DNA from: Bryobacterales bacterium
GTDB lineage: Bacteria > Acidobacteriota > Terriglobia > Bryobacterales > Bryobacteraceae
Assembly: GCA_003136575.1 (NCBI GenBank)
Contig: PLEX01000138.1
Location: forward strand, 1 to 36,040
Reading direction: 5' to 3'
DNA: 36,040 nucleotides
The notes beneath the pieces were generated by a model. That model searched no databases. It saw only the letters and a list, made by a program, of their open reading frames with translations, and had not been told where the DNA came from. How positions within the stretch are numbered: position 1 is the first letter of the stretch; each line of letters opens with the position of its first letter. Made by a program: the position numbers and the translations under genes. Of this stretch, positions 1 through 36,040 are shown piece after piece.

Positions 1-433
1 ACATTGGCCGGTTTAAAACGACTTTCAGGGTCTTCGGCTGCCCGATCTTCGGATCGAATCCAAATGCCTTATTGTCGATCCAAAAAGCGACAGCGTCGCG
101 TTGTTTTATCGCGCGCCGAAGCGTTTCGGTGACATCCCGGTCCGATGTTTCGCTAGCTCCATAGAGGGCTGAATGGATAGTAATCTTCGATGATCGCTGC
201 CGGTTGAAGAACCTCCAAATCCAGAAGCATATGGCGGAAACTGCAATCAGGCCGAGCACGAAGCTTCGAACGGAAATCGAAAAGGAGATTTGGCTCTCGA
301 AAATATCGAACTTCATCGGATGAGCAGGATCGGGCGGGCGCACGCAGGCCAGCACGGCCATGATCACGGCAGGAATGCCAATCACGTACGCAGCTACGAC
401 GCCCTGTTTGCCCCAATCTGGTTTAACCGACAT
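1..433 (-). CDS. Hypothetical membrane protein, 3' end cut by window edge
   Basis: The minus strand is open from an ATG at 433 down to base 1 without a stop, giving 144 residues of an incomplete protein that begins MSVKPDWGKQGVV. Two hydrophobic segments are visible, at about residues 12-31 (VVAAYVIGIPAVIMAVLACV) and about residues 52-74, the second followed by a basic stretch (RFFNRQRSSK), which suggests a two-span inner-membrane anchor. The remaining soluble part (about 75-144) is charged and mixed and I do not recognise it. No clear ribosome binding site precedes the ATG. Several other reading frames overlap this stretch but have no protein-like pattern. It lies on the island side of the tRNA-Leu fragment, so it is probably accessory cargo. 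Confidence 0.6.
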   Translation of the reverse strand, partial: MSVKPDWGKQGVVAAYVIGIPAVIMAVLACVRPPDPAHPMKFDIFESQISFSISVRSFVLGLIAVSAICFWIWRFFNRQRSSKITIHSALYGASETSDRDVTETLRRAIKQRDAVAFWIDNKAFGFDPKIGQPKTLKVVLNRPM

Positions 434-702
434 CGTGCTTATTTTATGCGAGGCGTGCGATTGGGGACATTTTGGGCGGTTTGTCGGCTTAGGGCGCCGC
501 GAATCGTTGACGGCCGCCTGGCAAGTTCTCGCAGATGACGGCCTTCGCCAAGCCCGTTCCACGCTCGTGAGGCGCCTGACATGATTAAGTGGTGGGACCA
601 GTTACCCCCACCGAGAATCAATGGGTGCGTTTTCGTTCTCCGGGCGCGAGATCGCGGCGCGCCAGAACGTCCATCAGATGTCTGCATGCGGACTTGGCGT
701 AT
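434..702. other. Intergenic region without a supported gene
   Basis: This gap separates the leftward membrane-protein gene from the rightward HTH gene. A GTG-initiated frame (434-584) and a 50-codon ATG frame (581-733) overlap as ATGA on the plus strand. Neither has a recognisable domain or a ribosome binding site, and the second runs through the promoter of the next gene, so I do not call them as genes. Confidence 0.4.
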
Positions 703-737
703 TTGCTATTCGCGATTCGCGAATGTAGAATAGAATA
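703..737 (+). promoter_or_regulatory. Probable leaderless promoter with operator-like repeat in the spacer
   Basis: TTGCTA (703-708) and TAGAAT (726-731) are separated by 17 bases and resemble a sigma-70 promoter. The downstream ATG at 738 is only six bases past the -10 box, so transcription would begin at or next to the start codon. No Shine-Dalgarno sequence is present. The spacer contains ATTCGCG twice in tandem (708-714 and 715-721), and the second copy forms the perfect palindrome ATTCGCGAAT (715-724). A protein bound there would block RNA polymerase, which would suit autoregulation by the HTH protein encoded immediately downstream. Confidence 0.55.
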
Positions 738-1262
738 ATGGCACTTAAGCCGCAGGATGTCCTCGTCGTGCTAAAAATAGTGGCCAATGGCTCGCGGCGC
801 GCTCCATATGCGGAGCTTGCTGGAGAGTTGGGGATGAGCGCGTCGGAAGCTCATGCCAGCGTCCAGCGTGCAGTACAAAGCCATCTTCTTCACGGATCGG
901 AAATGCAACATCGCCCGAATCTGGCGGCGCTGGAGGAGTTTCTGGTCCATGGGTTGCGCTACGCCTTTCCTGCCGAACATGGCGAGTTCACTCGTGGTAT
1001 GGCGACCTCGTATGCCGCCGAACCGCTGCGCACGTTGATCCCGCCCGGTAATGACCCGATTCCAGTCTGGCCGTCCATCGACGGCAAGGAACGGGGTGTG
1101 GCATTTTCACCGCTCTATAGGACGGCACCGCTCGCGGCATTGCGCGATCCAGCCTTTTATGAGTATCTTGTTCTCGCTGACGCATTGCGGGACGGACGCG
1201 CTCGCGAACGCAAGATCGCGGAGCGTGAGTTACACAAGCGATTGGGAAACGCCAATGCTTGA
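738..1262 (+). CDS. Winged-HTH-like protein paired with a nucleotidyltransferase
   Basis: This encodes 174 residues. The first 60 or so look like a DNA-binding helix-turn-helix (VLVVLKIVANGSRRAPYAEL, then ELGMSASEAHASVQRAV), with the recognition helix around residues 33-47. The rest (about 70-174) is a conserved-looking domain with the stretches HGLRYAFPAEHGEFTRGM and RGVAFSPLYRTAPLAAL, ending in a basic, charged helix rich in Arg and Glu. I remember such proteins only as hypothetical or regulator-like genes found next to a nucleotidyltransferase. The stop overlaps the start of the nucleotidyltransferase gene by eight bases, so the two are translationally coupled. It is probably the regulator or antitoxin-like partner and probably binds the repeat in its own promoter. 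This role is inference. Confidence 0.8.
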   Translation: MALKPQDVLVVLKIVANGSRRAPYAELAGELGMSASEAHASVQRAVQSHLLHGSEMQHRPNLAALEEFLVHGLRYAFPAEHGEFTRGMATSYAAEPLRTLIPPGNDPIPVWPSIDGKERGVAFSPLYRTAPLAALRDPAFYEYLVLADALRDGRARERKIAERELHKRLGNANA

Positions 1263-1944
1263 CTCGAACCGGGAGCAACTGATCCGGGCCGCGCAGCTCT
1301 TACGTCCTTTGCTCGATGAAGTGGTGTTTGTCGGCGGCTCTGTTACAGGATTGCTGATTACGGATTCCGGAGCCGGCGATCCTCGTGCCACCCGCGATGT
1401 CGACGCAATCGCCGCGATAACCTCCTATCCGGCATATGTCGCTTTTGGGGAGCGCTTACGCGCATTGGGGTTCGCAGAAGATACCAGTGATGGAGCACCC
1501 CTCTGTCGCTGGGTGAACCGCACGACCGTGCTCGACGTAATGCCGCTCGATGAAGAGATACTCGGATTTTCCAATCGCTGGTATGCGGCCGCGATGGCGG
1601 CGGCCGTTCGCCATCAACTTACCGATGACCTCGTGGTGCGCATGGTTACCGCTCCATATTTTATTGCTGCGAAGCTGGAGGCGTTTAAGGAACGGGGCAA
1701 GCGTGACTTCTTCAGCCACGATCTCGAAGACCTTATTAACGTGGTTGACGGGCGCGAGACGCTGGCGACTGAAGTTCAAACAGAGAACGCAGCATTACGC
1801 GAGTACCTTCGGACCGAAGTCAGCGGGCTACTTGCAACCCCGCAATTTCTTGACGCGTTACCTGGGCACCTTCGGCCCGATCCAACAAGCCAGGCGCGAG
1901 TTCGCGTGGTACTCCAACGCTTGCAGGAGTTCACGAGAATATAG
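1255..1944 (+). CDS. Nucleotidyltransferase-fold protein (AbiEii/MNT-like), putative toxin partner
   Basis: This encodes 229 residues. The open frame extends upstream to 1051, but ATG 1255 is chosen because the upstream part overlaps the HTH gene in another frame. The polymerase-beta-type nucleotidyltransferase signature is complete: GGS at residues 27-29, DVD at 48-50, and a third acidic residue in VLDVMP at D93. The second half has KLEAFKERGKRDFFSHDLED, the helical pattern seen in AbiEii-like nucleotidyltransferases, where it follows the catalytic fold. All catalytic acids are present, so it should be active in transferring a nucleotide to an unknown acceptor; in related toxins this is tRNA or protein. 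The coupling to a DNA-binding partner and the position at an island edge suggest a toxin-antitoxin or phage-defence module. That function is inferred, not shown. Confidence 0.8.
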   Translation: MLDSNREQLIRAAQLLRPLLDEVVFVGGSVTGLLITDSGAGDPRATRDVDAIAAITSYPAYVAFGERLRALGFAEDTSDGAPLCRWVNRTTVLDVMPLDEEILGFSNRWYAAAMAAAVRHQLTDDLVVRMVTAPYFIAAKLEAFKERGKRDFFSHDLEDLINVVDGRETLATEVQTENAALREYLRTEVSGLLATPQFLDALPGHLRPDPTSQARVRVVLQRLQEFTRI

Positions 1945-1979
1945 GGCGGGCAGTTCACATCAACAATGCAGCCGTCCTT

Positions 1980-2001
1980 TTGGACCTTATCTTGGACCTT
2001 A
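1980..2001 (+). repeat. Tandem direct repeat TTGGACCTTA x2 with a 12-base period
   Basis: TTGGACCTTA occurs at 1980-1989 and again at 1992-2001, separated by two bases. The pair lies about 95 bases from the tRNA-Leu fragment, a distance at which tyrosine integrases often have arm-type binding sites. The repeat is directly visible; the proposed role is speculative. Confidence 0.5.
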
Positions 2002-2024
2002 CACCCCCGACCGCGTGAGACCGC

Positions 2025-2040
2025 GAGGGAACGGTCCCTC
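2025..2040 (+). terminator. GC-rich hairpin, possible weak terminator
   Basis: GAGGGA (2025-2030) and TCCCTC (2035-2040) form a perfect six-base stem with the loop ACGG. It lies 80 bases after the nucleotidyltransferase stop but has no downstream T-run, so termination is uncertain. Confidence 0.3.
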
Positions 2041-2094
2041 CCGCGAAATCAGCACGTTGGAACGCAACAGACGCCCCCGGCCGCTCCAAATCCC

Positions 2095-2150
2095 CTTCAG
2101 GTTCTAGTTCTCGCAAGGGAGTGGAGGTTCAAGTCCTCTCATCCGCACCA
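2095..2150 (+). tRNA. 3' part of a tRNA-Leu(CAG) gene, attachment-site remnant
   Basis: The sequence reads as the 3' portion of a tRNA-Leu. It has the anticodon loop TTCAGGT (2096-2102, anticodon CAG), the 3' anticodon strand TCTAG, a class II variable arm (TTCTCGCAAGGGAG) as expected for leucine tRNAs, a T-arm GGAGG-TTCAAGT-CCTCT, the acceptor strand CATCCGC, discriminator A and an encoded CCA ending at 2150. Upstream of the loop the pairing partner is lost: CTAGA would be needed but TCCCC is present, and no D-arm or GCGGATG acceptor strand is found. A fragment that starts at the anticodon loop and keeps a perfect 3' end is the usual product of tyrosine-recombinase integration into a tRNA gene. 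With this orientation the intact tRNA and the element should lie to the left. It is not a functional tRNA by itself. Confidence 0.8.
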
Positions 2151-2160
2151 GATTTTCAAG

Positions 2161-2184
2161 GAGTTAGCCGACCTTGGCTAGCTC
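2161..2184 (+). terminator. Hairpin just downstream of the tRNA-Leu fragment
   Basis: GAGTTAGCC (2161-2169) pairs with GGCTAGCTC (2176-2184) over nine positions with one G-U wobble, leaving a six-base loop. It starts ten bases after the CCA end, where a tRNA terminator would sit, and may have belonged to the original tRNA gene. No T-run follows. Confidence 0.4.
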
Positions 2185-2546
2185 GACTGAGCGTCACCGA
2201 TCCCGCATTGTAACGATCGCCGCAGAAAACCTGCCCTAAAATCCGCTTCCGCCGGGAGCAGCCCCATACTGAACAAGGTACTTACCGATTGGGGAACTGT
2301 TTGAAGCACCCGCTAAGACACACGCACCAGACGAAAAAACCAGCAATACACAGCGGGATCCGGCACGTCGGTTTGCCGCGCTCTCCAGAGTCAGGGAGTA
2401 ATCAGTTTCGGCCCTGAACATCCTGCCGCCCATCCCAAGGCGTGAGTGCGTCACCCGAGGCGACCCAGTGGCGCTGTTCTCTTCAAACGGCATTTTGTCC
2501 GGCGAATCGCACCGACGATCTGCCGATTTTGGAGAGGCCAAAACTT
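2185..2546. other. Gene-free region between the att-like remnant and the XRE gene
   Basis: No convincing gene is seen. A minus-strand frame starting with TTG at 2550, overlapping the XRE stop codon, would encode 104 residues ending at 2236. Its composition is low-complexity and domain-free apart from one short hydrophobic patch. Confidence 0.35.
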
Positions 2547-3020
2547 TCAAACTTCAACCGCTACGAGTGCCCGAGTTCTTATCACGCCGCCAAGCTTGCG
2601 AGCGGCAACCCGGTCGGACGACCCGCGCCGTCTCGATTCCCCGACGCTATCCGTTTTCCGTTCATCGCTCGGAATGAACTCCAGCGGCAGATGATCCGCG
2701 CGTTCTCGCGTTGGGGGTACACGGACGATTCCGCTCATCTCGCGGGGGTTCGATGAGTAGCCCAACAAACCGTTTGGCGTAACCTTCAGCGCGTTGGCCA
2801 GGCGGACCAGAGTCCGAACGTGGAGATTTTCCTGTTGCCCCGACTCCACCGCATTCAGGGTTTTCCGGGATACTCCGGACCTTTTTGCCAACTCCGTTTG
2901 CGACATTCCACGGAGATTGCGGCGCCAAAGAATCTCGCGCGATATCGTCTGCGAGATTCCGCAGCGCCCTGTAACCTCGGGGTTACAGGGCTGGGGAACC
3001 GGCCGTTTTCGTGGGATCAT
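2547..3020 (-). CDS. XRE-family helix-turn-helix regulator
   Basis: This encodes 157 residues from ATG 3020. The open frame continues up to 3125, but the extra residues are not protein-like. Residues about 26-85 are a Cro/C1-type HTH (HTH_3/XRE): GMSQTELAKRSGVSRKTLNA at 38-57 is the helix-turn-helix, followed by ESGQQENLHVRTLVRLANAL and a Leu-Leu-Gly end. The C-terminal 70 residues are charged and not recognised. The gene is divergent from the secreted glycoside hydrolase to its right, and no toxin gene accompanies it. The first 25 residues are encoded across a perfect inverted repeat (2967-2990), so the real start may lie further in, possibly at a non-ATG codon, with the repeat acting as its operator. 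Confidence 0.75.
   Translation of the reverse strand: MIPRKRPVPQPCNPEVTGRCGISQTISREILWRRNLRGMSQTELAKRSGVSRKTLNAVESGQQENLHVRTLVRLANALKVTPNGLLGYSSNPREMSGIVRVPPTRERADHLPLEFIPSDERKTDSVGESRRRGSSDRVAARKLGGVIRTRALVAVEV
2967..2990. promoter_or_regulatory. Perfect 10-4-10 inverted repeat at the start of the XRE gene
   Basis: CCCTGTAACC (2967-2976) and GGTTACAGGG (2981-2990) are exact reverse complements around TCGG. The 24-base site overlaps codons 11-18 of the XRE gene as called. The size and symmetry fit a dimeric HTH repressor site, so autorepression by the neighbouring XRE protein is the simplest reading. Confidence 0.55.
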
Positions 3021-3424
3021 TATTTCGCGATCGAAATTCGAAGATCTCTCCGGTGAGGTTGGCGCACGCATACGGCCAAGCGCAAGACGCAGAAAACAAA
3101 CGGGGAACCTGAAATTGGCCCCCAAAAAATCGACGGCCAGCCGTCAACTCGACCATTGGCGGTCGCGACCAGATGGCGAAAAGAACCGAAGTCGGGAAAG
3201 GAAATGAGTTCAATATTTCCAGCGATGAAGAACCAAAGCCGCTCGGGACCGACCTCGCAATCCCGGCCTGACCGCGCCACGAAAGACATAGAATTCACGC
3301 CGGGATGTGCCGTTAACGAATCTCTGCCACCCGCGCAGCATTTGCCCGAAGCGCCGACCTATGGCTGCGGGTCGCGGATTACGGCCGGAACCGCCGCAAA
3401 TACTCAATTTACAGGACTTAAACG
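3021..3424. other. Intergenic region between divergent genes
   Basis: This stretch separates the divergent XRE gene and glycoside-hydrolase gene. I see only shadow frames and no clear sigma-70 promoter. ACAGGA (3411-3416) shortly before ATG 3425 is the likely ribosome binding site of the hydrolase gene. Confidence 0.4.
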
Positions 3425-6400
3425 ATGCCTTTTCAGCCATTTAAAAGCTACGTTAGCCGATTCTTTCTTCCTTTCATTTTGATGCCGCTTTGCGGCACGG
3501 GCCTCTGCGCGCAAACCACTAATATTTCAATCGGGGCGGCAGTATTGCAGCCTTCCGTAAAACGCTTCGGCATCAATCTGGGATCTTTAACCAACTACGA
3601 TTCCGGCCAAATTACCAATAACCTGGTCATGCAAAATCCCGGATTTGAGGGGCAGATCTGGAATTCGACCATCCGTTGCGCATCGGGCACGTCATCGACT
3701 TGCACGGATGACGACCAGTATTCGTCGTGGCCCGCGGGCTTCTGGAATGGCGCGACGTACCAGGTGTTTTACGGGACCGCCTCCGGACGATCCGGCACGA
3801 TCGCGTCCTGGAGTGCGTCGGGCAATGGACAGGGGGGAACCCTGAATTTTGCCGATTCCGGAGTGGCTCCGGCAGTCGGGGACTACGTCATAGTGCGCAA
3901 GGCGGTTCCCGGTGGGTCTAGCCAGGGTTGGTGGCCATCCACCTGGGGAGCGGGAACAATCACCGACAACTTTACCGACCTGCCACCAGGAACGCTCGGC
4001 AAGCAAACGGCAGTCCTGACCGCTCCCACGGTCTCTGACGCCGCGTCTCTCGCGGGCTACTTCGATTCCCTGAGTGGACACACTTTCATCCAGCTAAACG
4101 GCACATATCAGATTCAGTTCAAGGCGAAGGCGACAGGAGGTTCCAATCAGGTTAACGTGTCTGTTACACGGTTCGGCGTGGCAACATATTTTTATCAAAC
4201 CGTTAGTCTGACCAACAGCTGGAATACCTACAATCTGACGTTTGCCGCGGCGGAGAACGGGTCGGACGTCGGCACGGTCGGAGTGACCTTCGGAACCGCG
4301 GGGGCGGATTCCCTCGAACTGGACGACGTCAGCCTGACGAAAACCAGCGGCAATCCCGCGAACACGACTGAGTTCCGCGATGAGGTTCTAACCGCGCTTC
4401 AGATGTTGCAACCTGGCGTCCTGCGGTACTGGGCGAACGGCGGGCAGCTGGGCGACACGCTTGATAACCTGATCGCCAGCCAGTTCGGACGGCAGCGCCC
4501 CGGATATTCGGCCTGGTCAACCGAATCGGACCAAATCTCTTTCGGGCTGCATGATTTTCTCGTCCTGTGCAATCTGGTGGGAGCTGAGCCGTGGTTTGTC
4601 GTTCCCTCCACCTTCAGCACGACAGACGCCTCCAATCTTATCGAGTATCTGGCCGGGAGCAGCGCCACGCCGTACGGAGCCAAACGCGCAGCCCTGGGCC
4701 AGACCGCGCCTTGGGCGCAGGTATTCAAGAAGATCCATCTGGAATTTGGCAACGAAGCCTGGAACGGAACGTTCAAAGGCGGCAGCATCGAGTACTCGGC
4801 GCCGTACGGCGCGCAAGCTCAAACGATATTCGCCGCTATGCGGAGCAATGCCGCTTATGTTCCGGCCGATTTCGACCTGGTACTGGGTGGCCAGGCGGCC
4901 GCTCCCGGCCGCAACCTGGATATTCAGAACAGATGCAACAACAACGACTCCTTCGCCCTGGCGCCTTATACCATGAACACGGTGAGCAGCTACACCGATA
5001 ATGAATCCCTCTACGGCTCCACATTCGCCGAACCGGAACAGTACATGTCAGCCAGCGGGACCGCCGAGGGCTTAACCCCTGGCGAAGTGTATCAGAACTA
5101 CCAGGCGATTCAGTCTTCCACGCACCCGGTGCCTCTGAGCTTCTATGAAACCAATCTGAGCACCACGGGCGGAAGTATTACCCAACAGGCCCTGAACACT
5201 TACGCCAGTTCGCTCGGAGCCGGACTCATGGTAGTGGATACCATGCTGCAGAGTCTGAGGACGTTTGGCGTAGTGAACCAGGAGCTCTTTGCCCTTCCAC
5301 AGTATGAATTTCAGCGGCCCGACGGCTCCACGGTGTATCTGTGGGGAGCGGTGGTGGATATGGGCGTGACCAACCGGAAGCGGCCCCAATACCTGGCACT
5401 GCAGTTGGCCAACAACGCGATAAGCAATGGCGCCGCCATGCTGCAGACTGTGCATTCGGGAGCGGATCCGACCTGGAATCAGCCCCTCGTGAACACGGTC
5501 CAGCTCAATGGCGCGCATTATCTGCAATCGTTCGCTTTCGCCCAGGGCAATAATCTCTCGACCGTCGTTTTCAATCTGCACCGCACCGCTACTCTGCCGG
5601 TGACATTCAGCGGGGCTAACGCCCCGTCGGGAATCGTGCAAATGCAACAGTTGACGTCGGCTAATCCGACCGACAACAACGAGAACGCCAATGTGGTCGC
5701 CATCGCGCCCTCAACTCTTACGGGCTTCAATCCCGCTGCAGGGCTTTCCCTGCCCCCCTATTCGATGACTGTGCTGACGTGGACAGCAGGGACATACAGC
5801 CCGGCGCCTGTGATCTCGGCGGTAACCGTAAGCGCACTGACAAGCACGTCGGCCACGGTCACGTGGACTACCGATCAGGCATCCACTTCGCAGGTCCGGT
5901 ACGGAACGAGCAAGTCTTACGGATCGTCTTCCATGCTGAACTCCGCGCCGGTGATCAGCCATTCAGTCACACTGACGGGGCTGACTCCGAGTAGCGCCTA
6001 CGATTACGAGGCCGTTTCCGCGAACTCCGCCGGAGCCTCGTCCACGTCGGCCAACTTCTCCTTTTCCACGCCCGCCACGCCGTCGACTCCGTTGCCGCGG
6101 CTTTCGGCTGTTGCGTTCTGGGGTATAACCGGCTCCGCTGTTACCATTTCGTGGTCCACCAACGTGCCTTCGACGACCTATGTCGAGTACGGCGTGTCTC
6201 AGGCGCTGGGCCAGCTAAGTCCGGTCCAACTGGCGCTTTCCTCAAACCACGGAATCACTCTGACCGGTCTGGCCGCCGGAACCACTTACTACTTCGTTGC
6301 ACAGTCTGCCGGAGCATCCGGTAGCGTTGGTTCCTCGACAATGTACTCCTTTACCACATTGCACACCGCACCCCCGACAATTTCCGGCATTGTGGTGACG

Positions 6401-6640
6401 CCCGGCGTCAACAATGCGGCGACGATCGGCTGGACGGCGTCGACACCAGTCATAGGCCAGGTTGTTTACGGCACGACGACGAGTTACGGAAAGTGGTCCG
6501 CCGCCACGCCCGCACTAACACAGAGCCCCGAATGCTCTCTCACGTCTTTGCCCGCCGGCTTAATCCATTTTCAGATCCTCAGCACGGATGCCTATGGGAA
6601 TCGGTCGGCTTCACCGGACTACACTTTCACGGAGCCATAA
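3425..6640 (+). CDS. Secreted glycoside hydrolase, clan GH-A-like, with fibronectin type III repeats
   Basis: This encodes 1071 residues. A signal peptide is clear: basic KSYVSR, hydrophobic FFLPFILMPLCGTGLC, then probable cleavage near AQT. Residues about 70-300 look like a carbohydrate-binding beta-sandwich (NPGFEG start, LELDDVSLTKT end). Residues about 310-690 resemble the (beta/alpha)8 fold of clan GH-A enzymes: EFGNEAWNG places the likely acid/base at E444, and LSFYETNLS places the likely nucleophile at E575, a spacing of 131 residues. A beta-sandwich follows (about 695-785), and then three FnIII-like repeats at about 790-880, 888-975 and 980-1071, each with the TWTT/SWST and YGTxxxYG patterns. 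The protein is probably extracellular and acts on arabinoside, xyloside or a similar polysaccharide. The exact GH family cannot be fixed by eye; GH51- or GH39-like families are candidates. The nearby exopolysaccharide locus suggests processing of self-made or plant polymer. Confidence 0.8.
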   Translation: MPFQPFKSYVSRFFLPFILMPLCGTGLCAQTTNISIGAAVLQPSVKRFGINLGSLTNYDSGQITNNLVMQNPGFEGQIWNSTIRCASGTSSTCTDDDQYSSWPAGFWNGATYQVFYGTASGRSGTIASWSASGNGQGGTLNFADSGVAPAVGDYVIVRKAVPGGSSQGWWPSTWGAGTITDNFTDLPPGTLGKQTAVLTAPTVSDAASLAGYFDSLSGHTFIQLNGTYQIQFKAKATGGSNQVNVSVTRFGVATYFYQTVSLTNSWNTYNLTFAAAENGSDVGTVGVTFGTAGADSLELDDVSLTKTSGNPANTTEFRDEVLTALQMLQPGVLRYWANGGQLGDTLDNLIASQFGRQRPGYSAWSTESDQISFGLHDFLVLCNLVGAEPWFVVPSTFSTTDASNLIEYLAGSSATPYGAKRAALGQTAPWAQVFKKIHLEFGNEAWNGTFKGGSIEYSAPYGAQAQTIFAAMRSNAAYVPADFDLVLGGQAAAPGRNLDIQNRCNNNDSFALAPYTMNTVSSYTDNESLYGSTFAEPEQYMSASGTAEGLTPGEVYQNYQAIQSSTHPVPLSFYETNLSTTGGSITQQALNTYASSLGAGLMVVDTMLQSLRTFGVVNQELFALPQYEFQRPDGSTVYLWGAVVDMGVTNRKRPQYLALQLANNAISNGAAMLQTVHSGADPTWNQPLVNTVQLNGAHYLQSFAFAQGNNLSTVVFNLHRTATLPVTFSGANAPSGIVQMQQLTSANPTDNNENANVVAIAPSTLTGFNPAAGLSLPPYSMTVLTWTAGTYSPAPVISAVTVSALTSTSATVTWTTDQASTSQVRYGTSKSYGSSSMLNSAPVISHSVTLTGLTPSSAYDYEAVSANSAGASSTSANFSFSTPATPSTPLPRLSAVAFWGITGSAVTISWSTNVPSTTYVEYGVSQALGQLSPVQLALSSNHGITLTGLAAGTTYYFVAQSAGASGSVGSSTMYSFTTLHTAPPTISGIVVTPGVNNAATIGWTASTPVIGQVVYGTTTSYGKWSAATPALTQSPECSLTSLPAGLIHFQILSTDAYGNRSASPDYTFTEP

Positions 6641-6944
6641 CACCGGTCGGTCAGAATAGCCTCCGTCGAATCAGCTGAATCCCGACGTGTGCTAAGATTC
6701 AGGCTCAAGCGTTAAGCCCGGTACGACCGGGAATCGCCTGGACTGAGGGGCGACAGGAAGGCATGAGCGGCCCGAACCAGAGATATTCGCTGGTGTTACC
6801 ACCGACCGGGTTCGCGCGCGAGCCGGGGCGCCGTCCGATTACCGCACGAGCTCTGTCGCTTGCCGCGGGATCCTTTGCTCCGCAATCGGTCGGTGTGGAG
6901 ACGTCGGCATTCGGCCGTTGTTCCCACGAGGTCGCCGGTATCCT
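6641..6944. other. Intergenic region with a possible small ORF
   Basis: The region between the hydrolase and the GT4 gene holds a six-base hairpin (CCCGGT 6718-6723 and ACCGGG 6727-6732) and a possible 64-codon ORF (6763-6957, listed separately). No clear promoter or terminator is seen. Confidence 0.35.
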
Positions 6945-6957
6945 ATGCGAACTGTGA
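6763..6957 (+). CDS. Possible small ORF, 64 residues, unrecognised
   Basis: The ATG at 6763 is preceded by a good ribosome binding site (AGGAAGG), and the frame stops at 6957, overlapping the start of the glycosyltransferase gene by 13 bases. The peptide begins MSGPNQRYSLVLPPTGF and has no recognisable domain or membrane segment. It could be a small gene or a leader coupling translation to the next gene, or a chance frame in GC-rich DNA. Confidence 0.3.
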   Translation: MSGPNQRYSLVLPPTGFAREPGRRPITARALSLAAGSFAPQSVGVETSAFGRCSHEVAGILCEL

Positions 6958-8132
6958 TCGTACAGTACGCCGGCGACTATCGGGAGGCGGTCCGGCGCAT
7001 AAATGCCGCAGGGGAGGAGACCTACTATGCGCAGCGGCATTCCGTGGACGCTGTGGCGGCGCTTGCAACCGGTAACGATTCGGTCATCGTTATTTGTTGT
7101 CTGACGGACGCTCCCTACGATGAGTGCCTGGAGAATGGTGTCCGGGCGATCGGCGCCGGATTCAGCGCTCCCTTCGACGGGCGGAGGCTTATTCCTCTGG
7201 TGGCGCCGCAGAACCCGGACCGGCTAATCGTCAGAACGCCGGCGAAACATCTGCTCCGATGGGCGGCGTCGCAGTCCTTCCGGACACTTGCGGTCTTCGC
7301 GGATTCTTTCACGTTCGGTGGCCTTCGTGGCCGCATTCGCGCCTACCAGTGGAAGACGCTCCTGAATGAAAAGCGAATTGAGTTCGTGCTCAATCATGGC
7401 CTGAACTCCTGCCTTTCGCTGAGAAAGATCGGTGTCGACCCCGACAAGGTGATCCCCTGGGACTGGCCCGCAATGGTCACGCCGGATGCACATGCGAAGC
7501 TCCAGCCCAAAACTGAGTGTTTTGAAATTCTGTTTGTAGGGCTCGTGACGGAAGCTAAAGGCATTGGCGATGCGATCCGGGCAATAGCGGAGTTGAAGCG
7601 CAGGGGCATGAACGTGCGGCTCCGGGTCGTAGGTGGTGGTGAAGTGGAGACCTTCGCCGCACTGGCAAAGACTTTGCACGTGGACGACAGAGTCGGGTTT
7701 TCCGGACTGCTCGGGCATGACGCTGTCCTCGCGCACATGCGCGACGCCGCGGTTGTCGTAGTGCCAAGCCACCACGATTACGCCGAGGGATTTCCCATGA
7801 CTATTTATGAAACCCTATGCTCCAGGACCCCTCTGGTCGCTTCCGACCATCCAATGTTCCGTGGCAATCTGACGCACGACGTCGATTCCTGGATCTTTCC
7901 CGCCGGAGACGCGAACGCCCTTGCGGAGGGCCTTTGCGGGTTATTGTCGAATGAAGACCGCTATCGGCGCTTGTCGGCGGCCTCGGTAGACACATGGGTC
8001 CGACTGCAACTTCCCGTTAAGTGGGCCGAGGCGATGGAAAGATGGGTTTCAGATTCCGCCGACGATCGGAACTGGTTCCGCGAGCGCAGGCTGTCCTCCG
8101 GAATATATCCGCTGCAGCGATACGAAACGTAG
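6945..8132 (+). CDS. Glycosyltransferase family 4 protein
   Basis: This encodes 395 residues from ATG 6945 (MRTVIVQYAGDYREA). An in-frame ATG at 6918 is possible, but the family-like N-terminal beta strand starts at 6945. The protein has a GT-B fold: the N-terminal half (about 1-190) would bind acceptor, and the C-terminal half starts at FEILFVGLVTEAKGIGDAI. Typical GT4 features are RVVGGGEVETF, VGFSGLLGHDAV and EGFPMTIYETL, the last giving the E-x7-E motif that contacts the nucleotide sugar. It is a retaining enzyme by family and probably uses an NDP-hexose in surface-polysaccharide assembly. It is separated from the main locus, and its neighbour is a convergent acyltransferase gene. Confidence 0.85.
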   Translation: MRTVIVQYAGDYREAVRRINAAGEETYYAQRHSVDAVAALATGNDSVIVICCLTDAPYDECLENGVRAIGAGFSAPFDGRRLIPLVAPQNPDRLIVRTPAKHLLRWAASQSFRTLAVFADSFTFGGLRGRIRAYQWKTLLNEKRIEFVLNHGLNSCLSLRKIGVDPDKVIPWDWPAMVTPDAHAKLQPKTECFEILFVGLVTEAKGIGDAIRAIAELKRRGMNVRLRVVGGGEVETFAALAKTLHVDDRVGFSGLLGHDAVLAHMRDAAVVVVPSHHDYAEGFPMTIYETLCSRTPLVASDHPMFRGNLTHDVDSWIFPAGDANALAEGLCGLLSNEDRYRRLSAASVDTWVRLQLPVKWAEAMERWVSDSADDRNWFRERRLSSGIYPLQRYET

Positions 8133-8266
8133 GCGTGGGCCGCGCTTCCGGTCAGGCAGCCGGGGCGCATCGTAACCGGTGCCGCCACGCCGTGCCATCC
8201 GGCTATTGAGACAGGGGCGGCGTTTACGCCGGTCGGAGACTGCCGTTTGGGCTGATCGGCAAAACT

Positions 8267-9388
8267 TCAGCGGATGATTCTTTGGATGAAAGCGAGTACG
8301 ATCCCTGTTGGAATCAAGCCCACCTGAACCCCCGCCAGCACATAACGCAGCCCCGCATTCCGGCTAAGCGAACGTCTCAGCTTCAGCGCCGGATTCTCAA
8401 CGCATAATTGCATTGCCCACGACGCCAACACTGCGAACGCTGTCGTCACAACGATAACCACGTACGTTCCCTGCAGGTGCCTCGGCAGCTTCGCGGCAAT
8501 TCTCACAGCCGCCGAGAGGCCAAAAGAGTGCAACAGGTAGATTCCGTAACTGAGTTTTCCCATCCAGCGAAACGGATCCAGAACCGCCGGGAGTTTGAAG
8601 TCGAGAACGGCAAGCGACCAGACGGCGGCGGTGCACAGCAGCGCACTGATTGGCCCGAAGGCGCTGAACCAGCCCAATTCTCCGTTGACGACGACCAGGC
8701 CGATGCATCCTACTGCCACTATCGGGAAACCGTTTCGGAGCCGGGGCCTGGCAAGTGCGAGAAGCACACCGAAAAACAAGTTCAACGGGAAAACGAACCA
8801 CAGGCCGGCTCCATTCGGCAATACCGAAAATCGCGGTAACAACAACACCGCAACAATGACAACCATGGCAATCGCAATCCTGCTTCGCTTCTTCAGGAGA
8901 AACACAAGTGGCAGCAACAAGTAAAACAATTCTTCAACGCAGAGCGACCAGACCACCATCAATGGCAGACGGTCGAAATCCGGGCTGAGCTGAAATGTGA
9001 ACGTGAGATAGTACTGAATATTACGCCAGAACAGTACTCCGTTTGCGGCATCGTGAATGAACGGGGGAAAAGACAGTACCGCGAATATCGCCAGCGTCGC
9101 GAAATAGACGGGATAGATTCGTAGAAACCGTCGAGCGTAGAAACGCGATGGATTGTTATCCTCGTCAAGCACTCGTCCGATCAGAAAGCCGGAGATGCTG
9201 AAGAACAGAGCCACACCCGCATGCCCGAGCCCGGCGGGAGCATTCGGGGTACAGTGCAGAACGATCACCAGAAAGCACGCCAGAAACCTCAGCACATCGA
9301 TCCAGGGCAGATACGAAGGCAGTCGTTGCCCGGAAGACACGGATGTCTGCGCCTTGACGGAAGAAGCACGCTTTAATATTGATTGCAC
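8267..9388 (-). CDS. Acyltransferase-3 family membrane protein (OafA/YrhL-like)
   Basis: This encodes 373 residues from a GTG at 9388 preceded by GAGG; the frame also opens at TTG 9481. It is a polytopic inner-membrane protein of the acyltransferase-3 family. Recognisable motifs are PWIDVLRFLACFLVIVLHC, with the conserved Arg and His of the first helix, FSISGFLIGR, RFYARRFLRIYPVYF, and WSLCVEELFYLLLPLVFLL. About ten hydrophobic helices follow one another to the C-terminus. Members transfer acetyl or other acyl groups to sugars on the outer face of the membrane. The gene converges on the GT4 gene and diverges from the orphan gene at 9850. The substrate is unknown, but decoration of the local exopolysaccharide is reasonable. 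A second member of the family is encoded at 29560. Confidence 0.85.
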   Translation of the reverse strand: MQSILKRASSVKAQTSVSSGQRLPSYLPWIDVLRFLACFLVIVLHCTPNAPAGLGHAGVALFFSISGFLIGRVLDEDNNPSRFYARRFLRIYPVYFATLAIFAVLSFPPFIHDAANGVLFWRNIQYYLTFTFQLSPDFDRLPLMVVWSLCVEELFYLLLPLVFLLKKRSRIAIAMVVIVAVLLLPRFSVLPNGAGLWFVFPLNLFFGVLLALARPRLRNGFPIVAVGCIGLVVVNGELGWFSAFGPISALLCTAAVWSLAVLDFKLPAVLDPFRWMGKLSYGIYLLHSFGLSAAVRIAAKLPRHLQGTYVVIVVTTAFAVLASWAMQLCVENPALKLRRSLSRNAGLRYVLAGVQVGLIPTGIVLAFIQRIIR

Positions 9389-9682
9389 ATGGCCTCTTCG
9401 AGCGATCAAGTGGTGCGTTCTCGGGCAGAACGCCTTGTTCCGACAGTGCTGCCGTTCTCTTAAGTACAACAACACCAGCAAGTCGGCTTCCGAGACCTAC
9501 CTTCGAACCATGAAGATTTCCCCGAAAACAGAACGTTGGCAGTTATGGTTCGCCATCGGATGTCTTCGTAAGGCGTCGGCGGGTGTGAATCGGATGGGTT
9601 GAATGCGCGGCAGCACCCTCAACGGCTCTCACGCACCCGCGATCAGCCGTCACGCCCGGCTGCGCGACATCAGGCCGCCAGC

Positions 9683-9717
9683 GACCATATATGGTCATCT
9701 ATGACCATATATGGTCA
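9683..9717. promoter_or_regulatory. Two identical 14-bp palindromes, 20 bp apart: operator pair
   Basis: GACCATATATGGTC is a perfect palindrome and occurs at 9683-9696 and 9703-9716; the second copy extends to 16 bases, TGACCATATATGGTCA (9702-9717). The repeat period is 20 bases, about two helical turns, so two dimers would bind the same DNA face. The bases between also form ATGGTCAT-CT-ATGACCAT. This is a strong signature of cooperative repressor binding. Confidence 0.7.
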
Positions 9718-9737
9718 GTGGGCGGTCGGCGTTTGGG

Positions 9738-9775
9738 ACTTAACCTCTGACCTCAACCAGCAGTTAAGTGGTTGA
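9738..9775. promoter_or_regulatory. Overlapping inverted repeats upstream of the orphan gene
   Basis: ACTTAAC (9738-9744) and GTTAAGT (9763-9769) are exact inverted copies, and TCAACCA (9753-9759) and TGGTTGA (9769-9775) form a second inverted pair interleaved with them. The alternative pairings are immediately followed by a possible -10 box, TACAAT (9779-9784), though I see no good -35 box. Confidence 0.5.
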
Positions 9776-9849
9776 TAATACAATGCGTTACCTATTTATA
9801 TCCTTCGGAGGAAGCCCACGGAGCTACGCGTGCCGAAAAGGCACACCGG

Positions 9850-10104
9850 ATGGGCGTCTACAGGCAAGAAATTTGCGAAGTCCTCCGTAGGTTCATGGCC
9901 CATGAGCTAAGCTACGCGGAGTGTGTCTCGATGCTGAACGCCGCACTGGACGGCGTTATTCGTGATCTGGAAGCGGAGGATCTTCCCGCTCTCCGGAGCT
10001 TACTGACGTCTACCGACGAACAGTTGAAGCTCGAGGTCGAACGTCGCAGGCACGGTATGGGCCGCTCCGCTGGCATTGAAAGAGTCGCATGCTTGCTGAT
10101 GTAG
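9850..10104 (+). CDS. Orphan hypothetical protein, 84 residues
   Basis: ATG 9850 gives an 84-residue protein starting MGVYRQEICEVLRRFMAHEL. The frame also opens at a TTG at 9772, but that lies inside the putative promoter. The protein appears wholly helical, with segments CVSMLNAALDGVIRDL and LPALRSLLTSTDEQLKLEV and a basic tail containing ERRRHG. No signal peptide, membrane span or known motif is seen. It is transcribed rightward behind an unusually elaborate palindromic region. I do not recognise a function; a small regulatory or structural helical protein is possible. Confidence 0.6.
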   Translation: MGVYRQEICEVLRRFMAHELSYAECVSMLNAALDGVIRDLEAEDLPALRSLLTSTDEQLKLEVERRRHGMGRSAGIERVACLLM

Positions 10105-10582
10105 CCGTTCCGAGGGCTAGCCGAAAACGGCGGGATTCAACCGTGACGGTCGCGTCAGCCCATGTCGCCTGAATGACGGCGCGGCATCGTTGTCGGCTGC
10201 TGAAGGCTCGCGACGCGCGGCAGATCGTACCATCCAGCCGATTAAAGCTGGCGGCGCCAGCACTTTCAAACCCGAGTTCACTATCCGGCCTCCGCAGGCG
10301 ATGAGTCCGCCATCTTCAATCGACTACCGGCGACGCCAGTGCCTTCATTCCGGGAACGGACAGACAGACCCACCGCCGGCGGGTACCTATCCTTGATAGG
10401 TCACACGTCAGTTTGCGTTCAACGACCCGGTCTGTCCCGCCAAAAAACAAGTCTGCCCGAACAGTTGTTGAATGTCGAAAGCACTGTGCTCAATTTGGCC
10501 AGTCCCGTGCTCAAGGTCTTGCAAACTACCAGGATGGGTGTTCTTGCCGGACGTGCGTGCTCGTCGGTAATTCCTGTCGTTC
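10105..10582. other. Gene-free or eroded region
   Basis: Several short frames exist (for example 10339-10602), but none has a recognisable domain or a ribosome binding site. The sequence could be an eroded gene. It ends at the long hairpin at 10583-10621. Confidence 0.35.
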
Positions 10583-10621
10583 GTCGGGCTTGTTTGCAGT
10601 AGCGGAGCAAACAAGCCCGAC
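10583..10621. repeat. Perfect 15-bp inverted repeat with 9-base loop
   Basis: GTCGGGCTTGTTTGC (10583-10597) and GCAAACAAGCCCGAC (10607-10621) are exact reverse complements around AGTAGCGGA. The stem is long and GC-rich, but there is no T-run on either strand, so it is not a typical intrinsic terminator. It lies 62 bases upstream of the VanZ-like gene start and may be a structured RNA leader element or a repeat-family element. Confidence 0.65.
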
Positions 10622-10683
10622 TGGTTTCCGTGATATTAGTGGCCACCGGCGGTCACGCCGATTTCTCAAAGGACATGTTCCCG

Positions 10684-11181
10684 ATGGCGGAGTCTTCGAC
10701 AGGCGAGGAGAGGCAATCGCGCAGCGACCGAGCGGCCAACCGAACTCGTTCGCGCGTGGCGACCGTAACCATCCCAATGTTCAGCGCGCTTATCCGAAGC
10801 CTGTGGTTCCTGCTGGCAGCCTTCACTTTGGCTCTTGAGCTCATTCCACTCTCGAGGTCCTTCGAGGAGCGATTTTCGTCGTTCATCTTCTATTCTTATG
10901 TGGTCGCAAAACTGGTTGGGTTCTTTATCTTCGGTTTCCTGACTCCAATCGCATGGTGGAGCTACAAGACTTTTGGCGTTGGCGCTCTGTTCGTCCTCTT
11001 CACGACCGCGATCGTGGAACTCGCGCAGTCTTTCCTCACAGGCCATCGGTTCAGCATTATTGAGCTGACTGTCAAGTGCGTCCTTGTGTTTGGCGGGTTC
11101 GTAGCCGGGCTTGATGTTCGCAAGTATCAGGAACTGAGGGCCGGTCCCCTGTACGTTCGTTTTTCATCGTGCCATTGGTGA
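10684..11181 (+). CDS. VanZ-like membrane protein
   Basis: This encodes 165 residues from ATG 10684, chosen because AAAGGA (10668-10673) sits ten bases upstream; GTG 10630 and ATG 10675 are alternatives. After a charged, Arg-rich N-terminus of about 28 residues there are four hydrophobic segments: ALIRSLWFLLAAFTLALEL, YVVAKLVGFFIFGFLTPIAW, GVGALFVLFTTAIVELAQSF and LTVKCVLVFGGFVAGL. The motif VELAQSFLTGHRFS matches the ExxQ...GR.xS pattern of VanZ-like proteins. These are inner-membrane proteins of unclear function, some linked to glycopeptide tolerance and many found near polysaccharide genes. Context suggests a role in the cell surface. Confidence 0.7.
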   Translation: MAESSTGEERQSRSDRAANRTRSRVATVTIPMFSALIRSLWFLLAAFTLALELIPLSRSFEERFSSFIFYSYVVAKLVGFFIFGFLTPIAWWSYKTFGVGALFVLFTTAIVELAQSFLTGHRFSIIELTVKCVLVFGGFVAGLDVRKYQELRAGPLYVRFSSCHW

Positions 11182-11406
11182 CGTGTGGATGGATCAGTTC
11201 GAAAACGCCTTTCGCCAACTATCGGACGCGATACCCACTCCGTGACTGCCGTTGGCCGCCTGACCGCATGTCGTCACGCACATTTGGTGTCAACGGAACC
11301 CTGCGCCGATCACAAGGCTCTTCGTTGTCAGTCGGTTGGATGGTCCGATGCTTTGTTTGCCGGAATCGGTGCCCGCGTGCTCCAATAAATCGCGAGGTCG
11401 GTTCAA

Positions 11407-12753
11407 ATGCGCGTATTTGCATGCATGGTATTGGCTGGCGTCGCCGGGTCGGGTGTGATGACCGCCAGCCCCGGCTCGGACGCCCAGGTTAACACGCGGA
11501 TGACCGAGGCGTCCCCGAACGCATCGGCCACATGGGCGTTTCCGGTTTTCAGCACGGGCCAGAATACCACCGGGGGGCAGGATAACTCGTACCAGATTGT
11601 CGCGGACAGCACCGGCGAAAGCAAAGCACCGGCTGAAGCATCCGTTGTGATGTCGCCCGGTTCTCAATGGACGACATTTCCGGGCGCGGCCTGGGTTGCA
11701 CCATCGGCGAACCAGTCCAACTCCACGAGGGACAACTGTTGTCAAGGCACCTCAAGCCATTATCGAACCACGTTCTCTCTCGCCGGCTACTACCCGTCCA
11801 CAGCCCGGCTGACATTATCCCTGACCGCCGACGATTACGTGGACGTAATGCTGAATGGACAAGCCGCCTTCACCCACTCCGACGTGGCCATGTGGGGTCA
11901 ATCTTTCAGTGTCGTGATCACGTCCTTTTTTGTTGCCGGCACCAACACACTTGATTTTCTGGTCAGCAACGACAGTGGCGGGCCGACGGGGCTGATTGTC
12001 TCCGCTGCGGGCGTGGCGCAGGGCTTCACTTACATTGTTCCCGGCGGAGTTGTTCCCATTTACGGCACGCAGAGCACGATTCAGGCAGGGGAATGGATAT
12101 CCATTTACGGGAGCAATCTCGCCAGCGGGACCCAAGGCTGGTCCGGCAACTTTCCCGTCTCATTGGACGGTACCAGCGTCGAGATCGATGGCAAGGCCGC
12201 ATATCTCTGGTCCGTCAGTCCAGGACAGATCAATTTACAGGCACCGGACGATACTGCGACGGGTGCCGTGCCTGTAGTCGTGACGACCACTCTCGGCAGT
12301 GCAACCTCGACCGTGACGCTGGGGCAGTTCGCGCCCTCGTTCAGCATGCTCGACACAAAGCATGTATCCGGCATCATACTCAGGCAGAACGGATTGGGAT
12401 CTGAAGGCGGAGGGACCTACGACATCCTCGGCCCGACGGGTGTTTCGCTTGGTTATCCCACGGTAGCCGCCACCGCAGGCGACAGCGTCGTTCTCTTCGG
12501 CGTTGGTTTCGGCCCGACAAATCCGGCCGTTCCCGCAGGGCAGGCTTTTTCCGGCACAGCCCAAACAACGAGCGCCGTGCAACTGGCGATCGGCGGGACA
12601 ACCGTGCTTCCGTCTTTTTCCGGGTTGAGTTCGGCCGGCCTCTATCAGTTGAATGTGACGATTCCTGCGGGACTTGGGACTGGCGACCAATCGCTTGGCG
12701 CGACGGTTGGTGGCTATAAAACACCTACAGGCGTGTTCATTTCCCTGCAGTAG
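11407..12753 (+). CDS. Secreted protein with C-terminal TIGR03437-type domain
   Basis: This encodes 448 residues with a short signal peptide (MRVFACMVLAGVAGSGVM, cleavage near the following Ala/Ser/Gln residues). GAGG about ten bases upstream supports the ATG. The N-terminal region, about 30-205, looks like a beta-sandwich of the galactose-binding type (LTLSLTADDYVDVMLNGQAA, TNTLDFLVSND). From about residue 215 to the end is the Solibacter-type C-terminal domain: VVPIYGTQSTIQAGEWISIY, VSPGQINLQAPDD, VVLFGVGFGPTNPAVPAG and GLYQLNVTIPAGL. This domain is abundant in secreted proteins of Acidobacteriota and is the main clue to lineage. The molecular function is unknown; adhesion or surface attachment is possible. 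Confidence 0.85.
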   Translation: MRVFACMVLAGVAGSGVMTASPGSDAQVNTRMTEASPNASATWAFPVFSTGQNTTGGQDNSYQIVADSTGESKAPAEASVVMSPGSQWTTFPGAAWVAPSANQSNSTRDNCCQGTSSHYRTTFSLAGYYPSTARLTLSLTADDYVDVMLNGQAAFTHSDVAMWGQSFSVVITSFFVAGTNTLDFLVSNDSGGPTGLIVSAAGVAQGFTYIVPGGVVPIYGTQSTIQAGEWISIYGSNLASGTQGWSGNFPVSLDGTSVEIDGKAAYLWSVSPGQINLQAPDDTATGAVPVVVTTTLGSATSTVTLGQFAPSFSMLDTKHVSGIILRQNGLGSEGGGTYDILGPTGVSLGYPTVAATAGDSVVLFGVGFGPTNPAVPAGQAFSGTAQTTSAVQLAIGGTTVLPSFSGLSSAGLYQLNVTIPAGLGTGDQSLGATVGGYKTPTGVFISLQ

Positions 12754-12987
12754 TCCAGGAAAATCGGCACGAAGCAAGCTACACGCGATCCGATGCCCGG
12801 CACGTTGAGGAGGCGCCTCTTAAGGAGCGGGTAGGTTCCGAGACCGCGACGTCGTCTCTATGAAACTCTGCCGCCTGGCCGGAGGTGCCTGACGTCTTGC
12901 ACAACGCGGTAGCGCTCGCTCGATTGCCCTGGCACAGAGGAACCCCAAAGAGCGCCAGTGCCGTGAGTGGCGCGACGACGCACTTCC

Positions 12988-13007
12988 TGTAACTGCATGT
13001 AACTGCA
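12988..13007 (+). repeat. Tandem repeat TGTAACTGCA x2
   Basis: Two exact adjacent copies of TGTAACTGCA (12988-12997 and 12998-13007) lie in the presumed leader of the exopolysaccharide operon. The junction TGCATGTAACTGCA has partial dyad symmetry. The function is unknown. Confidence 0.45.
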
Positions 13008-13031
13008 CAGCAGTCGCTGGTTGTTAGGCCA

Positions 13032-13049
13032 GTTGGCATCATTGCCAAC
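13032..13049 (+). other. Stem-loop in the operon leader
   Basis: GTTGGCA (13032-13038) and TGCCAAC (13043-13049) form a perfect seven-base stem with a TCAT loop. It may be an RNA structure in the leader or the end of the preceding transcript. Confidence 0.4.
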
Positions 13050-13190
13050 GTGACCAAATGCGGTCAATTCACACCGATAGCCGGCCAGTCTTAGTGCTCT
13101 TAGTGTTGGGCATACTACCGAAAAGGAGTGGGTCTCAGATTGCATATGCATAGAGTGAGACGGGGTCTGCCATAGATCGGACTGAGCGAA

Positions 13191-13541
13191 GTGAAATGGT
13201 ATCGGATGCATCTGACGGAACAAGGTATCGCTGTCTTTACGGTGGAAGTCGCCAGTCTTGTGTCTTCCAATATCCCTGCGCTGCGGCAGAACGCGATTCT
13301 AGCCGATCTGGCGACGAGCCGGAGGGTCGTTATCGATCTGGGCGCGCTTCGCTATTTCGACGTGAGGGGCTTTACGGAAATTCTTCGTTGGGTGGCTCAG
13401 GCCGAGGACGCGGGTGACGTGCGGGTGTGCTCGGATTCTCCCGAGGTGCATGCGCTGTTGGAGTTGTTGCGGGGGCCATTGCTTCTGACCTGCTACGAAA
13501 GCCGTCAGAAAGCGCTGTCTTCCATGGTCAGGGACGAATGA
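13191..13541 (+). CDS. Stand-alone STAS-domain protein lacking the phospho-acceptor serine
   Basis: This encodes 116 residues from GTG 13191; ATG 13206 in the same frame is an alternative start. The whole protein is one STAS domain of the anti-sigma-factor-antagonist type: beta strands around IAVFTVEV and RRVVIDLGALRYFDV, then helix GFTEILRWVAQAEDAG, strand DVRVCS and helix PEVHALLELL. In canonical antagonists the motif is F-x-D-S-S/T-G with a phosphorylated Ser; here it reads YFDVRG, with Val58 in place of the Ser. It therefore probably works by binding rather than by a Ser phosphorylation switch, or needs no kinase. It opens the polysaccharide locus, so it may control it post-translationally. 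Confidence 0.8.
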   Translation: MKWYRMHLTEQGIAVFTVEVASLVSSNIPALRQNAILADLATSRRVVIDLGALRYFDVRGFTEILRWVAQAEDAGDVRVCSDSPEVHALLELLRGPLLLTCYESRQKALSSMVRDE

Positions 13542-13634
13542 AGTCATGCCGGAGCCAGGGCATAAAACAAAGCGTCCGAAGGAGGGCGGGGCAGCAATTG
13601 AATATTTCAATGTGTTCAGGCAAATGGAGATGCA

Positions 13635-14384
13635 ATGACAAACGCCACCGCAGTCGAACTCAACACTTATCTTCCAACCGTCACGATAAGGGAAATCATC
13701 CGCCGATACGAGCGTGACAACGGCGTCGTGTCAGGGCTGGTTCGCCGCATGCAATGGAGATGGCAAGTAGTCCGTGGCGAGTTGTGCAGGATTCTGAAGC
13801 GGCAGTTCGATCTTCTGGCTTCGCTTTTCCTGATGTTGTTGTTCAGTCCGATTATCTTAGTCGCCGCCGCGGCAATCAAGATGACGGACGGCGGAGCGAT
13901 CTTCCATCGTCATCTGCGGGTCGGGGAAAGCGGCCGTACGTTCTGGTTCCCGAAGTTCCGTTCCATGGTGCCGAACGCCGAAGCTATGCTGGGCAGCGTA
14001 ATGACCGACAACCATCACGGCGACAGCATCACGTTTAAGATAAAACGCGACCCGCGAGTCACCTCCGTCGGTCGTTTCCTGCGTCGGTTCAGCCTCGACG
14101 AATTGCCGCAATTATGGTGCGTGTTTCGTGGCGACATGTCCCTGGTAGGTCCGCGTCCCGCGCTTCCGCACGAGGTGGCGAACTACAGACAGTGCGAACG
14201 CCGCCGGCTCGAAGCCGCACCCGGTTTGACCTGCATCTGGCAGGTCACCGGCCGGGCGGACGTTCCTTTCGACCTTCAGGTGGCTATGGACGTGGACTAC
14301 ATCGAAAGGCAGAGTCTGATGCTGGACCTCAAGCTATTGATTCTTACGATCCCGGCCGTACTGACTGGCCGGGGAGCATACTAG
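13635..14384 (+). CDS. Phosphoglycosyl transferase, small monotopic type (WcaJ/PglC-like)
   Basis: This encodes 249 residues and has a GGAGA ribosome binding site upstream. It belongs to the bacterial sugar transferase family (PF02397). A basic N-terminal extension precedes the re-entrant membrane helix at about residues 58-80 (FDLLASLFLMLLFSPIILVA). Family motifs are all present: GESGRTFWFPKFRSM, FSLDELPQLW with the catalytic Asp155-Glu156 dyad, GDMSLVGPRPALPHE, PGLTCIWQVTGR and the C-terminal DVDYIERQS. It should transfer a sugar phosphate from a UDP-sugar to undecaprenyl phosphate, the first committed step of repeat-unit synthesis, at the cytoplasmic face of the inner membrane. The sugar cannot be read from the sequence. 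This is the only intact initiating transferase in the window. Confidence 0.9.
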   Translation: MTNATAVELNTYLPTVTIREIIRRYERDNGVVSGLVRRMQWRWQVVRGELCRILKRQFDLLASLFLMLLFSPIILVAAAAIKMTDGGAIFHRHLRVGESGRTFWFPKFRSMVPNAEAMLGSVMTDNHHGDSITFKIKRDPRVTSVGRFLRRFSLDELPQLWCVFRGDMSLVGPRPALPHEVANYRQCERRRLEAAPGLTCIWQVTGRADVPFDLQVAMDVDYIERQSLMLDLKLLILTIPAVLTGRGAY

Positions 14385-14413
14385 CTCTTCGCTAAGCGGG
14401 GAAAGGAGAAACA

Positions 14414-15766
14414 ATGAGAAGCGGTCTTGGTCTGTCCGGCGTTCCTTTCGACGACGTGTTGATGCCGGAAGTGCTGCAGCGGATCGGGGAATTTATCGAG
14501 GAGGGAGGCACTCACCAGTTAGCCACCGCTAACATCGATTACCTTGCGAAGGCCGCTGGGGATACAGAGTACCGGCGGATTCTCTGCATGTGTGATCTGG
14601 TAATGGCCGATGGCATGCCGATCGTCTGGGCGTCGCGTCTGTTCGGCGTCCCGCTGCGAGAGAGAGTCGCAGGGGCCGACCTGGTACCCCAATTGGCTCG
14701 CATGGCCGGACTCAGGGGTTACAGCATCTTTCTTCTGGGCGCGACACCCGAGGTGCTGGAGGCTGCGGCGCGCCATATGGAAAAGTTGAGTCCCGGAGTC
14801 CGTATCGTCGGCAAGGTATCCCCACCGATTTGTGCGCTGGACGCATTCGAAAACGAGCCGATTCTCGACGAAATCGCCCGTGCCAGGCCCGACATTCTGC
14901 TCGTCGCGTTCGGGAGCCCGAAGCAGGAAAAGTGGATCAGCAGGAACCGTCAACGGCTGAGCGTGCCGGTGTGCATTGGTATCGGGGCTTCTCTTGACTT
15001 TCTTGCCGGAACCGTTCGCCGGGCTCCGGCCTGGATGCAGCATTCGAGTCTGGAGTGGCTGTACCGAGTGTGGACTGAGCCGCAGCGCCTGGCGCCGCGC
15101 TACTTCGGGGACGCGGTCTGGATGACTCGCTACCTGACCGTACAAGTGGCCGTCCATTTTCGAGGGCGCCGCCGCGAGCATCTGAGAGTGTCGCTCGACT
15201 CGATCGGCTCCGTCGCGATTGTGAGTGTGTCCGGCGCGATGGCAGGTTCGGGATTAACCGCACTGGAGAATGTCTTGTCAACCGGGCTGGACTGCGGTGG
15301 ATCTGTAGTCCTCGATCTGACCGAGACTACGCACATGGGCGCGGACGGACTGTGGACGATGGTCGGGCTATTGCGGCGTGCCGTCAACCGCGGGTGCGAA
15401 GTGTGCCTGTGCGGCCTCTCTCCCAGTCTCCGCCGGACACTGAAGGCGGCGAATTTCGAGGGTCTCTTCCGTTCAGCGATTTCGTCACTTGAGGCTGTGC
15501 GGTTGATTTCGCCCGGTCGCCTGCAGATCAGTCTGGATCTCGGCGATGGTTGGGCGCTCTGTCGTATCCGCGGCGATTTGCCCGTCGGCGGGCGGGCAAC
15601 ACTGGAGGATATCTGCCATGGCCTTCGCCGCGCCCACGCAAATGTCGTATTCGACACAAGCGGCGCGGCCGGGTTCGACCCCGCCATTCTCGCGTGGCCG
15701 GCAGCATTGATTCGGCCGGTGAAGTATGTCGATGGGCGCGCACCGCGCGTTCAGGGAGCGGCCTGA
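14414..15766 (+). CDS. WecG/TagA/CpsF glycosyltransferase fused to tandem STAS-like domains
   Basis: This encodes 450 residues, with GGAGAA upstream of the ATG. Residues about 1-245 are a complete GT26 enzyme: LATANIDYL (Thr38), ADGMP (Asp66), RERVAGADL, FLLGATPEV, VAFGSPKQEKW and SLEWLYRVWTEPQRL. Thr38 and Asp66 match the residues considered catalytic in TagA. Family enzymes add the second sugar, often ManNAc or a uronate, to the lipid-linked acceptor. The usual length is about 240 residues; here 205 more follow. Residues about 259-360 form an STAS-like domain (VVLDLTETTHMGADGLW) in which the phospho-acceptor position is Ala310. Residues about 361-450 look like a second, shorter one (VVFDTSGAAGFDPAI), with Pro at the acceptor position. 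The gene follows the initiating transferase by 29 bases, and the fusion is a plausible regulatory arm. Confidence 0.85.
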   Translation: MRSGLGLSGVPFDDVLMPEVLQRIGEFIEEGGTHQLATANIDYLAKAAGDTEYRRILCMCDLVMADGMPIVWASRLFGVPLRERVAGADLVPQLARMAGLRGYSIFLLGATPEVLEAAARHMEKLSPGVRIVGKVSPPICALDAFENEPILDEIARARPDILLVAFGSPKQEKWISRNRQRLSVPVCIGIGASLDFLAGTVRRAPAWMQHSSLEWLYRVWTEPQRLAPRYFGDAVWMTRYLTVQVAVHFRGRRREHLRVSLDSIGSVAIVSVSGAMAGSGLTALENVLSTGLDCGGSVVLDLTETTHMGADGLWTMVGLLRRAVNRGCEVCLCGLSPSLRRTLKAANFEGLFRSAISSLEAVRLISPGRLQISLDLGDGWALCRIRGDLPVGGRATLEDICHGLRRAHANVVFDTSGAAGFDPAILAWPAALIRPVKYVDGRAPRVQGAA

Positions 15767-15773
15767 GGTCCCC

Positions 15774-17198
15774 ATGCGAGCTCTTGTTGTGGCCACTGAC
15801 CCGCCGACCGTGGTAGCCGCCGTCGGAATCTCGCTGCCAGTGCTCGACCGCTCCCTTGTCCAGCACCTGGTCGAATACGTTCTCGACCAGGGAGTTCAAC
15901 AGATCGATTTTGCCCTGCCTCCGGGTTTCGAAAGCGCAACAAGGTTGCTGGGCACGGGTCTTCGCTGGGGAGGGCATTTTAACCACTATTCCGTTCCCGA
16001 TGGATCATGGCCGATTGATGTGCTCCGGCCCGTTCTGAGCGCGTCCGGCGAAGAGAAAATACTGATCGCGTATGCCGACAACTTCTTTTTGGCTCCGATT
16101 CGCGTGGCGGCGGCGGCATCCCATAACACGATGTTCTACTGGCGCGAAAGCGGGCGGCTGGTCTGGACGGGATGGGGAGTGGTGCGAGCGGCGATGTTGA
16201 CGTTCATTCCACCCGGGATCGGCGGGCAACACCTCGCCGGCCGGATTTGTGCACTGCGGGAGGACACCCGGATTGTCGAAGTCAGCCAGCCCCTCAGTGT
16301 GGGTTGCTACGCGGACGTGATCGAATCCAATCGCCGGGCACTGTCCGGTGAGTACCCCGACATGCTTCGGCGGGGTAAAGAAGTCCGGCCCGGACTCTGG
16401 GTGGGCCGCAACGTCAGAATACATCCCACCGCAAGGCTGGTTCCCCCCGCGTTTGTCGGCGACAACAGCCGGCTCGGGGCCGGGGTCCAGGTCGGTCCTT
16501 CAGCTGTGATTGGCCGCGATTGTGTGATTGGCCGGAATACTCTCGTATCAAATTCCGTCATCGGCGACGGTAGTTACGTCGGCGAGGAACTTGACCTGAA
16601 GAGCGTGTTTGTGGACAGGTCGAAACTGATCAATACCCGTTTGAACGCGGCAATCGATGGAGTCGACGAGCGGCTGCTGGGCAGCGTGTCCGGCAGTTCG
16701 GGTGGGTACCTCCGGATGGCCTGCGAGGCTTTACTGGCAACACTGGTCCTGCTGTCCGCCCTTCCTCTTTTGGCCTTCCTCGCGGTGTTGTCGAGGCTGG
16801 CCTGCGGTCCCGCCCTGCATAAGAAGGCGGTCGTGAGAACACCGGCGGTGGCCGAACCGTTTCGCTGGAGCACTTTCGACATCTGGTATTTCGGAAATGA
16901 AAGCAGGTTCGGCCGATTTGGGAGCCTTTTCCTTTTCGCGCTTCCGGCACTGATCCATGTCGCTTTTGGCCGGCTGGCGCTCGTTGGCCCGCGGCCGCTG
17001 AGTATGGAAGAGATAAAAGAGCTTCCGGACGGCAAGCGTTTAAGGCATCTTCAGTTGCGCTCCGGCCTGCTTCAGGCAGGCATCCCGTGGGGGGGGGCAC
17101 GACGACAGCCCCGCCACGCCGCAGAGACGAGCCAGCGCGCCCGGCAACCATCCAGACGACCGTTCGTTGGCGTTTTCCGCCGGATGTCCGGCAAATGA
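15774..17198 (+). CDS. Nucleotidyltransferase-like / beta-helix / degenerate sugar-transferase fusion
   Basis: This encodes 474 residues from ATG 15774, seven bases after the preceding stop and behind GAGG. Residues about 1-205 resemble a sugar nucleotidyltransferase fold (PVLDRSLVQHLVEYV, ILIAYADNFFL) but lack the GGxGTRL catalytic loop. Residues about 210-300 contain hexapeptide repeats typical of a left-handed beta-helix (IHPTARLVPPAFVGDNSRLG and onward). Residues about 320-430 resemble the phosphoglycosyl-transferase domain, with a membrane helix and LALVGPRPLSMEE, but the catalytic Asp-Glu of SLDELPQ is replaced by Phe388-Ala389. The last 36 residues follow a nine-G tract (17089-17097) and look out of frame. 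All three parts appear catalytically impaired, so a scaffolding or regulatory role is more likely than catalysis. Confidence 0.75.
   Translation: MRALVVATDPPTVVAAVGISLPVLDRSLVQHLVEYVLDQGVQQIDFALPPGFESATRLLGTGLRWGGHFNHYSVPDGSWPIDVLRPVLSASGEEKILIAYADNFFLAPIRVAAAASHNTMFYWRESGRLVWTGWGVVRAAMLTFIPPGIGGQHLAGRICALREDTRIVEVSQPLSVGCYADVIESNRRALSGEYPDMLRRGKEVRPGLWVGRNVRIHPTARLVPPAFVGDNSRLGAGVQVGPSAVIGRDCVIGRNTLVSNSVIGDGSYVGEELDLKSVFVDRSKLINTRLNAAIDGVDERLLGSVSGSSGGYLRMACEALLATLVLLSALPLLAFLAVLSRLACGPALHKKAVVRTPAVAEPFRWSTFDIWYFGNESRFGRFGSLFLFALPALIHVAFGRLALVGPRPLSMEEIKELPDGKRLRHLQLRSGLLQAGIPWGGARRQPRHAAETSQRARQPSRRPFVGVFRRMSGK
17089..17097 (+). repeat. Nine-G homopolymer inside a coding region
   Basis: The run G9 lies about 100 bases before the stop of the fusion protein. 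As written, the frame ends at 17198. With one G fewer it would end at about 17234. With two fewer, or one more, it would run to 17284, three bases before the next gene, in a frame with a better protein-like pattern (DVRQMKREELRMPISFDPDF). Long G tracts are prone to replication slippage and to sequencing error. Confidence 0.7.
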
Positions 17199-17286
17199 AA
17201 CGGGAGGAACTTCGCATGCCGATTTCGTTTGATCCCGATTTTGTCTCAGGGCGCCGGTCTGCGCAGCACAGGAGGATGGCCTGATT

Positions 17287-18882
17287 TTGCCCACGGTATT
17301 GCGGCAAGAAGATAATACGGCAAGCGCGGAGTCCGGTTGGATTCCACGTGACCGCGCGGGCGTATTCGCTTCGGGCTACAGGCGGGCCGTGAACGCAGGA
17401 TGGAAACGCTCGCTGCTTTACGTGGCGATCCTCGCATCGATCTTATGGACGATCAATGCCGGTGTCCACAGCGCGGCGTTCGTCGATATCGTCAAACGCG
17501 TCGTCACGCCGATGACGCTCGAACCGATCGCGGTCTTGCCGGCGATTGCGTCGATAGCCGTTATTCGCTTGTCGTCGGTCGGGAGCGCAATTTATTGGGT
17601 CTATCTGCCCGTGTTGCTATTGCTGCCGGAGAACTATACCTGGGGGTGGCCGCCGCTCAGCTTCCATCAATATGCCATCGTGCCGATTGGGCTTGTGCTC
17701 TGCTGGCGAATCATAAGCGGCAAATGGAAGGGCTCGCTGTCGGACATCGCGGTCTTCGCCTTTATCGGCTGGATGGTCGTGGCCGATTTTCACAGTGCCG
17801 GGTCCGTCGATCTCGTCAAACGCATCGTCACACCGCTGACCCTTGCGGTGTTTCCCTACATGGCGGGTAAGCTCCTGATTGAACAGACGGGCCTTCGCAT
17901 CGCCTTCGCCAGGCGGTTTGTCTTTCTGCTGTTCGTCGACGTTTTGATTTCCGTGTACGAGTTTCGCTTTGGAGTGAATCCATTCCGGTTGGTTCTGAGC
18001 CATGCCTTCTCCGCCCCAAGTCCGTGGTTCACCCAAATCCGTTACGGGCTGGGACGAACGTCCGGTCCCTTCGGACACGCGATTCTTATGGGCGCGGCGG
18101 TGGCGATAGCCATAATTCTGCACGGATACCTTATGCGTTTCGGCTTGTGGGAGACAAGATTTCGCTGGCTCCACTCTGTCCCCCTCAGTAAGCGATGGAT
18201 CATCTTGTTCGGCTTGATCGCCGGCAGCGTCATGACGCTCTCCCGCGGACCCTGGCTGGCGGTTGCGGCCGGAGCCGCTATCGCTTCGGTCGGCGCCGCT
18301 CGCAATCGTGGCAGGGCTCTGAAGCGGGCCGTGACGGGGCTGGTTTTGTGCGGCGTACTTTTCTACGCCGTAGGCAAATCTTACGTTTCCGACCCCGTGG
18401 CTTTCCACGCCGGCGAAGAGGCCCTGGCCTCAGCCCAATACCGCACACAGCTGTTGGACGAGTATAAGGATATTGCGCTGTTGCGGCCTTTCTGGGGCTG
18501 GGGTTCTCTTTACTGGCCCCGCGTGCCGGGTATGGATTCAGTGGATAACTGGTACCTTCTGGTGACGCTGATGTATGGAGTCACGGGTCTGGTGCTGTTT
18601 GTGACAATGCTGGCAACCGCTTTTCTGCTTTTGATCCGTAAAGGCATGGCCGCCGCGGACCTGGACGGTGAGCGGCGCGCGCTTTGTTTCACTCTCAGTG
18701 GAATCGTCATGGCGATCTCAGTCGCCATCGCTACCGTATTCCTGGGCGCGCAGGTATATCCTCTGCTCTTCCTGTTTCTCGGATGGAGCGATGCCTGTCT
18801 TATGAATCGGACCGTGTTCAAATCGGCACCCGTGGTGGCTGAGCCGACACATGAGTTCTCTTTCCGGAGCGTGCTGGTGTGA
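17287..18882 (+). CDS. Wzy/WaaL-like O-antigen polymerase/ligase family membrane protein
   Basis: This encodes 531 residues. The likely start is TTG 17287, with AGGAGG (17270-17275) eleven bases upstream. It has about eleven hydrophobic segments over its length and one stretch of conserved character, VMTLSRGPWLA (Arg320-Gly321), the pattern preceding a membrane helix in O-antigen ligase/polymerase proteins (PF04932). A large periplasmic loop follows at about 355-420 (DEYKDIALLRPFWGWGSLYW). Such proteins polymerise lipid-linked repeat units, or transfer them, at the periplasmic face. As the only candidate in the locus, it is probably the polymerase. Residues 61-78 and 169-186 repeat one another (VDIVKRVVTPMTL and VDLVKRIVTPLTL), a sign of an internal duplication. 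It overlaps the next gene by four bases. Confidence 0.8.
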   Translation: MPTVLRQEDNTASAESGWIPRDRAGVFASGYRRAVNAGWKRSLLYVAILASILWTINAGVHSAAFVDIVKRVVTPMTLEPIAVLPAIASIAVIRLSSVGSAIYWVYLPVLLLLPENYTWGWPPLSFHQYAIVPIGLVLCWRIISGKWKGSLSDIAVFAFIGWMVVADFHSAGSVDLVKRIVTPLTLAVFPYMAGKLLIEQTGLRIAFARRFVFLLFVDVLISVYEFRFGVNPFRLVLSHAFSAPSPWFTQIRYGLGRTSGPFGHAILMGAAVAIAIILHGYLMRFGLWETRFRWLHSVPLSKRWIILFGLIAGSVMTLSRGPWLAVAAGAAIASVGAARNRGRALKRAVTGLVLCGVLFYAVGKSYVSDPVAFHAGEEALASAQYRTQLLDEYKDIALLRPFWGWGSLYWPRVPGMDSVDNWYLLVTLMYGVTGLVLFVTMLATAFLLLIRKGMAAADLDGERRALCFTLSGIVMAISVAIATVFLGAQVYPLLFLFLGWSDACLMNRTVFKSAPVVAEPTHEFSFRSVLV

Positions 18883-20084
18883 CAATCTCCGTTCAGCAGT
18901 TCCTGTTCCCGATCGGCGCGGTTGCGGCGGCCGTTACTATTCCGGGCGCGATTGAACTGATGCTGGTAACCAGCGGAGCCATCTTCGGGCGTTCTCGCTC
19001 CCTTCCGAGAAATCCCAGGAGGGGGCGTCTGGCGGCGATTGTTCCCGCGCACAACGAGGAGGCGCTGATCGGGCGTTGCGTCGCCAGCCTTCTCGCATCG
19101 GCCGCGAGCGGGACGCAGTGCTCCGTCATAGTCGTTGCCGACAACTGCACGGACGCTACGGCTTGGCGGGCCCGCGAAGCCGGAGCCGATGTGCTGGTGC
19201 GCCACGATTCGCGGCACCGCGGCAAAGGCTGCGCGCTGCGTTTCGCATTCGATCGACTAATCGAAGGCGGGTTTGACGGATTCCTGATCGTCGACGCGGA
19301 TTCGGTTGTCTCGGCGAACCTGGTGCCTGAAGTACTGGCAGCTCTGGCGGGAGGCGCAAACGCGGTTCAGACCCGCTACCGCGTTCGTCCACCGCTGAAT
19401 TCCAGCCGCAGGCGCGTTATGGATGTCGCGTTTCTCGCGTTTAACGTTTTGCGGCCAAAGGGCCGCGATGGCTGGGGGTTATCGGCAGGCATCCTCGGCA
19501 ACGGTTTTGCTCTGAGCCGGCAAACACTGCAGGAGGTTCCATATTCCGCCGACTCTATTGTGGAAGATCTTGAGTACCATCTTCTTCTGGTAAATGCGAA
19601 CAAGAAAGTCCGTTTTGCCAACGCGGCGACTGTTTACGGCGACATGCCGGAAGATGCCGGGGCAGGCGTATCTCAGCGGGCCCGCTGGGAGGGCGGGCGC
19701 GCCCGAGTCGCACGCGTCTGGGTTCCGAAGCTGGCGGCACAGTTGGCGCACGGGAAGCTGAGCGTGGCCGAACCACTTCTCGAACTGCTGACTCTGCCGC
19801 TTGCCTATATGGTCCTGATAGTGTCGGCGCTCTGTGTTTTTCCAACCGGACCGTTGCGATGGTACGGAGCGGCAGTCATGGGTCTGATCGTAGTGTACGT
19901 CGCGTCCGCGGTGTCGCTGGGTGGCAGGGTGGGCGAGAGTCTTACAGCGCTGGCGGCCGCTCCCGTTTACGTCGCCTGGAAGCTAAGATCGCTCGGGGCG
20001 ATTGTTCACGCGTCGCGGGCGCAAGCGCAATGGATACGGACCCCTCGTGACAGCCACCCAACCGGAAAGGTACCCCATGTTTAA
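18879..20084 (+). CDS. Membrane-anchored GT2 glycosyltransferase
   Basis: This encodes 401 residues. GTG 18879 overlaps the preceding stop as GTGTGA, typical of translational coupling. One hydrophobic segment at about residues 9-32 precedes a GT-A domain (about 50-260). Visible GT2 features are LAAIVPAHNEEALIGRCVAS, VVADNCTDAT, FLIVDADSVV (the DxD metal/nucleotide site), GILGNGFALSRQTL, and IVEDLEYHLLL, followed by QRARWEGGR as the QxxRW motif of processive-type GT2 enzymes. Two or three C-terminal helices follow (LPLAYMVLIVSALCVF, AAVMGLIVVYVASAVSL). The enzyme would add one sugar at the cytoplasmic face of the inner membrane. QxxRW resembles processive synthases, but the Wzx/Wzy context argues for single addition. 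Confidence 0.85.
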   Translation: MTISVQQFLFPIGAVAAAVTIPGAIELMLVTSGAIFGRSRSLPRNPRRGRLAAIVPAHNEEALIGRCVASLLASAASGTQCSVIVVADNCTDATAWRAREAGADVLVRHDSRHRGKGCALRFAFDRLIEGGFDGFLIVDADSVVSANLVPEVLAALAGGANAVQTRYRVRPPLNSSRRRVMDVAFLAFNVLRPKGRDGWGLSAGILGNGFALSRQTLQEVPYSADSIVEDLEYHLLLVNANKKVRFANAATVYGDMPEDAGAGVSQRARWEGGRARVARVWVPKLAAQLAHGKLSVAEPLLELLTLPLAYMVLIVSALCVFPTGPLRWYGAAVMGLIVVYVASAVSLGGRVGESLTALAAAPVYVAWKLRSLGAIVHASRAQAQWIRTPRDSHPTGKVPHV

Positions 20085-20616
20085 TCGCCTGCGCGAGGAT
20101 TGGCGTACATACGAGGGCAATCCGCTCAGTCCGGGCCTTTGGGTCATGGTGGTTTACCGCTTTGGCCGATGGCGCTACGGGATCCCCTGGCGGCTGGTGC
20201 GGATGCCTTTTTCGCTCGCATACAAACTGGCGCTCGCGTTCGTCTCCGCAGCGAGCGGGGCTGAGTTGCCGTGCGAGGTCGAAATCGGCCGCAGGCTGCG
20301 TATCGATCACTCTCGCGGACTGGTAGTCAGCGGCGATGCGCGATTGGGCGATGACGTGATTCTCCGAAACGGAGTGACCATCGGACTGCGAAGGACTGGC
20401 AGACGGGGCGCGCCGGTCATTGGAGATCGCGTCGATATCGGAGCCGGTGCGAAGATCCTGGGTTCCATCCGGATCGGGAACGACTCGTGCATCGGGGCTA
20501 ATGCGGTCGTTCTTACGGATGTCCCGCCGTACTCGATTGCCGCGGGGGTACCGGCAACTGTTCGTTCACGAACGAGCAGGGAACAATGGAGCGAAGAATG
20601 CATAAACGTTCGTTAA
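20077..20616 (+). CDS. Serine-acetyltransferase-like left-handed beta-helix acyltransferase
   Basis: This encodes 179 residues from ATG 20077, preceded by GGAAAGG and overlapping the previous gene by eight bases. The N-terminal 70 residues hold an amphipathic, partly hydrophobic helix (LVRMPFSLAYKLALAFVSAA). Hexapeptide repeats follow, starting around CEVEIGRRLRIDHSRGLVVS. The His in IDHSRG matches the catalytic His of CysE-type acetyltransferases. VTIGLRR, GDRVDIGAGAKILGSIRIG and GIPA-like AAGVPATVRS are family features. Proteins of this kind in polysaccharide loci usually O-acetylate a sugar with acetyl-CoA; true cysteine biosynthesis is unlikely in this context. Confidence 0.85.
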   Translation: MFNRLREDWRTYEGNPLSPGLWVMVVYRFGRWRYGIPWRLVRMPFSLAYKLALAFVSAASGAELPCEVEIGRRLRIDHSRGLVVSGDARLGDDVILRNGVTIGLRRTGRRGAPVIGDRVDIGAGAKILGSIRIGNDSCIGANAVVLTDVPPYSIAAGVPATVRSRTSREQWSEECINVR

Positions 20617-21683
20617 ACCGGCGACAGTTTGCGCTGCGGTGCGTCGTCATGTCCGCGCTTCTGCCGTGCGTGCCGTCCTGTCCCTCGCGGCTATTCGGCA
20701 GCCCGCAGAATGGCATAGCCGACGCCCGGGATTCGAGAGGCAGCGTCGCGGATTCCGGCGTGAGGCTGGGCCAGTTGGAACTGCTGCGTCGCTTCGAAGC
20801 CTCTTCCGGCGAAAACTACACGCTTGCCGCAGGCGATGAAATAGAGGTTGAGGTTTCGGGTAAGCCCGAGTTAAAGGGACACCACCTCGTGGGACCGGAC
20901 GGACGGATCACGCTGCCATTCGTGGGCACGGTCTTAGTCGGCGGCAAGACGCGGGAAGCCGCGGCTCTGGATATTGCCCAGGCGCTCGAGAAATTCTATG
21001 TCTCGGTAAACGTCGACATACAAGTAACCAAATACGGGTCCAATCGGGTGATCGTGGTGGGCAGAGTGGCCTCGCCCGGACCGCTCTATTTCGATACTGC
21101 GCCCACGCTCATCGAAGTGCTTGCGCGGAGCGGCGCATACGCCGCGCGGCCCGCCGCCCTCACGTCATCCCTGACGTCGCCGGTGACCCAGGTGCCGGCA
21201 GGGCCGGCCGGTGTCAGCCGCTGCGCCATTTACCGTGGCAGCGAGCAGGTTCTCTGGATCGATCTGAACGAACTCATGTCCGGCGAGACGTTTGCCGGCG
21301 ATTTGCATTTGCGGCGGGGCGACATCGTCTATGTGCCCGACGAGCAGGATAACCTGATCTCGGTATTGGGTCAGGTACAGCATCCCGGTCCTGTGAGGAT
21401 AACTGCAGCTACCACGCTGGTCGACGTCATAGCCATGGCGGGTGGCTTTACCGACGACGCCGCCGAAAAGAAGATTAGTCTGTTCCGGCGATCTACCGGA
21501 GTGTCGCGCGAAATCGCCTTCCGGGATCTGGTCGAACCGAAAAGCCTTGACGAGATTTCGCTTCAGCGCGGCGACGTGATCTACGTGCCAAAGACGGGTA
21601 TAGCCAAAGTCGGCTACGTCCTCGGAAAGCTGAGTCCGGCCGGGACCCTGTTGATGTTCGGCGCGCTGGCCGGGGGGATGTGA
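20586..21683 (+). CDS. Polysaccharide export protein, Wza-like, with twin-arginine-type leader
   Basis: This encodes 365 residues. ATG 20586 follows AGGGAAC; ATG 20598 in frame, with GGAG upstream, is an equal alternative. Either way the gene overlaps the acyltransferase by 19 to 31 bases. The leader has LNRRQFALRCVVMSALL, close to the twin-arginine consensus, followed by Cys28 and Cys32 in a sequence that is not an ideal lipobox. The body has a Poly_export domain (about 78-170; GDEIEVEVSGKPEL, VGPDGRITLPFVG) and two SLBB-type domains (about 155-250 and 258-340; VVGRVASPGPLYF, VLGQVQHPGPVRI, GDVIYVPK). The protein should form the outer-membrane or periplasmic export channel that acts with the Wzz-like protein next door. 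A Sec/Tat choice cannot be fixed from sequence alone. Confidence 0.9.
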   Translation: MERRMHKRSLNRRQFALRCVVMSALLPCVPSCPSRLFGSPQNGIADARDSRGSVADSGVRLGQLELLRRFEASSGENYTLAAGDEIEVEVSGKPELKGHHLVGPDGRITLPFVGTVLVGGKTREAAALDIAQALEKFYVSVNVDIQVTKYGSNRVIVVGRVASPGPLYFDTAPTLIEVLARSGAYAARPAALTSSLTSPVTQVPAGPAGVSRCAIYRGSEQVLWIDLNELMSGETFAGDLHLRRGDIVYVPDEQDNLISVLGQVQHPGPVRITAATTLVDVIAMAGGFTDDAAEKKISLFRRSTGVSREIAFRDLVEPKSLDEISLQRGDVIYVPKTGIAKVGYVLGKLSPAGTLLMFGALAGGM

Positions 21684-23734
21684 CCGGCATGTCGTCGCTG
21701 CTGAAGTCGCCGATCGTTGAAGGCGGGGACGCCCTGACCACCGGTTCGTCTGGCTTTCACGTCAGTCGGCCTGCGCGTGCGGCTGCGCCTCCGCCGGGCG
21801 TGGATCTCGACCTGCGCGATACCTTGCGCCGCCGTTGGCCCCTGGCCTGCGCAATTTTTCTGGCGGTGGCCGGAGCGGGAGCCTGGCTTGGTCTCGCGAC
21901 CACGAAGCCGGTTTATGAGGCTGAAACAACGATCTATGTCGCACCGGCCATCGGCGGGGAGGATTCCGGAGCGCCCGAATCGCCCTATCCAATGCTGGTG
22001 AACCAGCAGGTAATGACGATCCTTCACTACGACACTCTGAGCGAAGCCGTTCGGCGGCTCGGGGAAGAAGACATCCACTGGAAAACGCCTGGCGAGACGG
22101 AGCGGCACGCGGTAGACCGGCTTCGGGATTCCCTGCAGGTTCAGCGCGTCCCGAACAGTTACGAAATCGCCATAGGGATGACGGGGAACGGCGCGCCGAA
22201 TACGGCCGGCGATCCACGTTCCATGGCCGCGATCGTGAACATCGTCGCCGAGAGTTTTCTCGACGGGGGAGCGCGGCGGACCGCATCCGGGCGAGCCGAG
22301 AGGATTGGCACTCTGACCCGCCAGAAGTCCGGGTTGGAACAGGATCTCCGGGACAAGCTGGCCGTCCGGGCGAAGCTCTCGGAATCGCTTCAGGTCGTGA
22401 ATCTCGATAAGACAGTGGAACTTCCGGACGACGCGGCCCTGACGCAGATGCGTCAGGCTATGACGGAAGCGTTTCGCAAGCGCATCGAAGCCGAGGAACA
22501 GTTATTCGCCGGACAACGCACGGTCCCGGCCGAAGCTGAGCGGATTGTGATGGCGGACCCCGCGAATCGAGCAGTCGCCGGAAACCTCCTGCAGCGGCAG
22601 TTTGAGCTGAAAGAACATATCGAGGGTATGCTGCCTTCCCACCCCTTGCGCAAGGATACGGAAACCGAACTGAACGCCATCGATGCCGAGTTGCAGAAGG
22701 CGCCGAATGAACTGATCCCAAAGCTCACGGCGCAATTGCTCGAAAAATTGCGGGCCGACGTGGATGAGTCCCATCGCGTCGAGTCGGATCTGCATGGCGA
22801 GATGGAGCGTGAGGCCGCGAACATTGGCAGCATGTCGCGGCAATTCGCGGAGGCTGAAGGCGTAAACGCCGATATCGCCCGGCTCCGCGATCGCGTAGGT
22901 AGAATTCAGGGGCAAATCGAAGAGATCGATCTGCAAGGCGATGCTCCGGGTACCATGCGCGTCTTTTCCGTTGCACAGGTCCCGCCGGTGACTCCCAGGA
23001 GTGCGCCAAAGAAGGCTCTCGGCATCGCGCTGCTGGCGTTGTTCCTCGGAATCGGCGTGCCGGTAGCGCTGGATCTGACGGATTCCCGAATATACGGCCC
23101 CGCAGCGATAGAACGCACGCTCGGGTTTCCGGCGGTAGGGATGACCATCGAACGGGATTCCCAGACCGAACAGTTTGCGGACGAGCATCTTCGCCGCCTT
23201 GTTGCCGGCATCGAGCGCGGTATTGCGAACGGGGCCAAAACCATCGTCCTGACCGGACTCAAACAATCCGTCCCGCTCGCCTTGATGGGCAACATTTCGC
23301 GCTTACTGGGGGAACGCGGCATCAATGCCGCGGTGCACACGGTCCGCTGGAAGGCCGATTCACAAGCCACGCCGCCGCAGATCGGGCTCATTAGCTCTGT
23401 CATTTCCCCGGGTGTCGACCGCAACGGGAGCGACGTGGTCCTGATTGACGCGCCGGCTCTCTTGCTCTCGGCCGACGCGGAACGAGTGGCCGCCGAAGCC
23501 GACATCACGCTGATGATTGTGCAGGCGGGAAAGAACACACGTCCGGATCTTGTACGCGGGGCGCGCTTACTTGAGCGTCTCGATGCGCCGGCGGTCGGCG
23601 TGATTCTTCAGGGCGTTCGGGTCGACCGCGCCGGCTCGTCGCTCATACGCGAATTGAACGAGTACCGGGCGTATCGCAGCCAAATCGCCGGAGACGGCGC
23701 TTTCGGGGGGACGGATGAAAAAATTCGCGCTTAG
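21680..23734 (+). CDS. Wzz-type co-polymerase with degenerate tyrosine-kinase domain
   Basis: This encodes 684 residues. GTG 21680 overlaps the export-gene stop by four bases; ATG 21689 in frame is an alternative. The Wzz domain starts with LRDTLRRRWPLACAIFLAVA, with the first membrane helix at about 52-72, and carries a long periplasmic coiled-coil-rich region (about 210-430). The motif PPVTPRSAPKK and a second helix at about 447-467 follow, the standard proline-rich exit. From about 495 the fold resembles BY-kinases (IVLTGLKQS, DVVLIDAPALLLSADAERVA), but the Walker A loop GxxxGxGK[ST] is absent, and the C-terminal tail has only two Tyr (EYRAY) instead of a cluster. Chain-length control at the inner membrane is therefore likely without tyrosine kinase activity. 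Confidence 0.85.
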   Translation: MTGMSSLLKSPIVEGGDALTTGSSGFHVSRPARAAAPPPGVDLDLRDTLRRRWPLACAIFLAVAGAGAWLGLATTKPVYEAETTIYVAPAIGGEDSGAPESPYPMLVNQQVMTILHYDTLSEAVRRLGEEDIHWKTPGETERHAVDRLRDSLQVQRVPNSYEIAIGMTGNGAPNTAGDPRSMAAIVNIVAESFLDGGARRTASGRAERIGTLTRQKSGLEQDLRDKLAVRAKLSESLQVVNLDKTVELPDDAALTQMRQAMTEAFRKRIEAEEQLFAGQRTVPAEAERIVMADPANRAVAGNLLQRQFELKEHIEGMLPSHPLRKDTETELNAIDAELQKAPNELIPKLTAQLLEKLRADVDESHRVESDLHGEMEREAANIGSMSRQFAEAEGVNADIARLRDRVGRIQGQIEEIDLQGDAPGTMRVFSVAQVPPVTPRSAPKKALGIALLALFLGIGVPVALDLTDSRIYGPAAIERTLGFPAVGMTIERDSQTEQFADEHLRRLVAGIERGIANGAKTIVLTGLKQSVPLALMGNISRLLGERGINAAVHTVRWKADSQATPPQIGLISSVISPGVDRNGSDVVLIDAPALLLSADAERVAAEADITLMIVQAGKNTRPDLVRGARLLERLDAPAVGVILQGVRVDRAGSSLIRELNEYRAYRSQIAGDGAFGGTDEKIRA

Positions 23735-25196
23735 CCAACTTAACCAACGCCTGCGCCAGTGGAACGTGCCGACGACTCCAGCTGTCGGACCACAACTAAC
23801 GCCGGATCGCCGCACCGCAGTTCGTTCAGGTCCGATTCCGTTCGCATTGGCGAAGGGTGTTGCGGACGAAGCGCAAGAGCCGCCGGACGCGGCGCGACAC
23901 ATTGCAGGAGCCACCCGCTCAGCCGGGTTCGGCGGCGTCGCTTGCGCGTGCTCCTTAAAAAAAGCCGCGCCCGTCGCGACGCGGGAACGGCCGCGCGCGA
24001 CGGTGCCCATGGCATATCTCCTGAGCCGTTATCCGGCCTGTTCTCACACCTTCCTTCTCAATGAGATTCAGGCCCTTCGACAACTCGGCTTTGAGATCGT
24101 GACTGCGTCGATTAATCCCTCTGATCGACCCTCGCCAGAACTCGAAGAAGCCGAGCGAAGGGAAGAGGAAAAGACCTTCTATGTGAAACGAGGCGGATTC
24201 GGGCCCGCGCTCCGGGCGCTTGTTTCCGCTCTGGTCCAACGCCCGGCCGGCGTGTTCCGGGGGCTGTACTTTACCGCTTGGCTGGGTGGCGGCGGAGTGC
24301 GGTTCTTCTATTTTCTCGAAGCCCTGATGGTGGGAAACTGGATGCTCCGTCACGGGCGCTCGCACCTTCACGCGCATTTCGGCGGTCCGGTCGCCAGTGT
24401 CGCCATGATCGTCGCGCGCACATTTCCCGTGACCATGTCTTTCACGGTCCACGGACCGGACGAGTTCTACGACGTCGAAAAGTTTTGTCTTCGCCAAAAA
24501 ATTCAAACCGCTTCTTTTGTTTGTTGCATCAGCTCGTACGCGCGCAGCCAGCTCATGATGTTCACGCCCGCCGCGGAGTGGGATAAATTGCTGGTCTCGC
24601 GCCTCGGTGTGGATTGCGAGAAGTTTTCGCCTTTTCACCGCTTGGTCGCCGCCGAGTGCGTCGAAATCGTCTGCGTCGGCCGCCTCGTCCCCGCGAAGGG
24701 GCAACACATCCTGCTGGCTGCCGTTGGACGTCTGCTGGACGGGGGTCGAAACATCCGTCTCCGTTTGGTTGGAGACGGACCCGAACGCGGGAACCTCGAG
24801 GCGATGGTGGCCGAACATGGAATCGGCGGACGGATCGTCTTTGAAGGCGCAGTCGGCGCCAGCCGGGTTCGCACGATTCTTGCGGGCGCGGATATATTCG
24901 CGCTGCCAAGCTTCGCGGAAGGCATTCCCGTGGCGCTGATGGAGGCAATGGCCATGGAAATCCCCTGCGTGAGCACCACCATCACCGGAATTCCCGAACT
25001 GATTCGGCATGGGGTCGATGGGTTGCTCGTCGCACCGTGCGAGGTCGGCCAGCTTACCGCCGCACTCGTCCGGCTGATTGACGACCCGGATCAGCGCCGA
25101 CGATTGGGCATGGCGGGACGCCGCCGAGTTGCGGAGGAATTCGATTTGCAACGGAATGCCAAGAAGCTGGGGGAGATCTTCCAATGCCGACTCTGA
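23715..25196 (+). CDS. Glycosyltransferase family 4 with long N-terminal extension
   Basis: This encodes 493 residues if it starts at ATG 23715, which has a G-rich ribosome binding site and overlaps the previous gene by 20 bases. The first 98 residues are Ala/Pro/Arg-rich and unlike the family. GT4 proteins normally begin at the equivalent of MAYLLSRYPACSHTFLLNE, encoded from ATG 24009. GT-B motifs are complete: HAHFGGPVASVAM, FTVHGPDEFYD, VSRLGVDCEKFSP, VCVGRLVPAKGQHILL, LVGDGPERGNLEAM and FAEGIPVALMEAMAMEIPCV, which holds the E-x7-E nucleotide-sugar motif. It resembles WcaL-type colanic acid transferases. The acceptor and donor are unknown. Confidence 0.85.
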   Translation: MKKFALSQLNQRLRQWNVPTTPAVGPQLTPDRRTAVRSGPIPFALAKGVADEAQEPPDAARHIAGATRSAGFGGVACACSLKKAAPVATRERPRATVPMAYLLSRYPACSHTFLLNEIQALRQLGFEIVTASINPSDRPSPELEEAERREEEKTFYVKRGGFGPALRALVSALVQRPAGVFRGLYFTAWLGGGGVRFFYFLEALMVGNWMLRHGRSHLHAHFGGPVASVAMIVARTFPVTMSFTVHGPDEFYDVEKFCLRQKIQTASFVCCISSYARSQLMMFTPAAEWDKLLVSRLGVDCEKFSPFHRLVAAECVEIVCVGRLVPAKGQHILLAAVGRLLDGGRNIRLRLVGDGPERGNLEAMVAEHGIGGRIVFEGAVGASRVRTILAGADIFALPSFAEGIPVALMEAMAMEIPCVSTTITGIPELIRHGVDGLLVAPCEVGQLTAALVRLIDDPDQRRRLGMAGRRRVAEEFDLQRNAKKLGEIFQCRL

Positions 25197-26212
25197 CCGC
25201 GCCGGCGTCCAATTCCGTCCCTGTGGATGGAGAACGCAAATACGATCTTTCCGTCGTTATCGTGTCCTACAACACGCGGGACGTGCTGGACCGCTGTTTC
25301 CGTCATCTGAAGGAGGCGTCCGGCGGTCTGACCCTCGAAATCATCGTGGTCGACAACGGATCGGGTGACGGGTCGGTAGCAATGATCGAGGCGAACCACC
25401 CCGACATCCGCGTCATCCGAAGCGAGGTCAACCTCGGATTCGGCGTCGCCAATAATCGGGCTTTGTCGCTCGCCTCGGGCCGCTACTTCATACTCCTGAA
25501 TTCGGATGCATTCCTGCGTCCTGATGCCTTGCGGCGCGCGGTCGAACTGATGGACGCGAATCCCCGGGCTGGCTTCGGCGGAGGTCGTTTGATCGGTCCG
25601 GAAGAATCCTGGCAGCCTTCGGCGCGGAGTTTCCCGTCCCTTCTGAACGATTTTCTCAGCCTCTCTGGCCTTGCCGCCCGATTCCCCAATTCCCGCTTCT
25701 TCGGACGAGGCGACCGGACATGGAGCGATGCCGGGCGACCGGCCGAGGTGGACTGGGTCCCTGGTGCGTTCGCCATCGTTCGGCCCGACGCGTTGGCCGC
25801 CGCGGGCAGCTTCGACGAGTCTTTCTTCCTTTATTACGAGGAAGTCGATCTGTGCCGAAGAATCAAGGCCCTCGGTTACAGGATCTTGTACTGGCCCGAC
25901 GTCGTGATCGTGCACCTTGGCGGCGAATCGTCCAGGACGACAGGGCAGCGGATCTCCCGCGCCGGCTCGCAGTTGACGCTCTGGAGGCTCCGCAGCAGGC
26001 TGATCTATTACCGCAAGCACCACGGCGCGCGCGCATACCCCGCATATCTGATGGAGCTTCTATGGCATCGGGCGCGGTGGTTTCGCAACAGCTTCGGAGC
26101 GGGCGGGGAACGTCGTGAAAAAGCCACGGAGAGTCTGACGATCTGCGTTGACGCGAAGCGCGCATGGAAGGAAACGCGCGGCGGAAGAGTTTCTCCGCCA
26201 CGTCCCTGGTAA
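25184..26212 (+). CDS. GT2 glycosyltransferase, rhamnosyltransferase-like
   Basis: This encodes 342 residues and overlaps the GT4 gene by 13 bases. The start at ATG 25184 gives a short Ala/Pro-rich lead before the GT-A core: DLSVVIVSYNTRDVLDRCF, EIIVVDNGSGDGSVAMI, VNLGFGVANNRAL and FILLNSDAFLRPDAL. DWVPGAFAIVRPDAL, FDESFFLYYEEVDLCRRIKA and ILYWPDVVIVHLGGESSR follow, a block typical of WbbL/rhamnosyltransferase-type GT2 proteins. The Asn-Ser-Asp in FILLNSDA serves as the DxD-type metal site. It is soluble or peripheral, with no membrane segment. It would act as an inverting transferase in repeat-unit assembly; rhamnose is only a guess from resemblance. Confidence 0.85.
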   Translation: MPTLTAPASNSVPVDGERKYDLSVVIVSYNTRDVLDRCFRHLKEASGGLTLEIIVVDNGSGDGSVAMIEANHPDIRVIRSEVNLGFGVANNRALSLASGRYFILLNSDAFLRPDALRRAVELMDANPRAGFGGGRLIGPEESWQPSARSFPSLLNDFLSLSGLAARFPNSRFFGRGDRTWSDAGRPAEVDWVPGAFAIVRPDALAAAGSFDESFFLYYEEVDLCRRIKALGYRILYWPDVVIVHLGGESSRTTGQRISRAGSQLTLWRLRSRLIYYRKHHGARAYPAYLMELLWHRARWFRNSFGAGGERREKATESLTICVDAKRAWKETRGGRVSPPRPW

Positions 26213-26218
26213 AATGCC

Positions 26219-27226
26219 ATGACCGAACCCAATATCTCCGTCGTAGTAATCGGCCGCAACGAAGGCGCGCGCCTCGTACGTTGCCTGGAATCCGTCCGGA
26301 ACATGCGATGGTCCGGCGCGATTGAACTCATTTACTGCGATTCCAACTCGGGCGATGGTTCGGCCGATCGGGCCAGGGCGTTCGGAAGCCGGGTCGTCGA
26401 GATAGGAACCGGACGCCTTACCGCGGCTCGCGCGCGTAACGCCGGTTGGCAGCTCTCCTCCGCTCCGTTCATTCTGTTTCTCGATGGCGATACCATCCTG
26501 CATCCCGAATTCGTAACGAACGGCATGGCGAAGTTCAAGGACGATCCGCGCATCGCCGTGGTCTGGGGGCATCGCCGCGAAATGCATCCTGAAGCGTCGC
26601 TGTACAATCGCATTCTCGATCTCGACTGGATCTACGAGCCAGGCTTAACCGAATTCTGCGGCGGCGATGCCCTCATGCGCCGTGTCGCCGTGCAGAGGGC
26701 CGGCGGGTTCAATCCCGACCTGATCGCCGGAGAGGAACCCGATCTGTGCCGAAGAATCCGGGCCAATGGCGAACTGATTCTGCATATCGATGCGCCGATG
26801 ACCGGTCACGACCTCGCAATGACGAACTGGCGGGAATACTGGATGCGGGCGGTCCGCGGGGGCTACGCGTACGCCGAGATCGCGGCGCTTTACAGGAACA
26901 CCTCCGACCCGCTCTGGGCATCGACCTCGCGTAGTAATGTCATCCGGGCTTGTATCTATGTGATTGCCCCGGCCGCGGCGATTCTTATTGCCCTTGTGCT
27001 GCGCTCGTGGGTGGCTATCCTTCTGTTCCTCTTCTGTGCAGCTGCGTTGATCGGCCGAACCGCCATCCGGGCGCGCCGGAAGCACGGCTCCTTCGCCACA
27101 CTGATCCTGTTTGCCGTTCATTCTCACGTTCAGCACATTCCGGTTTTTGTTGGCCAGCTCCGTTACCGGACGATCGCGGGAAGACATGGGCGAAGCGAGC
27201 TTATCGAATACAAGAGGCCTGCATGA
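26219..27226 (+). CDS. GT2 glycosyltransferase with C-terminal membrane helices
   Basis: This encodes 335 residues, starting six bases after the preceding stop. The GT-A domain (about 1-230) has NISVVVIGRNEGARLVRCLE, IYCDSNSGDGSADRA, FILFLDGDTILHPEF (DGD as metal site), FCGGDALMRRVAVQRAGGF, and EEPDLCRRIRANGELILHID. Two hydrophobic segments at about 245-285 (IYVIAPAAAILIALVL and VAILLFLFCAAALIG) anchor the C-terminus. The stop overlaps the next small ORF as ATGA. It would add one sugar at the inner membrane. The donor cannot be deduced. Confidence 0.85.
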   Translation: MTEPNISVVVIGRNEGARLVRCLESVRNMRWSGAIELIYCDSNSGDGSADRARAFGSRVVEIGTGRLTAARARNAGWQLSSAPFILFLDGDTILHPEFVTNGMAKFKDDPRIAVVWGHRREMHPEASLYNRILDLDWIYEPGLTEFCGGDALMRRVAVQRAGGFNPDLIAGEEPDLCRRIRANGELILHIDAPMTGHDLAMTNWREYWMRAVRGGYAYAEIAALYRNTSDPLWASTSRSNVIRACIYVIAPAAAILIALVLRSWVAILLFLFCAAALIGRTAIRARRKHGSFATLILFAVHSHVQHIPVFVGQLRYRTIAGRHGRSELIEYKRPA

Positions 27227-27339
27227 CGACCTGCAACTTTTCGGCCGCAACGGCGTCGCGCGCAGAAAGGCCCACTGCGCAGGTCAAACGGGTCGATTAC
27301 GGCAAGGCGCGCGTTTACGCCATGGTGACCACACGATGA
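27223..27339 (+). CDS. Possible 38-residue coupling peptide gene
   Basis: ATG 27223 overlaps the GT2 stop as ATGA, and the stop at 27339 overlaps the ATG of the next acyltransferase (27336), again as ATGA. The peptide starts MTTCNFSAATASRAERP and ends YGKARVYAMVTTR. Third codon positions are mostly G or C, as in the neighbours. With no such frame, ribosomes from the GT2 gene would reach the next start only after a 110-base gap. The function is unknown; the peptide may serve only to carry ribosomes across, or be a small protein. Confidence 0.5.
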   Translation: MTTCNFSAATASRAERPTAQVKRVDYGKARVYAMVTTR

Positions 27340-27995
27340 GAAGGCTGATTAAGTCGGCGATCGGCGCGTTTCTTGTACCGGTGCTTCGGTCCGCGCGCCC
27401 GGCGTTAGAGGACATTCGCCGGATGAAAGCATTCCTGATTCTGAGTTCCCGGATCACCGGTCCGGTAGATCCCTCGGTCGTGGTGCTTGGTTCGCCGGAG
27501 GTGCGCGGGACAGGAAATATCAGGCTGGGGCGGCAGTTGTTGCTGTATCCGGACATCTACCTCGAAACGGAGGCTGGCGGCGTCATCGATCTTGGCGATG
27601 GAGTTGTCATATCCCGCGGCGTCCATATCGTCGCCTACGGGGCCATCAAGATCGGCCCGGGTTCGATGATAGGCGAGTACACCAGTATTCGCGACGCCAA
27701 TCATTCCCGCGCGGCGGATCGCTCTCTGCTCGATGGAGCTCTCTCCGCGGCGGCGATTTCCATCGGCCGCCAGGTCTGGATCGGCAGAGGCGTAACGATC
27801 CTTCCCGGCGTTTCCATCGGCGACGACGCAACAGTTGGCGCCAACGCGGTGGTGACGCGTGACGTGGCGGCGGGAACGACGGTCGCGGGCGTGCCCGCCG
27901 TTCCCATCCGTCCCACCAGGCCCCGTTCGGAAGCAGCCGGGATCGCTTCGCAACGAGATACAGAAGTACCCGGGTTAGTTGCGGTCGGTGGATAG
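27336..27995 (+). CDS. Left-handed beta-helix acyltransferase (WbbJ/MaaA-like)
   Basis: This encodes 219 residues from ATG 27336; the frame opens further upstream but there overlaps other genes. After a hydrophobic or amphipathic N-terminal segment (SAIGAFLVPVLRSARPALED), hexapeptide repeats run from about residue 60 to 195: GNIRLGRQLLLYPDIYLETE, GVVISRGVHIVAYGAIKIGP, and GRQVWIGRGVTILPGVSIGD. The motifs IRDANHSR, with the catalytic-type His, and GANAVVTRDVAAGTTVAGVP are hallmarks of acetyltransferases of the maltose/galactoside O-acetyltransferase group. It probably acetylates a sugar of the repeat unit. The C-terminal 25 residues are not conserved in character. Confidence 0.85.
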   Translation: MRRLIKSAIGAFLVPVLRSARPALEDIRRMKAFLILSSRITGPVDPSVVVLGSPEVRGTGNIRLGRQLLLYPDIYLETEAGGVIDLGDGVVISRGVHIVAYGAIKIGPGSMIGEYTSIRDANHSRAADRSLLDGALSAAAISIGRQVWIGRGVTILPGVSIGDDATVGANAVVTRDVAAGTTVAGVPAVPIRPTRPRSEAAGIASQRDTEVPGLVAVGG

Positions 27996-28061
27996 CGGAA
28001 ACATCAGGAGTGGGGACTGTCCGGCAAAGACACATCATCGACCCTTTACAACAGCCCTGAC

Positions 28062-29492
28062 GTGGCACTCAAGCCTGTTCCGGCCACGGAATTGCGGGCG
28101 GAGGGTTTGACTGCGTCGCGGCACGCGCGTGGGCCATCCGACACCGTCCGCTCCTCCCTTGTGGCGCGGGCAGCCAAGGGTACCCTCTGGACCATCGGCG
28201 CTTATGCGGTCACCCAGATCGTGCGCCTGCTGAGCAGCATCCTGCTGAGCCGTTTGCTTCTGCCGAAGTACTTCGGGCTGATGGCGCTTCTGAACACAAT
28301 GATGATCGGCCTGTCTCTTTTTTCCGATCTTGGTCTGGTTCCGAGCGTGATCCGCAGTGAGAGAGGAGACGACCCCGGCTATCTGAATACGGTCTGGACG
28401 GTGCAGGTAATCCGCGGCTTCGGCCTCTGGCTGGTGTGTGCGGGCCTGAGTTGGCCGATCATGCGGTTTTACGGCAATTCACAACTGCTGACGCTCGTTC
28501 CGGCGCTGGGGTTGAGCCTTATCATTACCGGCTTTAACTCAACGAGCGTTCTCACGTTCAACAGGCACATGGAGGTGCGCAACGTGGCCCTCCTCGAACT
28601 TCTTACGCAGGCATTCCAGCTGGCCGTGACGGTGGTAGCCGCGCTGGTCGACCCGTCCGTCTGGGCTCTCGTGTTTGGACGTCTGGCTTCCGATGCGTTG
28701 CGGGTGGTCATCAGCCACTTCATGATTGCCGGTTATCGAAACCGGTTTGCCCTTGACAAAGCAACCGTTCGCGAATTGCTCTCCTTCGGGAAGTGGGTCT
28801 TCGCTTCGACGGCGGTCACGTTTCTCGCTTCCCAGTCCGACCGTCTGGTGCTGGGAAAACTGGTGTCGATGACAACGCTCGGTCTGTACGGCGTTGCGTT
28901 CGCCCTTGCGGATATGCCACGGCAGATCATCCTTGCATTCGCGGGGCGCGTGGGACTTCCGTTCGTAGCCGGCTTCGCTTCGCTCGGGCGCTCCGAGTTT
29001 CGCGCGGTTGTGCTGCGTTACCGGCGAATCGTGCTCCTGGTAGGCGTCGTTTTGCTGGCGGTCGTGGTGAATTCCAGCGACCTGTTTCTGGTCCACGTCT
29101 ACGACCGGCGGTTCCGGGATGCCGCCTGGATGGCCCCCATTCTCGCGCTCGGCTTATGGCACACGATCCTCTACAGCACCACTACGCCATGTCTTACGGC
29201 TTTGGGGAAAATGAGCTACAACATTTGTGGCTACGCGCTGACGGCGCTCGTCCTGCTGGTGGCCGTTCCCGCGACTTTTCATGTCTGGGGACTCGCGGGA
29301 GCCTTGTGGGTTATCGCTTTCAGCGATCTGCCCGTGTACTTTACCAACTTGTTCGGGTTATGGCGCGAGGGTCTTTTCCCACTGGTGCAGGATTTCGAAA
29401 TGACGATTGCCTTTATCGTCTGCGCCGGAGGTCTGTTCCTGCTTCGGGCGTCGATGGGAGTTCCGTGGCCCCGCTCCATCCCGTTGCACTAA
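28062..29492 (+). CDS. Wzx-like polysaccharide flippase (MOP superfamily)
   Basis: This encodes 476 residues from GTG 28062; no ATG lies in a suitable place. After about 40 basic, soluble residues, a run of about twelve membrane helices begins at AKGTLWTIGAYAVTQIVRLL. The pattern SSILLSRLLLPKYFGLMALL is typical of Polysacc_synt flippases. LGLYGVAFALADMPRQIIL and FVAGFASLGRSEFRAVVLRY in the middle match the same family. The protein should move the undecaprenyl-linked repeat unit across the inner membrane. It is the only flippase gene in the locus, which supports the Wzx/Wzy route. Confidence 0.88.
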   Translation: MALKPVPATELRAEGLTASRHARGPSDTVRSSLVARAAKGTLWTIGAYAVTQIVRLLSSILLSRLLLPKYFGLMALLNTMMIGLSLFSDLGLVPSVIRSERGDDPGYLNTVWTVQVIRGFGLWLVCAGLSWPIMRFYGNSQLLTLVPALGLSLIITGFNSTSVLTFNRHMEVRNVALLELLTQAFQLAVTVVAALVDPSVWALVFGRLASDALRVVISHFMIAGYRNRFALDKATVRELLSFGKWVFASTAVTFLASQSDRLVLGKLVSMTTLGLYGVAFALADMPRQIILAFAGRVGLPFVAGFASLGRSEFRAVVLRYRRIVLLVGVVLLAVVVNSSDLFLVHVYDRRFRDAAWMAPILALGLWHTILYSTTTPCLTALGKMSYNICGYALTALVLLVAVPATFHVWGLAGALWVIAFSDLPVYFTNLFGLWREGLFPLVQDFEMTIAFIVCAGGLFLLRASMGVPWPRSIPLH

Positions 29493-29559
29493 ACGGCTTC
29501 CCGCCGGTCTCGCTCGCCACGACCCGGTGCAGGCATTGGCTTCTTTTACTGAGGTGATC

Positions 29560-30687
29560 ATGAACGGCAAACGCAATTTCGGCCTCGACCTGCTTCGCGC
29601 CGGCGCCATCGCCGGAGTATTCCTTGCCCATGGAGTAACGGCGTTAGAGAGTCTGGGCATCGGCGTGGATCTGTTCTTCGTGTTGTCCGGTTTTCTGATT
29701 GGCCGTATTTACTTCCGATGGAGCCGCGCAGGCCACTTCAATATCGGCAAATTCTGGATCGAACGCTGGTGGAGGACGCTCCCGCCCTATCTTGCCGCGC
29801 TCGGCCTTTTCGCTCTGGCCGAACGGTGGATTCCGAGCAATCCCGTCAATTGGCGCTATCTTCTCTTTCTGCAGAACTTCACGGGGATCGCAGGCTTCGG
29901 ACCCTCATGGAGTCTGTGCGTCGAAGAGCACTTCTATCTGCTGCTGCCGATCCTGGCGCTGATGGCGGAGCGTCTGTTCGGCAGGAAGCAGTTCAACTGG
30001 CTCCTTCCGGCGGCCTTCCTCACCCCCACTTTGTTTCGGCTGGCGGCGATTGTGCGAGTGGGCGGCGTCGTCAATATGCCCCGCGAGTGGTATCGAATGA
30101 CGCCCTTTCACTGCGACGGGCTTATTGCGGGCGTATATCTGGCGTTCCTGTTCGTGGAACACCCGGATTGGTTCGCGTCCGCCAGGCGTCCGGCGCTGTG
30201 CTGCGCTCCGCTCGTCGTCGTCTCTGTCCTCGCTACTCCATTGCTGAAAGGCGGTGTCTGGTTCGAATCGCTGCACAGCGCAGTCGAAGCCCTGGGTTTC
30301 GCGGGCTGGCTGCGGCTCGCCTACGATTTCTCGTGGACGCCTCTCACACTCGCAGGTCGACTCTCCGAAAAAGCCATCCGCGGAATGGCGTTGGTTTCAT
30401 ACAGCATTTATCTGCTCCATGTACTGGTGATGACCGACCTCCACGTTATCCTGAACGCCTGGAGCCGCGGCGCGGGAAAATCCTTGTTTATTTTAGGCGC
30501 GACATTAATGGTCTGTGTCGCTTTCTACTTCCTGGTTGAGAAACCAAGCATCCGGTCGCGTGACCGTTTCCTCGGCCGGCAGGAGCCGCTGGCACCTCGC
30601 ATGCCGGAGCCAATTCCGATCAGCCCGTGGACCCGTCGCCGCCGGGATGCGGATGAGGGGCTGCAGTCCGGGGCGACCGGCGCTTAA
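29560..30687 (+). CDS. Acyltransferase-3 family membrane protein
   Basis: This encodes 375 residues from ATG 29560, which has GAGGTGA just upstream; the frame extends to 29407 within the flippase gene, but that part is not family-like. Motifs of acyltransferase-3 proteins are FGLDLLRAGAIAGVFLAHGV, DLFFVLSGFLIGRIYF, FWIERWWRTLPPYLAALGLF, WSLCVEEHFYLLLPILAL and VSYSIYLLHVLVM. About ten hydrophobic helices are present. The C-terminal 40 residues are Pro/Arg-rich and likely cytoplasmic. Members O-acylate surface sugars in the membrane or periplasm. It is the last gene of the locus, and its motif content is complete. Confidence 0.88.
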   Translation: MNGKRNFGLDLLRAGAIAGVFLAHGVTALESLGIGVDLFFVLSGFLIGRIYFRWSRAGHFNIGKFWIERWWRTLPPYLAALGLFALAERWIPSNPVNWRYLLFLQNFTGIAGFGPSWSLCVEEHFYLLLPILALMAERLFGRKQFNWLLPAAFLTPTLFRLAAIVRVGGVVNMPREWYRMTPFHCDGLIAGVYLAFLFVEHPDWFASARRPALCCAPLVVVSVLATPLLKGGVWFESLHSAVEALGFAGWLRLAYDFSWTPLTLAGRLSEKAIRGMALVSYSIYLLHVLVMTDLHVILNAWSRGAGKSLFILGATLMVCVAFYFLVEKPSIRSRDRFLGRQEPLAPRMPEPIPISPWTRRRRDADEGLQSGATGA

Positions 30688-30734
30688 CACCAGTACTTGG
30701 TGCGCCCCTCTGTTTAGCGAACGCCTGGGGCGGC

Positions 30735-30931
30735 GCGAACTCGGTGCTGCACCGCTGGCGCCGGAAGTTCCGGCGAGGACAGGGAAACGCCTTTCCAGGC
30801 GACGGAGAGCCGCGCTGAGCGGTAGGTCGTGTGGCGGATCTGGAACGGAAGGTCGGCCAGCAGGTGCTGGAGATCGATTCTTGAAGGGGTGCTTGCAGCG
30901 CATCGAGGAAAAGCGATGCCGCAGGTACTGA
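30735..30931 (+). pseudogene. IS3-family OrfA remnant (C-terminal half)
   Basis: The plus strand encodes pieces of an IS3-family OrfA: NSVLHRWRRKFRRGQGNAFP, then an in-frame TGA (30816-30818), then VADLERKVGQQVLEID, and after a one-base deletion near 30878 the continuation FLKGCLQRIEEKR. These are the coiled leucine-zipper residues of IS3 OrfA proteins. Start, stop and frame are lost, so it is inactive. The first residues of OrfB (VKADRGLT) follow at about 30969-30990. Confidence 0.75.
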
Positions 30932-30987
30932 CTGGGAGTCCGGGGGCTCGCGGAAGGTCAAAGAAGAAGTGAAAGCCGACCGGGGAC

Positions 30988-31210
30988 TGACATTCGTCGC
31001 CATCCGTAGGTGGGCCATTCCAGCGAGATCCGCTGAATGGCATCGCGAATCCGTATCCGGGTCCGGCCCGGTTTTGACGCCCTCGTCGAGGCGATACCTG
31101 CCCGGGTCACGCGAGCCATCTCCTCCATCCGCTCCATTGTTTTCGCAGGTTCTCATTCGCTCCACAACCTGCTTTTTGAACTCCAGAGTGTGTCTACGCC
31201 TCGGTCCCAT
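30988..31210 (-). pseudogene. Inverted IS3-family fragment: OrfA start and OrfB N-terminal part
   Basis: On the minus strand ATG 31210 starts MGPRRRHTLEFKKQVVERM, the N-terminus of an IS3-type OrfA (helix-turn-helix). After about 24 residues it jumps to ERMEEMARVTRAG, then in another frame YRLDEGVKTGPDPDTD, and in a third RDAIQRISLEWPTYGWRRM (31047 down to 30991), consecutive pieces of OrfB. At least two frameshifts are present. Its orientation is opposite to the adjacent remnant, and the two join at about 30990, so an inversion or two insertions scrambled the element. Confidence 0.7.
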
Positions 31211-31227
31211 TTCCTTTTCCACTTCTA

Positions 31228-31419
31228 CGCGAAATCCAAGCCGAGCGCAAAGCCCGCTACGCCGCCGAACCCGAAGAAGTCCGCCTGTTATTCCAATTTG
31301 CCGAAGCGGAAGGCCGATCGTTTTCTCTCTGGACGAAATCAGGCGCTGGGACTGCGCTAGCCAGGCCAGAGCCAAAACCCGACGCCACCGGCGACCCGAA
31401 AACGCGCCAAGCGGCCTGA
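31228..31419 (+). pseudogene. Start-less protein-like frame, possible gene tail
   Basis: An open frame of 63 codons without a start encodes a charged, coding-like sequence (IQAERKARYAAEPEEVRLLF, then FAEAEGRSFSLWTKSGAG) and stops at 31419. It lies immediately beyond the inverted IS3 fragment and may be the tail of a gene cut by the insertion. I do not recognise its family. Confidence 0.3.
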
Positions 31420-31842
31420 TTTTCGCCTCGAAAAACGACCCACGACGAAATCGCCATGTCACAATTGCGCCATGTGGAGTAGGCCTTTGGCCTGCGCCTT
31501 TGATCTTATCCGCCTTGGTCGGGAACGGCCAATACGTCAAACCGAACTTTGGCTCGTTCCGGTTCCCGGACGCGTGGAGAACGGCTCCAGCCGAGTTTGA
31601 CGCGTGGTACAGCGCCCACTGAGCGCTCGGGCCAATTCGTGCGCTCCTGTCGGAGGCCAGACTCTGTGCGGGCCGGCACGATCTTTACGGCCATTTACAG
31701 ATCGGAAGCGCGCCCGGGCGTTCCCGCACAGTACAATCATTAGTTTGCGGTAGTCTGTAACTGATCCTGCCCCAGGCTTCGCCTTACGTGAAAGAGGGTT
31801 GGCCCGGACACTGCGCCAAAATTACCTGAGAGCGCGGCTCGA
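31420..31842. other. Intergenic region before the RND operon
   Basis: Only short shadow frames are seen between the degraded insertion-sequence area and the membrane fusion protein gene. No convincing promoter, repeat or RNA gene is visible. Confidence 0.35.
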
Positions 31843-33315
31843 ATGACGACAAACACACCTACTACCGAATCCAAAGTCGAAGACAGGCCCAAACGGCGCG
31901 GTTTTGTCTGGCTGATCGCCTTCCTGGTTGTCGCCGCCATAGCGGGTTACGCGGTTTATAAGGCGGGCCAGCCGGGCCAGATCATCGTTACCTCGGGAGG
32001 CGGTCGGGGCGGCAGCGGCGGTCGCGGCGGTCGCGGTGCGGGCTTAGGTCCCGTTCCGGTCGTTGTCAGCAAAGTGAAGCGCTCAAGCGTGCCCAACTAC
32101 AGCACGGGTCTCGGGAACGTGACGCCTTACTACTCGGTCACGCTGAAGCCGCTCGTCAGCGGGCAGATCATGTCGATCAACTTCCAGGAAGGCGATCTGG
32201 TCAAGAAGGATCAGGTTCTGTTCGTCATCGACCCCCGTCCGTTTCAGGTGGCCCAGGCTCAGGCGGAAGGGCAGTTGGCCCGCGACGAAGCCCAGCTCAA
32301 AGATGCCCAGTTGGACGAAGGCCGCTACCGGGACCTGATGAAGACGAATGCCATCCCGTCGCAGACGCTGGACACCCAGATCGCTCTGGTCGGACAGCTT
32401 CAGGGAACCGTAAAGACCGATCAGGCCAACATCGACAGCGCGAAACTGAACATCACCTATTCGAAGGTAACCGCGCCGTTCGATGGACGTTGCGGCCTCA
32501 GGCTGGTAGATCCGGGCAACGTCGTGCAGGCAAATACCACTGGTTTGCTGGTGATCGAGCAGGTGCAGCCAATTGCAGTGCTGTTCACCATCCCCGAAGA
32601 CAAGCTCCCGCCGGTGCTCAAAAGGCTCCGGTCGGGCGTCAGGCTGCCGGTCGAGGCTTGGAACCGCGACAACTCCGTCAAGCTGGATACGGGTTATCTG
32701 CAAACGATGGACAACCTGATCGATAACACCACGGGCACGGCAAAACTCAAGGCGGTCTTCAATAATTCCCAGGAGGAATTGTTCCCCAGCCAATTCGTAA
32801 ACATCAAATTGCTGGTCGATACGGAGCAGAACCAGATCGTGGTTCCCAGCGTGGCGGTTCAGACTGGTCAGCAGGGCACTTTCGTTTATGTCGTGAACGA
32901 CGCGTCAAGGGTTCAGTTGCGGCCCGTCACTACCGGTATCGTCAGCGACGAAATCGGCACCCAGATTCTGAGTGGGCTTGAAGTCGGAGAGCAGGTCGTC
33001 ATTGACGGAACCGACCGGCTACAGAATAACACCCAAGTCCGCATTCGGCCGGCGGGTGGGGGGGGCGAAGGGGGCGGTCGTGGCGGGCGCGGCGGCGGCC
33101 GGGGTGGCAGCGGTGGACGAGGTGGTCGTGGCGGTGCAAGTGTGGCGGGAGACGATGGGTCTGCCGCGGGCGCCGGCGTAATGGGCGGTGGCCGACGCGG
33201 TGGTGGCGGGGCGGGCGAAGGAGGGGGACGCATGGGAGGCGGACGCGAGGGCCGTGGTGGCCATGGCGGAAGCGGTCATGGCCGGGGACGCCGTGGAGGC
33301 GGCACGCCCGAGTGA
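31843..33315 (+). CDS. RND efflux membrane fusion protein (MdtA-like) with Gly/Arg-rich tail
   Basis: This encodes 490 residues. One membrane helix near the N-terminus (FVWLIAFLVVAAIAGYAVY, about 21-39) is followed by a Gly/Arg-rich linker (about 50-68). The HlyD/AcrA core follows: lipoyl half VTLKPLVSGQIMSINFQEGD, a helical hairpin (QAEGQLARDEAQLKDAQLDE), the second lipoyl half YSKVTAPFDGRCGLRLVDPG, and the beta-barrel with IVVPSVAVQTGQQGTFVYVV. From about residue 403 to 490 the protein is almost only Gly and Arg with some Ser and His (RGGRGGGRGGSGGRGGRGG and similar), which is unusual for this family. It should bridge the inner-membrane pump and an outer-membrane channel. It overlaps the permease gene by four bases (GTGA). 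Confidence 0.88.
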   Translation: MTTNTPTTESKVEDRPKRRGFVWLIAFLVVAAIAGYAVYKAGQPGQIIVTSGGGRGGSGGRGGRGAGLGPVPVVVSKVKRSSVPNYSTGLGNVTPYYSVTLKPLVSGQIMSINFQEGDLVKKDQVLFVIDPRPFQVAQAQAEGQLARDEAQLKDAQLDEGRYRDLMKTNAIPSQTLDTQIALVGQLQGTVKTDQANIDSAKLNITYSKVTAPFDGRCGLRLVDPGNVVQANTTGLLVIEQVQPIAVLFTIPEDKLPPVLKRLRSGVRLPVEAWNRDNSVKLDTGYLQTMDNLIDNTTGTAKLKAVFNNSQEELFPSQFVNIKLLVDTEQNQIVVPSVAVQTGQQGTFVYVVNDASRVQLRPVTTGIVSDEIGTQILSGLEVGEQVVIDGTDRLQNNTQVRIRPAGGGGEGGGRGGRGGGRGGSGGRGGRGGASVAGDDGSAAGAGVMGGGRRGGGGAGEGGGRMGGGREGRGGHGGSGHGRGRRGGGTPE

Positions 33316-36040
33316 GCATATCCAGCATTTTTATCGAACGCCCGGTCGCCACCTCGCTGATGATGGCGGGGGTGGTCCTGACCGGCGTTGTGGCGTACTC
33401 GCAGCTGCCTGTTTCGGCGTTGCCCCAGGTCGACTATCCGACTATCCAGATCCAGACGTTCTATCCCGGGGCAAGCCCGGAGGTTATGACATCAGCGGTG
33501 ACAGCGCCGCTCGAAAAGCAATTCGGGCAGGTGCCCGGACTGTCGCAAATGACGTCGATCAGTTCGTTTGGCAGTTCGCTGATCACTCTTCAGTTCGATC
33601 TTTCGCTCAATATCGATATCGCGGAACAGGAAGTGCAAGCGGCAATTAACGCCGCCGGCGGCTTCCTGCCCAAGGGGTTGCCGCTTCCGCCCGTTTACTC
33701 AAAAACGAATCCTGCGGACGCGCCGATCCTGACGCTCGCGCTCACTTCGGACACGATGGCGCTTCCCAAGGTGGAAGAGCTTGCCGAAACCCGAATGGCG
33801 CAGCGCATTTCGCAGTTGCGGGGTGTCGGCCAGGTGAGCATCAGCGGCGGACAGCGGCCCGCCGTGCGAATTCAGGCTAATCCACTGGCGCTCGCTTCCT
33901 ACGGGCTGAGCCTGGAAACGCTGAGAACGGCGCTTTCGAGCGCCACGGTGAACGCCGCGAAAGGCAGCTTCGACGGACCGGAACAGGCGTGGACGATCAA
34001 CGACAACGACCAGCTTCAGAAGGCCGCCGAGTATGCTCCCATCGTCATCGCGTACCGCAACGGCGCGCCGGTGCGGCTCTCCGACGTGGCTACGGTGATC
34101 GACGGAGCGGAGAACACCAAGCAGGCGGCGTGGGTGAATGCGACTCCGGCGATCATTCTTAATATCCAGCGGCAACCCGGGACCAACATTATCGACGTCG
34201 TGAACACGATTACGAAACTGCTCCCCACCATGCAGGCTTCCGTGGGAGACGCGGTCAAGGTTCGCGTCATTACGGACCGAACGACAACGATCCGAGCGTC
34301 GGTCAAGGACGTGGAGTTCGAACTGGTGCTCACGATCTTCCTGGTCGTGATGGTCATCTTCGTGTTCCTGCGCAGTCTCTCGGCGACGGTAATCCCCAGT
34401 ATCGCGGTGCCGCTGTCGCTGATCGGTACCTTCGGCGTCATGTACCTGCTCGGCTACAGCCTCGACAACCTCTCGCTCATGGCGCTGACGATCTCCACCG
34501 GCTTCGTAGTCGACGACGCGATCGTCATGATCGAGAACATTTCCCGGTATATCGAAATGGGCGAATCACCGATGCAGGCGGCGCTGAAAGGGTCGGGCGA
34601 AATTGGATTCACCATCGTTTCGCTGACCGTCTCGCTCATCGCCGTGCTGATCCCGCTGCTGTTCATGGCGGATATCGTCGGACGCCTGTTCCGCGAATTC
34701 GCCGTTACGCTTGCCGTGACTATCCTCTTTTCGGCCTTCGTGTCGCTTACGCTGACGCCGATGATGGCGGCCAGAATCCTTCGTCATCATCCCGAGAGTG
34801 AACAGGGCTGGTTCTATAAGGCCTCGGAGTGGTGCTTCGTCAAGACGATCGAACAATACGGGAAGATGGTTCGGGTCGTTCTGCGGCACCAGTTTATTAC
34901 CCTGATGGTCGCGGTCGGAACGCTGGCTCTGACCGTTTATCTGTTCAGCATCGTTCCGAAGGGCTTCTTCCCCGTTCAGGACACCGGTGTGATTCTGGGA
35001 ATCTCGGAAGCGCCGGAGACCGTATCCTTCGAAAACATGGCCGAACTGCAACAGAGGCTCGCAGCGGTCATTCGGGAAGATCCGGCAGTCGAGAATCTCA
35101 CGTCGTTCATCGGAGTGGACGGAACAAACACGTCGCCTAACGAAGGACGAATTCAGATTACGCTGAAGCCGCTCGAAGAGCGCGATGGATCGGCGGTGGA
35201 TATCATCCGGCGGCTCCAGCCGAAGCTGGCGCAGGTTCCGGGCATCACGCTTTACATGCAACCCGTGCAGGATCTGACGGTGGAAGATCGCATCAGCAAG
35301 ACGCAGTATCAATACTCGCTGGACTCTCCGAACAAGGACGTTCTGGATACGTGGATTCCGCCGCTTGTCGCGCGGTTGAAGCAGATACCGGAACTGCGCG
35401 ACGTCGCGACCGACCAACAAAACGGCGGCGTTGGCATACAGTTGGTGATCGACAGGGATACGGCCGGACGATTCGGCATCACCCCGCAGAACATCGACGA
35501 TACGCTCTACGACGCCTTCGGCCAGCGGCAGGTCTCGACCATTTTCACTCAGGCCAACCAGTTCCACGTGATTCTGGAGGCTGGCCCCAAGTGGCAACTG
35601 GATGCGGGGTCGCTGAAAGATTTGTATATTCAGGTGGGTTCCGCCGCGGCTAATCTGGCGTCGACCGTTGCTCTGGCGGGCACGAACACCGCCCTGACCG
35701 GCGCCGCGGCCATTCCCGCCGCGCCGTTGAGCTCATTCACGACGATGAAGACGATCACGGTTCCCACATCCATCAATCATCAGGGACAATTCCCCGTCGT
35801 GACTTTGTCCTTTAATCTGGCGCCGGGCGCTTCGTTGGGAGCGGCGGTCGACAAAATCCGGGCGGCGACAAAAGAAGTCGGGATGCCGGCCAGCATTGAA
35901 CCTACTTTCCAGGGAACGGCACGGTCGTTCGAAACCTCGCTCGCGAGCGAACCTGTCCTGATTCTCGCCGCTATTATTACGGTTTACATCGTTTTGGGAG
36001 TCTTGTACGAAAGCTATATCCATCCGATCACGATCCTGTC
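33312..36040 (+). CDS. RND efflux permease (MdtB/AcrB type), truncated by window end
   Basis: The frame starts at GTG 33312 and is open to the window edge: 909 residues of a family usually about 1030-1050 long. SSIFIERPVATSLMMAGVVL begins the first helix, and LPQVDYPTIQIQTFYPGASP is the usual start of the porter domain. The proton-relay motif is intact: FVVDDAIVMIENI with Asp401-Asp402. Other marks are VPLSLIGTFGVMYLLGYSLD, GFFPVQDTGVI and INHQGQFPVVTLSFNLAPG. A segment near 35636-35730 encodes an Ala-rich insert not typical of the family. The pump would export drugs or other toxic compounds from periplasm or membrane with proton antiport, together with the fusion protein upstream. No outer-membrane factor gene is in the window. 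Confidence 0.9.
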   Translation, partial: MSISSIFIERPVATSLMMAGVVLTGVVAYSQLPVSALPQVDYPTIQIQTFYPGASPEVMTSAVTAPLEKQFGQVPGLSQMTSISSFGSSLITLQFDLSLNIDIAEQEVQAAINAAGGFLPKGLPLPPVYSKTNPADAPILTLALTSDTMALPKVEELAETRMAQRISQLRGVGQVSISGGQRPAVRIQANPLALASYGLSLETLRTALSSATVNAAKGSFDGPEQAWTINDNDQLQKAAEYAPIVIAYRNGAPVRLSDVATVIDGAENTKQAAWVNATPAIILNIQRQPGTNIIDVVNTITKLLPTMQASVGDAVKVRVITDRTTTIRASVKDVEFELVLTIFLVVMVIFVFLRSLSATVIPSIAVPLSLIGTFGVMYLLGYSLDNLSLMALTISTGFVVDDAIVMIENISRYIEMGESPMQAALKGSGEIGFTIVSLTVSLIAVLIPLLFMADIVGRLFREFAVTLAVTILFSAFVSLTLTPMMAARILRHHPESEQGWFYKASEWCFVKTIEQYGKMVRVVLRHQFITLMVAVGTLALTVYLFSIVPKGFFPVQDTGVILGISEAPETVSFENMAELQQRLAAVIREDPAVENLTSFIGVDGTNTSPNEGRIQITLKPLEERDGSAVDIIRRLQPKLAQVPGITLYMQPVQDLTVEDRISKTQYQYSLDSPNKDVLDTWIPPLVARLKQIPELRDVATDQQNGGVGIQLVIDRDTAGRFGITPQNIDDTLYDAFGQRQVSTIFTQANQFHVILEAGPKWQLDAGSLKDLYIQVGSAAANLASTVALAGTNTALTGAAAIPAAPLSSFTTMKTITVPTSINHQGQFPVVTLSFNLAPGASLGAAVDKIRAATKEVGMPASIEPTFQGTARSFETSLASEPVLILAAIITVYIVLGVLYESYIHPITIL

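Follow-up and report, generated by a model that had tools for sequence, protein, structure and literature searches.

Gene content of the operon

The window, a stretch of 36,040 nucleotides, comes from a 6.6 Mb Bryobacterales MAG that is 83% complete (G000). Positions 13191-30687 hold an operon that opens with a free STAS protein (STAS1), a phosphoglycosyl transferase (PGT1), a WecG glycosyltransferase with two fused STAS-like domains (WecG-STAS2-STAS3), and a protein that joins a nucleotidyltransferase-like (NTase-like) domain, a left-handed beta-helix (LbH) and a PGT-like domain, referred to here as the triple fusion. The operon continues with Wzy, GT2a, an acetyltransferase, Wza and a Wzz protein with a BY-kinase-like end, and closes with GT4, GT2b, GT2c, LbH2, Wzx and an acyltransferase (Table 1). 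Open reading frames were confirmed for all of the genes named in a preliminary description of this DNA, and the best explanation of the product is a Wzx/Wzy-type polysaccharide that is made and exported.

That description reported signature residues missing from three STAS-like, one PGT-like and one BY-kinase-like domain, and an NTase-like domain without its catalytic loop. Alignment or direct reading bears out each of these losses, including the absence of G-x-G-x-R from the NTase-like domain. The operon is not degenerate throughout, since it also encodes an intact PGT1 and a WecG with TagA-type residues. PGT1 has the Asp-Glu (DE) dyad in the motif SLDELPQLW, and the dyad is invariant in all 13 rows of an alignment of 12 of the 24 neighbouring PGTs with the window protein. 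The WecG domain (GT26) keeps T38, D66 and R225, the equivalents of TagA T37, D65 and R221; its closest NCBIfam model is EpsA, at 190 bits and below the cut-off of 500.

Table 1. Features of the operon, with positions in the window.
Feature	Position	Strand	Basis or remark
STAS1, free single-domain, Ser-less (FDVRG)	13191..13541	+	Pfam STAS_2 34.8 bits (cut-off 29.2)
PGT1, intact monotopic phosphoglycosyl transferase	13635..14384	+	Pfam Bac_transf E 1.9e-60; aligns with WbaP
WecG/TagA/CpsF glycosyltransferase domain	14414..15163 (protein 14414-15766)	+	WecG E 3.5e-62
STAS2, fused to WecG C-terminus, Ser-less (GADG)	15194..15469	+	Pfam STAS E 2.3e-11, aa 261-352
STAS3, second fused STAS-like domain, low confidence	15509..15742	+	Alignment with chlamydial L095; model
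NTase-like (RmlA/MurU/GMPP fold) domain without G-x-G-x-R	15774..16350	+	Homology start 15774; ORF may start 15726
LbH, left-handed beta-helix (hexapeptide) domain	16390..16690	+	Hexapep E 2.6e-13
Pseudo-PGT without DE dyad	16696..17198	+	Homology ends ~17072; non-homologous tail after G9 run
Wzy/O-antigen-ligase-like polymerase	17287..18882	+	Pfam
GT2a, family 2 glycosyltransferase	18879..20084	+	Pfam
Serine-acetyltransferase-like hexapeptide acetyltransferase	20002..20616	+	ORF from 20002 overlaps GT2a; start probably ~20077
Wza-like polysaccharide export protein	20586..21683	+	Pfam, NCBIfam
Wzz-like co-polymerase with BY-kinase-like end lacking Walker A (pseudokinase)	21680..23734	+	G065 61% identity there
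GT4	23715-25196	+	ORF; common to G065 operon (glycosyltransferase block 64-71%)
GT2b	25184-26212	+	ORF; common to G065 operon (glycosyltransferase block 64-71%)
GT2c	26219-27226	+	ORF; common to G065 operon (glycosyltransferase block 64-71%)
LbH2, hexapeptide acetyltransferase	27111..27995	+	Pfam; G065 counterpart
Wzx flippase	28062..29492	+	70% identity to G065 counterpart; ORF inspection
Acyltransferase-3-like protein, last gene of interval	29407..30687	+	Named by ORF inspection only

STAS domains and the two WecG clades

STAS1 is the first gene of the module, and its place and order match those of the STAS genes at loci L086, L089, L093 and L106; homology makes the ATG at 13206 the more likely start. 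The fold of STAS1 and STAS2 is recognized by Pfam, and that of STAS2 also by structure prediction, in which the WecG-STAS protein combines a TagA fold with a SpoIIAA-like STAS domain. STAS3 is the weakest of the three because it scores below Pfam and is assigned by alignment with a chlamydial WecG-STAS-STAS protein (L095) and by a model with a pLDDT of ~45-61 in this part. At the phospho-acceptor site, where relatives have DSxG, the window domains read FDVRG (STAS1), MGADG (STAS2) and FDPAI (STAS3). None of the three has the serine, so they are not classed as members of a phospho-switch.

In relatives, WecG has an N-terminal PGT-like domain (hhalign to PGT, 99.9%) in which the DE dyad is present in 0 of 18 proteins, 16 of them aligned and L088 and L090 left out as cut off. 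The window WecG lacks this domain and carries STAS at its C-terminus instead. Eight WecG-STAS proteins from two phyla were found, namely those of the window and of G065, five (L187-L191) that all come from a single further family in the same class, and the chlamydial L095, which has two STAS domains as in the window. The first STAS is Ser-less in all eight. In the WecG tree, which includes only WecG sequences of at least 180 aa and, among L078-L106, only ORFs longer than 300 aa, the eight WecG-STAS proteins form one clade (95/93) and 23 pseudo-PGT-WecG rows another (100/100); L188, labelled "alone" there by a stricter cut-off, does have the STAS domain. The tree favours a single origin over convergent fusion, with L095 on a long branch of unsure placement. 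The fusion is not a one-off, since at least two of 257 genomes of the order have matches extending past residue 300, and at least six of 396 genomes of the phylum cover at least 350 of 448 positions, in addition to L095. At most four to six candidates per genome were scored in the phylum survey, which may have missed some.

The triple fusion and its pseudo-domains

The triple fusion ORF (15726-17198) belongs to a family in which two of the three domains appear dead. Its C-terminal domain is homologous to live PGTs (hhalign, 97.4%) but has the DE dyad in 0 of 28 members, and it is therefore a pseudo-PGT and not a PGT. Among the neighbouring live PGTs, 22 of 24 read DELPQL, with DEFPQL in L099 and L098 cut off; the window pseudo-PGT reads FALPALI at this position. 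In the NTase-like domain both G-x-G-x-R and the PKP-type lysine are missing from all 28 members (window read by eye). The family alignment comprises 26 of the 30 loci described below plus the window, with L098, L103, L106 and L107 left out.

The window copy is also truncated. Its pseudo-PGT matches profile positions 12-130 of 189, so that the last third is missing, and homology ends at ~17072, 16 bases ahead of a run of nine G at 17089-17097. A frameshift was rejected as the whole cause, since the missing third has no further match in the three frames read as far as 17300 and the DE dyad is absent family-wide anyway. The window protein still has the family's conserved GLRWG and the LbH core.

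Matches to the triple fusion occur in 40 of the 61 relatives searched, mostly as short LbH or PGT matches. The 11 strongest places outside G000 comprise the full NTase-LbH-pseudo-PGT form in eight genomes of the same genus (31-37% identity) and an NTase-LbH form without the pseudo-PGT in three. A profile search of genome contigs identified 53 loci, 30 with the triple fusion, two of which are cut off before the pseudo-PGT, and 23 gammaproteobacterial loci with NTase-LbH only. Nearly all loci come from MAGs; L037-L044 and L078-L084/L097 represent the same contigs and were counted once. The triple-fusion hosts are Acidobacteria, deltaproteobacterial groups, Riflebacteria, Planctomycetota, Hydrogenedentes and Chlamydiae, which rejects a restriction to Acidobacteria. 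The triple fusion is an old family. A structural model of the L078 protein (mean pLDDT 78, ~58 in the LbH part) matches tlr0611, MurU, RmlA and GMPPA/GMPPB, with no match for the pseudo-PGT part among the best 50 listed.

A sister operon and the BY-kinase-like end

The operon of G065 is 48-75% identical to that of the window in the shared genes, which are WecG-STAS2, Wzy, GT2a, the acetyltransferase, Wza, the Wzz-BY-kinase-like protein, GT4, GT2b, GT2c, LbH2 and Wzx. STAS2 keeps its GADG there and STAS3 is mostly deleted in frame. The 40 kb examined at the G065 operon contain no STAS1, PGT1 or triple fusion; genome-wide, the triple fusion finds only an LbH match (E 3.6e-4), and other PGTs lie elsewhere in this genome (best 46%). 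The WecG-STAS operons L187-L191 likewise have no free STAS or triple fusion within the 18-20 kb searched for each.

The Walker A motif GK[ST] is missing from 13 of 16 BY-kinase-like ends, the window included and the L085 row being a partial ORF, and from all 11 sequences of operons with the window's gene set. GKT/GKS-type or GKT-like loops are kept in L087, L092 and L099 (EGKTM, EGKTF and EGKTS). The BY-kinase-like end is part of the export machinery, with Walker A missing across the operon class.

These comparisons do not sustain the suggestion that the degenerate domains form one co-conserved assembly. The G065 gene content shows that the set is not a single unit, and STAS1, the triple fusion and most of STAS3 are missing from an otherwise conserved operon, an outcome that the preliminary description had named as refuting its reading.

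Linkage to STAS and SpoIIE genes

A common module occurs in several phyla and consists of a live PGT, usually a pseudo-PGT-WecG protein, and the pseudo-NTase-LbH-pseudo-PGT protein. STAS is found at 19 of the 30 triple-fusion loci, in five phyla, as opposed to one of 20 control regions (Fisher p 2.7e-5) and none of the 23 gammaproteobacterial NTase-LbH loci (Fisher p 8e-7). The controls were hand-picked 20 kb regions from 11 acidobacterial genomes and represent no other phylum. The STAS profile was trained on 18 of the STAS sequences of these same loci; a seven-sequence profile gave the same 19. SpoIIE is present at 11 of the 30 loci and two of the 20 controls, a weak association (p 0.0498) that includes one match of only 85 aa, and HATPase at 10 and one, respectively; neither occurs at the gammaproteobacterial loci.

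Thirteen of the 19 linked STAS genes are no more than 600 bases from a module gene; those of L078-L081 and L084 are divergent and ~2.5 kb away. The gene order STAS-PGT-WecG-triple fusion in relatives is that of the window. Of the 19 linked STAS, all 18 that are not fused to WecG have the serine, and the one exception is the WecG-fused L095. L038 encodes a receiver (158 aa), a SpoIIE-HATPase_c_2 protein (660 aa) and a STAS protein (122 aa), with a hybrid histidine kinase on the other side; in L102 and L104 phosphatase, kinase and STAS are joined in one protein adjoining the PGT. STAS is missing from the other 11 loci: in seven the sequence breaks off on the side where STAS would lie, for L087 and L094 the negative result applies to the upstream side only, and L085 (~10 kb on each side) and L100 are real negatives with no STAS on either side.

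Seven STAS loci (L092, L093, L099, L102, L104, L105 and L106) have a PGT and NTase-LbH and no WecG in the examined DNA. WecG therefore cannot be the general STAS target, and the PGT or the triple fusion is the likelier partner.

An orthologous kinase-phosphatase scoring at least 679 bits (679-1487) occurs in six of the 61 relatives, all of which have the triple fusion, on the same contig in five and on another contig in G014. G003 and G004 have the triple fusion, and the search found no orthologous kinase-phosphatase in them. The window encodes no cognate kinase or phosphatase, and no SpoIIE match in G000 scores above 95.5 bits; with the genome 83% complete, a kinase may have escaped detection. 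The window mixes two layers, the common module and a separate WecG clade with a Ser-less STAS.

Selection on the pseudo-domains

Point estimates of NG86 dN/dS were 0.04-0.32 for the NTase-like domain and 0.12-0.22 for the pseudo-PGT of the triple fusion (six pairs), and 0.08-0.16 for the N-terminal pseudo-PGT of WecG (three usable pairs). The live enzymes gave 0.04-0.11 (PGT) and 0.07-0.16 (WecG). Between the window and G065, where dS is near saturation, the values were 0.11 for WecG, 0.23 for STAS2 and 0.11 for the BY-kinase-like end. The values speak against relaxed selection on the pseudo-domain families, which are under purifying selection. They describe these families and not STAS1, STAS3 or the triple fusion of the window itself; for the window lineage, the search for close relatives turned up none that has STAS1 or the triple fusion.

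Since the pseudo-domains are dead in every one checked (0/28 and 0/18) and dN/dS stays below 0.33, they are ancestral and not a product of local decay. The claim that the domains "look less like decay" therefore holds for the families, as it does for the WecG-fused STAS, Ser-less in 8/8, and is qualified in the window by the truncated pseudo-PGT. The pattern is real, is not due to chance, and is wider than the preliminary description saw.

Proposed contact control of polysaccharide priming

The first four genes of the operon may constitute a derived version of a module in which protein contacts gate the priming steps. In its common form, the intact PGT would load the first sugar phosphate onto undecaprenyl phosphate and the WecG enzyme with its N-terminal dead PGT would add a sugar, with the dead NTase-LbH-dead PGT protein acting as a membrane-side scaffold or possibly a sugar-nucleotide sensor. 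STAS would lose its phosphate through the SpoIIE phosphatase or gain one on DSxG from the HATPase kinase attached to it, and the unphosphorylated form would dock on the priming complex and turn it on. In the window the switch may be hard-wired, with a WecG of the other clade bearing a Ser-less STAS at its C-terminus, a free STAS1 also without the serine, and no orthologous kinase found. By analogy with the S56A variant of SypA (see below), a STAS without the serine would stay "on" all the time. Slow decay may be under way in STAS1 and the truncated triple fusion. It looks as if the switch was lost and its STAS part joined to a priming enzyme. Such partner-switch control of priming, locked on and partly decaying in the window, is given about an even chance of being correct. 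Neighbouring and fused genes provide circumstantial support for contact of STAS with the PGT, WecG or the triple fusion, and the earlier idea of control by binding partners is strengthened by the STAS and SpoIIE/HATPase genes beside homologous modules, with the contact itself still putative.

The window may instead hold a remnant, in which the module was inherited, the kinase and phospho-site were lost, leaving STAS1, STAS3 and the triple fusion as vestiges while only WecG-STAS2 and the export proteins still work. The truncation beside the G run, a Ser-less STAS1 where all 18 linked free STAS keep the serine, a best SpoIIE match of 95.5 bits as opposed to 679-1487 in six relatives, and the lack of STAS1, PGT1, the triple fusion and most of STAS3 in the G065 operon are all consistent with this. 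This remnant reading is rather unlikely; against it, the frames are open, the triple fusion retains GLRWG and the LbH core, and G065 keeps STAS2 and the BY-kinase-like end at dN/dS of 0.23 and 0.11, dS again being near saturation. It is less probable still that the STAS, SpoIIE and HATPase proteins have a sigma or anti-sigma factor as their target, their position beside the sugar genes being incidental. Such transcriptional switching is the classical role described for STAS and HATPase_c_2 proteins (PMC8256260), and L038 has genes for a hybrid histidine kinase and a receiver in the vicinity, but STAS is fused to a WecG enzyme in eight proteins of two phyla, and no sigma factor was seen among 20 relatives' proteins run against Pfam, a check short of a systematic screen of the neighbours. 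Least probable is a single operon-specific assembly, through binding partners, of all the degenerate domains including the BY-kinase-like Wzz. All of them are present with the residues missing as first described, but the members vary independently, with only WecG-STAS2 and the BY-kinase-like end retained in G065, which largely contradicts a single assembly; WecG-STAS and pseudo-PGT-WecG are alternative clades, and the operon class lacks Walker A with or without a triple fusion nearby.

Comparison with known systems

The proposed contact control of priming has precedents in SypA, EpsW-EpsZ, HfiA-HfsJ and TagA. Vibrio fischeri SypA is active when unphosphorylated, and S56A complements while S56D does not (PMC4517449). 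Two papers state that the target of SypA-type STAS is unknown (PMC4517449, PMC8256260) and differ on its role, transcription of biofilm genes in one (PMC8256260) and post-transcriptional in the other (PMC4517449). As in the syp locus, a DSxG-type STAS gene and a kinase/phosphatase protein (SypE) lie in a polysaccharide locus (PMC4517449), a likeness drawn from description. Unlike SypE-SypA, the relatives here have SpoIIE-HATPase with a separate receiver, beside pseudo-PGT and pseudo-NTase proteins, and the window STAS lacks the serine and is fused to WecG.

In Myxococcus xanthus the phosphorylated receiver EpsW stimulates the PGT EpsZ by contact, and the BY pseudokinase EcpK works with the co-polymerase EpsV, a PCP (PMC12802240). 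This resembles the present case in having a small phospho-regulated protein on a priming PGT and a BY pseudokinase with a co-polymerase; unlike here, EpsW is a receiver and not a STAS protein, and the available text mentions no dead PGT or NTase partner (PMC12802240). In Caulobacter the small protein HfiA controls HfsJ, a WecG/TagA enzyme, by binding to its C-terminus (PMC3900383), the site of the STAS fusion in the window; unlike STAS, HfiA is described as an inhibitor with no known domain and is not fused (PMC3900383). TagA requires its C-terminal appendage (PMC6493773), at the end where STAS joins WecG in the window. Anabaena all4160 is a glycosyltransferase with a STAS domain (PMC8256260) and is needed for heterocyst polysaccharide (PMC4390870); its STAS is said to be N-terminal, unlike that of the window WecG-STAS.

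The best PDB sequence match of the window NTase-LbH region is a GMPPA chain, with the match (E 8.1e-8) confined to LbH. The GMPPA subunit is inactive and allosteric. GMPPA/GMPPB (GDP-mannose pyrophosphorylase) differs from the window in having neither a pseudo-PGT nor a polysaccharide operon. No description of the pseudo-NTase-LbH-pseudo-PGT family or of WecG-STAS proteins was found in the literature searched, which mostly excludes subscription journals. Partner-switch control of polysaccharide synthesis is already known; the form proposed here would add dead enzyme paralogues.

The loci place STAS and its kinase-phosphatase beside a live PGT and dead PGTs of two kinds, and together with the WecG-STAS clade, whose fusions may point to this address, they make the priming complex a direct candidate for the target of SypA-type STAS. 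A class of priming complexes in at least five phyla, with dead PGT and dead NTase forming a platform around a live PGT that a STAS phospho-switch opens and closes and on which SypA-type STAS would act, is a tentative proposal, less probable than contact control as such. A new type of regulatory subunit, in the form of dead PGT and NTase proteins retained across phyla, would also operate at the step that commits scarce undecaprenyl phosphate.

In the window, a run of nine G (17089-17097) sits shortly past the end of homology in the pseudoPGT, the PGT-like domain that lacks the Asp-Glu dyad, and could be a genuine indel site or a MAG assembly error. ARAGORN called a tRNA-Ser (TGA) at 19294-19386 (+), entirely within the family 2 glycosyltransferase gene GT2a (18879-20084) and on the same strand; this is probably a false call. 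Downstream (3') of the operon, two genes lying next to each other at 31843-36038 and running off the window end look, on ORF inspection alone, like the membrane-fusion protein and the pump of an RND-type efflux system.

The NTase-LbH proteins of loci L108-L130 (approximately 370-400 aa), which are gammaproteobacterial and mostly from Arenicella, are related to the triple fusion (NTase-like, LbH and pseudoPGT), and no pseudoPGT, STAS or PGT was found in their fetched flanks.

STAS-bearing and receiver proteins at homologous loci
Locus and positions	Protein	Position in locus	Genome or basis
L102:1744-3825	SpoIIE + HATPase + STAS	adjoins PGT	chlamydial MAG
L104:7190-9238	SpoIIE + HATPase + STAS	adjoins PGT	chlamydial MAG
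L095:3591-5117	WecG-STAS-STAS	directly after triple fusion	chlamydial MAG, 8.1-kb contig
L038:12880-13353	single-domain receiver	immediately 5' of SpoIIE-HATPase gene	Pfam receiver
L040:12816-13310	single-domain receiver	immediately 5' of SpoIIE-HATPase gene	resembles L038 receiver by eye
L041:3987-4442	single-domain receiver	immediately 5' of SpoIIE-HATPase gene	resembles L038 receiver by eye
L089:4901-5389	single-domain receiver	immediately 5' of SpoIIE-HATPase gene	resembles L038 receiver by eye

At L102 and L104 a single polypeptide thereby carries a kinase, a phosphatase and their substrate. The phospho-acceptor serine is absent from both STAS domains at L095, whose contig is possibly a binning error. 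The four receivers are reminiscent of EpsW, the Myxococcus xanthus receiver protein that acts on the priming PGT EpsZ.
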